A DNA stretch of 41,793 bases from Microtetraspora niveoalba (lineage in GTDB: Bacteria > Actinomycetota > Actinomycetes > Streptosporangiales > Streptosporangiaceae), in assembly GCF_001570405.1 (NCBI RefSeq), contig NZ_BBYM01000015.1, positions 1-41,793 of the forward strand, written 5' to 3'. This document shows, one piece after another, positions 1 through 41,793 of this stretch. The translations under genes were made by a program, and so were the position numbers. Each line of letters begins with the position of its first letter. Within the stretch, counting starts at the first letter, position 1. The notes under the pieces are model-generated. The model worked only from the letters and a program-made list of their open reading frames with translations, made no database searches and was not told the DNA's origin.

Positions 1-297
1 CTCGGGCGCGGGGGCCGGGGCGGGCGCCTCGGCGGCGGGAACGGCCGGGGCCGCGGCGGCGCTCTCGTCGATGACGGCGAGCTCGGCGCCGACCTCGACC
101 GTCTCGTCCTCAGCGACGAGGATCTTGGTCAGGTAACCCGCGGACGGAGAGGGGATCTCGGTGTCGACCTTGTCGGTCGACACCTCGAGCAGCGGCTCGT
201 CGGCTTCGACGCGCTCGCCCTCCTTCTTCAGCCAACGGGTCACGGTGCCCTCGGTAACGCTCTCTCCGAGCTGGGGCATGGTTACGGAGACCGGCAT
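1..297 (-). CDS. sucB: 2-oxoglutarate dehydrogenase E2 (dihydrolipoamide succinyltransferase), N-terminal part
   Basis: Acyltransferase core of a 2-oxo acid dehydrogenase complex, most likely the 2-oxoglutarate complex of the TCA cycle. Only the first 99 residues are in the window; the gene runs off the left edge. Residues 1-75 are a lipoyl domain: [10 protein letters not shown] at residues 8-17 and the lipoyl-carrying lysine K43 inside STDKVDTE. An Ala/Pro-rich flexible linker follows, as expected before the peripheral-subunit-binding domain. The GESVTEG form is typical of SucB/BkdB-type rather than pyruvate dehydrogenase E2. The ATG follows the lpdA stop by 32 nt on the same strand, so E3 and E2 are probably cotranscribed. 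The branched-chain E2 is the alternative reading. Confidence 0.85.
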
Positions 298-329
298 GGT
301 TCTCTTCTCTCGCGTTTCCTGTGAGGGCC

Positions 330-1709
330 TTAGTTGTGTACGTGAAGCGGCTTGCCGGCCAGGGCCAGCATCGCCTCGCCGAGGGCCTCGGACTGGGTCG
401 GGTGCGGGTGGATGAGCTGGGCGACGTCGCCGGGCGTGGCCTCCCAGTTGTAGATCAGCTGGGCCTCGGCGACGAGCTCGCCGACGCGGCTGCCCACCAT
501 GTGCACGCCCAGGACCCGGCCGTCGCGCTCGGCGACGACCTTGACCTCGCCCTGGGTCTGCAGGATCTTGCTCTTGCCGTTTCCGGCGAGGTTGTAGCTC
601 AGCTCGACCACGTCGTGGCCGCGCTCGCGGGCCACGGCGGTGCTGATGCCCACCGACGCCACCTCGGGCTCGGAGTACGTGATGCGCGGCACACCGTCGT
701 AGTCGATCGGGACCGGGTTCAGCCCGGCGATGTGCTCGGCGACGAGGATGCCCTCGGCGAAGCCGACGTGCGCGAGCTGGAGGGTCGGGATCAGGTCGCC
801 CACCGCGTACACGCCCGGGACGCCGGTCTGGCAGTACTCGTCGACCTTGACGTAGCCGCGGTCGACGGTGACGCCCGCCTCCTCGAAGCCCAGCCCGGCG
901 GAGACCGGGCCGCGGCCCACGGCGACGAGCATCAGCTCGGCGTCGAGGGTCTTGCCGTTCTCCAGGGTGACGACGACACCGGTGTCGGTGGTCTTGACGC
1001 TCTCGAACCGGACGCCGAGCTCGTACTTGATGCCGCGGCGGCGGAAGGCGCGCTCGAGCAGCTTGGAGTTGGACTCGTCCTCGAGGGGCAGCAGGTGGGG
1101 GAGCGCCTCGACGATCGTGACCTCGGCGCCGAACGACCGCCACACGCTGGCGAACTCGACGCCGATCACGCCGCCGCCCAGGATGACCACCGAGCTGGGC
1201 ACGCGGTCGAGGACCAGGGCGTGGTCGCTGGAGACGACCTTGTCGCCGTCGATCTCCAGGCCGGGCAGCGACTTGGGCACCGAGCCGGTGGCCAGGACGA
1301 CGTTGCGGCCCTCGAAGACCTGGTCGCCCACCACGACGCGGCCCGGACCGGCCAGCCGGCCCTCGCCCTCCACGACGGTGATCTTCTTGCTCTTGATGAG
1401 CCCGGCGAGCCCCTTGTAGAGCCCGCTGATCACCTTGTCCTTGTACGCATGGACACCGGGGACGTCGATGCCGTCGAGCCGGGCGCGGACGCCGAACGCC
1501 TCGCTCTCGCGGGTCTGGTCCGCCAGCTCGGCCGCGTGCAGAAGGGCCTTGGTGGGGATACAGCCGCGGTGCAGGCAGGTGCCGCCGACCTTGTCCTTCT
1601 CGATGAGGACGACGTTCAAGCCGAGCTCGGCCGCCCGCAGGGCACAGGCGTATCCGCCGCTGCCGCCGCCTAGGACGACGATGTCATAGGGGCCGCTGCC
1701 ATCTGCCAC
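330..1709 (-). CDS. lpdA: dihydrolipoyl dehydrogenase (E3)
   Basis: FAD-dependent E3 that reoxidises the dihydrolipoyl group of E2 and reduces NAD+. Visible are the FAD-binding GGGSGG (residues 14-19), the redox disulfide C45-LHRG-C50 followed by IPTKALLHA, the NAD-binding [10 protein letters not shown], the second FAD motif VYAVGDL, and the C-terminal HPHPTQSE with catalytic H436/E441. At 459 residues it is full length. An ATG further upstream would add 13 residues, but the GTG at 1709 has a GAGGAG Shine-Dalgarno 7 nt ahead and gives the normal [10 protein letters not shown]-terminus, so I chose it. It lies between pepA and sucB on one strand. Confidence 0.95.
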
Positions 1710-1799
1710 AGGAATGCTCCTCGTTGGATTGCCACAGTTGATTGCCACGCCGCCGGATGGACCGACAGCATCTTTTCACTTGTCCGGGTGCTTCGTGGT

Positions 1800-3296
1800 T
1801 CAGTCGGCGCTGCGCCCGGCGGCATAGCGCTCGGCGAGGGCGACGAGCGTGCGGGTGATCGCGCCGGTGCCGCCCTTCGGCGTGTAGCCGTACGGCTCGG
1901 CCTTGTTGAACGCGGGGCCGGCCATGTCGATGTGCGCCCAGCGGACGCCGTCCGGGACGAACTCGCGCAGGAAGATGCCGGCCGCGAGCATCGAGCCCCA
2001 CCGGTCGGGGTTGAGGTTGGCGATGTCGGCGACGGGCGAGTCGAGGCCCTTGCGCAGCTCCTCGGGGAGGGGCATGCCCCAGGCGGCCTCGCCCTGGGCG
2101 ACGGCCGTCTCGACGACCTCCGCGCGGATCGCGTCGTCGTTGGCCATGACGCCGCTGGTCCGCCAGCCGAGCGCGACGATCTGCGCGCCGGTGAGGGTGG
2201 CGACGTCCACGATCAGGTCGGGACCGTCCTGCGCGGCGCGCGCGATGCCGTCGACCAGCACCAGCCGGCCCTCGGCGTCGGTGTTGAGCACCTCGACGGT
2301 CTTGCCGCTGAAGGTGTGCAGCACGTCGGAGGGGCGCATGGCCGCGCCGGACGGCATGTTCTCGGCGAGGCACAGGTAGCCGACGGCGTTGACCGGGAGG
2401 CCGAGCCTGGCGACGGCGAGCAGCGCGCCCAGGACGGCGCCCGCGCCGCCCATGTCGGACTTCATCCAGTCCATCGAGTTGGCGGGCTTGAGCGAGAGGC
2501 CACCGGAGTCGAAGGTGATGCCCTTGCCCACGAAGGCGACGGTGCGCGTGGCGTCGGGGTGGGTGTGGGCGAGCCGTACCAGCCGGGGCGGGTTGACCGA
2601 GCCCTGGCCGACGCCGCTGATGCCGCCGTATCCGCCCTCCTTGAGCGCGGTCTCGTCGAGCACCTCGACGGACAGGCCCGCCTTGGTCGCGACGTCCTCG
2701 GCGATGTCGGCGAACTTCGCCGGCCACAGGTCCGACGGCGGCATGTTGACCAGGTCGCGCACGAGCGCGACGGCCTCGGCGAGGGTGGAGGCGCGCTCGA
2801 CGGCGGCCTCCGCGCCCTCGGCCCGGGAGAGAACGGAGATCTCTCCGACGGGGTCCTTGCGCTCGCCCGTGCGGTAGCGGGTGAAGTCGTACGCGCCGAG
2901 CAGCGCGCCCAGCGCGACCGCCTCGGTCTGCTCCGCGGTCGAGGCGGGCAGGGCCAGGACGGCCGAGGCCGTGCCGGCGAGGGCGCGGGCGGCGGCGCCG
3001 GCGGCGCGGCGGAGCGCTTCGGGGTCGTAGCCGTCTTCGGGGCGGTCCCCGAGGCCGACGGCGAGCACGAGCGGCGCGGGAACGGCGCCGAGGCTGGGGA
3101 TCTTGGCGATCTCCTCGGCTTTCCCGCTGAATCCGATCGCGTTCAGGGCCGTGGCGAGAATACCTCCCAGGGCTTTGTCGAGGTCGTCGGCGCCTCGGGC
3201 GACCTGTAGGCCGTCGGGCGAGGCGTGGATGCCGACTACGAGAGCACCGGTCTCGATGGAGACCGTGTCAGATGCGATAACGCGCACTGTGGTCAC
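1800..3296 (-). CDS. pepA: leucyl aminopeptidase (M17 family)
   Basis: Cytosolic two-metal aminopeptidase that releases N-terminal residues in peptide turnover. The M17 signature NTDAEGRL lies in the C-terminal catalytic half, preceded by GKGITFDSGG (metal-binding Lys/Asp region) and KSDMGGA. About 498 residues, a normal length. I prefer the GTG at 3296 (protein starting MTTVRVIA): a TAGCAT -10-like hexamer ends 8 nt upstream, consistent with a leaderless message. An ATG at 3332 would add 12 residues but has no ribosome site either. It is divergent from the GntR-type regulator gene, and the intergenic operator could affect both directions. lpdA follows 90 nt downstream. Confidence 0.93.
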   Translation of the reverse strand: MTTVRVIASDTVSIETGALVVGIHASPDGLQVARGADDLDKALGGILATALNAIGFSGKAEEIAKIPSLGAVPAPLVLAVGLGDRPEDGYDPEALRRAAGAAARALAGTASAVLALPASTAEQTEAVALGALLGAYDFTRYRTGERKDPVGEISVLSRAEGAEAAVERASTLAEAVALVRDLVNMPPSDLWPAKFADIAEDVATKAGLSVEVLDETALKEGGYGGISGVGQGSVNPPRLVRLAHTHPDATRTVAFVGKGITFDSGGLSLKPANSMDWMKSDMGGAGAVLGALLAVARLGLPVNAVGYLCLAENMPSGAAMRPSDVLHTFSGKTVEVLNTDAEGRLVLVDGIARAAQDGPDLIVDVATLTGAQIVALGWRTSGVMANDDAIRAEVVETAVAQGEAAWGMPLPEELRKGLDSPVADIANLNPDRWGSMLAAGIFLREFVPDGVRWAHIDMAGPAFNKAEPYGYTPKGGTGAITRTLVALAERYAAGRSAD

Positions 3297-3381
3297 GTGA
3301 GCCGATGCTAGCTCTGCTTCGGGCGTACGCATAAACGAGGGTTCGTCCTACGAATCGCCCCGGCGAATGGTGCTGTTGGAT

Positions 3382-3408
3382 TTAGCACCATCCCGTTTGT
3401 GGTGCTAA
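3382..3408. promoter_or_regulatory. Inverted-repeat operator between pepA and the GntR gene
   Basis: A perfect 9-bp inverted repeat, TTAGCACCA (3382-3390) and TGGTGCTAA (3400-3408), with a 9-bp spacer. A third half-site TGGTGCT sits at 3368-3374. TAATGT at 3406-3411 looks like the -10 of the regulator gene and overlaps the right arm; the ATG at 3422 follows 10 nt later without a ribosome site, suggesting a leaderless transcript. The likely ligand is the adjacent GntR protein acting on its own promoter (inference). Confidence 0.7.
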
Positions 3409-3421
3409 TGTCACTAGCATC

Positions 3422-3769
3422 ATGTTGTTGAAGCTCGATCTCAACGATCCGCGGCCCCTGCACGAGCAGGTCGCCGACGCCATCCGCCGGGCGATCGTCC
3501 AGGGCGACGTGGCGCCCGGAGACCGGCTGCCGCCCGCCCGCGATCTCGCCGACGCGCTGGGCGTCAACGCCAACACGGTCCTGCGGTCGCTGCGCGACCT
3601 GAGGGACGAGGGCCTGCTGGAGTTCCGCCGCGGCCGGGGCGTCTCGGTCCTGCGCCGGCCCGACCCCCGGGAGGCGCTGAGGTCCATGGCGCGCGACCTG
3701 CTCGACGAGGCCGTCCGGTACGGCTACCGCCCCCACGACGTCATCGAACTGATCAAGGAACTGTCATGA
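3422..3769 (+). CDS. GntR-family transcriptional regulator, YtrA type
   Basis: 115-residue regulator. Residues 8-75 form the GntR winged helix (PLHEQVADAIRRAIVQGDV, then PPARDLADALGVNANTVLRSLRDL). The short all-helical C-terminus of about 40 residues, in place of a large effector domain, is the mark of the YtrA subfamily, which usually represses its own operon of membrane proteins or ABC transporters. A strong inverted repeat lies just upstream (3382-3408). Its stop overlaps the next start (ATGA), so regulator and membrane protein are translationally coupled. The inducer is unknown; YtrA regulators often respond to cell-envelope or antibiotic stress. Confidence 0.88.
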   Translation: MLLKLDLNDPRPLHEQVADAIRRAIVQGDVAPGDRLPPARDLADALGVNANTVLRSLRDLRDEGLLEFRRGRGVSVLRRPDPREALRSMARDLLDEAVRYGYRPHDVIELIKELS

Positions 3770-4761
3770 ACGACACGTCAGCCCGGGACGCCGCCTTCCG
3801 CGTGCGTTTCCTCCTGGCGACCGGAGCCTGGGCCGTCATCGTCGCCGCCGCGCTCGTCGCCGTGCCGCTCGCGTTCAAGGAGCGGCTGCCCGACCCGCTG
3901 GCCACGCACTGGGGCCCGTCCGGAGGGCCCGACGGCTCGATGCCGTTCGCCGCGCTCGTCATCGTCGCCCTGGTGTGGGCGCTCGTCGCGGGTGCCGGCC
4001 TGGCCGTGGCGGCCCGCGGAGAACTCGCGGTGCGGCGGCACGCGCGCCGCTGGTCCACCGCCGCGCTCGCCTGGAGCGGCGTCTTCCTGCTCGGCCTGCA
4101 GTCCCTCACCGTCGCCGCCAACCTCGACCGGCCGCGCTGGGAGGACGCGGCGTCGCCCGGCTGGGAGACGATCATCGTGATCGCCGCGGCGTTCGCGGCC
4201 GGCGCGCTCGGCTGGCTGGCGGGGCGGCCGGGGCCCGACCGGCGGCCGGTCTCCGCCGAACCCGCCGCGGAGGCCCTCGTGCTCGACCCGGGCGAGCGGT
4301 CCGTGTGGGTCTCCACCGTGTCCTCGCCCGTGGCCGCGGGCCTCGCCCTCGCCTTCCTCGCCGCCGCCGTGTCGCTCGCCGCGTGCGCCCTCATCGGCCT
4401 CGCCGCCGAGCTGTGGATCGGGGTGGGCGTGTTCGCCCTCGTCGGGCTGCTCGGCCTCTGCCTGTCCTCCGTCAGGGTGAAGGTGGGCCCGGAAGGCCTC
4501 GCGGTGTCGTACGGCCCGCTGCGGTGGCCGTCCAGGTCCGTGCCGCTCGCCGGGATCGACCGCGCATGGACGGAGCGGCGGCACCCGTCCGACGTGGGCG
4601 GCTGGGGCTATCGTGGGCGTCCCGGCCAGAGCACGATCATGATCCGGGGCGGCGAGTGCCTCGTCGTCCGCTACGCCTCCGGCGGCGAGCTCGGCATCAG
4701 CGTCGACGACGCCGCGCGCGGCGCCGCCCTGCTCAACGCCCTCGTCGCCGTCGAGAACTGA
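3766..4761 (+). CDS. DUF1648-domain membrane protein
   Basis: 331-residue integral membrane protein. The N-terminus carries a DUF1648-like stretch: a first membrane helix (about residues 18-37), then PDPLATHWGPSGGPDG, whose H-W-x-x-x-G-x-P-D pattern is typical, then a second helix. Further hydrophobic segments lie near residues 100-120, 138-155 and 180-240. The last ~90 residues look soluble and resemble the PH-like tail seen on such proteins (KVGPEGLAVSYGPLRWPSR). Function is unknown; this family is repeatedly encoded next to YtrA-type regulators. It overlaps the regulator by 4 nt and precedes the CPBP protease gene. Confidence 0.8.
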   Translation: MNDTSARDAAFRVRFLLATGAWAVIVAAALVAVPLAFKERLPDPLATHWGPSGGPDGSMPFAALVIVALVWALVAGAGLAVAARGELAVRRHARRWSTAALAWSGVFLLGLQSLTVAANLDRPRWEDAASPGWETIIVIAAAFAAGALGWLAGRPGPDRRPVSAEPAAEALVLDPGERSVWVSTVSSPVAAGLALAFLAAAVSLAACALIGLAAELWIGVGVFALVGLLGLCLSSVRVKVGPEGLAVSYGPLRWPSRSVPLAGIDRAWTERRHPSDVGGWGYRGRPGQSTIMIRGGECLVVRYASGGELGISVDDAARGAALLNALVAVEN

Positions 4762-4778
4762 GGAACCGAGGAACCCCG

Positions 4779-5723
4779 ATGCGCCGTTTCAACGATCTCG
4801 CCGTCTTCCTCGCCGTCGCCTTCGGCGGCGCCTGGCTGGTGGCGCTCCCCGTGTGGCTGGGCGGCTCCGGCCAGGCCTCGCCGCTGCTGAGACCCGTCGC
4901 CGCGGGCATGATGTTCACCCCGACGCTCGGCGTGCTCGCCGTCTGGATCTTCTGCCATCGCGGGACGCCGTTCCGTGAGTGGGCCCGCCGTACCGGTCTG
5001 ACATGGGGGCCGGCGCGCGGGAGGACGCTCGGGCTGGTCGCCGCGACCTGGCTGGGCGTGCCGCTGATCGTGATCGCCGCGCTCGCCGTGAGCGCGCTGA
5101 CGGGGGTGGTCCGCCTCGACATCGACGGGCTCAGCCTCTTCCGGCAGCAACTGGTGGCCGCGGGCGGCGTCCCGGTGGACCCGCACACGCTGGTCGTCGT
5201 CCAGCTCGTCATGGCGGTCGTCGTCGCGCCGCTGCTGAACGCGATCCCGTCACTGGGCGAGGAGTGGGGCTGGCGCGGGTACCTCCTGCCGCGGCTCCTC
5301 GGCGGCTCCGCCCTCGACGCCGCGCCCCGGCCCGCCCGGCAGGTGTGGCGCGCCATGCTCGTCTCCGGCGTGATCTGGGGGGTCTGGCACGCGCCGCTGA
5401 CCCTGCTCGGGTACAACTACCCGGATCTCGGCCCGTGGGCCGCGCCGATGTTCGTCGGCGTCTGCGTCCTGCTGGGCGCGATCCTCGGCTGGCTTCGCCT
5501 GCGCACCGGCAGCGTGTGGCCCGCCGTGGTGGGGCACGGCGCGTTCAACGCCTCGGCCGGGCTGATGCTGCTCCTCGGCGACGCCGCGGCCCCGCCGGAC
5601 CTGGCGCTCGCGGGCGTCACCGGCCTCGTCGGCTGGGCCGTCCTCGCCGTCGTCGTGGTCCTGCTCGGCTCGCCGTACCGTGGACGGGTCGCCGTCGGCG
5701 CCCCGACGCGGGCCGAGGGCTGA
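4779..5723 (+). CDS. CPBP-family intramembrane metalloprotease
   Basis: 314-residue polytopic membrane protein of the CPBP (CAAX protease/bacteriocin-processing, Abi) family. The three motif groups are present: EEWGWRGYLLPRL near residue 160 (EExxxR), WHAPL near residue 203, and HGAFNAS near residue 253 (HxxxN). Eight or so hydrophobic segments surround them. The start is the ATG at 4779 with GAGGAAC just upstream, 17 nt after the DUF1648 gene, so it closes the GntR operon. Family members cleave within membranes or confer self-immunity to bacteriocins; the target here is unknown. A GC hairpin at 5728-5747 follows. Confidence 0.88.
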   Translation: MRRFNDLAVFLAVAFGGAWLVALPVWLGGSGQASPLLRPVAAGMMFTPTLGVLAVWIFCHRGTPFREWARRTGLTWGPARGRTLGLVAATWLGVPLIVIAALAVSALTGVVRLDIDGLSLFRQQLVAAGGVPVDPHTLVVVQLVMAVVVAPLLNAIPSLGEEWGWRGYLLPRLLGGSALDAAPRPARQVWRAMLVSGVIWGVWHAPLTLLGYNYPDLGPWAAPMFVGVCVLLGAILGWLRLRTGSVWPAVVGHGAFNASAGLMLLLGDAAAPPDLALAGVTGLVGWAVLAVVVVLLGSPYRGRVAVGAPTRAEG

Positions 5724-5727
5724 GCGG

Positions 5728-5747
5728 GCCGCCGGACGGCCGGCGGC
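5728..5747. terminator. Hairpin between convergent CPBP gene and cobS
   Basis: GCCGCCGG (5728-5735), loop ACGG, CCGGCGGC (5740-5747): a perfect 8-bp stem a few bases after the protease stop and in front of the convergent cobS end. There is no U-tract, as is usual for actinobacterial stem-loop terminators. Confidence 0.55.
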
Positions 5748-5819
5748 GTTCCCGGCCGGTGAGCTCGGCACGCGGGGGTCGTCGAGCCGGTGCGGCGGGC
5801 ACCCCTTGCGGGGAGGCTG

Positions 5820-6800
5820 TCAAAGGAAGAGGGCGCAGAACAGGAGCGTCGCGGTCGTGGCGCACTCGACCAGCGCGCCGAGGACGTCCCCCGTGATCCC
5901 GCCGAGTCTGCGTACCGCCCGCCGCCGCAGCAGCGCCGCGGCGGCGATCCCGGCCGGCACCGCCAGCGGGAACACCAGTGGAGGCCACAAGGTCGACGGC
6001 CGCGAAGTTTCCGCCGTATCGACGACCTGTACGGCGAAGGCATCCGTGATCGGGGGATACAGGTCGTCGCCGTCGTACGAGTACGCGTACGAGCTCCCGG
6101 ACGAGGGCTCCGGCGGATCGGCGCTCGCCCCGGTGACGCCGGTTCGGGACGCGGCGGCGAGGTGCGGCTGGAGCGCCGTGCCGAGCGGGGGCAGGAGGAC
6201 GGCCGAGCCGATGAGGACGGCCGCCGTCGCGGCCAGGGCGGGGCCGCGCCGTACGGTGCCCGCGACGAAGGCGCCCAGGCCGCCGGGGCGGGCGGCGGGG
6301 ACGCCGTCGCGGCACGCCCAGGTGATCGCGAGCCGCCCGGCGACGCAGGCGGCGATCAGCGCGGGCGGTCCGTATCCCTCCAACCGGGCCAGCGCGGTCA
6401 CCTGGACGAGCAGCGTGAACACGAGCGTGACCACGCCGAACGGCCCGATGTCGGAGCGCTTCATGATGTCGAGCGCCTGGCCCGCGGGTTTGCCGCTGCC
6501 GAGGCCGTCGGCCAGGTCGGCGAGCCCGTCGAGATGCAGGCACCGGGTGAGCCAGGCGAGCGTCCCGACCGCGAGCACCGAGGCGAGCAGCCCGGAGCCG
6601 GTCAGCCAGGTCGCGACGGCGTACACGGCGGCGGCGGCCACCCCGAGCAGCAGCCCGGCCGCCGGCGCGAGGGTCATGCCGCGCCCGGCGATCCGGCGGT
6701 TCACCTCGATCGCGCGTACGGGGAAGACGGTCAGCGTCCCCAGCGCGAACCGCCACGCCTCCGTCGTCGAGGCGGTCTCTCGCTCTGGCGTTCCGGGCAC
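5820..6800 (-). CDS. cobS: adenosylcobinamide-GDP ribazoletransferase (cobalamin synthase)
   Basis: Membrane enzyme joining adenosylcobinamide-GDP with alpha-ribazole (phosphate) in the last steps of cobamide synthesis. The family motifs are intact: LHLDGLADLADGLGSGK (about residues 88-104), DIMKRSDIGPFG, and near the C-terminus RRLGGITGDVLGALVE. Hydrophobic segments alternate throughout. At 326 residues it is longer than the usual ~250-290: a hydrophilic Ser/Tyr/Asp-rich insert (about residues 218-272, containing SSGSSYAYSYDGDD) breaks the region between two membrane segments. The start is a GTG at 6800 without an evident ribosome site. It follows cobU by 55 nt on the same strand. Confidence 0.93.
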   Translation of the reverse strand: MPGTPERETASTTEAWRFALGTLTVFPVRAIEVNRRIAGRGMTLAPAAGLLLGVAAAAVYAVATWLTGSGLLASVLAVGTLAWLTRCLHLDGLADLADGLGSGKPAGQALDIMKRSDIGPFGVVTLVFTLLVQVTALARLEGYGPPALIAACVAGRLAITWACRDGVPAARPGGLGAFVAGTVRRGPALAATAAVLIGSAVLLPPLGTALQPHLAAASRTGVTGASADPPEPSSGSSYAYSYDGDDLYPPITDAFAVQVVDTAETSRPSTLWPPLVFPLAVPAGIAAAALLRRRAVRRLGGITGDVLGALVECATTATLLFCALFL

Positions 6801-6855
6801 AACCCGTGATCGTAGCCGTGTGCCCCGAGCCGGGAATGTCCGGTGGGGGCGGCGG

Positions 6856-7977
6856 TCAGATCGGGAGGGGGAGGACGCGTCCGGCCACGACGAGGGCGAC
6901 GTCCTCGGACTCGCGGGCGAGGCGCTGGTTCAGCCGGCCGAGCGCGTCACGGAAGAGACGGCCGCTCGCGGTGGCCGGGATGACGCCGAACCCCACCTCG
7001 TCGCTCACGGCCACCACCCGGGCCTCGGTCCGCCGCCACGCCTCGACCAGCTCGTCGCATCGCAGTGCGACCCGGTCGAGCGGTACCTCCGCGTCGTCCC
7101 GTTCATGCGCGGAGTCGTCCTCGTACCCAGGCCAGGCTCCGCACTCGTCGAAGACGGCGGCGATCCAGGTGCCGAGCCCGTCGATGAGCAGGGTTCCGGA
7201 GGAGACGCGGAGCAGTCCGGCGAGATCGGTCGTCTCCACCGTCTCCCAGTGCGCGGGCCTGCGGTCGCGATGCGCCTTCACCCGGGCGAGCCAGGACGGG
7301 TCGTCGCCGGAGGGGCCGGTGGCGACATAGGTAACGCGCGGTTCCGCCGCGAGGCGCAACTCGGCCTCCTCCGACTTGCCGGAGCGGGCGCCGCCGAGCA
7401 GCAGTGTCCGCCGTGGCGCGGATCGGCCGGAAGAGGGCAGGTCCCGCGTTTCCAGCGCGGTGCCGTCGGGCACGGCCTCCATCCCCCAGAACGTGAGGCG
7501 GCGGGCCAGCTCCGCCTCGGACGGGACGCGATGGTCGAGGCCGACGGCGACGACGCGGGTTCGCGGCGTCGCCAGACCCCTCCGGCGCAGGTCGCCGAGC
7601 CGCTCGGGCCGGTCGAGCGGGTCGAGGAGCACCACGTCGTACGGCGTGGGGCTGTGCGAGGCGGGGGCGCGGTCGCCGGTGTGCGGTCCTGAGGCGTCCG
7701 CGGGCGGCCGGATGCCCGCGTGGAGCAGCCGCCCTCCGTCCGGGCCGGTCACCGCGAGACCGTCCGGAGTGTGCTCCATGACGTGGCCGTCCGGCCCCGG
7801 CCGGAGACCTGTGCGGGAGGGGGTGTGGGGCGGACCGGGGGAGAGGCGTATCACGTCGTCGACGACGACCGACAGGGGGCGGCGGGGCCGGGCGCTCGTC
7901 CGTCCGCAGGAGGCGCAGCGGCAACCGGGGGAGGGCCATCCCTCGGGGCCGGCCGTTCCCTCCAGGAAGATCCTCAT
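6856..7977 (-). CDS. cobU: adenosylcobinamide kinase/guanylyltransferase with N-terminal metallo-beta-lactamase-like remnant
   Basis: Bifunctional enzyme that phosphorylates adenosylcobinamide and activates it with GTP. The CobU domain occupies about residues 185-373: P-loop LLLGGARSGKS (near 195-202), KAHRDRRPAHWETVE with the His expected to carry GMP, GTLLIDGLGTW, and VVAVSDEVGFGVIP. The first ~180 residues begin FLEGTAGPEGWPSPGCRCASC, resembling the start of the metallo-beta-lactamase-like domain that is fused to CobU in many actinomycetes. Here it is short and lacks any HxHxDH motif, so it is unlikely to bind metals normally. The ATG at 7977 has GAGGGGAC upstream. No cobalamin riboswitch signature is visible in the leader. 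Confidence 0.9.
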   Translation of the reverse strand: MRIFLEGTAGPEGWPSPGCRCASCGRTSARPRRPLSVVVDDVIRLSPGPPHTPSRTGLRPGPDGHVMEHTPDGLAVTGPDGGRLLHAGIRPPADASGPHTGDRAPASHSPTPYDVVLLDPLDRPERLGDLRRRGLATPRTRVVAVGLDHRVPSEAELARRLTFWGMEAVPDGTALETRDLPSSGRSAPRRTLLLGGARSGKSEEAELRLAAEPRVTYVATGPSGDDPSWLARVKAHRDRRPAHWETVETTDLAGLLRVSSGTLLIDGLGTWIAAVFDECGAWPGYEDDSAHERDDAEVPLDRVALRCDELVEAWRRTEARVVAVSDEVGFGVIPATASGRLFRDALGRLNQRLARESEDVALVVAGRVLPLPI

Positions 7978-8279
7978 TTCGTCCCCTCTGTGCCGCGAGG
8001 GCCGCCCGGTGCCGGGCCCTCCTGAGGCCGTCGCTCGCTCCTCCCGGTCCTGTACGCCGGGTCCGCGCGACGCCATCTTCCCGTGCCGCCCGCCCCCCGT
8101 GAGATGCCGGGGCGTCGGAAGGTCGTTTCATGGCCGCCTCTCATGGATGTCGCCGGGCGTACTGGAAAGATCGCCGTCCTGAGCGGTTGTATGGTCGGCG
8201 GGACCTGCTCGGAGGCCGTGAACCACCGGATCGCGGCCGGGGCGGGCGTCGGCCGCACCCGGGAAAAGGAGCGTGAGTG
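7978..8279. other. Intergenic region between divergent cobU and small conserved gene
   Basis: About 300 bp containing the leader of cobU (GAGGGGAC ribosome site next to its ATG) and, at 8190-8195, a weak TATGGT -10-like hexamer that could serve the small plus-strand gene. No B12-box-like sequence, strong hairpin or additional gene is visible. Confidence 0.4.
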
Positions 8280-8486
8280 ATGACGTGGCGGTGGCGTTAC
8301 GAGGACGCGAACGGTGGCGAGGTGACCGGCCGGGAACTGCCGAGGGAGATCTTCAGCAGCCAGGCCGACGCGGAGTCCTGGCTCGGGGAGAACTGGCGCG
8401 AGTTGCTGGACTCCGGTGTGGAGCAGGTGTCCCTGCTCGACGACGACCGCGTCGAGTACGGCGCGATGTCGCTGCGCTCGGAGTGA
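8280..8486 (+). CDS. Small conserved actinobacterial hypothetical protein
   Basis: 68-residue acidic, soluble protein starting MTWRWRYEDANGG and containing SQADAESWLGENWRELLDSG and a closing EYGAMSLR. Proteins of this size and pattern (W-rich start, AESWLGE..WR.LL..G) are widespread in actinobacteria and have no known function. ATG at 8280 is preceded by AAAAGGAG at a spacing of 8 nt; a GTG one codon earlier is possible but too close to that site. It is a lone gene: 20-bp tandem repeats begin at its stop codon, and a hairpin follows at 8604. Confidence 0.75.
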   Translation: MTWRWRYEDANGGEVTGRELPREIFSSQADAESWLGENWRELLDSGVEQVSLLDDDRVEYGAMSLRSE

Positions 8487-8583
8487 TGAACGGCGCGGCG
8501 CTGTGATTAGCCGCGCGGCATTGTGACGAACCGTGCGGTGGTGTGGTGAACGGCGCGGCGGTGTCATGAAGCCGCGCTGCGGG
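8484..8583 (+). repeat. Five degenerate 20-bp tandem repeats starting at a stop codon
   Basis: Five head-to-tail units of exactly 20 bp at 8484, 8504, 8524, 8544 and 8564. Units read TGATGAACGGCGCGGCGCTG, then variants sharing TGRYGAA-CSGCGCGGC. The first unit starts exactly at the TGA of the preceding small gene, so the repeat grew from the 3' end of that gene. Confidence 0.8.
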
Positions 8584-8834
8584 GTGTGGGGGGGGACGGG
8601 CGGATCGTCCGGTGCGCTTCGGACGATGACGGCACCGGCCGCCCGTCGCCGGGGCCCGCGTCCCCCCCCCCGCCCGGTGTGGCACGCCGGGTTCGGTGGG
8701 GCGGCCGGGAGCGGGTCCCGGTGCGATGATCAGTGCGGCGCCCGGTGCGGTACGCCGGGTTCGCCGGGCCGCGTCGACGTCGCCCCCGCCCTGTGGCGGG
8801 ATCTCGCGGGGATCCCGTCCTTGTAACGGATCGC
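8584..8834. other. Non-coding region upstream of TauD-like unit, with hairpin and 23-bp direct repeat
   Basis: Contains an 8-bp stem ATCGTCCG/CGGACGAT with an 8-nt loop (8604-8627), a plausible terminator of the small gene; a run of nine G (8588-8596) and one of ten C (8662-8671); and two copies of a 23-bp direct repeat (8673-8695 and 8741-8763) differing at two positions, core CGCCGGGTTCG. No convincing gene on either strand. Confidence 0.6.
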
Positions 8835-8878
8835 GAGATAACGTCTCTATTGACGGAACCTTCTGTGCCGGTCTAGCG
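8835..8878 (+). promoter_or_regulatory. Regulon operator (site A) and promoter of the TauD-like unit
   Basis: GAGATAACGTCTC at 8835-8847 matches the shared island operator GAGAYRNYRTCTC at every position. Two bases later TTGACG (8850-8855), a 17-bp spacer and CTAGCG (8873-8878) make a sigma-70-type promoter reading toward the small ORF at 8911. The operator therefore abuts the -35 from upstream. Confidence 0.75.
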
Positions 8879-8910
8879 TGGCGGAAAGACGACCACCGCA
8901 GGAGAGCGCC

Positions 8911-9039
8911 ATGATCCACGCAGCCGTACCCGGCTTCGCGGCGATCCTGTCCGGCTGGGAGGAACCGATGCGCGTCAGCCCGCCGCGGAAGGGCATGCGC
9001 CCGGGCACCGCCGCGGGAGATCCGCAGACCCCTTTCTGA
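8911..9039 (+). CDS. 42-residue small ORF ahead of the TauD-like gene
   Basis: First translatable frame behind promoter A. ATG at 8911 has AGGAG 6 nt upstream and lies about 25 nt after the predicted transcription start. It encodes MIHAAVPGFAAILSGWEEP followed by a basic, proline-rich tail ending in DPQTPF. Third codon positions are mostly G/C, as in real genes here. No family recognised. It may be a regulatory leader peptide or a small protein; a chance ORF is possible. The TauD-like gene begins 189 nt later with no other promoter evident. Confidence 0.5.
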   Translation: MIHAAVPGFAAILSGWEEPMRVSPPRKGMRPGTAAGDPQTPF

Positions 9040-9120
9040 TCCCGCCATCGGAGGCGAGCGGCGCCGCACGAGCGGTCCCGCGGCGTCGTCCGCCGTCCTC
9101 GCCCGCCCGGACCTTCGCGT

Positions 9121-9168
9121 CCCGGCTGTAATGCCGACCGCGATCCCGGCAGTAATCCCGGCTGTAAC
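9121..9168 (+). repeat. Three 12-bp repeats in the leader of the TauD-like gene
   Basis: CCCGGCTGTAAT (9121-9132), CCCGGCAGTAAT (9145-9156) and CCCGGCTGTAAC (9157-9168) lie between the small ORF and the dioxygenase start. The even spacing of the last two suggests slippage or protein binding; no function can be assigned. Confidence 0.6.
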
Positions 9169-9228
9169 GGCCCTTCCGAGCTGTCACCGCCTTCTGAGAC
9201 GACCCCCGAGCACTCGGAGTGCATCACC

Positions 9229-10305
9229 ATGACCACAGAAGTCTCCCTGTCCCCGATCAGCGGCCCCTCAGCGTGGCGCGGCGACGAGCTGGCCGGCTCC
9301 ACCGAATGGATCTACGTCCTCGGCGACGCCGAGCGCGAGGAGCTGGAGGAGGTCGGCCGCAGGTTCGTCGCCGACGACCCCGACCTGCGCACCGTGGTCG
9401 CCGACGACTACCCGCTCTCCGCCGCCCGCGGCCTGATCGACGAGTGCGCCCGCCAGATGGACGCCGGGCGCGGCTTCGTGCTCGTCCGCGGCCTGCGCAC
9501 CGACGAGTACGGCGACACGCTGGCCGGGGCGATCTTCTTCGTGATGGGCCTGCACCTCGGCACGCCGATGGAGCAGAACCAGCTCGGCGACGTGCTCGAC
9601 CACGTCATCGCCACGTCCAACAAGACGCTGGACGACCCGGGGGCGCTGCCGTCGCGGGTGCGCGACCGGCTGCCGTTCCACTCCGACAGCTCCGACGTCG
9701 TGGCCCTGATGTGCCTGCGCGCGTCGAAGGAGGGCGGCGCCAGCAGCCTGGTGAGCGGCACGGCGATCTACAACGAGATCCTGCGCCGGCGGCCCGAACT
9801 CGCCCCGCTGCTGTTCGAGCCCTGGCACTGGGACTGGCGCGGCCAGGACCCGGACGCGCCCGCCGACACCTACGTGTCGCCGATCTGCAGCTACGTGGAC
9901 GGCATCTTCAGCACGTACGCGGGCAGCTCGATGATCTTCTCGGCGCAGAAGTACGACGGCGTGCCCCCGCTGACCGAGGCCCAGGTCGAGCTGCTGCACC
10001 TCTACGACGAGATCACCCAGGAGCCGGGGCTCGCGCTCGACATGGACTTCCAGCCGGGCGACGTGCAGTGGCTGCTGAACTACGCCGCCCTGCACTCGCG
10101 CACCGGGTACGTGGACTGGCCGGAGCCCGAGCGCCGCCGCCACCTGCTCCGCCTGTGGCTCAAGCGCGACGTGGGCCGCCCGCTCGTGGACGGCTTCGGC
10201 AAGAACGTCGTCAAGGAGCGCGGCGCCGAGGAGAAGAAGCCGATCGAGGGCGGGGCCTTCCGCATCGCCGAGGCCGTGGTCCCCAACCAGGACTGGGGCA
10301 ACTGA
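9229..10305 (+). CDS. TauD/TfdA-family Fe(II)/2-oxoglutarate dioxygenase
   Basis: 358-residue non-heme iron oxygenase that would hydroxylate or oxidatively cleave a small substrate while decarboxylating 2-oxoglutarate. The metal triad is visible: H151 and D153 in FHSDSSD and the distal H289 in LLNYAALHSRT; the arginine that binds 2-oxoglutarate is in RRRHLLRLWL near residue 308. The DVVALMCLRASKEGG stretch after the H-x-D places it in the larger TauD-like subgroup of unknown specificity, not with true taurine dioxygenases. ATG 9229 follows a distant CGGAGT. The gene is driven by operator site A and ends at a 44-bp palindrome, so it is a separate unit of the island regulon. Confidence 0.88.
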   Translation: MTTEVSLSPISGPSAWRGDELAGSTEWIYVLGDAEREELEEVGRRFVADDPDLRTVVADDYPLSAARGLIDECARQMDAGRGFVLVRGLRTDEYGDTLAGAIFFVMGLHLGTPMEQNQLGDVLDHVIATSNKTLDDPGALPSRVRDRLPFHSDSSDVVALMCLRASKEGGASSLVSGTAIYNEILRRRPELAPLLFEPWHWDWRGQDPDAPADTYVSPICSYVDGIFSTYAGSSMIFSAQKYDGVPPLTEAQVELLHLYDEITQEPGLALDMDFQPGDVQWLLNYAALHSRTGYVDWPEPERRRHLLRLWLKRDVGRPLVDGFGKNVVKERGAEEKKPIEGGAFRIAEAVVPNQDWGN

Positions 10306-10320
10306 CGGCCTGACGCCGGA

Positions 10321-10364
10321 ACGGGAGATGCCCTGGGGAACCGGTTCCCCAGGGCATCTCCCGT
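10321..10364. terminator. 44-bp perfect palindrome, bidirectional terminator
   Basis: Each 22-base arm (start ACGGGAGATGCC, end GGGCATCTCCCGT) is the exact reverse complement of the other with no unpaired centre other than the tetraloop. It lies 16 nt after the TauD-like stop and ahead of the convergent SnoaL-like gene, so it can terminate both. Confidence 0.85.
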
Positions 10365-10461
10365 ATGTGCCGCCGTCCGCCGCCGATCCGCTCACTTTCC
10401 GTGGGCGTCCGTCCCGCACAGGGGGCTCCGCCGGAGGTGGTGTGCGGAGGTCGCGGCGCGG

Positions 10462-10884
10462 TCAGGACCCGGACGGGTCCGCGAGCTGGCGGTTGACCTC
10501 GCCGCTGTCCCAGTAGTCCGTACGGTGGGTGATCAGGCCGTGCGCGCCGACCCGGAAGCGGAACACGCCGCGCACCTCGACCGGCCTGCCGCCGGCCGAG
10601 ACCAGCCGGAACGACATCCGGTACGCGAGCGCCGCCCGGCCGTCCTCCACGATCAGGTCCTCGATCGTGTAGCGGAGGTCGGCGAAGTCGGCCAGGAAAC
10701 CGGTGAGGTTGGCGCGGTAGCCGTCCCGGCCGGTGACGCTCCGGCCGAGCGCGGAGGTGTGCTCGTTGACGAAGTCCGGGCTCACGCAGGCCGCGATCGC
10801 GTCGGCGTCGTGCGCGTTGAGCGCGTCGACGTACCTCGTGACCGCGGCCCGGGTGAGCTCGGAGCTCAGGAGGGGTTCGCCCAC
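10462..10884 (-). CDS. SnoaL/NTF2-like protein
   Basis: About 140 residues with the cone-shaped NTF2 fold pattern: YVDALNAHDADAIAACVSPDFVNEH, then GRDGYRANLTGFLADFADLRYTIEDLIVEDGRAALAYRM (read in pieces), and a closing RFRVGAHGLITHRTDYWD. Such proteins are polyketide-type cyclases, ketosteroid isomerase-like enzymes, or non-catalytic partners. It is the last gene of the transporter operon. The GTG at 10884 overlaps the VOC gene end by 19 nt; no clear ribosome site exists, so the exact start is uncertain (a CTG at 10869 would also couple). Function in the pathway is unknown; a hydratase or isomerase role is possible. Confidence 0.75.
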   Translation of the reverse strand: MGEPLLSSELTRAAVTRYVDALNAHDADAIAACVSPDFVNEHTSALGRSVTGRDGYRANLTGFLADFADLRYTIEDLIVEDGRAALAYRMSFRLVSAGGRPVEVRGVFRFRVGAHGLITHRTDYWDSGEVNRQLADPSGS

Positions 10885-11318
10885 AGCTTGCGCACCGTGT
10901 CGAACACCTGCTGGTTGTGCGAGATCTCGATGACGTTGCCGTCGGGGTCCTTCAGGGCGCAGATATAGCCGACCGGGTCGGGCATGTCCCGGGGCTCCCA
11001 GTGCAGGCAGCCCAGCTCGCGCGCCCGCTCGGCGACGGCGTCCACGTCGCCGCGCTCGGGCACCTCGATGCCGATGTGCGCGAACGGCGTGAGCAGGCCG
11101 AGCTGCCCGCCCTTGTCCTTGTTGAACGAGACGAGCACCAGCACCATCGGCGTCTCGACCTGCTTGTCGTTGGACAACCACGCGCTCTCGCCGTCGGCGT
11201 CCCGGAAGCGCTCCACGACCACCAGCGGCGTCAGCGACGTGTAGAAGTCGATGGCCTTGTCGAGGTCCCCGGTGGGCAGCGCGACGTGCGTCCAGCGCGC
11301 CTGGGTCAGACCGCTCAT
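10866..11318 (-). CDS. VOC (glyoxalase/extradiol-fold) protein
   Basis: 150-residue single-domain vicinal oxygen chelate protein: HVALPTGDLDKAIDFYTSLT at the N-terminus (first beta-alpha-beta unit), AHIGIEVPERGDVDAVAERA in the second, and DPDGNVIEISHNQ at the end, giving possible metal ligands H and E. Members include glyoxalases, epimerases, ring-cleavage enzymes and resistance proteins; this one is not assignable more closely. ATG 11318 has GAGGAG at ideal spacing. It lies 53 nt after the second permease gene on the same strand and overlaps the SnoaL-like gene, so both probably act on the imported compound. Confidence 0.82.
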   Translation of the reverse strand: MSGLTQARWTHVALPTGDLDKAIDFYTSLTPLVVVERFRDADGESAWLSNDKQVETPMVLVLVSFNKDKGGQLGLLTPFAHIGIEVPERGDVDAVAERARELGCLHWEPRDMPDPVGYICALKDPDGNVIEISHNQQVFDTVRKLWANPS

Positions 11319-11371
11319 GTTTCTCCTCTTTCGTGTGATCAACAAAGGGATGGAAGGTGTGGCCTCGGGGG

Positions 11372-12286
11372 CTATGTGGAGCCCCGTTCGAAGGGCTGCC
11401 CGAGCGCCTTCGGTTCTCGGTTCCCGGTCGCGAAGACCAGCATCGCGAGCAGCGCGAGCAGGTACGGCGCGACCACCAGGAGCTGCGAGTTCAGCGTCAG
11501 GCCCAGCGCGGGCAGCGCGAGGCGCATGGCGTCGGCGAGCCCGAACAGCGCGCAGCCGAGCAGGGTGCGGCCCAGCCGCCACGCGCCGAAGATCACCGCG
11601 GCGATGACGATGTAGCCGCGCCCGGCCGTCATGTTCTGGTTGAACGATCCGACCTCGCCGACGGCCAGGTAGGCGCCGCCCAGGCCGGCGAGCGCGCCGC
11701 ACCACAGCAGCGCCTGGCGGCGGCGCAGGTTGACGCGGATGCCGGTGACGTCCGCCGCCTGCGGCTGCTCGCCGACGGCCCGCAGTTCGAGCCCCCACCT
11801 GCTGCGCTCCACCAGCCACCAGGTCAGCGGGATGACGAGGATCAGCAGGTAGACCGGCCACCGTTCGACGAACAGCGGATGGCCGATCAGGGGGATGTCC
11901 CGCAGCCAGGGGACGCTCACCTGCGCCACCTGGTGGGAGTCGAAGGAGCTGATCGTGATCAGGTAGCTGGTCAGGCCCAGCATGAGGGCGTTGAGCACCA
12001 GGCCGACCACGAACGTGTTGATCTCCAGGCGATGGGCCAGGTTGCCGTGCACGAACCCGATCACCAGCCCGATCAGCACGCCCGCCACGAGGCCGGCGGT
12101 CGCGCTGCCGGTGGCCGAGGCGGTGGCGACCGAGCCGAACGCCGCGCCCAGCATCATGGCCTCGAGGGAGATGTTCATCGTCCCGGCCCGTTCGGCGAGG
12201 TACTCGCCGCAGGCGGCGAGGGCCAGCGGCACGGCGAGCCTGATCCCGCTGGACAGGATCGTCGAGATGTCGTCGGCGGCGCTCAC
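11372..12286 (-). CDS. BMP-type ABC transporter permease, second subunit
   Basis: 304-residue inner-membrane permease of the nucleoside-type (YufQ/NupC-like, BPD_transp_2) family. Signature-like stretches: GEYLAERAGTMNISLEAMMLGAAFG near residues 27-50 (split by the first helices) and GGAYLAVGEVGSFNQNMTAGRGY in the second half. Eight or more hydrophobic helices. Its GTG overlaps the stop of the first permease (GTGA), a sign of translational coupling and 1:1 assembly. It forms the pore with the first permease and is powered by the fused ATPase upstream. Confidence 0.9.
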   Translation of the reverse strand: MSAADDISTILSSGIRLAVPLALAACGEYLAERAGTMNISLEAMMLGAAFGSVATASATGSATAGLVAGVLIGLVIGFVHGNLAHRLEINTFVVGLVLNALMLGLTSYLITISSFDSHQVAQVSVPWLRDIPLIGHPLFVERWPVYLLILVIPLTWWLVERSRWGLELRAVGEQPQAADVTGIRVNLRRRQALLWCGALAGLGGAYLAVGEVGSFNQNMTAGRGYIVIAAVIFGAWRLGRTLLGCALFGLADAMRLALPALGLTLNSQLLVVAPYLLALLAMLVFATGNREPKALGQPFERGST

Positions 12287-13461
12287 GCGATGGCCTCCTC
12301 TGCGACGGGCGCGGCCTCCTGGCGGGGTCCCGCCGTACGGCCTCCGGAACGGCGCCGCCTGGCCAGGGCGACGACCACGGGCGGCGCGACGAAGGCGAGC
12401 ACCAGCAGCGCCTTGACCACGTCCACCAGGAACGACGGCACCCCGGTAGCGGCCAGGAAGCCGCCGCCGGAGCGCAGCACGCCGAACAGCAGCGCCACCG
12501 GAACGGCGGCCAGCGGCCGGTTCCGCGCGACGAGGGCGACCAGCAGGCCGTCCCAGCCGATGTTCATCGCCATGCCCGGCTGCAGCCGGTTCACGCCGAC
12601 CGGGCTGGCCAGCAGCACCGCCCCGGCCAGACCGGCCAGCGCGCCGGAGATCGCCAGGGCGGCCCCGCCCAGCGCGTTGACGCGTACGCCGGCGTGCTTG
12701 GCGGCGAGGGGGTTGCGGCCGAGCATCGTCAGCCTGAACCCCCAGGGGGTGCGCGTGATCGCCACCGCGACGAGCACGGCGGCGCCCACCGCGAGGATCA
12801 GGCCGCCGTTGACCTGCAGGCCGGGATACTCGCCGAACGAGCCGAGCAGCCCGGAGGGGGGCATCGGGTTCGACTGCGGGGAGACCGGCGCGTTGCCGAC
12901 CCGCGACTCCTGCAGCAGCCACGGCATGTTCACCGCGTACGCGACGACCTGCTGGGCGACGAAGGTCATCAGCATGGTGCTGACCACGACGTTGACCCCG
13001 CGCAGCCGGTGCATCAGCGAGCTGAGACCGGCCCACGCGCCCGCCGCCAGCGCGGCGGCCAGCAGCATGAGCACGAGCAGCGCGGGACCGGTGATCGCCA
13101 GGCGCAGGCCGACCCAGGCGGCGGCGAGCGCGCCGATGAGCACCTGGCCTTCCTGGCCGATGTTGAACAGGCCGGAGCGGGCGCTGACGCACGCGCCGAC
13201 CGCGACGAGCAGCAGCGGCGCCGTGTAGAGCAGCGTCGAGGTCCACGCCGTCCAGTCGGCCATGCTGCCCTGGTACAGGGCCTGGACCGACGCCGACGGC
13301 GAGCCCCCGGTGACCGCGATGAGGGCGGACGACAGGGCGAGCGCCGCCAGCACGGCGACCGCGGTCGCCGCCGGGGTCTGCCAGCCGTACGTGCGGGGGG
13401 CCAGCAGGCCGAGCAGGCGGCGGCCGGTCCCCGACGGGGCGCCGGGCGAGGTGGCGGTCAC
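12283..13461 (-). CDS. BMP-type ABC transporter permease, first subunit
   Basis: 392-residue permease (YufP-like, BPD_transp_2 family) with about ten membrane helices. Recognisable motifs: CVSARSGLFNIGQEGQVLIG, the typical mid-protein loop, and LRGVNVVVSTMLMTFVAQQV. A later GVRVNALGGAALAISGALAGLAG region matches the partner subunit's equivalent. The C-terminus is a basic cytosolic tail. GTG start at 13461 overlaps the ATPase stop by 4 nt and its own stop overlaps the next start, so ATPase, permease 1 and permease 2 are one translational train. Confidence 0.9.
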   Translation of the reverse strand: MTATSPGAPSGTGRRLLGLLAPRTYGWQTPAATAVAVLAALALSSALIAVTGGSPSASVQALYQGSMADWTAWTSTLLYTAPLLLVAVGACVSARSGLFNIGQEGQVLIGALAAAWVGLRLAITGPALLVLMLLAAALAAGAWAGLSSLMHRLRGVNVVVSTMLMTFVAQQVVAYAVNMPWLLQESRVGNAPVSPQSNPMPPSGLLGSFGEYPGLQVNGGLILAVGAAVLVAVAITRTPWGFRLTMLGRNPLAAKHAGVRVNALGGAALAISGALAGLAGAVLLASPVGVNRLQPGMAMNIGWDGLLVALVARNRPLAAVPVALLFGVLRSGGGFLAATGVPSFLVDVVKALLVLAFVAPPVVVALARRRRSGGRTAGPRQEAAPVAEEAIA

Positions 13462-15179
13462 GCGGCCACCCCTCCCACCAGCATGCCGAGCCGCTCGGCG
13501 GTGGCCTCGGCGGTGGGCAGGACGCCGGTGATCCGGCCCGAGGAGATGACCGCGATCCGGGACGCCAGAGCCATGACCTCCTCCAGTTCCGTGGATATCA
13601 GCAACACCGCGACGCCTCCCGACGCCGCCTCGCGCAGCCGCCGGTACATGTCCTCGATGGCGCCGACGTCGAGCCCGTGGGTGGGCTGCGCGGCGACGAG
13701 CACGCACGGCCCGGCCGACAACTCGCGGGCGAGGACGACCCGCTGCTGGTTGCCCCCGGACAGGCTGCGCACCGGGGCGTCCAGGGACGGGGCGACGATG
13801 TTGAACTCGGCGGCCAGGCGCCGGGCGACGGCGTGCATCTTCCTGCGGCTGACGAAGCCGCGCCCGCTGACGTCGCCGACGGACTTCATCACCAGGTTCT
13901 CGGCGACGCTCATGTCGAGCACGACGCCGGAGCTGTGCCGGTCCTCGGGGATGATGCCGAGCCCGGCCCGGTGCAGCGCCCCCGGGCGCTCCAGCTCGAC
14001 GGGACGCCCCGCCAGCTCGACCGTGCCGGAGGCAGGGAGGAGGAGGCCGGAGAGCAGGTCGCCGAGGGTGGACTGGCCGTTGCCCTCGACGCCGTACAGG
14101 CCGACGATCTCGCCGGGGGCGACGTCCAGGCTGAGGTCGGACAGGACGGTCACGCCGTCGGTCGTCACGGTCAGCCCGCTCAGCCGCAGGGCCGGCACGA
14201 TCTCGGTCGCGGCGCCGCCGGACGGGACGCCGGGTGCCGCGGCTACGGCCGGGGGCGCGGGTGCGGCCGCCGGCTCGGCGGGAGGCTCGGCGGGAGGTTC
14301 GGTCGGGGGCGTGTCCTCCGAGGGCGGGGTTCCGGGGGACGCGGTCTCCGCGGGAGCGGTTCCGGCCGGGGGCGCGCCGTCCACGGGCAACATCCCGAGC
14401 GCGGCCCCCTCGGCGCGCAGCGACACGTCCCGGCCGACCATCCAGCGGGCCAGCTCGGGCGGCGTGGTGTCGCGGGTCGCGCTGTGGAAGACCACCCTCC
14501 CCTTGCGCAGCACGGTCACCCGGTCGGTGGCCGCGGTGATCTCCGCCAGCTTGTGGCTGATCAGGATCACCGCGCGGTTCTCGGCGCGTACGACGTGGCG
14601 CAGGACGGTGAACAGCTCCGCGGACTCGGCCTGGGTGAGCACCGAGGTCGGCTCGTCGAGGATGAGCACCGACGGGTCCCGGCGCAGGCACTTGATCAGC
14701 TCGACCCGCTGCCGCTCCCCGGCGGAGAGCCGGTCCACGCGGGCCGCCGGGTCGATCGGCAGGCCGTACCGGCGGGACACCTCCTCCACCTGTCGGCACG
14801 CCGCCGCGCGGTCGATCCGCCCGGTGTCGCCGAGGATCACGTTCTCCCAGACGGTCAGCGCGTCGATCAGGCTGAAGTGCTGGTGCACCATGCCGATGCC
14901 CAGCGCCACGGCGGCCTGCGGGTTGTGCACGTCCACGGGCGTGTCTCCACGCATGATCGTCCCGGAGTCGCGCTGGACCAGCCCGAGGAGGATCTTCATC
15001 AGCGTCGACTTGCCCGCGCCGTTCTCTCCGAGCAGCCCGTGGATCTCGCCGTGCTCGACGTCGAGATCCACGTCGTCGGAGGCGACGACCGGGCCGTAGC
15101 GCTTGCTGATGCCCCGCAGCCGCAGAGCGGGTGTCGATGGCGGGGTCAGCTCCCTCGCCCGCTCGTCAACGGTCCTCAT
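13458..15179 (-). CDS. BMP-type ABC transporter ATPase, tandem nucleotide-binding domains
   Basis: 573-residue cytosolic ATPase with two ABC cassettes. The first has GENGAGKST, signature LSAGERQRV and LILDEPTS; the second has a degenerate GVEGNGQST, signature LSGGNQQRV and VAAQPTHGLDVGAIE in place of DEPT. The weakened second cassette is normal for sugar/nucleoside-type fused ATPases (YufO, RbsA). Unusually, a proline/alanine/glutamate-rich linker of roughly 60 residues (about 265-325, many PPAEP/PPTE units) separates the cassettes. The ATG at 15179 follows the binding-protein stop by one base. Confidence 0.93.
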   Translation of the reverse strand: MRTVDERARELTPPSTPALRLRGISKRYGPVVASDDVDLDVEHGEIHGLLGENGAGKSTLMKILLGLVQRDSGTIMRGDTPVDVHNPQAAVALGIGMVHQHFSLIDALTVWENVILGDTGRIDRAAACRQVEEVSRRYGLPIDPAARVDRLSAGERQRVELIKCLRRDPSVLILDEPTSVLTQAESAELFTVLRHVVRAENRAVILISHKLAEITAATDRVTVLRKGRVVFHSATRDTTPPELARWMVGRDVSLRAEGAALGMLPVDGAPPAGTAPAETASPGTPPSEDTPPTEPPAEPPAEPAAAPAPPAVAAAPGVPSGGAATEIVPALRLSGLTVTTDGVTVLSDLSLDVAPGEIVGLYGVEGNGQSTLGDLLSGLLLPASGTVELAGRPVELERPGALHRAGLGIIPEDRHSSGVVLDMSVAENLVMKSVGDVSGRGFVSRRKMHAVARRLAAEFNIVAPSLDAPVRSLSGGNQQRVVLARELSAGPCVLVAAQPTHGLDVGAIEDMYRRLREAASGGVAVLLISTELEEVMALASRIAVISSGRITGVLPTAEATAERLGMLVGGVAA

Positions 15180-15180
15180 G

Positions 15181-16278
15181 TCAGGATCCGAGCCTCTTGA
15201 CCTCGGCCGCCGGGTCGAACTTCTTGGCGCCGACGTCCGCCATGAACGCGTCGAGCTTCTTGGTGATCTCCGGCTTGTCGCCGCACAGCTTCACCGTGGG
15301 GTAGGGGTCGACGCCGAGCTGCCAGACCTTCTTGACGCCCATCTCCAGCTTGCCGGCGGCGAAGCCCTCCAGCGCCGAGGCGAAGTAGTCGCCGGGGCTG
15401 AACATCACCGACACGTCGAACTTCGGCTTGGTGGAGGCGCACTGGTCGGTGCCGGGCGTGAGGGTGTACACGTCCGCGGAGTTGGCCAGCTCGGTGGCGG
15501 CGTTCGTGGCGCCCCCGAGGTACGGGTACACCACCTTGACGCCCTGGCTGATCTGCGCCTGCATCGCCTCCTTGGCCTTGGCCGAGTCGTTCAGGTCGCC
15601 GGTGAAGGTGGTCACCACGGTCGCGTCGGGGATCACGAGGCGGATGCCCGCCCGGTACGCCCGGACGGCGGACTGGGTGAAGTCCACCTCGGGGCCGGTG
15701 ATGAACCCGGCCTTCTTGTCGCCGCGCTCCTGCAGCAGCAGACCGGCGGCGTACCCGGCGGCCAGCAGGCTCTGGTTGGCGTCGTCCACCGAGAGCATGA
15801 TCTTGGGCGTCTGCGGGATGTTGTCGGAGGACGGCACGTACCAGGCGGTCTTGCCGCAGACCGGCTCCTCGGAGGCGGGGATCGCGTCCCTCAGCTCCGA
15901 GGCGCCCAGCGCGATCATGTCCACCTTCTGCTGGCAGAGCGCCCGCGCGGCGTTGAGCGCGTCGCTGGTGTTGACGTTGCCGCGCTTGATCAGGGTCCAG
16001 CCCTGGGAGGTGGCGAACTTCTCCGCCGTGTCCACGAAGCTCTGGTAGTAGCCGCCGTCGTTGATGTCTCCGGGGCTGAGCACCCCGATGACGACCTTGC
16101 CGTCGCCGTTGACGTCCGGCTGGCCGGCCTGCGCGCCGCCGCCCGCCGTACTGTCTCCGGCCGCGGCCGGAGCCTTGACCGCGGTCGCGTCGTTGCTCGC
16201 GCAGCCGGCCAGGGCGATCGCGCCGAAGCAGGCGATCATCGCACCGGCGGCCTTGCCCGCTCGGTAGTTTCCGGCCAT
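15181..16278 (-). CDS. BMP-family substrate-binding lipoprotein
   Basis: 365-residue extracellular binding protein anchored by a lipid. The signal peptide ends in a lipobox L23-A-G-C26. The mature protein has the two-lobed BMP/PnrA pattern: KVVIGVLSPGDINDGGYYQS at the ligand-pocket start, ARALCQQKVDMIALGASEL, KAGFITGPEVDFTQ and VMFSPGDYFASALEGFAAGK. Known members bind nucleosides or purines, but the usual FN-Q/S aromatic pocket motif is here DGGYYQS, so the ligand may differ. ATG 16278 has GAGAGGATCG upstream. It is separated by 147 nt from the amidohydrolase gene, the largest gap in this operon. Confidence 0.9.
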   Translation of the reverse strand: MAGNYRAGKAAGAMIACFGAIALAGCASNDATAVKAPAAAGDSTAGGGAQAGQPDVNGDGKVVIGVLSPGDINDGGYYQSFVDTAEKFATSQGWTLIKRGNVNTSDALNAARALCQQKVDMIALGASELRDAIPASEEPVCGKTAWYVPSSDNIPQTPKIMLSVDDANQSLLAAGYAAGLLLQERGDKKAGFITGPEVDFTQSAVRAYRAGIRLVIPDATVVTTFTGDLNDSAKAKEAMQAQISQGVKVVYPYLGGATNAATELANSADVYTLTPGTDQCASTKPKFDVSVMFSPGDYFASALEGFAAGKLEMGVKKVWQLGVDPYPTVKLCGDKPEITKKLDAFMADVGAKKFDPAAEVKRLGS

Positions 16279-16425
16279 AACGATCCTCTCGATCTTCTGG
16301 GGGCTCGATCTTCTGGAGTTCGCTGAAGGGGTTGTCGGGGTCGTGGGTTCCGGGCAGTGACCTGCGGGGAGTCCAGGGGGATTCGGAGTGGTCGGGGGTG
16401 GGGGTTCGGGGTTCCGGGGGGAGGG
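16279..16425. repeat. Leader of the transporter genes: 13-bp direct repeat and G-quadruplex motif
   Basis: CTCGATCTTCTGG occurs twice with a 16-bp period (16288-16300 and 16304-16316), next to the binding-protein ribosome site. At 16394-16421, just after the amidohydrolase stop, four runs of 4-6 G on the plus strand are separated by 1-4 bases (T, TTC, TTCC), a textbook G-quadruplex motif on the template strand. It could slow polymerase and set a polar ratio between enzyme and transporter (inference). Confidence 0.6.
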
Positions 16426-17850
16426 TCAGGACGGTCTTCGGCCGTACGCGTCGGCCGGGACCACAGGCCAGCGGCTCGGTACGTCGAGACCCGCACGGCG
16501 CAGCAGCGCGGCCGACCGCTCGGCGGCCTCCCGGCGCAGCGCGTCCGTGTCGATCGTGGTGAGCCGGCCGTCGCGGACGACGACCCTGCCGTCCACCAGC
16601 ACGTCGCGGACCGTGTGGGTCGGAGCGCCCCACACCAGGTGCGTGGCCAGGTCGCCCCTGGGCGTCCACGACAGGTCTCGGGTGTCCATCACCACCAGGT
16701 CGGCGGCCTTGCCCACCTCGATCGAGCCGACGAGGCTCCCGAGGCCGGCCGCCCGCGCGCCGTCGATCGTCGCCAGCGCGAAGGCCTGGTCGGCGCGCAG
16801 GACGGGCGTCTCGTCCCGGTCGCGCTCCAGCGCGGCGAGCAGCCGCGCCGCGCCGAGCACGTCGGGCACGTCGCCCGCGTTGTGCGAGTCGCAGCCGAGG
16901 GCGAGCCTGCCGCCCCGCCGGGCCAGCTCGGCGTGCCGCCCGGCCCGGCCGTACCCCTGGCCGAGCCGCAGGTACGCCCCCGGACACGAGGCCACGGCCG
17001 TGCCCGTCTCGACGACGGCGTCGAGCTCCGCGTCGTCCAGCCAGACGGCGTGGCCGAGCAGCAGCCGGGGGCCGAGCACGCCGAGCCGCCGGAAGTGCAG
17101 CACGGGCGAGGTGCCCGCCCGCTCCGCGTACGCCCGGGTGTCGGCGGCGCTGGGGGAGACGTGCCAGGTGAGGCCCACGTCGAGCCGCTCGGCCAGCTCG
17201 GCGGCGCCGGTGAACAGCTCGTCGCTCGCCATGTCGTGCCCGACGAGCGTGACCCAGCTGGTGACGGGGCCGCCGGCCGGCAGCGCGCGTACGGTCTCCT
17301 CCTGCAGGGCGAGGGTCTCGGCGGCGGGCAGCGCGTGGGCGGCGCCCGGCACGTCCCACCCCCACCGGCCGACCCTCGCACGGACGCCGGCCGAGGCGAG
17401 GCCGGCCGCGACCCGCAGCGGGTGGGCGACGGTGCCCGGGTCGAGCAGCGTGGTGACGCCGCGCAGCAGCGACTCGGCGGCCGTGAGCGCGGCCGACAGC
17501 TCGTCGTCGTCGCCGGTGACCTGATCGTGGAGCGGGACGATCCACCCGAAGATCGCCTCCTGGGAGGAGATGTCGTCCGGGATCGTGCTGCGTACCAGGG
17601 GGTCGGCGGTGGTGTGCTGGTGCGCGTTGACCATCCCGGGGATGACCACGCACTCCCGGGCGTCCAGCTCGGGGCTGCCGGGGAAGCGGGCCCGCAGCTC
17701 GGCGGGCGCGCCGATCGCGGCGATCCGGCCGCCGGTCACGGCGACGGCCGCGCCGGCGACCACCTCGCGTCCCGGGGCCATCGTCACCACGTCGCCGCCG
17801 ACGACGAGCAGGTCGGCGGGCGCCGCGGGCGGGCCGGCGGGCGGCGTCAC
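16426..17850 (-). CDS. Amidohydrolase-superfamily deaminase/chlorohydrolase (TrzN/MtaD-like)
   Basis: 474-residue metal-dependent hydrolase of the subtype-III amidohydrolases that hydrolytically remove amino or chloro groups from N-heterocycles (MtaD/SsnA, guanine deaminase, TrzN/AtzA). Visible: VIPGMVNAHQHTTAD with metal ligands H77 and H79, LTWHVSPSAADTRAYAERAG (third His and HxE region), LLLGHAVWLDD and LALGCDSHNAGD with the catalytic Asp. The closing VGSIEVGKAADLVVMDT is typical. The GTG start overlaps the upstream dehydrogenase stop (GTGA). Being next to a nucleoside-type importer, it probably deaminates the imported ring compound. The exact substrate is unknown. Confidence 0.85.
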   Translation of the reverse strand: MTPPAGPPAAPADLLVVGGDVVTMAPGREVVAGAAVAVTGGRIAAIGAPAELRARFPGSPELDARECVVIPGMVNAHQHTTADPLVRSTIPDDISSQEAIFGWIVPLHDQVTGDDDELSAALTAAESLLRGVTTLLDPGTVAHPLRVAAGLASAGVRARVGRWGWDVPGAAHALPAAETLALQEETVRALPAGGPVTSWVTLVGHDMASDELFTGAAELAERLDVGLTWHVSPSAADTRAYAERAGTSPVLHFRRLGVLGPRLLLGHAVWLDDAELDAVVETGTAVASCPGAYLRLGQGYGRAGRHAELARRGGRLALGCDSHNAGDVPDVLGAARLLAALERDRDETPVLRADQAFALATIDGARAAGLGSLVGSIEVGKAADLVVMDTRDLSWTPRGDLATHLVWGAPTHTVRDVLVDGRVVVRDGRLTTIDTDALRREAAERSAALLRRAGLDVPSRWPVVPADAYGRRPS

Positions 17851-18875
17851 GGCCGCACCAGGACCCGGCCGACGAGCGCCCGGGAGTCGTCGAGGCCGAA
17901 GCCGCCGCGCAGGTCCTCCAGCCCGCATTCGGCGGCGACGACGGTGCGCAGCCCGCCGGAGAAGTACGACTCCAGCATCAGGGGGAAGTCGTCCGCCGCG
18001 TACGCGCCCGCGCCGAGCAGCCGCAGGCCGCGGTGGTAGACGTTCGCCAGCGAGAACGACACCTCGTCCCCGGTGGTGTTGCCGAACATCACCATGCGTC
18101 CCCCGACGCGCAGGCAGTCGAGCGAGCTGCGCCAGGTGGCGGCGCCGACGTGGTCGAGCACCACGTCCGCGCCGCGCCCGCCGGTGAACTCGCGGACCGG
18201 CCCGGCGATCGGCGCGTCTCCGCGCAGCAGCAGGTCGGCGCCGAGACCGGCGGCGACGGCGAGCTTCTCGTCGGTGCTGGCCACCGCGACGACGCGGGCC
18301 CCGGCCCGCTTGGCGAGCTGGATCGCGGCGATGCTGACCGAGCCGGCCGCCGCCTGCACGACCACGCAGTCGCCCGCGCCGACCTCGCCCACCCGGTACG
18401 TCGCGTGCCAGGCGGTGCTCCACGGGGTGGGCAGCGCGGCCGCCTCGTCGAGGGTGACGTGGGCGGGCACCGGATGGGCCAGCTCGGCCGGGACGGCGAC
18501 GAACTCGGCGTACCCTCCGGGGGAGTTGCCCCCGATGACCCGCAGCGAGGAGCAGTGTCCCCGCTCCCCGGCCGCGCAGTACGGGCAGGAGCCGCAGCCG
18601 ACGGTCGGGTCGATCACCACCCGGTCGCCGACGGACCGCGACGTGACGGCCGCGCCGGTCGCCGCCACCCGCCCGGCGATGTCCATGCCGGCGATGTGCG
18701 GGAGGCTGAAGCCGGGGAGCATTCCCGGGCCGCGCCGCTGGAGCAGGTCCAGGCGGTTGAGCGCGCAGGCGGCGACCTCGACCACCACCTCGCGCGGGCC
18801 GGGTTCCGGGTCGGGGATCCGCTGGACGGCCACCGCCTCGGGGCCTCCGAAGGCCGTCTGGACCAGTGCTCGCAC
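17847..18875 (-). CDS. Zinc-containing alcohol dehydrogenase / quinone oxidoreductase-like (MDR family)
   Basis: 342-residue medium-chain dehydrogenase/reductase. GroES-like N-domain with HIAGMDIAGRVAATG; structural zinc cysteines in CGSCPYCAAGERGHC; Rossmann region VVQAAAGSVSIAAIQLAKRAG, whose AAAGSVS form resembles NADPH quinone oxidoreductases rather than GxGxxG alcohol dehydrogenases. GTG 18875 is chosen because GGAGGG lies 5 nt upstream and the product starts MRALVQTAFGGPEAV; a longer in-frame start at 18938 would cross the operator. First gene of the minus-strand operon that continues through the amidohydrolase and ABC importer. Oxidises an alcohol or reduces an enone; substrate unknown. 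Confidence 0.87.
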   Translation of the reverse strand: MRALVQTAFGGPEAVAVQRIPDPEPGPREVVVEVAACALNRLDLLQRRGPGMLPGFSLPHIAGMDIAGRVAATGAAVTSRSVGDRVVIDPTVGCGSCPYCAAGERGHCSSLRVIGGNSPGGYAEFVAVPAELAHPVPAHVTLDEAAALPTPWSTAWHATYRVGEVGAGDCVVVQAAAGSVSIAAIQLAKRAGARVVAVASTDEKLAVAAGLGADLLLRGDAPIAGPVREFTGGRGADVVLDHVGAATWRSSLDCLRVGGRMVMFGNTTGDEVSFSLANVYHRGLRLLGAGAYAADDFPLMLESYFSGGLRTVVAAECGLEDLRGGFGLDDSRALVGRVLVRP

Positions 18876-18901
18876 GCTTACCCTCCGACGGATCGCGAAA
18901 G

Positions 18902-18993
18902 TTGATGCCATCTCGCATTGTGATTCGGTGGCTCGCAATGCGACGTACTCTGCTACCGCTCCGGTAGCGTGTCAATGCCTCGGCGGCATCTCG
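18902..18993 (-). promoter_or_regulatory. Promoter of the dehydrogenase-amidohydrolase-transporter operon with operator site G and a second palindrome
   Basis: On the minus strand TTGACA (18975-18970) and CAGAGT (18952-18947) form a 17-bp-spaced promoter. Between them is a perfect inverted repeat GCTACCG-CTC-CGGTAGC (18952-18968), like a TetR operator. Downstream lies island operator site G, TTGATGCCATCTC (18902-18914), one half perfect. A lone half-site CATCTCG at 18987-18993 is upstream of the -35. CTCGCATTG/CTCGCAATG (18912, 18932) is a further 20-bp-spaced repeat. Two different regulators probably act here. Confidence 0.65.
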
Positions 18994-19014
18994 GGCCCCG
19001 CGTCACGCGCTTGT

Positions 19015-19039
19015 TATCCGCGCCGGAGCGGCGCGGATA
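19015..19039 (-). terminator. Stem-loop terminator after the aldehyde dehydrogenase gene
   Basis: TATCCGCGCC (19015-19024), loop GGAGC, GGCGCGGATA (19030-19039): perfect 10-bp stem about 80 nt past the aldehyde dehydrogenase stop, between it and the next minus-strand promoter. Confidence 0.75.
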
Positions 19040-19120
19040 CACGCATGTCGGAGCCGGTCCCCGCGGGTTACACACTGCGGGTTGCGCACCGCCCGACCGG
19101 ACGGTGGCCCCGCCTGCGCG

Positions 19121-20587
19121 TCAGCGGTCCAGCAGGCGGATCGCGACCGCCTTCTCCTGCGTGTACTCCCGCATGGCGCCGTGGCCGCCGCCCCGGCTGA
19201 AGCCGCTGTCCTTCTGCATGTTGAACGGGAAGCCGATGACCCCGGCGTCGGCGAACTGGTTCACCGACACCTGGCCCGAGCGCACCTCCCCGGCCAGCCG
19301 CAGCGCGCGGGACACGTCGTTCGTCCAGACGCACGCCAGCAGCCCGAAGTCGGTGTCGTTCATCATCTCGACGGCCTGCCGGGTGCCCGAGAACGCCTGC
19401 ACCGCCAGTACGGGGCCGAAGACCTCCTCCCGGTACAGCCGGGAGCCGGGATCGACGTCGTCGAAGACCGTGGGCTCGACGAACCAGCCGTCCGGCCGCA
19501 CCCCTGACCGCTCTCCGGCGGGGCCGCCGCCGGTCACCAGGCGGGCGCCCTCGCGCGGTGCCTCCTCCAGGAAGCCCAGCACCCTGCGGTACTGCGCCTC
19601 GCTGACCAGCGGTCCCATGTCCGGGTCCGCGTCCCAGGGGCCGAGCCGTACGGCCCGCATCGCGGCGGCGATCCGCTCGACGACCTCGTCCTTGACCGAC
19701 GCCTCGACCAGCAGCCGGGACCCGGCGTAGCAGTTCTGTCCGGCGTTCTCGGTGATGGATCCGACGATCGCGGGGATCGCCACGTCCATGTCGGCGTCGG
19801 CGAAGAGCACGTTGGGCGACTTGCCGCCCAGCTCCAGCTTGACCGGCACCAGGTTCTCCGCCGCGGCCCGCATGATCGCGCGGCCGGTGGCGGTCGAGCC
19901 GACGAAGCTGATGTGGTCCACCTCCGGGTGCGCGGTGAGCGCGGCCCCGGCGGCTCCGTCGCCGGTCAGGACGTTCAGCACGCCGGGCGGGAACCCGGCG
20001 CGCCTGGCCAGCTCGGCCAGGGCGAGCGGCGCGAGCGGCGCCACCTCGGACGGCTTGAGCACCACGGTGTTGCCGGCCGCCAGCGCGGGCGCGACGTTGG
20101 CCGCCGTGAGCACGGAGGGAACGTTCCACGGGATCACCACGGCGCAGACGCCGTACGGCTCCTGGACGGTGTAGCCGAGGTAGCCGGGGGAGCGGGTGGG
20201 CAGGGTGACCCCGGTGAGCTTGTCGGCCGCGCCGGCGAAGTAGTCGACGATGCCCTGTGCGATGTACACGTTCATCCGGCCGCCGGACAGCGGCTTTCCG
20301 ACGTCGCGGGCCTCGTGGGCGGCCAGTTCCTCGACGTGCCGCCCGATGAGCTCGGCCCAGCGGCGCAGCAGCGCGCCGCGCTCGGACGGCGAGGTGGCGG
20401 CCCAGGCGGGGAACGCCCGGCGGGCGGCGGCCACGGCGTCGTCGACGTCCGCGCGTCCGGCGCGGGCCACCGCCTGGATCGTCTGTCCGGTCGCGGGATC
20501 CGTGACGGGAAGCTCGCCCCTGTCGCGGGCGGGCGCCCACTCGCCGTCGACCAACTGCTGGGCGGGAGGGATCGGGAGTTCGGCCAT
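19121..20587 (-). CDS. NAD(P)+-dependent aldehyde dehydrogenase
   Basis: 488-residue ALDH-superfamily enzyme oxidising an aldehyde to the acid. The fold landmarks are in order: VVIPWNVPSVLTAANVAPAL (cofactor site start), VVLKPSEVAPL, ISFVGSTATGRAIM, catalytic Glu in KLELGGKSPNVLFADAD, and nucleophile C286 in NAGQNCYAGSR; EEVFGPVL and the C-terminal oligomer segment are intact. It is divergent from the alcohol dehydrogenase at 20664 across operator site F, so the two are likely induced together and work in sequence (alcohol to aldehyde to acid). Alternatively it acts as a semialdehyde dehydrogenase of the meta-cleavage branch. ATG 20587 has AAGGA 9 nt upstream. Confidence 0.93.
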   Translation of the reverse strand: MAELPIPPAQQLVDGEWAPARDRGELPVTDPATGQTIQAVARAGRADVDDAVAAARRAFPAWAATSPSERGALLRRWAELIGRHVEELAAHEARDVGKPLSGGRMNVYIAQGIVDYFAGAADKLTGVTLPTRSPGYLGYTVQEPYGVCAVVIPWNVPSVLTAANVAPALAAGNTVVLKPSEVAPLAPLALAELARRAGFPPGVLNVLTGDGAAGAALTAHPEVDHISFVGSTATGRAIMRAAAENLVPVKLELGGKSPNVLFADADMDVAIPAIVGSITENAGQNCYAGSRLLVEASVKDEVVERIAAAMRAVRLGPWDADPDMGPLVSEAQYRRVLGFLEEAPREGARLVTGGGPAGERSGVRPDGWFVEPTVFDDVDPGSRLYREEVFGPVLAVQAFSGTRQAVEMMNDTDFGLLACVWTNDVSRALRLAGEVRSGQVSVNQFADAGVIGFPFNMQKDSGFSRGGGHGAMREYTQEKAVAIRLLDR

Positions 20588-20663
20588 GCACGGAATCCTT
20601 GACCCCCAATATTCTGCATGTCAAGATGCCATCTCGTTTTATGAAAAAGCCTGAGGAGGTTCC
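20588..20663. promoter_or_regulatory. Divergent promoter region with operator site F
   Basis: Operator AAGATGCCATCTC at 20623-20635, followed by G. On the minus strand its outer bases run into TTGACA (20624-20619), the likely -35 of the aldehyde dehydrogenase gene; the 17-bp-spaced -10 (CAAGGA) is weak and sits close to the ATG. On the plus strand TTGACC (20598-20603) with a 17-bp spacer would put the -10 inside the operator. Binding should therefore control both genes. Confidence 0.65.
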
Positions 20664-21746
20664 GTGCGCGTCACCGCAGCGGTTCTGGAGACGGCGGGCG
20701 GCCCGTTCGCCCTCCGAGAGGTGGATCTCGGCGAGCCCCGCCCCGACGAGGTGCTCGTACGGCTGAGCGGCACCGGCATCTGCGGCACCGACCTGGAGTT
20801 CGCCACGTTCTTCCCCACCCCGGCCGTCCTCGGCCACGAGGGGGCGGGCGTGGTCGAGCGGGTGGGCGCGCAGGTCGCCTCGGTGGCACCGGGAGACCGG
20901 GTGGCGATGAGCTTCACCTCGTGCGGGGCCTGCCCGACGTGCCGTACCGGCTCTCCCGCCTACTGCCACCGGTTCGACGCGGTCAACTTCAGCGGCCGGC
21001 GTCCCGACGGCTCGTCGGCGCTGTCCCTCGACGGCGTCCCGATCAACGGGCACTTCCTCGGCCAGTCGTCCTTCGCGACCCACGCGGTGGTGCCGGAACG
21101 GGCCGTCGTCCCGATCGGCGACGGCGTGGACCCGGTCGTCGCCGGCCCCTTCGGCTGCGGCTTCCAGACCGGGGCGGGCGGCGTGTTCAACGTGCTGCGC
21201 CCGCGGGGCGGATCCTCGATCGCGGTCTTCGGCGCGGGCGCGGTCGGCGTCGCCGCGATCATCGCCGCGTCCGTCAGCGGCTGCGGCGTCGTCGCGGCCG
21301 TCGACGTGAACGCGGCCAAGCTGGAGGCGGCCCGCTCCTACGGCGCGACGCACGTCGTCCACTCGGCCGCGGGCGACCCGGCCGCCGCGCTCCGCGAGAT
21401 CGCGCCGCACGGGTTCGACCACGTCATCGACACCACGGGGCGGCAGGACGTCCTGCGCACGGCCGTCGAGGCCCTCGGGCCTCTCGGCACGTGCGGCGTG
21501 ATCGGCGTCGGGCCGAGCGCCGAGATGAGCTTCGACTGGCGCAGCGTGCTGAACGGCCGGACCGTCACCGGGATCATCGCCGGGAGCAGCGTGCCGCAGG
21601 TCTTCCTGCCGAAGCTGCTCGACCTGCACGCGGCCGGACGGTTCCCGGTGGACCGGATGATGACAGCGTTCCCGTTCGAGAAGATCAACGAGGCCGTCGC
21701 CGCCGTGCGCGCGGGCGAGGTCGCCAAGGCCGTCCTGACATTCTGA
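20664..21746 (+). CDS. Zinc-dependent alcohol dehydrogenase (aryl-alcohol dehydrogenase-like)
   Basis: 360-residue MDR enzyme. Catalytic zinc ligands: Cys in TGICGTDLEF and His in VLGHEGAGVVERVG; structural zinc cysteines in CGACPTCRTGSPAYC; Rossmann motif VFGAGAVGVAAIIAA with an acidic residue in AAVDVNAAKLEAARSYGATHVV indicating NAD+. The organisation and the loop LSLDGVPINGHFLGQSSFA resemble benzyl/aryl-alcohol dehydrogenases (XylB/AreB class). GTG start with a perfect AGGAGG 5-6 nt upstream. Divergent from the aldehyde dehydrogenase. Ends at a palindromic terminator (21815-21836). Substrate range inferred only. Confidence 0.9.
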   Translation: MRVTAAVLETAGGPFALREVDLGEPRPDEVLVRLSGTGICGTDLEFATFFPTPAVLGHEGAGVVERVGAQVASVAPGDRVAMSFTSCGACPTCRTGSPAYCHRFDAVNFSGRRPDGSSALSLDGVPINGHFLGQSSFATHAVVPERAVVPIGDGVDPVVAGPFGCGFQTGAGGVFNVLRPRGGSSIAVFGAGAVGVAAIIAASVSGCGVVAAVDVNAAKLEAARSYGATHVVHSAAGDPAAALREIAPHGFDHVIDTTGRQDVLRTAVEALGPLGTCGVIGVGPSAEMSFDWRSVLNGRTVTGIIAGSSVPQVFLPKLLDLHAAGRFPVDRMMTAFPFEKINEAVAAVRAGEVAKAVLTF

Positions 21747-21814
21747 CGTCCCGGCGACCGGGGCGGGCCGTGCCCGCCGTCCCGGGACGTCGCACGGCCG
21801 GGCTCCCCGCCAGG

Positions 21815-21836
21815 GGGACGCCCGGCCGGGCGTCCC
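21815..21836. terminator. 22-bp perfect palindrome after the alcohol dehydrogenase gene
   Basis: GGGACGCCCGG joined directly to CCGGGCGTCCC, about 70 nt past the dehydrogenase stop and before the P450 promoter. Separates the two plus-strand units. Confidence 0.7.
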
Positions 21837-21886
21837 GTTCGTGAACCCGCGCGTGTACGACTTCTCGCGTACTTGTCGCGTTTCAC

Positions 21887-21921
21887 GAGACATTGTCTCG
21901 CGTTGTGAGCGCCGTTAGACT
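21887..21921 (+). promoter_or_regulatory. Operator site C and promoter of the P450 gene
   Basis: GAGACATTGTCTC (21887-21899), extended by C and G to a perfect 15-bp palindrome, is the most symmetric island operator. TTGTCT (21894-21899) inside it, a 16-bp spacer and TAGACT (21916-21921) form the promoter, so bound protein would cover the -35. Confidence 0.75.
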
Positions 21922-21995
21922 CGCGGGACCGCAGACACCCAGTGGCGCGGCTGGGAAACACCGCGCGTCGTCCATGTATGTGGGGCCTGTGCACC

Positions 21996-24209
21996 ATGAC
22001 CCGACACGTTGACTTCGACCACCACTCCGCCCTCTGCACGGAGGATCCGGTCGCCTACTACGCCTCCTTCCGCGACGCCTGCCCGGTCGGGCGGACGGAG
22101 GCCCACGGCGGCTACGTCTACACGACCCGCTACGCCGACGTCGTCCGCGTCGCCCGCGACGACGGGAGCTTCTCCTCCTCGCGGGCCGCCGCGGGCCCGG
22201 ACCGCGTCGCGATCGTGATCCCGAGCGGACCCGGCCTCGAGCAGTTCCCGATCGAGCTGGACCCCCCGGAGTCCACCGCGTACCGGGACCTGATCAACCC
22301 GCTGCTCACCCCCGACGCCGTCGAACGGCTCCGGCCCATGATCGCCCGGCACGCGACGCGGATCGTGGACGAGTTCGTCGAGCTGGGCTCGGCCGACTTC
22401 GTGCGCGACCTGACCAACCCGCTGCCCGCCGCGGTCACCCTCGACTGGCTCGGCTTCCCGGAGGAGGACTGGGCCCCGCTGGCCGGTCCCATCCACGACA
22501 TCTTCGCCGCCCCCGCCGACAGCGACCGCGCCCGCCGCGGCGCCGAGGGCCTCGCCCACATGGAGCGGCGCATCCGCGAGCTGGTACGGCTCCGCCGCGA
22601 GGAGCCCGCGGACGACGCGGTGAGCTTCCTGGCCGGGCGGCGGCGCGCGGACGGCGAGCCGTTCGGCGAGGACGAGCTGGTCTCCGTGATCGGCCTGCTC
22701 ATCGCCGGAGGCGTGGACACCACCACGTCGCTGACCGGCTCCGTGCTCGTGCACCTGAGCAGGAACCCCGACCAGCGCCGCAGGCTCATCGAGTCGCCCG
22801 ACCTGCTGGAGACGGCCACCGAGGAGTTCCTGCGCGCGTTCGCCCCCTCCCAGTCGATGGCCCGTACGGCCCTGGGCGACACCGAGATCGGCGGCTGCCC
22901 GGTGCGCGCGGGCGAGCGTGTGCTGATCCCGTGGGTGGCGGCCAACCACGACCCGGCCGTCTTCCCCGATCCGGACGAGATCCGCCTCGACCGGGACGCC
23001 ACCCGGCACCTCAGCTTCGGCATCGGCACGCACCGCTGCGCCGGGGCCCACCTCGCCCGCGCGATGTTCCGGGAGATGATCACCCAGGTCCTCACCCGGC
23101 TGCCCGACTTCCGGGTGCTGGAGGAGGGCCTGGTCGCCTACCCCACCAGGGGCAACCAGTCCGGCTGGGACGCCATCCCCGCCGTCTTCACACCCGGCGC
23201 CCGCCGGGGCGCGCCGTCCTCAGGGGCCGTCCCCGCGGCCTTCCAGCAGGCGGCGCCGTTCGACGTCGTCGTCACCGAGGCGCGCACCGTCGCCGACGGC
23301 GTGCTGGCGTTGACGATGGCCGCCGCGGACGGCGCGGAGCTGCCCGTCTGGGCGCCCGGCGCGCACCTGGAGTTCCGGCTCCCCTCGGGCCGCATCCGCC
23401 AGTACTCCCTGTGCGGCGACCCGGGCGACCGCGCGTCGTACCGGGTGGCCGTCCTCCGCGAGGACGGCGGGCGCGGCGGCTCGGCCGAGCTGCACGACCT
23501 GGCCCGGGCCGGGGCGACCCTCACCGTGAAGTGGCCGCGCAACCACTTCCCGCTCGTGCCGGCGGAGGACTACCTGTTCCTCGCCGGGGGCATCGGGGTC
23601 ACCCCGATCCTCGCCATGGTCCGGGCCGCCGCCCGCGACGGGGCGGCCCTGCGCGCGGTCTACGGCGGCAGGTCCCGCGCGTCGATGGCGTTCGGGGACG
23701 AGCTGGCCGAGCACGCGGGGGAGCGCGTCACGCTGCTGCCCCAGGACGAGTGCGGGCTGCCCGACCTCGACGCGATCCTCGCCTCGGCCGGGCCGGGCAC
23801 CGCGATCTACTGCTGCGGCCCGGCCGGGATGATCGAGGCGGTCGAGCGGGCCTGCGCCCGCCGCGGCCTCGGCGACCGGCTGCACATCGAGCGGTTCGCC
23901 GCGGGCGACGACCTGGAGGTGGCGTTCGACCCGGCGGGCAACACCGCCTTCGACGTCCATCTCGCGCGCAGCGGCCGCACGGTGCGGGTCAGGGAGGACC
24001 AGCGCCTCATCGAGGCGGTGCGCGAGGCCGTCCCCGGCCTCTCCTACGACTGCGAGAAGGGGTACTGCGGCGCCTGCGAGACGCGGGTGCTCGCCGGAAC
24101 CCCCGAGCACCGGGACTCGCTGCTCACGCCCGAGGAGCGGGAGTCCGGCCGCACCATGATGATCTGCGTCGGCCGATCGGCCTCGCCGAAGCTCGTGCTG
24201 GACCTGTGA
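21996..24209 (+). CDS. Self-sufficient cytochrome P450 fused to a phthalate-dioxygenase-type reductase
   Basis: 737-residue three-part monooxygenase (class VII, CYP116B/P450RhF-like layout). Residues 1-400: P450 with I-helix IAGGVDTTTS, ExxR-type helix and heme loop HLSFGIGTHRCAG with ligand C348. Residues ~420-640: FMN/NADH reductase with RQYSLCGDPGD, GGIGVTPILAM and YCCGPAGMIE. Residues ~650-737: plant-type 2Fe-2S ferredoxin with C686, C691, C694 and C724. Electrons pass NADH to FMN to 2Fe-2S to heme within one chain. It is slightly shorter than typical CYP116B proteins. ATG 21996 gives a natural N-terminus; the in-frame start 54 nt earlier has no ribosome site. Its own operator and promoter make it a single-gene unit. 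Hydroxylation or dealkylation of the pathway substrate is likely. Confidence 0.93.
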   Translation: MTRHVDFDHHSALCTEDPVAYYASFRDACPVGRTEAHGGYVYTTRYADVVRVARDDGSFSSSRAAAGPDRVAIVIPSGPGLEQFPIELDPPESTAYRDLINPLLTPDAVERLRPMIARHATRIVDEFVELGSADFVRDLTNPLPAAVTLDWLGFPEEDWAPLAGPIHDIFAAPADSDRARRGAEGLAHMERRIRELVRLRREEPADDAVSFLAGRRRADGEPFGEDELVSVIGLLIAGGVDTTTSLTGSVLVHLSRNPDQRRRLIESPDLLETATEEFLRAFAPSQSMARTALGDTEIGGCPVRAGERVLIPWVAANHDPAVFPDPDEIRLDRDATRHLSFGIGTHRCAGAHLARAMFREMITQVLTRLPDFRVLEEGLVAYPTRGNQSGWDAIPAVFTPGARRGAPSSGAVPAAFQQAAPFDVVVTEARTVADGVLALTMAAADGAELPVWAPGAHLEFRLPSGRIRQYSLCGDPGDRASYRVAVLREDGGRGGSAELHDLARAGATLTVKWPRNHFPLVPAEDYLFLAGGIGVTPILAMVRAAARDGAALRAVYGGRSRASMAFGDELAEHAGERVTLLPQDECGLPDLDAILASAGPGTAIYCCGPAGMIEAVERACARRGLGDRLHIERFAAGDDLEVAFDPAGNTAFDVHLARSGRTVRVREDQRLIEAVREAVPGLSYDCEKGYCGACETRVLAGTPEHRDSLLTPEERESGRTMMICVGRSASPKLVLDL

Positions 24210-24322
24210 CGGCCGGAGGCCGGACGATCCTTCCAGGCCGGGGTCCTCGCCGGTAGGCGGCGGACGTCTCGCCGCCGAAGCACGGCGGGGGAGCGGCGTC
24301 GAACAGGCGAGGGCCCGGGCGC

Positions 24323-24338
24323 GGAGGCCGCGGCCTCC
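24323..24338. terminator. 16-bp palindrome between convergent P450 and IclR genes
   Basis: GGAGGCCG joined to CGGCCTCC within the 150-bp gap between the two convergent stops. Probably a two-way terminator, though the surrounding sequence is generally GC-palindromic. Confidence 0.45.
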
Positions 24339-24360
24339 CGTCCGGCGGCGCGGGCCTCCG

Positions 24361-25158
24361 TCAGGCCGCGCCGTCCGGGAGGTGGCCCTCCCTGCCCAGC
24401 TCGGCGGTGATCTGGGCGGTGACGCGCTTGAGCGCCTCGGCGGCGGGGGAGCCGCTGCCCGGCGGCACCGAGTCCGTGGTCGCCACGACCGCCATCGTCG
24501 CGATCGGGATCCGGTCCCGGAAGACCGGCGCGGCGATGGTGCGCACGCCGTTCACGGACGGGGTGTTGGCGGAGATCATCTCCTCGCGGATCCGCTCCAG
24601 CTCGCGGCGCAGCTCGGGGGACGCCTCCAGTTCCGCGGCCAACCCCGGCACCTCGCCCTCCGGCAGGAACGCGCAGAAGACCCGCCCCTGTGCCGACTCG
24701 GTGCGCGACAGCCGGGTGCCGGTGCGGACGCTGACCCGGATGATGCGGTCGGTGTTGTCGTCCACCCGCACCACGACCGCGCTGTCGCCGTCCCAGACGC
24801 TCAGCACCACGGTCTCGTCGATCTCGCGCACCAGGCGCTGCATGTACGGCCCGGCGATGCCGATGACCGGCATCCCGGCCCGCGCCGCGGCCGACAACGT
24901 CAGGATCTGCGGGCCCAGCGAGTACAGCGCCTCACGCTCGTCGTAGCGCAGCAGGTTGCTCTCGCGCAGCGCCTTCGTGTACCGGTGCGCGGTCGCCTTG
25001 CTGGTGCCCAGGCTGGCGGTCAGCTCGTTGAGGCTGAGCTGGGGACGGCTGACCGTGAACGCGCTGAGGATCAGCGCGGCGCGCTGGACGGTCTGGATCG
25101 CCGGGGCAGCCCGCTCGGCCCCCGCACCGGGAGGGGCGGGCGTGGTCTCGTCACCCAT
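24361..25158 (-). CDS. IclR-family transcriptional regulator 1
   Basis: 265-residue regulator. A ~19-residue flexible start is followed by the IclR winged helix (PAIQTVQRAALILSAF, LSLNELTASLG, recognition helix TSKATAHRYTKAL near residues 53-65) and the effector domain (about 95-255; LVREIDETVVLSVWDGD, AQGRVFCAFLP, NGVRTIAAPVF). It is a clear paralogue of the second IclR protein at 28421, with an ungapped alignment through most of the chain and a nearly identical recognition helix. ATG 25158 has GAAGGAAG upstream. It follows the M20-like gene by 124 nt, so it is probably the last gene of the minus operon that starts at operator site E, giving self-regulation. A weak operator-like sequence lies at 25214-25226. 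Confidence 0.9.
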   Translation of the reverse strand: MGDETTPAPPGAGAERAAPAIQTVQRAALILSAFTVSRPQLSLNELTASLGTSKATAHRYTKALRESNLLRYDEREALYSLGPQILTLSAAARAGMPVIGIAGPYMQRLVREIDETVVLSVWDGDSAVVVRVDDNTDRIIRVSVRTGTRLSRTESAQGRVFCAFLPEGEVPGLAAELEASPELRRELERIREEMISANTPSVNGVRTIAAPVFRDRIPIATMAVVATTDSVPPGSGSPAAEALKRVTAQITAELGREGHLPDGAA

Positions 25159-25282
25159 TGTTCTTCCTTCGTGTCGGGGCGGTGGCCCGGGGCACGCTCG
25201 CGTTCCGAGTGCCGAGACGTCGTCGTGGGGCACGAAACGCATTCCCGGGCATGGACGGAGCTGTCCGGCGATGACGATCTTC

Positions 25283-26713
25283 TCAGGAGTGAGACGCTTC
25301 GATGGCTGATTCGCCGTAAAGGGCATGGCGCAAGACGATGACGCTATAAATCCGGGCGAATCTCAGCAGAGTGTCCAGATCGAGGACATCTCTCCGGGGG
25401 TCGGCCGGGTCCGCCCGTACGGCGGGGCCGACCCGGACCGTGGGGACGCCGTGGCCGCGCAGCACCACGCCGTCGGTCGACCCCTTCCACCCGGTCACCG
25501 GCGGAGGCGCGGCCCCGTGCTCGCGCGTCCAGGCGGCGGCGGCGTGCCGCACCACGGCCGCGTCCGGCGGCGTGACGCCGGCGGGATGGGCCTCCCGCGC
25601 CTCGACCGACAGCGCGCAGTCCTCCAGCGGGCCGCCGCGCAGCCCGGTTTCGAGGGCCGTCCGGATGTCGTCCGCGATGCCCGCGACGTCGTCCCCCGGC
25701 ACGGTGACCAGGTAAAGATGCAGCTCGACGACGCCGGGCAGCAGGTCCGGCTTGGCCGCCATGCCGCCGCGCACAGCGCCGATCCCGGCCTCGGCCGCGA
25801 TCTGGCCCCCGGTCCCGGCGCGGGCGGCGACGTGCCGCTCCCGCCACCGCTCCAGGAGGCCGAACACCTCGCCGAGGTGGGCGATGAGCCCCCCGGCCGG
25901 CGGCGCGGCGTCCCTGGCGAGCACCGGCCGGTACGCCGTGCCGAGCCGGACCCGGACGAACGCCGCCCCGGGCTCCTCGTGCAGGATCCCGGGCGGGCCG
26001 CACTTGGCGACGACGGCCGCACGCGGGCGCGGGCCCGCGCGGAGGTGCTCCTCGACGCCCACGGGCGCGTCGGACTCCGGCGTCGCGGCGAACGGGGAGG
26101 CGTGCGTGCCGCCGCCGGCCAGCAGCAGCGTGACCCGGTGGGGGAGGCCCGCGTCCCGGAGCGCCGTCACGGCCGCCGTGTACCCGGCGAGCGCGGCGGC
26201 CGCGGGGCCGCGCGCGACGCCGAGGCCGAACCCGGCGAGCGTGCCCGCCTCCCGGTCCACCGTCAGAGGAGCGGGCGGAGTCGCGATCCCCGTCGCCCAC
26301 CGGTCCCGCTCCGGGTCGCCGGGCAGCGAGGTGTCCAGGTGGGAGTACAGGAGCAGCTCCCCCGCGTCCGCCGCGCTCAGGCGCCGCGCGTGGGCGTCGC
26401 GTCGCCCGGACGCGCCGGACGCCCGGCCGTCCTGTCCGTGCTGGTCGTGCTGGTCGAGCTGGTCGAGGGGGTGCCGGGCCGGGATGTGCGAGGTGGCGAC
26501 GAGGTTGGCCCCGGCGGCCCCGATCTCGTCGCGGCGCCAGGAGATCGTGGGCCACAGCGGGCGGGCCCACTCCAGGAGCCGGGCGGCGGTGGCGCGCTCG
26601 GCTCCGCGCGGGCTCGGGCCCGCCGCGAGCAGCCGCACCGCCTCCACGATCCGGTCGCCGTCGATCGCGCCGTACGCGGCGATCCGCAGGCGTTCCAGGG
26701 GGTCGGTCGTCAC
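25283..26713 (-). CDS. M20-peptidase-like protein with missing metal ligands
   Basis: 476-residue protein with the overall plan of M20 metallopeptidases/amidohydrolases (ArgE/DapE, carboxypeptidase G2). The first motif YSHLDTSLPGD is present (H125, D127), as is the closing GWKGSTDGVVLRGHGVPTVRVGP. However, the bridging Asp of the usual GRGxxDxKGG is Val (GFGLGVARG, residues 161-169) and the catalytic EE pair appears as LLLAGGGTHAS. It is therefore probably catalytically altered or a binding protein. A Gln/Asp/His-rich insert (near residues 83-95) is encoded by a 9-bp tandem repeat. GTG start with CTGGAG upstream. Divergent from the ferredoxin genes over site E; followed by IclR gene 1. Confidence 0.75.
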   Translation of the reverse strand: MTTDPLERLRIAAYGAIDGDRIVEAVRLLAAGPSPRGAERATAARLLEWARPLWPTISWRRDEIGAAGANLVATSHIPARHPLDQLDQHDQHGQDGRASGASGRRDAHARRLSAADAGELLLYSHLDTSLPGDPERDRWATGIATPPAPLTVDREAGTLAGFGLGVARGPAAAALAGYTAAVTALRDAGLPHRVTLLLAGGGTHASPFAATPESDAPVGVEEHLRAGPRPRAAVVAKCGPPGILHEEPGAAFVRVRLGTAYRPVLARDAAPPAGGLIAHLGEVFGLLERWRERHVAARAGTGGQIAAEAGIGAVRGGMAAKPDLLPGVVELHLYLVTVPGDDVAGIADDIRTALETGLRGGPLEDCALSVEAREAHPAGVTPPDAAVVRHAAAAWTREHGAAPPPVTGWKGSTDGVVLRGHGVPTVRVGPAVRADPADPRRDVLDLDTLLRFARIYSVIVLRHALYGESAIEASHS

Positions 26714-26985
26714 GGGCTCTCCAGATCTCCGCTCGGGCTCCGCGATCGGGGCCGGCGCCCCTCATCGCACTGATGTTAACTCCATTCAAGATGGCATCTC
26801 GCATCTTGACAATGCTCTCGGCCGGAACCTACTGTTCCCTCACGTCGGCGGTGAGGTCGATCCCGCAGGCCGACCGGATGCCCGCGGCTCCCGCCGCCCC
26901 CTGCCCGCCCCCTCTGGCGGCGGGCCCCGGCCAACGGCTCGCGCGTCCCCCCGTTCCCGCGCGGGCGCCCATCCCAGGAGGACTG
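26714..26985. promoter_or_regulatory. Divergent promoter region with operator site E
   Basis: Operator AAGATGGCATCTC at 26788-26800. Plus strand: TTGACA (26806-26811), 17-bp spacer, CTACTG (26829-26834), reading to the ferredoxin gene. Minus strand: TTGAAT (26788-26783) begins at the operator edge and could be the -35 for the M20-like gene, though no good -10 follows. The remaining ~150 bp before the ferredoxin ATG (AGGAGG ribosome site at 26976-26981) is GC-rich leader with no other feature. Confidence 0.65.
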
Positions 26986-27297
26986 ATGGCCTACGTCGTG
27001 ACCGACGCGTGCGTGGACGTTCAGGACAGATCGTGCGTCGAGGAGTGCCCGGTCGACTGCATCTACGAGGGAGACCGGATGATGTACATCCATCCGGACG
27101 AGTGCGTGGACTGCGGCCGGTGCGAGCCGGTCTGCCCGGTGACGTCGATCTACCACAGCGAGGACCTGCCGCCGGACCTGGCCGGGTTCGCCCGGATCAA
27201 CACCGAGTTCTTCGCCGACCTCGGCTCGCCCGGTGGCGCGCGGAAGGTCGGCCGGGCCGGGGCCGACCACCCGGCCGTCTCCGGAGGCCGGTCGTGA
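26986..27297 (+). CDS. 7Fe ferredoxin (3Fe-4S/4Fe-4S)
   Basis: 103-residue bacterial-type ferredoxin. Cysteines C9, C17, C21, C25 and C40, C43, C46, C50 follow the actinobacterial FdxA pattern: DRSCVEECPVDCIYEG for the first cluster, HPDECVDCGRCEPVCPV for the second, indicating one 3Fe-4S and one 4Fe-4S centre. The C-terminal ~35 residues are an unstructured tail. ATG with AGGAGG at ideal distance; its stop overlaps the reductase start (GTGA). As the Rieske oxygenase downstream has no dedicated electron donors next to it, this ferredoxin/reductase pair is the natural candidate; a link to other oxygenases is equally open. Confidence 0.92.
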   Translation: MAYVVTDACVDVQDRSCVEECPVDCIYEGDRMMYIHPDECVDCGRCEPVCPVTSIYHSEDLPPDLAGFARINTEFFADLGSPGGARKVGRAGADHPAVSGGRS

Positions 27298-28316
27298 CCG
27301 CCGGTGTGCCGGAGGCTCCGGAGGAGACGGGAGCGCCGGGCCCGGTCCACGAGGTGGACCTGGTCATCGTCGGCGCCGGCCCCTCCGGGCTGTACGGCGC
27401 CTACTACGCCGGGTTCCGCGGCATGTCCGTCGCGGTGATCGACTCGCTGCCCGAGCCCGGCGGGCAGGTGGCCGCGCTGTACCCGGAGAAGGACATCTTC
27501 GACATCGCCGGATATCCGGCGGTCAAGGGGCAGACGCTGGTCGACGCCCTGGTCGCCCAGGCGAGCCAGGCCGATCCGCTCTACCTGCTCGGGGAGAGCG
27601 CCGTGGAACTGCGCCACGACCCCGAGTCGGTCGAGGTGGTCACCGACGCGGGCACCCTGGTGCGGGCCAAGGCCCTGCTCCTCACCGGGGGCATCGGCAC
27701 GTTCACCCCCAGGGAGCTCCCCGTGGGCGGCGAGTACCTCGGGCGCGGCCTGCGCTACTTCGTCCGCAGGCTGGACGAGCTGGCCGGGCAGGACGTGGTG
27801 GTGGTCGGCGGCGGCGACTCCGCCCTCGACTGGGCGCTCGCCCTGGAGCCGATCGCCCGCTCGCTCACGCTGGTGCACCGCCGGGACGCGTTCCGCGCCC
27901 ACGAGCAGAGCGTCGCCCGGCTCCGCTCGTCGTCCGTACGCGTGCTGACGCCGTACGAGGTGGCCGGCGTCGCCGGTGACGGCCGGATCGCCGAGGTGAC
28001 CGTCGAACGGGTCCGCGGCGGCGACATGATCACCCTGCCCGCCCAGACCGTGGTGGCCGCCCTCGGCTTCATCGCCGATCTCGGCCCGATGCAGAAGTGG
28101 GGCCTCGACCTGCGCAGGCGGCACGTCCTCGTCGACCGTTCGATGCGGACGAACCTGGACCGGGTGTTCGCCGCCGGGGACATCAGCGACTACGACGGCA
28201 AGGTCCGGCTGATCTCCGTCGGCTTCGGGGAGGCCGCCGCGGCGGTCAACAACCTGGCGCCCCTCGTCAACCCGGCTTTCGGCACGGTTCCCGGGCATTC
28301 GTCGGACGCGGCGTGA
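27294..28316 (+). CDS. Ferredoxin-NAD(P)+ reductase, thioredoxin-reductase-like type
   Basis: 340-residue flavoprotein of the type-2 FNR family (related to thioredoxin reductase but without the CxxC redox disulfide). FAD motif LVIVGAGPSGLYGAYYAGF, SLPEPGGQVAALYPEKDIFDIAGYP characteristic of the family, NAD(P) motif VVVVGGGDSALDWALAL with HRRDAFRAHE, and the second FAD site FAAGDISDYDGKVRLISVGFGEAA. It reduces the neighbouring ferredoxin with NAD(P)H. GTG start overlaps the ferredoxin stop. 104 nt upstream of IclR gene 2. Confidence 0.92.
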   Translation: MTAGVPEAPEETGAPGPVHEVDLVIVGAGPSGLYGAYYAGFRGMSVAVIDSLPEPGGQVAALYPEKDIFDIAGYPAVKGQTLVDALVAQASQADPLYLLGESAVELRHDPESVEVVTDAGTLVRAKALLLTGGIGTFTPRELPVGGEYLGRGLRYFVRRLDELAGQDVVVVGGGDSALDWALALEPIARSLTLVHRRDAFRAHEQSVARLRSSSVRVLTPYEVAGVAGDGRIAEVTVERVRGGDMITLPAQTVVAALGFIADLGPMQKWGLDLRRRHVLVDRSMRTNLDRVFAAGDISDYDGKVRLISVGFGEAAAAVNNLAPLVNPAFGTVPGHSSDAA

Positions 28317-28420
28317 AATGCCGCGTTGAATCCCGGCTTGAACGCCAAGTCGTATGCGCTCCGGCGTGTCCCTGGATAGAGTCCCAACCGACATAAGGGG
28401 TACTCGACGGAGGAGACGGG

Positions 28421-29215
28421 ATGCCGGGGCAGCGCGACGACGCGGACCAGTCCGGTGCGGCTCCCTCCGCGGACGAGACCCCCGCGATCCAGACGGTGCG
28501 CCGCGCGGCGCTGATCCTGAGCGCGTTCACCGTCGAGCGCCCCCGGCTCAGCCTGAGCGAGATCACCGCCCGCCTCGGCACCAGCAAGCCCACCGCGCAC
28601 CGCTACACGCGGGCGCTGCGGGCGGCCAACCTGCTCCGTTACGACGCCAGGCAGGCGACCTACACCCTGGGGCCCGAGGTGCTCGCCCTGGAGGCGGCCG
28701 CCCGCGCCGGGCTGCCCATCGCCGCCGCGGCCGGGCCGCACCTCGACCTGCTGGTCCGCGAGACCAACCAGACCGCCGTGCTCAGCGTCTGGAACGGCGA
28801 GAGCCCCGTGGTCGTACGCTGCGTCGACAACACCGACGGCGACATCCGGCTGAGCGTGCGCACCGGCTCCACCCTCGACCTGCTGCGCTCGGCGCAGGGC
28901 CGGGTCTTCTGCGCGTACCTGCCGGTGGGGGAGGTCCCCGGGCTGGCGCGCAGGCTGCGCGCCACACCGGAGCTGCGCGGGCTGATCGAGCAGGTGCGGG
29001 AGTCCGGGATCGCGGTCAACTCGCCCGCCGACCACGGCGTGCGGGTGATCGCCGCGCCGATCTTCGAAGGCGACCAGATCGTGGCGTCGATGGCCGTGGT
29101 GAGCACGGTCGCCGCGCTCGCCGGCGAGACCGAGCGGCGGGTGACCGACGCGCTGCGCGCCGCCTCGGGCCGGCTGTCCGCCGAGCTCGGCGGCACCGCC
29201 GCCACCCCCGCCTGA
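28421..29215 (+). CDS. IclR-family transcriptional regulator 2
   Basis: 264-residue paralogue of IclR regulator 1. Winged helix: PAIQTVRRAALILSAF, LSLSEITARLG, recognition helix TSKPTAHRYTRAL (near residues 55-67, two conservative or helix-start changes against regulator 1). Effector domain: LVRETNQTAVLSVWNGE, AQGRVFCAYLP, HGVRVIAAPIF. Differences are concentrated in the effector domain and N-terminus, which suggests the same DNA target but different ligands. ATG 28421 with GGAGGAG upstream. It sits after the ferredoxin and reductase genes and could be transcribed from site E. A 43-bp tandem repeat begins at its end. Confidence 0.9.
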   Translation: MPGQRDDADQSGAAPSADETPAIQTVRRAALILSAFTVERPRLSLSEITARLGTSKPTAHRYTRALRAANLLRYDARQATYTLGPEVLALEAAARAGLPIAAAAGPHLDLLVRETNQTAVLSVWNGESPVVVRCVDNTDGDIRLSVRTGSTLDLLRSAQGRVFCAYLPVGEVPGLARRLRATPELRGLIEQVRESGIAVNSPADHGVRVIAAPIFEGDQIVASMAVVSTVAALAGETERRVTDALRAASGRLSAELGGTAATPA

Positions 29216-29301
29216 CCCCGCCACGGGCCTCCGCCGCCGTCACGCGGTGACCGCCTGACCTCGCCACGGGCCTCCGCCGCCGTCACGCCGCGACCGTCTG
29301 A
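29211..29301 (+). repeat. 43-bp tandem repeat starting at the iclR2 stop codon
   Basis: Two full copies and a short third one, with CTGACC at 29212, 29255 and 29298. Units share CCTGACC-CGCCACGGGCC and CTCCGCCGCCGTCACGC. The first copy contains the last codon and TGA of the IclR gene. Confidence 0.8.
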
Positions 29302-29584
29302 CCCCGCCGCCCAGCCCTCCAGCCGTCGTCCGCGTCTTCCGCCGTCCCGCCCCCGGCGTCCTTCCCGCGCCTTCCCCCCCGCCGCGGGCGCGCCGCACCC
29401 GGCCCTCGTCCCCGGCCCCTGTGCGCCGACAACGCCCGCCATCGCGGGCCCGCGACCGGTGCGCGCCTTCGGATCGAGGGCCGGGCGGGTTCCCGCGTGC
29501 CCGCGTGTACGCCGCGTCGCCCAGCGTGCGGTGTCCCCCGCGTCCGTCCGCCCGCACGGGGACGCCGATGATGTGACGTAATAC
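29302..29584. other. Non-coding GC-rich stretch between iclR2 and the FAH operon
   Basis: About 280 bp of C-rich sequence after the 43-bp repeats. No frame with a ribosome site, no clear strong hairpin and no operator match were found before site D. Confidence 0.4.
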
Positions 29585-29631
29585 GAGATATTGTTTCGCA
29601 TATTGACATGGGCCGAATTTTCCTCTTACGT
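29585..29631 (+). promoter_or_regulatory. Operator site D and promoter of the FAH operon
   Basis: GAGATATTGTTTC (29585-29597), preceded by C, one mismatch from the operator consensus. Five bases later TTGACA (29603-29608), 17-bp spacer, TTACGT (29626-29631). The predicted transcript starts near 29638 and carries about 100 nt before the small ORF at 29743. Confidence 0.75.
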
Positions 29632-29742
29632 TCGTGCGTATCCCTCCAACCCCCCTCCCGGCCGCCCACGCCCGTACCGCCGGACGGCTCAGCCCTCCGG
29701 CGGCGGCGGGCGCGGGCGGCGAACGGGAACCAAGGAGCCTGC

Positions 29743-29868
29743 ATGCGAACGCGACGCGTGGGCGCCCCCGCGGCCCTGATCACCGTCCCCCTCTCCGGGG
29801 TGTACGGCGACGAGGGCGCGGCCGCCCCCCGGACGGCGGCCCCCCGGACGGCGGCGGCCGCCCGATGA
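29743..29868 (+). CDS. 41-residue leader ORF coupled to the FAH-family gene
   Basis: ATG with a strong AAGGAG 6 nt upstream, the best ribosome site in this leader. Encodes MRTRRVGAPAALITVPLSG, then VYGDEG and an APRTAAPRTAAAAR tail made by a 15-bp duplicated segment. Its TGA overlaps the ATG of the FAH gene (ATGA), and that gene has no ribosome site of its own, so translation of the FAH protein likely depends on this ORF. No family recognised. It may be a coupling or attenuation peptide. Confidence 0.6.
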   Translation: MRTRRVGAPAALITVPLSGVYGDEGAAAPRTAAPRTAAAAR

Positions 29869-30704
29869 CCGCGCTCAACCTGGTGGCCACCCCCGGCGGG
29901 CTCGCCCGCGTCGACGGCGACGCCGCCGTCCTCCTCGACCTGCCGTACGGCGACGTCGCCGAGCTGCTCGCCGAGGGCGAGGGCTTCGCGCCGGCGCGGG
30001 GCGCGCGCGAGCTGGACCGGGTCCCCCTGGCCGACCTCGACCTCCTGGCGCCGCTGGCCCGTACACGGGCGATCTGGGGCGTCGGGCTGAACTACCACTC
30101 CAAGGCCGAGCTGACCGGCCGGCCGGTGCCGGACGAGCCGATCCTCTTCCTGCGCGCCCTGTCCGCCGTCTCCGCGCCCGGCGCGGAGGTGGAGCTGCCC
30201 CAGGACCGGTCCGGCCAGATCGACTACGAGGCCGAGGTCGCCTTCGTGGTCGGCCGCCGCATGTCACGCGTACGGCCGGAGCGGGTGTGGGAGCACCTCG
30301 CCGCCGTCACCGCCGCGAACGACATGACCGCCCGCGACGTCATGGTCGCGACCGGGACCCCGTCCCTGGCCAAGAGCTTCCCCGGATTCGGCGCGCTCGG
30401 GGCCTCGGTCCTCGAACTGGCCGGGGTGCCCGACCCCGACGCCGTCGCCGTGCGCGCCACGGTCAACGGCGTCGTCCACCAGGACTCCAGCACCGCCGAG
30501 CTGATCTTCCCGGTGCCCGACCTGATCTCGCGGATCTCCCGCTTCGCCGCGCTCGAACCCGGAGACGTGGTGCTGACCGGCACCCCCGCCGGCACGGGAC
30601 AGGACCGCGGGGTCTTCCTGGACGCGGGCGACGAGGTGGAGATCACCGTGCCGGGGGTGCTGCCGCTGCGCACGCGGTACCGGGCGCTCGCCGGCCGTTC
30701 CTGA
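29865..30704 (+). CDS. Fumarylacetoacetate hydrolase-family enzyme (COG0179-like)
   Basis: 279-residue FAH-fold enzyme acting on 2-oxo/2-hydroxy acids made by meta ring cleavage (hydrolase, isomerase, decarboxylase or hydratase activity). A ~65-residue N-domain precedes the catalytic core: IWGVGLNYHSKAELTG, LFLRALSAVSAPGAEV, metal-binding QIDYEAEVAFVVGRR (E-x-E), TAANDMTARDVM, AKSFPGFGALG, and LEPGDVVLTGTPAGTG. The E-E-D metal set looks intact. ATG 29865 lacks a ribosome site and is coupled to the leader ORF. First enzyme gene of the operon with amidohydrolase, HpcH aldolase and cupin. Confidence 0.88.
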   Translation: MTALNLVATPGGLARVDGDAAVLLDLPYGDVAELLAEGEGFAPARGARELDRVPLADLDLLAPLARTRAIWGVGLNYHSKAELTGRPVPDEPILFLRALSAVSAPGAEVELPQDRSGQIDYEAEVAFVVGRRMSRVRPERVWEHLAAVTAANDMTARDVMVATGTPSLAKSFPGFGALGASVLELAGVPDPDAVAVRATVNGVVHQDSSTAELIFPVPDLISRISRFAALEPGDVVLTGTPAGTGQDRGVFLDAGDEVEITVPGVLPLRTRYRALAGRS

Positions 30705-30742
30705 CCGCGCCCGCTTCCGAACCGCTCCCCGGCCGCCCGCCC

Positions 30743-30787
30743 GCCTCCCCGGAGAGCCTGCCCCGGGGAGGCGGCTCCCCGGGGAGC
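30743..30787. terminator. Two adjacent hairpins between FAH and amidohydrolase genes
   Basis: GCCTCCCCGG (30743-30752) pairs perfectly with CCGGGGAGGC (30763-30772); immediately after it GCTCCCC/GGGGAGC (30774-30787) is a 14-bp palindrome. They lie in a 252-bp gap within one operon with no new promoter visible, so they may be a partial terminator or an RNA-stability element. Confidence 0.5.
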
Positions 30788-30956
30788 AGGCCCCGGCCCA
30801 CGACGTTCCGCCCGGCCGTCCAGCCGTCCGGCCGCACCGCCGGAGACCCGCCGGGGTCGCCCAATCGTCCGCGTCCACTCCGCTTCCACCGTGCGGCGCC
30901 CCGCCGCGCCCGCCCCCGCGCCCCGAGGCCGGGGTCTCCCCGCTGAAGGAGATTCG

Positions 30957-32144
30957 ATGACCGAGACAGATGTTTCCTACGATCTCGTCCTGACGAACGG
31001 CACCGTCTTCGACACCGAGGCCGGGACGTCCGCGATCGCGGACGTGGCGATCTCGGGCGACCGGGTCGCGCGGATCACCCCGTCCCTCGACCCGGGCGCG
31101 AGAGAACGCGCCAGGGAGGTCGTGGACTGCTCCGGCCGCTGGGTGCTCCCCGGCCTGGTCGAGGGGCACACCCACATCTTCGAGAACGTGTCGAAAGTGG
31201 GGGCGCCGCCGGACGAGGCCCACCTGCGCAGGGGAGTGGTGGCCGCCGCCGACGCGGGCACGGTCGGCGCGTCCACGTTCGCGGCCTTCGACGCCTACGT
31301 GGTCGGCCGGGCCGAGATGCGGCTGGTGAACTTCCTCAACGTCTCGGTGCTCGGCCTGATCGACTTCCGGTTCGGAGAGCTGCTGAACCCCGCGACGCTG
31401 GTCCCCGAGGACGCGCTGGCCGTGGCCCGCGACAACCCGGGCGTGGTCCGCGGCTTCAAGATCCGGCTGTCGGAGGACGTCGTCGGCCCGGCCTGGCGGT
31501 CCCTGCTCAAGGCGTCGCTCGAACTCGCCGACGAGGCGGGCCTGCCCCTCATGGTCCACATCGGCGAGACGGAGGAGCCGCTGCCCGACGTGCTGCCGAT
31601 GCTCCGCCCCGGCGACATCGTCGCCCACTGCTACACCGGCAAGCCGCACGGCATCCTCGCCGACGGCACGGTGATCCCCGCCGTACAGGAGGCCAGGGCG
31701 CGGGGCGTGCTGTTCGACAGTGCGCACGGCAAGAGCAACCTCAGCTTCGAGGTGGCCAGGCGGGCGATCGCCGAGGGCTTCCTGCCGGACCTGCTCACCT
31801 CCGACACCAGCGGGCGCAACTGGCGCGGACCGGTGTTCGACCTGGTCACGAGCGCGGCCAAGCTCCACGCGCTCGGCATGCCGATGGACGAGATCGCGCC
31901 GCGCATGACGATCGCCCCGGCCCGCGTCCTCGGCCTCGACGCCGAGGGGTACGGCACTCTCGTCGAGGGCGGTCCCGCCCACGTCACGGTGCTCGCCGAG
32001 ACCGAGGAGACGGTGCTGCCCGACGCGGCCGGCAACTCGATCGTCGCGCCCCGGCTCGAACCCGTCCTCATCCTGCACAAGGGCCGCAAGGTCGAGCCGA
32101 CCCCGTGGCGGGGACTCGCCGCCGACCCGGCCGGCTCCCGGTGA
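30957..32144 (+). CDS. Amidohydrolase/deacetylase-family metallohydrolase (Atu3266/dihydroorotase-like)
   Basis: 395-residue amidohydrolase. Motifs: LPGLVEGHTHIFENVSKVG (HxH metals), FKIRLSEDVVG with the probably carboxylated lysine, LMVHIGETEEPL, IVAHCYTGKPHGIL, FDSAHGKSNLSFEVARRAI and LTSDTSGRNWRGPVFDL with the catalytic Asp. This set matches the group once labelled dihydroorotase-like, one member of which (Atu3266) removes acetyl from acetyl-(R)-mandelate. So ester or amide deacylation of an aromatic hydroxy acid is a reasonable guess. ATG has GAAGGAG at ideal spacing. The aldolase gene follows closely. Confidence 0.85.
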   Translation: MTETDVSYDLVLTNGTVFDTEAGTSAIADVAISGDRVARITPSLDPGARERAREVVDCSGRWVLPGLVEGHTHIFENVSKVGAPPDEAHLRRGVVAAADAGTVGASTFAAFDAYVVGRAEMRLVNFLNVSVLGLIDFRFGELLNPATLVPEDALAVARDNPGVVRGFKIRLSEDVVGPAWRSLLKASLELADEAGLPLMVHIGETEEPLPDVLPMLRPGDIVAHCYTGKPHGILADGTVIPAVQEARARGVLFDSAHGKSNLSFEVARRAIAEGFLPDLLTSDTSGRNWRGPVFDLVTSAAKLHALGMPMDEIAPRMTIAPARVLGLDAEGYGTLVEGGPAHVTVLAETEETVLPDAAGNSIVAPRLEPVLILHKGRKVEPTPWRGLAADPAGSR

Positions 32145-32158
32145 CCTGGGAGACCCCC

Positions 32159-32959
32159 GTGACGGAGGCCCGGCGGCGGCTGCGGGCCGCGCTCGCCGCC
32201 GGGCGCCGCGTCACCGGCACGTTCGTCAAGCTGCCGACGGCCGACTGCGTGGACCTGGCCCGCCAGGCCGGGTTCGACTTCGTCGTCGTGGACGGCGAGC
32301 ACTCGGCGCTCCCGGACGAGACCGTCCTCGCGCTGGTACGGCACGCCGCCGCGACGGGCCTGCCCGCCCTGGTCCGGGTGCCGTCGGTGGACCCGGCGTG
32401 GGTCAACCGCGTGTTGGAGAGCGGGGCCGCCGGCGTGCAGCTCTCGATGCTGACCCGCGCCGCCGAGACCGCGGCCCTGGTCGCGGCCACCCGCTACGCG
32501 CCGGCCGGGGAACGCAGCGTCAGCCTGGCGCACCCGGCGGCGGGCTTCGGCGCGGCCGACCTGGCCGCGTACCTGGCCGCGGAGGAGCGCGACCCCCCGC
32601 TGCTCGTCGGGCAGATCGAGACCGCCGCGACCCGCGACCCGCTCGCGGACGTCGTACGCGGCCTCGACGTCGCCTTCGTCGGCACCACCGACCTCGCGGT
32701 CAGCCTCGGCCTCGCGAGCACCCCCGGGCACGCGGCGCTCGGGGCGCGGGTCGCCGAGATCGCCGAGGCGGCCCGCGCGGCGGGCACGTCCTTCGGAGGC
32801 TGGGTGGCCCGGCCGGAGGCCGCCCTGGTCGACGCGGCCGGGCTCGGCTCGGCCGCGTACGTCATCGCCGGATCCGACCTGCAGTTCCTCGGATCCGCGC
32901 TGCGCGCGACGGCCGCCCTCGCGCGCGAACTGCCCGGTCCGGACCCCGGGGCCTCGTGA
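32159..32959 (+). CDS. HpcH/HpaI-family class II aldolase
   Basis: 266-residue metal-dependent aldolase that splits 4-hydroxy-2-oxo acids into pyruvate (or glyoxylate) and an aldehyde, the last step of meta-cleavage pathways. Seen: TFVKLPTADCVDLARQAGFD, VVVDGEHSAL, RVPSVDPAWVNRVLESGAAGVQ, QIETAATRDP and VAFVGTTDLAVSLG. The usual GP-x-DLS loop is GTTDLAVS. GTG 32159 is preferred because GGGAG lies 6 nt upstream; a GTG at 32141 that overlaps the previous stop is an alternative and adds six residues. The cupin gene follows after 23 nt. Confidence 0.87.
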   Translation: MTEARRRLRAALAAGRRVTGTFVKLPTADCVDLARQAGFDFVVVDGEHSALPDETVLALVRHAAATGLPALVRVPSVDPAWVNRVLESGAAGVQLSMLTRAAETAALVAATRYAPAGERSVSLAHPAAGFGAADLAAYLAAEERDPPLLVGQIETAATRDPLADVVRGLDVAFVGTTDLAVSLGLASTPGHAALGARVAEIAEAARAAGTSFGGWVARPEAALVDAAGLGSAAYVIAGSDLQFLGSALRATAALARELPGPDPGAS

Positions 32960-32982
32960 GGGAGGCCGAGAAAGGAACGACG

Positions 32983-33357
32983 ATGTTCAGCCAGCACCTG
33001 CACGGCGTCGCCGTGAACTGGGACGACATCCCCGCGACCGAGATCCGTCCCGGCGTGCGGCGCAAGGTGTACTCCACCGACGAGGTCATGCTCGCCTGGC
33101 ACGAGCTGGAGGTCGGGATGACGCTCAACCCGCACCGCCACGACGACTTCGACCAGCTCGTGCTCATCCACCAGGGGCGCTGCACGTACTACGTGGACGG
33201 CGTCGGCCACGAGCTCGGCCCGGGATCGATGTTGCTGGTGCCCAAGGGGGCCGAGCACTACATCGAGCCCATCGAGGGCCCGTGCGTCAACGTGGACGTC
33301 TTCGCGCCCCCGCGCGCGGACTTCCGCGACGCCGTCTGGCTGCCGGACGGCCCCTGA
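32983..33357 (+). CDS. Cupin-domain protein
   Basis: 124-residue single-domain cupin. Motif 1: NPHRHDDFDQLVLIHQG (H-x-H and Gln in the Glu position); motif 2: LLVPKGAEHYIEP. The three His would hold a metal. Small cupins next to aromatic genes act as dioxygenases, isomerases or sensors; here no closer assignment is possible. ATG follows AAAGGAAC. Last gene before the long gap to the Rieske promoter. Confidence 0.82.
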   Translation: MFSQHLHGVAVNWDDIPATEIRPGVRRKVYSTDEVMLAWHELEVGMTLNPHRHDDFDQLVLIHQGRCTYYVDGVGHELGPGSMLLVPKGAEHYIEPIEGPCVNVDVFAPPRADFRDAVWLPDGP

Positions 33358-33644
33358 CCTCCGGAGGCGGCCCCGCCGTACCGGCTTCCGCGCGCCGGGA
33401 CGGCGGGCCGCGCGAGCGTGCCCGCGCTCCCGCGACGACGAACCCCGGTCACCCTCCCGGGCACGGCCCGCGGCGTGAGCGTGCCCGGAGACCGGCGCGG
33501 CGCGTCCGCGGACGCCGACCCGCCGACGCGGAGGGCCCCGCCGGACGGACGCCGCTGGTCGATGTGGAGCTGGGCATCTGCGTCGAACTGCCCGCTGCCC
33601 GGCTTACGCCGTGTAAGGCGCGGACCGGGATGAGCAGGAGCCCC
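33358..33644. other. Intergenic region between cupin gene and Rieske promoter
   Basis: About 290 bp. An 8-bp stem CCGGGCAC (33457-33464) / GTGCCCGG (33481-33488) could end the cupin operon; GAGCGTGCCCG occurs twice in the region. No supported gene on either strand. Confidence 0.45.
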
Positions 33645-33695
33645 TTGACATTCCGGGAGGCACCGGGCCAGCATCACATTGCGAGACGGTATCTC
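33645..33695 (+). promoter_or_regulatory. Promoter and operator site B of the Rieske oxygenase operon
   Basis: TTGACA (33645-33650) with a weak -10 CAGCAT (33669-33674, 18-bp spacer). Operator GAGACGGTATCTC (33683-33695), flanked by C and G, matches the consensus fully and lies over the predicted transcript start, the position expected for repression. Confidence 0.72.
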
Positions 33696-33735
33696 GAATT
33701 CTCGCTCAAATCGCAAGAAGGGCCAGACCGCGGCG

Positions 33736-35094
33736 ATGACGCAGTTGACACACACAGACCCCGGTGGAACGCCCAACCGCTCCCTGGTTCACGAGGACTG
33801 GGACGCGTTGACGTTCAAGGTGCACAGGTCGGCCTACCGGTCGCCCGCCGTGTTCCAGAAGGAGATGTCCCGGATCTGGGGCCACACCTGGCTGTACCTG
33901 GGGCACGAGACCGAGATCCCGAACCCGGGCGACTTCAAGTCCAGGACACTCGGCGGCCGGCCGCTCATCTTCTGCCGCGACTCCTCCGGGAAGGTCCAGG
34001 TGTTCTTCAACGCCTGCACGCACCGGGGCACGATCCTGTGCCGGCACAGCGAGGGCAACACCAAGTTCTTCCAGTGCTTCTACCACGCCTGGGCGTTCAG
34101 CAACTCAGGTGAGCTGGCCGCGCTGCCCGGCGACGAGGCGTACGCCGACGTTCCCGGCTTCAAGGAGCGGCACCGGCTGCGCTCCGTCCCGCGCGTGGAC
34201 AGCCACGAGGGCTTCGTCTTCATCTCCTTCGACCCCAGAGTGCCGGACCTGCTGACCCACCTCGGCGAGGCCGCGCACTACATGTCGCTCACCGCCAAGA
34301 TCGGCCCGCAGGGCATGCAGACCGTCCCCGGCGTCCAGCTCTACTCGGTCAAGGGCAACTGGAAGCTCGCCGTCGAGAACGCCATGGACGGCTACCACTT
34401 CGCCCCCACCCACAACACCTTCGTGGGCTACCTGCGCGAGACCGGCTTCGCCGTCACCGACGACGACCAGTACGCCTACGACCTCGGCGACGGCCACGGC
34501 CTGCTCATCCTGACCGGGCACAACGGCCGCATCGGCATGGTGTGGGAGCCGCGCTTCGGCGAGGCGGAGAAGGAGCGCACGGCCGCCAAGCGGCAGGAGA
34601 TGGAGGAGCGGCTCGGCAAGGAACTCGCCACCGAGGTCGCCGACGCCAGCCGGATCCTGTTCGTGTTCCCCAACCTGCTGCTCTTCGACCTGGAGGCGCT
34701 GACCATCCGGCAGATCGAGCCGGTCGAGGCCGGCCGTACGGACGTGCGGGCCTGGCAGTTCGTCGAGACCGGCGAGCCGGACGAGGTCCGGGCGCTGCGC
34801 ATCAAGACGATGGTCAGCTTCGTCGGGCCCGGAGGGCTCGCCACGCCCGACGACATCGAGGCGTACGAGGCGGTGCAGCGCGGCATCGAGGCCACCGCGG
34901 GCTCGGCCGACCCGGCCTACGACTGGAGCGACATGTCGCGCGGCATGGCCAACGAGAAGCAGGGCAACCAGGGCCGCTCCATCGACGAGGGCGCGATGCG
35001 CAGCTTCTGGCGGCAGTGGTCGCGCCGCGTCGAAGGCGCCCCGGCCCTCGACACGGCCCTCGACACCGCCCTCGACACGGCCCCGGGCGCCTGA
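33736..35094 (+). CDS. Rieske ring-hydroxylating dioxygenase, alpha subunit
   Basis: 452-residue catalytic subunit. Rieske 2Fe-2S site: C94-T-H96 in NACTHRGTILC and C114-F-Y-H117 in QCFYHAW. Mononuclear iron: H221 and H226 in NAMDGYHFAPTH, with the third ligand probably in TPDDIEAYEAVQRG. It adds O2 to an aromatic ring using electrons from a ferredoxin. No cis-dihydrodiol dehydrogenase gene is nearby, so the product may rearomatise by itself (as for anthranilate- or salicylate-type substrates; inference). The C-terminus ends in three ALDT units encoded by a 12-bp tandem repeat. ATG 33736 has no strong ribosome site. First gene of a four-gene operon. Confidence 0.93.
   Translation: MTQLTHTDPGGTPNRSLVHEDWDALTFKVHRSAYRSPAVFQKEMSRIWGHTWLYLGHETEIPNPGDFKSRTLGGRPLIFCRDSSGKVQVFFNACTHRGTILCRHSEGNTKFFQCFYHAWAFSNSGELAALPGDEAYADVPGFKERHRLRSVPRVDSHEGFVFISFDPRVPDLLTHLGEAAHYMSLTAKIGPQGMQTVPGVQLYSVKGNWKLAVENAMDGYHFAPTHNTFVGYLRETGFAVTDDDQYAYDLGDGHGLLILTGHNGRIGMVWEPRFGEAEKERTAAKRQEMEERLGKELATEVADASRILFVFPNLLLFDLEALTIRQIEPVEAGRTDVRAWQFVETGEPDEVRALRIKTMVSFVGPGGLATPDDIEAYEAVQRGIEATAGSADPAYDWSDMSRGMANEKQGNQGRSIDEGAMRSFWRQWSRRVEGAPALDTALDTALDTAPGA
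35044..35079 (+). repeat. 12-bp tandem repeat inside the Rieske alpha gene end
   Basis: GCCCTCGACACG, GCCCTCGACACC, GCCCTCGACACG in frame at 35044, 35056 and 35068, adding three ALDT units to the C-terminal tail. Recent slippage in a non-essential tail is likely. Confidence 0.8.
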
Positions 35095-35140
35095 GCGGCC
35101 GGAACGGGTGGAGAGCATGGACCAGCGTAAGGAGAGCACC

Positions 35141-35629
35141 ATGGGCCGCCGCACAGTGACCAGGGCGGAAGCGGAGGACTTCCTCTACCGGGAGGCGCTG
35201 CTGCTCGACGAGTGGCGCCTGGACGAGTGGCTGACCCTCTTCGAGGAGGGCGGCCGCATGGAGGTCACCACCACCGACTGGAACGGGTGGGACAGCTCCT
35301 CGGCCGGCGCCTTCATGTGCGACGACTACGGCCTGCTCAAGGCCAGGGTGAAGCGGCTCAAGAGCCGGAAGGCGCACGCCGAGAACCCGCACTCCCGCAC
35401 CCATCGGATGATCTCCAACGTGATCATCCTGGAGCAGGGGGACGAGACGGCCTGGGTCGCCGCCAACTTCATCATCCACCGCTACCGGGACAACCAGGAG
35501 TTCACGTACGTCGGCCGCTACGAGCACGTCCTGCTCGTCGACGACGAGGGGCTCAGGTTCCGGCTCCGCAGATCGATCCCGACCATGGAGACCATGGCCC
35601 CGGGCGCCCGGCTGAGCTTCATCCTCTGA
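35141..35629 (+). CDS. Rieske ring-hydroxylating dioxygenase, beta subunit
   Basis: 162-residue small subunit with the NTF2-like fold of ring-hydroxylating oxygenases: AEDFLYREALLLDEWRLDEWLTLF at the start (cut here by wording, residues 8-31), then RTHRMISNVIILEQGD and NFIIHRYRDNQEFTYVGRYEH, and the closing RFRLRRSIPTMETM. It forms alpha3beta3 hexamers with the preceding protein. Of three in-frame starts (35108, 35117, 35141), the last has AAGGAG at 7 nt and gives the conventional N-terminus. Confidence 0.9.
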   Translation: MGRRTVTRAEAEDFLYREALLLDEWRLDEWLTLFEEGGRMEVTTTDWNGWDSSSAGAFMCDDYGLLKARVKRLKSRKAHAENPHSRTHRMISNVIILEQGDETAWVAANFIIHRYRDNQEFTYVGRYEHVLLVDDEGLRFRLRRSIPTMETMAPGARLSFIL

Positions 35630-35639
35630 GGCGGCGACC

Positions 35640-35933
35640 GTGATCAGGCACACGCTGGTGTTCCGGTTCCGCGACGACGTCCCGGAGGAGACCGTCGCCG
35701 CCGTCCTCGCGGAGCTGGACACCTTCCCGGCGAAGTACCCCACGATGCGCAACTGGGCCAGCGGGCGCAACATCAGCACCCGCGACACCACCATGACGCA
35801 CGGGTTCGTCGTCGAGTTCGACTCCGAGCGCGACCTCCTCGACTACCTCGGCAGCGACTCGCACGAGGAGTTCGTGCGGGAGCGCTGGCGCCCGGTGATC
35901 GACCGGCAGGCGATCGTCACCTTCGCGTACTGA
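35640..35933 (+). CDS. Dabb (stress-responsive A/B barrel) domain protein
   Basis: 97-residue dimeric alpha/beta-barrel protein: MIRHTLVFRFRDDVPEETV at the N-terminus, MTHGFVVEFDSERDLLDYL in the middle and HEEFVRERWRPVIDRQAIVTFAY at the end (the last ~23 residues). Relatives cyclise or tautomerise small aromatic or polyketide compounds (olivetolic acid cyclase type) or have no known activity. GTG start 10 nt after the beta subunit. Between oxygenase and extradiol genes, a role as tautomerase or isomerase of ring intermediates is plausible. Confidence 0.85.
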   Translation: MIRHTLVFRFRDDVPEETVAAVLAELDTFPAKYPTMRNWASGRNISTRDTTMTHGFVVEFDSERDLLDYLGSDSHEEFVRERWRPVIDRQAIVTFAY

Positions 35934-35974
35934 CGTGCGCACTCCCTACGACCACGAACCGATGAGGAACCACC

Positions 35975-36865
35975 ATGACGACTGACGGCGCCCGCCGCAG
36001 GGGGCCCCACAGCATGGAGTACGCGAGGATCCTGGTCCCGGACATGGCCGAGACCATCGAGTTCCTGCGCTACCACGTCGGCCTCCAGCTGGAGCGGCAC
36101 ACCGACGAGTACGCGTACCTCCGCGCCGACATCGAACACCACTGCGTCGAGCTGATCGCCGACCCGAGCCTCCCGGCGTCGCACACCGTCGCCGTCGGCT
36201 ACAGCGTCGAGTCCGCCGAGCTGCTCGCCGACCTGCGCGACCGGGTGAGCGCCGCCGGCCTGGAGGTGCTGCCGCTCCAGGACCGGATGAAGGGCCTGTG
36301 CCAGGACGGCTTCGCCGTACGCGACCCGAACGGCCTGATCGTCGAGCTGTTCACCGAGTTCCAGGAGTACGCGGAGCCGCCGACGATCGAGCTGCGCCCG
36401 CTCAAGCTGGTGCACCCCTTCCTCGCCACCGACAAGTACGACGAGTGCCTGCGGTTCTACACCGAGGTCCTCGGGTTCCAGGTCTCGGACTACGTCGGCG
36501 ACATCTCGGCGTTCCTCCGCTCGGAGGACCGGTTCCACCACAGCCTCGCGCTGCAGCGGAACAAGGAGTACTTCGTCGCCCACCTGTGCTTCATGATGAA
36601 GAGCTTCGACCATGTGATGCGGGGCCGGGCGCGGGCGCTGTACAAGAAGGTGCCGATCGCCTCCGACCTGGTCAACCACTCCGCGTCGACGTCGATCGCG
36701 TTCTACATGTTCGAGCCCAAGCACGGTCCGAGGTACGAGCTGTGCGACGGCCACCGGGTCTTCACCCCGGAGGAGCACGAGACGCACCGGCCGCGCCGCA
36801 TGGTCGCCGACCCGCGCAACATCGACGTGTGGCGCGCGGCCGACAACGACTGGGACCGCTTCTGA
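35975..36865 (+). CDS. Extradiol (catechol-type) ring-cleavage dioxygenase, type I
   Basis: 296-residue two-domain VOC protein. The catalytic C-terminal domain keeps all three Fe(II)/Mn ligands: H147 in LKLVHPFLATDKYDE, H203 in EYFVAHLCFMM, and E255 in GPRYELCDG, together with RFHHSLALQ before the second one. The N-terminal domain (about 14-130) has the same fold without ligands. It would cleave a catechol, made by the Rieske enzyme, next to its hydroxyls to a semialdehyde or keto-enol acid. ATG has GAGGAAC upstream. The last codons and stop are part of a 44-bp tandem repeat, and a terminator follows. Confidence 0.9.
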   Translation: MTTDGARRRGPHSMEYARILVPDMAETIEFLRYHVGLQLERHTDEYAYLRADIEHHCVELIADPSLPASHTVAVGYSVESAELLADLRDRVSAAGLEVLPLQDRMKGLCQDGFAVRDPNGLIVELFTEFQEYAEPPTIELRPLKLVHPFLATDKYDECLRFYTEVLGFQVSDYVGDISAFLRSEDRFHHSLALQRNKEYFVAHLCFMMKSFDHVMRGRARALYKKVPIASDLVNHSASTSIAFYMFEPKHGPRYELCDGHRVFTPEEHETHRPRRMVADPRNIDVWRAADNDWDRF

Positions 36866-36961
36866 CCAGGCGGTTTCCATGACGGCTCTCCGGCCGGGAC
36901 CGCTTCTGACCAGGCGGTTTCCCGGACGGCTCACCGGTCGGGACCGCTTCTGACCAGGCGG
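36852..36961 (+). repeat. 44-bp tandem repeat covering the 3' end of the extradiol gene
   Basis: An exact 22-bp segment beginning GGGACCGCTTCTGACC occurs at 36852, 36896 and 36940 (period 44 bp). The first copy is the coding end (W-D-R-F-stop); the intervening 22 bases are also similar. The gene's 3' end has been duplicated twice into the trailer. Confidence 0.88.
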
Positions 36962-36964
36962 CAC

Positions 36965-36999
36965 GGCGCGGGATCCCCTACCGGCGGGGACCCCGCGCC
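36965..36999. terminator. Terminator hairpin of the Rieske operon and the convergent reductase gene
   Basis: GGCGCGGGATCCCC (36965-36978) pairs with GGGGACCCCGCGCC (36986-36999) except for one A-C mismatch; loop of 7 nt. Lies between two convergent operons and marks the right edge of the catabolic island. Confidence 0.8.
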
Positions 37000-37026
37000 G
37001 CGCCGCCGCCCGATCAGCGCCCCCGA

Positions 37027-38025
37027 CTACGGCCGGCTCGTCGGGCTCACCGTCTTGCCCGGGTCGCGCTCGACCACCGGGTCGAGGATCTCGTCGATCC
37101 TGCGCATCGTGTCGCCGTCGAGCTTGACCCCCGACGCCTTGACGTTGTCGCGGATCTGCTCGGGACGGCTGGCGCCCACGATGGCCGACGACACGTTCGG
37201 GTTCTGCAGCACCCACGCCACGGCGAGCTGGGCCATCGTCAGCCCGTGGTCGGCCGCGACCGGCCGCAGCTCCTGCACCCGGCGCAGCACGTCGTCGCGC
37301 AGCATCCGGTCGATGAACCCCGACCCCGCCTCGTCGGTGGCCCGCGACCCGGCGGGCGGCGGCTGCCCGGGCAGGTACTTGCCGGTCAGCACGCCCTGCG
37401 CGATCGGCGACCACACGATCTGGCCGAGCCCCTCGCGCTCGCTCAGCGGCACCACCTCGGCCTCGATCACCCGCCACAACATCGAGTACTGCGGCTGGTT
37501 GGACACGATGCGGTCGAAGCCCATCTCGTCGGCGATCTTCAGGGCGCGGGCGATCTGGTCGGCGCTCCACTCGCTGACGCCGACGTAGAGCACCTTGCCC
37601 TGCCGTACCAGGTCGTCGAAGGCCCGGAGGGTCTCCTCCAGCGGCGTCTCGACGTCGAACCGGTGCGCCTGGTAGAGGTCCACGTAGTCGGTGCCGAGCC
37701 GCCGCAGCGATCCGTTGACCGACTCCATGATGTGCTTGCGCGACAGGCCGCGGTCGTTGCGGCCGGGCCCGGTCGGCCAGTAGACCTTGGTGAAGATCTC
37801 CAGCGACTCCCGGCGCACCCCCTTCAGGGCGCGGCCGAGCACCTCCTCGGCTCTCGTGCCCGCGTAGACGTCCGCGGTGTCGAAGGTCGTGATCCCCTCG
37901 TCGAGGGCCGCGCGCACGCACGCGTGCGCGGCGTCCTCCTCGACCTGGGAACCGTGGGTGATCCAGTTGCCGTAGCTGATCTCACTGACCATGAGACCGC
38001 TGCGGCCGAGATGGCGGAATTCCAT
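37027..38025 (-). CDS. Aldo/keto reductase
   Basis: 332-residue NADPH-dependent oxidoreductase with the (beta/alpha)8 AKR fold, of the Kv-beta/general-stress-like group. Catalytic tetrad: Asp and Tyr in FDTADVYAGTRAEEVLG, Lys in IFTKVYW, His in YQAHRFD. Cofactor-phosphate loop SAIVGASRPEQIRDN near the C-terminus. Starts ATG 38025, 28 nt downstream of the multicopper oxidase stop on the same strand, so both are one unit. Reduces aldehydes or ketones; substrate unknown. No island operator precedes this unit. Confidence 0.9.
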   Translation of the reverse strand: MEFRHLGRSGLMVSEISYGNWITHGSQVEEDAAHACVRAALDEGITTFDTADVYAGTRAEEVLGRALKGVRRESLEIFTKVYWPTGPGRNDRGLSRKHIMESVNGSLRRLGTDYVDLYQAHRFDVETPLEETLRAFDDLVRQGKVLYVGVSEWSADQIARALKIADEMGFDRIVSNQPQYSMLWRVIEAEVVPLSEREGLGQIVWSPIAQGVLTGKYLPGQPPPAGSRATDEAGSGFIDRMLRDDVLRRVQELRPVAADHGLTMAQLAVAWVLQNPNVSSAIVGASRPEQIRDNVKASGVKLDGDTMRRIDEILDPVVERDPGKTVSPTSRP

Positions 38026-38053
38026 ACGGGGAACAGTAGGACAACTCGTCGAA

Positions 38054-40087
38054 TCAGGCGGGGTGCTGGTGCGCCAGCCGCAGCGCGGCGATCCCGGGCG
38101 GGAAGACGATGATCGGCCGCATCATCCCCACATCCTGGTGCTCCAGGAGGTGGCAGTGGTAGGCGTACCGCCCGGTGCCGCCCTCGAACGTGCCGGCGAT
38201 CTCCACGACCTCCGCGTCGCCGAGCCGGACCACGTCCTTCCAGCCCTTCTCGCCCTCCTCGACCACGCCCGCCTCCTTGAACTCGATGGGACGGGTGGTG
38301 CCGCAGAGCTTCATGTCGAACCCGCTGACGTCGTAGACGTCCCGCGACAGGATCTGGAAGCGCATCAGGTGGATGTGCATCGGGTGCAGCGCCGTGGCGA
38401 CGTTGATGAACGTCCACTGCTCGCACTTGCCCAGCTCGCCGTAGAAGTTCACGGTGTCGTCCGGGTTGCGGGAGATCCGGCGGAAGGTCCGCAACCCGCC
38501 GTCCGGCCCCCGGAGCTGCACCACCCCGTCCGACGGGACCTTCACCGACGCCGCGTCCACCTCCTCCATCTCCCACATCTCGGAATGCCGCCCGCCGAGC
38601 ACCTTCGTCGCGACGATCCGGTGGTGGCGGTCCGCGGGGAGCGCGCCGTACGTCAGGCGGGTGAAGGTGGACGAGAGCACCGGGGGAGGGGTGAACGGAT
38701 CGGCCACCCCCTCGGCCGCCACCCTGAACTGCATCATCTCCGGGTACGGCAGGCCGGGCGTGGGCACCCCCGGAGCCGACTCCCGCGAGATCGGTGGGGC
38801 GGGCGGGTTGTCGTCGAGAACGTTCACCAGCCGCAGCCGCCGCCCGCCGCATCCGGAGAAGTCGACCAGGATGTCGGCCCGCTCCCCGGGGGACAGGATG
38901 AGCGGCGAGTCCACGGGCACGGGCGCGGGCAGGAGCCCGGCGTCCGACCCGATCTGCCGCATCGCCCCCTTCACCGGTCGCCCGGTCCCCTCGTCGATGA
39001 TCATCATGTGGTAGGTGCGGGTGTTGCAGGCGTTGAGCAGCCGGAACCGGTACCACGCCGGCTCCACGTCCAGGTAGGGCCAGATCGTGCCGTTCACCAG
39101 CGTGTACGGCCCGCGGAACCCGGCCGTGATGTACGGCGGGCCGGCCTCCGCGTAGGTCACCTTGTGCAGCAGCCGGCCGGTGAGCAGGCCGTCGGCGTCC
39201 ACCTCGAAGTTGCGGTCGGTGATGACCAGGGGGATCTCGCGGTCGCCGCCCGGCAGCCCCAGGCGGTCCTCCTCGTCGTCCCTGATGAGGTACATGCCGA
39301 TCAGGCCCGCGAACAGCGTCCACGTCGAGACGTGCATCGAGTGGTCGTGGTACCACAGGGTCGACGCCGGCTGGTCGTTCAGATACTCCACGATCTGCGT
39401 CTCGCCGGGGAACTGCCCGTTCTCCGACCATCCGTCCTGGCCCGCCCCGGTGACCGCGCCGTGCAGGTGCACGACCAGCCACGGCGGGATCGCCGCCACG
39501 TCCGCCCGCGGCGTCCCCCCGCTCAGCCCCGGCACGACGTACGGGTTGGGCTGGACCCCCACGGGCGCGTAGATCTCCACCGCGGTGACCGGCACCCGCT
39601 CGTCCTCGACGGCGTTCCGCCAGGCCACCTCGAGCCGCTGCCCGCGCCGCACCTCGATCGTCGGGCCGGGGAAGTGGCCGCCGTAGGTCCACAACCGCGT
39701 CGGCGGGAGCTGCGCGTGCAGCCGCCGGTCCACCGAGCGCATCTCTATGGTCAGCCGCTCGCCGTCCGGCCGGATCACCGGCGGGACGCACAGCGCGTCC
39801 ACGAACGGCGTGAGTTTCGCGGTGATCCCCTCGGCCGCCCCGGCCCCGCCGGTGTTCACCGGCGCCGCGGGAGGGGAGCCGCCGGGCCCCGGGGAGTGTG
39901 GCGTGTGATCCGGCGCGGGGATGTGTCCGGAGGCGCCGTGCGCCGAGCCGGCGTGCGGATCGTCGCCCGCTCCGAGCGCACGCGCCGTGCCCCGCCGGGT
40001 GGCGGCCTGCGCTCCTCCGCCCGCGCCCGCCGCCGCCGCCGCGAGTCCCGCGGCCACGCCCCAGAATCCCCGCCTGCTGGTCCTCAT
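38054..40087 (-). CDS. Tat-exported multicopper oxidase (laccase/phenoxazinone synthase-like)
   Basis: 677-residue three-cupredoxin-domain oxidase. N-terminal twin-arginine signal SRRGFWG followed by an Ala/Gly-rich hydrophobic stretch, then a Pro/His-rich linker up to about residue 85. Copper motifs in order: VVHLHGAV, WYHDHSMH, HPMHIHLM and HCHLLEHQDVGMM; the last supplies the type-1 Cys, His and Met. The size and spacing resemble phenoxazinone synthase/CotA-like enzymes that oxidise o-aminophenols or phenols with O2. ATG 40087 starts exactly at the Tat signal. Upstream is a divergent SUKH-type gene; the aldo/keto reductase follows. Confidence 0.9.
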   Translation of the reverse strand: MRTSRRGFWGVAAGLAAAAAGAGGGAQAATRRGTARALGAGDDPHAGSAHGASGHIPAPDHTPHSPGPGGSPPAAPVNTGGAGAAEGITAKLTPFVDALCVPPVIRPDGERLTIEMRSVDRRLHAQLPPTRLWTYGGHFPGPTIEVRRGQRLEVAWRNAVEDERVPVTAVEIYAPVGVQPNPYVVPGLSGGTPRADVAAIPPWLVVHLHGAVTGAGQDGWSENGQFPGETQIVEYLNDQPASTLWYHDHSMHVSTWTLFAGLIGMYLIRDDEEDRLGLPGGDREIPLVITDRNFEVDADGLLTGRLLHKVTYAEAGPPYITAGFRGPYTLVNGTIWPYLDVEPAWYRFRLLNACNTRTYHMMIIDEGTGRPVKGAMRQIGSDAGLLPAPVPVDSPLILSPGERADILVDFSGCGGRRLRLVNVLDDNPPAPPISRESAPGVPTPGLPYPEMMQFRVAAEGVADPFTPPPVLSSTFTRLTYGALPADRHHRIVATKVLGGRHSEMWEMEEVDAASVKVPSDGVVQLRGPDGGLRTFRRISRNPDDTVNFYGELGKCEQWTFINVATALHPMHIHLMRFQILSRDVYDVSGFDMKLCGTTRPIEFKEAGVVEEGEKGWKDVVRLGDAEVVEIAGTFEGGTGRYAYHCHLLEHQDVGMMRPIIVFPPGIAALRLAHQHPA

Positions 40088-40293
40088 CCCCGCCCCGTCT
40101 TCGCCATCGTCTCGCCGCCCCCCAGCGACCGGTACGGCTCTCGCCCGCGGCCGTTCCCGGCGCGACGCCGGTCGCCATAGTGCCATGACCGGCCCGTACA
40201 GCCCGGGAAGCCGCGCAGGAGCCGGGAGCGGGACGCGGGCCCGCCGCCGGGGATCGGACCAGGCGTGCGGCGGATTGGCGGTAGTGTGCCCCG

Positions 40294-41688
40294 GTGCGGC
40301 GGTTGATCCCTTCTCGTCTGGTACGGCTCGCGCTCGCGGCCGTGGTGGCCGCGAGCGTCGTCGGCGGCGTCATCGTCCTGCTCCGGCGCCGCGAGGACCG
40401 GGCCTCCGGCCGTGTCCCACGCCATGCGTCAGGCCGTGCCTCCGGCGCCTTCTCCGAGCGCCCGGCGGGCGGCGTCCCCGGCCGCATCCCCGGAGGCGTC
40501 CCCGGCGAGGCCGCGGGCGGTGCTCCGGGTGGTGCGTCGGGCCCCGGCCGGGACCGGCGGAAAACGGGCCGCCGGGGCGAGGGCTCCGGAGTTGTCGCGC
40601 CCTTCCCTCCCGAGCCGATCTTGGGACGGCCGACGCCCGAGGAGGTCGGGCGTCTCCTCGGCCGCCGCTCACGCGCGGCCGGGCGGCTCGAAGCGTTCGC
40701 CCGAGCGGGCGGGCAGCCGGGGGAGGGGCCGCTCGCCGATGTGCGCAGGCTCGACGAGCGAACCCGTCGGCGGCTGCACCGCCTGTCGGCCGCCGCCCTG
40801 GCCGTCTGCCTGCTCGCGCTGGGGGCCCGCTACGTCGAGGCCACGACCTTCGACGAAGGCGTGTTGACCTCAACGGACGTGCGGACCCCGGACAGCGGCC
40901 CCTGCCTCGCGGACGGCTGCCCGGCGCCCTCCGGTTGCGAGGGCGCCTGCCGCGACGGCGGCGCCGGCTCCGTGACATCCGCCACCGGGGAGCCGGAGCC
41001 CGAGGTCGCGGGGCCGACACCCGTGCCGGACCGGGCGTGCGCGCCCACGGTGGGCAGGCCCGTGATCCGGCCGGTCCGGCCCGGGGTGACCCGCGCGGTG
41101 AACCGGCAGTGGCGGCGCATCGAGAAGTGGCTCAGGGCCAACGCGCCCGAGACGTTCCGCACACTGCGCCCGCCCGCCAGACGGGGGACGATCGCCGTCG
41201 CCGAGGCGCAGATGGGCGTGCGGTTCCCCGACGACCTGCGCGCCTCGCTCCTGCGCCACAACGGCTCCCGCGTCATTCCCGACGTCGGAAGCCTGCGGCT
41301 CTACCTGTACGGCATGTACGGCGTGAAGGAGATCCGCGACACCTGGCGCGCGCTGTGCCGCCAGGAGGGCGTCGACTACACCCCCGATCCGCGCGTCGAG
41401 TGGTGGAGCGGGCGGATGATCCCCGTCGGGGACGACGGGAACGGTGAGTACCTGCTGGTCGACTCCGTACGCAGGGACGTCGCGGGCACGTTCGCCGAGA
41501 ACGGCGGCACGTTCGCGACCGGGCCGGACTGGACCTCGTACTATGCCCTGCTCAGGACGGTCGCCGACGCGCTGGTCACCGGGCAGCCGATCGAGGGCTG
41601 GCTGGCCCCCCAGGTGACGGACGGAGCCCTCGGCTGGGTGGACGTCGACGACCTGGACGCCGATACGGGTGACGTCCCCGAGGTGTGA
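40294..41688 (+). CDS. Membrane protein with C-terminal SMI1/KNR4-like (SUKH) domain
   Basis: 464-residue protein. One membrane helix near residues 10-29, a Gly/Pro/Ala/Arg-rich region with GGVPGRIPGGVPGEAAGGAPG-type repeats (about 58-85), a second hydrophobic segment near residues 165-182, a Cys-containing Thr/Pro-rich stretch, and from about residue 268 a SMI1/KNR4-type domain: TRAVNRQWRRIEKWLRANAP, AEAQMGVRFPDDLRASLLRHNGS, MIPVGDDGNGEYLLVD. SUKH domains occur in toxin-immunity and signalling proteins; here no toxin gene is adjacent in the window. GTG start lies 7 nt after TAGTGT (40282-40287), suggesting a leaderless message. Confidence 0.75.
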   Translation: MRRLIPSRLVRLALAAVVAASVVGGVIVLLRRREDRASGRVPRHASGRASGAFSERPAGGVPGRIPGGVPGEAAGGAPGGASGPGRDRRKTGRRGEGSGVVAPFPPEPILGRPTPEEVGRLLGRRSRAAGRLEAFARAGGQPGEGPLADVRRLDERTRRRLHRLSAAALAVCLLALGARYVEATTFDEGVLTSTDVRTPDSGPCLADGCPAPSGCEGACRDGGAGSVTSATGEPEPEVAGPTPVPDRACAPTVGRPVIRPVRPGVTRAVNRQWRRIEKWLRANAPETFRTLRPPARRGTIAVAEAQMGVRFPDDLRASLLRHNGSRVIPDVGSLRLYLYGMYGVKEIRDTWRALCRQEGVDYTPDPRVEWWSGRMIPVGDDGNGEYLLVDSVRRDVAGTFAENGGTFATGPDWTSYYALLRTVADALVTGQPIEGWLAPQVTDGALGWVDVDDLDADTGDVPEV

Positions 41689-41793
41689 CGGAGGGGGAAT
41701 CCGCGTAGGCGGTGCCGGCGGCGGCCCGGCCCCGCCGCCGGGCCCCGGCGTCGCGCCATGCCACGGACGGCGGGCGGGCGGGTGGAGCGGCGG
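41689..41793. other. Right-edge non-coding sequence
   Basis: The last 105 bases after the SUKH-type gene are GC-rich. I see no start of a further gene with a ribosome site. Confidence 0.4.

Follow-up and report, generated by a model that had tools for sequence, protein, structure and literature searches.

The window analysed here, i.e. the whole stretch of 41,793 nucleotides of DNA from Microtetraspora niveoalba, a member of the Streptosporangiaceae, carries a catabolic island that is best read as an uncharacterised Rieske/P450/extradiol pathway of aromatic-type catabolism. Its genes are as follows.

8911-9039, plus strand: ORF of 42 aa (micropeptide) with conserved C-terminus GMRPGTAAGDPQTPF
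9229-10305, plus strand: TauD-type dioxygenase gene
10462-18875, minus strand: likely operon of ADHa, TRZ/ATZ-like amidohydrolase, BMP solute-binding protein, ABC ATPase, two permeases and SnoaL-like protein
19121-20587, minus strand: aldehyde dehydrogenase (ALDH)
20664-21746, plus strand: zinc alcohol dehydrogenase (ADHb)
21978-24209, plus strand: fusion of P450, reductase and [2Fe-2S] domain (start 21942 or 21978)
24361-25158, minus strand: IclR1 regulator gene (Pfam HTH_IclR and IclR_C; start fixed from congeners)
25283-26713, minus strand: M20-like hydrolase, with weak likeness to 5-nitroanthranilate aminohydrolase
26986-28316, plus strand: FdxA ferredoxin and thioredoxin-reductase-like protein ("FNR")
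28421-29215, plus strand: IclR2 regulator gene (Pfam), perhaps a member of the S5 operon, 104 bp 3' of FNR
29733-33357, plus strand: FAA hydrolase (start tentative), amidohydrolase, HpcH/HpaI aldolase and small "cupin" protein
33736-36865, plus strand: Rieske oxygenase alpha and beta, Dabb protein and extradiol-dioxygenase-like protein

The name FNR for the thioredoxin-reductase-like protein is our own reading, and the small protein of the FAA hydrolase operon, which had no family match in the domain scan, is presumably a cupin, as judged by eye. The 42-aa ORF, which lies before the TauD gene in the S1 operon and has a near-invariant C-terminus (RPGTAAGxxQxPF), gave no family match in the family searches. 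The closest solved relatives of the P450 fusion are 6kbh and 6laa, and those of the P450, Rieske and extradiol proteins generally are too broad to name a substrate; the best plasmid match was unannotated, the others shown being named merely as ring-hydroxylating or Rieske proteins. A CYP116B P450 of 2-hydroxyphenylacetate catabolism is known in Cupriavidus (PMC8449657). The presence of two IclR genes, as proposed in the initial annotation, was borne out by Pfam, HTH_IclR and IclR_C scoring 41.5 and 57.2 bits in IclR1 and 43.1 and 63.4 bits in IclR2 (gathering thresholds 22 and 24).

That annotation had also described a 13-bp inverted repeat at seven intergenic promoters, and when the positions were re-read in the window all seven 13-mers were found there with an exact letter match, with CGAGA or TCTCG in one or both halves of each; all seven are intergenic. 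The repeat is real, and it forms the core of an extended predicted operator with several boxes, RTYTY-N7-GAGAYG-N-CRTCTC-N7-GRRAY. These operators, none of which is assigned a strand, are listed here with the predicted promoters beside them.

8823-8859: S1 operator, core 8835-8847 GAGATAACGTCTC; core abuts TTGACG (8850-8855), then N18 and TAGCGT (8874-8879), serving the micropeptide ORF and the TauD gene
18890-18926: S2 operator, core 18902-18914 TTGATGCCATCTC; 5' of the ADHa-amidohydrolase-BMP/ABC transporter operon (minus strand)
20611-20647: S3 operator, core 20623-20635 AAGATGCCATCTC; common to the divergent ALDH (minus) and ADHb (plus) genes
21875-21911: S4 operator, core 21887-21899 GAGACATTGTCTC; 5' of the P450-reductase fusion
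25214-25226: S8, decayed site GAGACGTCGTCGT, 5' of IclR1; congener counterparts better kept
26776-26812: S5 operator, core 26788-26800 AAGATGGCATCTC; TTGACA (26806-26811) and TACTGT (26830-26835), serving fdxA-FNR-(IclR2) and the divergent M20-like gene
29573-29609: S6 operator, core 29585-29597 GAGATATTGTTTC; TTGACA (29603-29608) and TACGTT (29627-29632), FAA hydrolase operon
33671-33707: S7 operator, core 33683-33695 GAGACGGTATCTC, Rieske oxygenase operon; slightly 3' of TTGACA (33645-33650) and CAGCAT (33669-33674)

The S1 operator was found in three congeners, and S2 has a second, weaker site centred at 18928, 20 bp further on. S8, whose matrix score of 12.1 was reached by two of 360,000 background positions, is a predicted eighth site, degraded in the window yet conserved at the IclR1 promoter of congeners. 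As to the suggestion that each site lies beside promoter-like sequence, a simple pattern located a -35-like element at five of the seven and at neither S2 nor S4. Taken together over S1, S3, S5, S6 and S7, the offsets of TTGAC in the predicted promoters were +5, +9, +12, -30 and -44, and wherever such an element exists the operator overlaps or adjoins the predicted promoter, with recurring offsets; the element was absent from every row for ADHa, the P450 and the M20-like gene, and IclR1 had none in L024-L026 or L039, which are Microtetraspora loci. The core flanks, in which the initial annotation had noticed no copy of the motif, are free of it apart from a weak match at 8073 (16.0 vs 18.3-22.3).

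The outcome of scanning for such sites depended on the form of the query. With up to two mismatches, GARAYNNNRTYTC gave 72 matches in the window against 86.6 expected, i.e. no excess. Exact GAGAYNNNRTCTCG had 13 matches at 10 places in the 8.47-Mb genome, three of these places being inside the island, while the general palindrome WTNCGAGAYGNCRTCTCGNAW occurred genome-wide at 17 places with up to three mismatches (four of them the noted sites) and at three with up to two (two of them the noted sites). For RAGAYNNNRTYTCGCRTTNTGA, a test that is partly circular because the string was derived from the sites themselves, there were seven places at up to two mismatches, six in the island and the seventh within a called ORF, and at up to three mismatches 22 matches vs 3 for the backward control. 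When 4- and 5-bp palindromes were counted without bias in 40 loci from outside the genus, GC-rich palindromes dominated; GAGAT-N3-ATCTC took first place only when compared with equally composed halves at spacer 3 (13 loci vs 4 for the runner-up), and GAGA-N5-TCTC, with 47 occurrences against 5.3 expected, ranked just twelfth by P, so that this count is not taken as proof.

In matrix scans of the window and genome the sites stood out, both with a cross-family matrix and with a whole-genome model. In a 37-position matrix built from 68 sites of other families the seven sites are the seven best positions of the window (26.5-41.8), as compared with a best background score of 13.7 among 360,000 bases sampled elsewhere in the genome, in 18 stretches picked by the analyst. 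A calibrated cross-family model, applied to 150 of 1,471 first-look candidates from the 8.47-Mb genome, returned 15 matches at E<=10: the seven sites account for 13, and the other two fall at the promoter of a third IclR gene (IclR3) and in coding DNA. This model was built on 43 of 78 references, 29 from Streptosporangiaceae having been omitted deliberately and six further ones (one each from L031, L037, L067, L068, L069 and L070) dropped by hand. Two genome matches, C14 and C10, were discarded as coding. The seven-site observation is real and far over chance.

Outside the window, at least one operator match was present in 45 of 48 named loci chosen by IclR homology and in 37 of the 40 that are not from Microtetraspora, as against four matches in 876 kb for the reversed-sequence control; L041, L050 and L071 encode an IclR of this subfamily and had no match within the DNA examined, and L065 had just two weak matches, one of them coding. 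With the window counted in, 144 of 154 matches were intergenic, intergenic DNA making up 106,927 of 918,040 bases, although, because close relatives are among the rows, these are not independent events, and the same is true of the logo and box-test counts given below. The code stands 5' of several kinds of gene (Rieske, FdxA, FAA hydrolase, TauD, ALDH/ADHb and IclR itself), and when six promoters were aligned over five Microtetraspora genomes 75 of 78 core columns were invariant, vs 391 of 818 farther out. An island-type IclR was encoded (E<=1e-70) in eight of 200 genomes of the family, and all eight had at least two motif places, vs 15 of the 192 others. In each of seven further IclR genomes the trained model (E<=0.5) found 6-12 matches, while at the same threshold four of 15 IclR-free genomes, which were analyst-chosen (three for their site clusters), had any match, and none had matches at more than one place.

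The predicted layout is that of IclR "group 2", with the KdgR-like box altered from GAAACG to GAGAYG. In logos and box tests, as in the 37-position matrix, rows scoring below 15 or called coding were excluded. The logo of 82 distinct sites from outside the genus has inverted boxes in the form GAGAYG-N-CRTCTC, a spacing within the 1-2 bp of group 2; its letters depart from the group 2 consensus TGRAACA-N1-2-TGTTYCA, position -4 being G in 96% rather than A and -1 being G in 73%. A flanking box lay at exactly +14 from the centre in 47 of 196 half-sites, no other offset or orientation that was tried giving more than 14, and in 38 of 98 sites such a box exceeded 3 bits on one side or both, so that an outer box at group 1 spacing, as in three-box operators, is indeed present; at most of the window sites it is poor, exceeding 3 bits at S6 only.

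The proposal of one dedicated regulon under an IclR-type operator thus draws support from comparative evidence, namely conservation, co-occurrence with IclR and the cross-family scans. The recognition-helix string TAHRY is preserved in 64 of the 65 in-group IclR rows. We consider the sites to be operators of one IclR-family regulon governed by a ligand-released repressor, IclR1 and/or IclR2, at a probability of roughly 0.82; the reader of the sites is probably one or both of these proteins. An IclR oligomer would bind the GAGAYG-N-CRTCTC core together with the half-boxes 7 bp outside it, and by covering or abutting the -35 or -10 would block transcription. Release by a pathway compound would then jointly induce BMP/ABC uptake, the P450, the Rieske oxygenase with FdxA and FNR, and the ring-cleavage and lower-pathway genes. 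Feedback may be expected because IclR1 (decayed S8) and perhaps IclR2 (S5) themselves lie 3' of sites.

Whether both paralogues take part is close to an even question: a version in which only one local IclR (or IclR3) reads the sites, the other having a different target or a co-regulatory role, is compatible with the repressor model and falls only a little short of even odds. Many loci have one IclR plus sites, and the recognition helix of Micromonospora IclR2 has diverged more; against this, IclR1 and IclR2 form two clades (support 100/100 each), both with members in Streptosporangiaceae and in Micromonosporaceae, and the recognition helices of the two proteins are near-identical in Microtetraspora. 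It is rather unlikely that one operator code serves three paralogous IclR sensors (IclR1, IclR2 and IclR3) whose diverged ligand domains let the regulon integrate several signals, with the S1 operon also encoding, next to the TauD-type dioxygenase, a new micropeptide family, perhaps a modified signalling peptide or a leader that senses ribosomes and feeds back on the pathway.

Operator position is by itself no proof of repression, and the same IclR operator could serve an activator in the style of PcaU or PobR, or a dual regulator, with ligand needed to recruit polymerase. PcaU is known to have three-box operators, and the S1, S5 and S6 cores lie just 5' of the -35, a place compatible with activation; activators and dual regulators occur in the IclR family (PMC8222616). 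We nevertheless regard this as unlikely, as the operator lies on the predicted -10 at S3/ADHb and at IclR promoters of Actinomadura and Blastococcus, and S7 is downstream of its -10. Activators rarely function from on or downstream of the -10.

A non-IclR regulator always co-inherited with the cluster is very improbable. A constantly travelling factor is conceivable because the loci were picked through IclR homology, and genomes G127 and G145 contain clusters of similar sites without the island-type IclR subfamily, their neighbours being distant IclR genes and an FCD-GntR gene. The prediction that the island-type subfamily would lie beside these clusters was not borne out (0 of 15 genomes at E<=1e-40). 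However, IclR3, outside the island, has the same operator at its promoter (in each of the four named congener copies it is centred 37-56 bp 5' of the start) with no such cluster nearby, its 20-kb surroundings containing no relative of the island enzymes except an ABC ATPase at 28%; the box spacing matches published IclR group 2 and three-box sites, and no other regulator family was seen among the scanned island ORFs. Chance palindromes of GC-rich DNA, although the loose 13-mer is no commoner in the window than in shuffles, are contradicted by the cross-family model, the congener core invariance and the scans of IclR and IclR-free genomes, and can be set aside.

The putative repressor regulon suggests ordinary IclR-type control exercised through a new, well-defined operator code; a limited open-access literature search found no relevant paper on the core strings or the regulon. 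What results is an operator code, tested by computation, for an IclR subfamily spread across Actinomycetota, and regulon members of a widespread and, as far as this search showed, uncharacterised Rieske/P450/extradiol pathway can therefore be listed from sequence. It makes testable why two or three IclR paralogues use one operator, and has a possible use as an inducible-promoter part in GC-rich actinomycetes.

Among known systems, the comparison with KdgR made in the initial annotation is apt. The published operator of this gammaproteobacterial IclR-family regulator, RWWGAAACGNCGTTTCAKKA (PMC8222616, Table 1), is like GAGAYG-N-CRTCTC a 13-bp odd palindrome with one free central base, and both are linked to IclR-family catabolic regulons; the box is GAAACG there and GAGAYG here (each box having G instead of A as its third base), the KdgR pathway is that of pectin rather than aromatic-type, and IclR1 and IclR2 score 52.2 and 51.2 bits against an equivalog cut-off of 275. 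The motifs that Suvorova and Gelfand (2021; PMC8222616) describe as group 2 and three-box share the box orientation, the outer box or boxes at group 1 spacing, a weak tandem partner 20 bp off (as at S2) and IclR genes with sites of their own, but differ in their letters (GRAACA) and in that some sites here have outer boxes on both sides. With PcaU, PobR and PcaR there is a shared family and a shared concern with aromatic catabolism, and TIGR02431 is the best NCBIfam match (80.4 and 83.6 bits); these scores are well under its curated cut-off of 284.75, and their consensus GTNCG-N5-6-CGNAC is unlike the present code. Sphingobium PheR (PMC13273656) is an IclR repressor of a catabolic cluster, that for phenanthrene, released by substrate, but its essential core is GCAACG and it is described as acting at one cluster promoter.

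The window covers bases 1 to 41,793 of a 218-kb contig from a high-GC genome of 8.47 Mb, and the closest named loci found belong to Microtetraspora spp. (family Streptosporangiaceae). Its parts list was compiled from Pfam and NCBIfam together with a simple codon-usage gene caller. The initial annotation had reported seven copies of a 13-bp palindrome at promoters of a catabolic island, and all seven are confirmed in the window at the positions (of their first base) that follow, where they are treated as predicted operators S1 to S7.

S1, 8835: upstream of TauD
S2, 18902: upstream of a minus-strand run of alcohol dehydrogenase, amidohydrolase and BMP/ABC transporter genes
S3, 20623: between, and upstream of both, the divergent aldehyde dehydrogenase (ALDH) and alcohol dehydrogenase (ADH) genes
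S4, 21887: upstream of a P450-reductase fusion (21978-24209)
S5, 26788: upstream of FdxA, FNR (our label for a thioredoxin-reductase-like protein) and the regulator gene IclR2, and of a divergent M20-like gene
S6, 29585: upstream of the FAA hydrolase operon
S7, 33683: upstream of the Rieske operon

Taken together, the island looks like a pathway of ring hydroxylation, meta-cleavage and aldolase steps. The P450 with its fused reductase (21978-24209) sits within a Rieske/extradiol cluster; its closest solved structures are 6kbh and 6laa, both named in the search only as P450, which we take to be CYP116B enzymes.

Whether such sites are distinctive depends on how much of their sequence is counted. 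The loose form of the 13-mer shows no enrichment in the window (72 matches, against 86.6 expected), and the general palindrome at up to 3 mismatches occurs at 17 places in the genome, four of which are sites described here. It is with the full sequence that S1-S7 stand out: the extended string RAGAYNNNRTYTCGCRTTNTGA, at up to 2 mismatches, is found at just seven places genome-wide, six in the island and one within a called ORF. As that string derives from the sites themselves, a less circular test was built, using a 37-position matrix derived from 68 other-family sites. S1-S7 then take the seven top scores in the window (26.5 to 41.8). Next comes a position close to S2 (16.1), and nothing in 360,000 bases sampled from other parts of the genome exceeds 13.7. 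A calibrated model built from 43 such sites was run over the whole genome, with scoring of 150 of the 1,471 candidates from the first look, and gave 15 matches at E<=10; its E-values are rough, and 7 of the 15 lie at E ~0.4 or above. Some circularity is left, the model's training sites having first been located with a Microtetraspora-derived matrix over 15 of the 37 positions. Thirteen of these represent S1-S7 on one or both strands; the other two are the promoter of IclR3 (a third IclR paralogue, on another contig) and a position in coding DNA.

Three congeners carry all seven sites plus an eighth before IclR1, while M. malaysiensis carries six of the seven and the IclR1 site, the stretch examined there stopping short of TauD. 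The IclR1-promoter site is kept in four named Microtetraspora (L024, L025, L026, L039) and in Streptosporangium amethystogenes (L027); in the window (25214-25226) it is decayed. An alignment of six promoters from five genomes shows no variation in 75 of the 78 columns of the 13-bp cores, compared with 391 invariant columns among the 818 that lie over 18 bp away from the centre. The sites are real, specific and conserved.

A further line of evidence concerns the company the sites keep. Among 48 named loci chosen by relatedness to the IclR proteins (eight from Microtetraspora, the rest from Streptosporangium, Micromonospora, Actinomadura, Nocardioides, Pimelobacter, Blastococcus, Pseudonocardia, Dactylosporangium, Acidimicrobiia and others), 45 contain at least one match of at least 14 bits, as do 37 of the 40 outside Microtetraspora; the three that encode the IclR but show no match in the DNA examined are L041 (15.8 kb) and the ~4-kb fragments L050 and L071, and L065 has weak matches only. 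A reversed-sequence control gave 4 matches in 876 kb, and over window and loci there are 144 intergenic matches (in 106,927 bases) versus 10 coding (in 811,113). Within the family, this IclR is present at E<=1e-70 in 8 of 200 genomes; WTNCGAGAYGNCRTCTCGNAW, at up to 2 mismatches, occurs at two or more places in all eight, versus 15 of the 192 others, 63 of which have it at one place or more. At E<=0.5 the trained model gave between 6 and 12 matches in each of seven further IclR genomes; at that cut-off four of 15 genomes without the IclR had a match, each at a single place. Counting against the link, two genomes of another genus have groups of closely similar palindromes (G127:C67:68053-81212, L094; G145:C4:404128-438341, L092 and L093) in a different gene cluster, whose genes include Rieske-like, FCD-GntR and distant IclR ones; the island's IclR subfamily is absent from both genomes.

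IclR1, IclR2 and IclR3 share LGTSK[AP]TAHRYT[KR]ALR, and TAHRY is found in 64 of 65 in-group IclR rows. In the tree, IclR1 (19 rows, IclR3 included) and IclR2 (14 rows) form clades, each with support of 100/100, and since each spans Streptosporangiaceae and Micromonosporaceae the duplication is probably old; the Microtetraspora pair have retained an almost identical reading head. IclR3 (G000:C5:81310-82107, L020; congener copies L033, L034, L035 and L038) lies away from the island. Within 20 kb the sole lookalike of an island protein is an ABC ATPase at 28%, Pfam searches of eight neighbours gave no catabolic operon, and one neighbour has a Rieske domain fused to a membrane domain. IclR3 nevertheless has one predicted operator before its own start, which suggests that the site goes with the IclR protein rather than with the pathway; this is the best evidence at the sequence level for such a tie.

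A -35-like element, TTGAC, tends to lie at certain set distances from the centre of the operator.

Offsets of the TTGAC element from the operator centre
TauD: +9 in six rows, +13 in one more
FdxA (Microtetraspora, Streptosporangium, Micromonospora) and FAA hydrolase (Microtetraspora): +12
FAA hydrolase (Actinomadura, Blastococcus, others): +14 or -11
ADHb (an alcohol dehydrogenase), and IclR in Actinomadura and Blastococcus: -30
ALDH: +5
Rieske: about -43 to -50

With these offsets the operator would overlap or adjoin the predicted core promoter, a placement that fits repression. Many rows lack the element. No row for ADHa (the other alcohol dehydrogenase), P450 or the M20-like gene has it, and it is likewise missing for Microtetraspora IclR1 and for second sites where a promoter is shared.

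The stretch from S1 to TauD contains a 42-aa ORF (8911-9039, plus strand) with the C-terminus GMRPGTAAGDPQTPF. Across loci a near-invariant C-terminus, RPGTAAGxxQxPF, directly precedes a TauD-type dioxygenase gene. With up to 3 substitutions, GMRPGTAAGDPQTPF ends open frames in 16 of the loci examined, namely the window, three congener stretches, L040, L042, L043, L045-L047, L057, L059, L061-L063 and L069; such loci account for 12 of the 14 named loci with a TauD relative, and crude inspection did not find the micropeptide in the other two (L053, L064). The Blastococcus and Trujillonella version has RPGTAAGAVQVPF at its end, and there no operator call precedes it. No Pfam or NCBIfam model matched at E<=10, and searches with the C-terminal strings found no relevant paper. 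It is possibly a modified peptide or a leader peptide.

In the limited open-access literature no relevant paper was found for six core operator strings, nor any on this regulon among the matches listed. In a logo of 82 distinct sites from other genera the core is GAGAYG-N-CRTCTC; C/G adjoins it, and signal continues to +/-17. When the half-site box is scored at outward offsets of 8 to 24, +14 alone stands out sharply, with 47 of 196 half-sites; no other offset or orientation exceeds 14 (the counts include related species, so that the events are not independent). Logo and peak together point to two inner boxes, in the IclR group 2 layout, with outer boxes at group 1 spacing, which matches the three-box arrangement described by Suvorova and Gelfand (PMC8222616). 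The same authors describe tandem IclR sites 18-22 bp apart, and S2 has a weak partner site at 20 bp. The box letters differ from those of their motifs. The nearest motif is that of KdgR, GAAACG-N-CGTTTC as against GAGAYG-N-CRTCTC here, and by function the nearest described system is PheR (PMC13273656), an IclR repressor of phenanthrene catabolism. As predicted from its sequence, this is a system of an ordinary kind, an IclR regulon, whose operator code is new.
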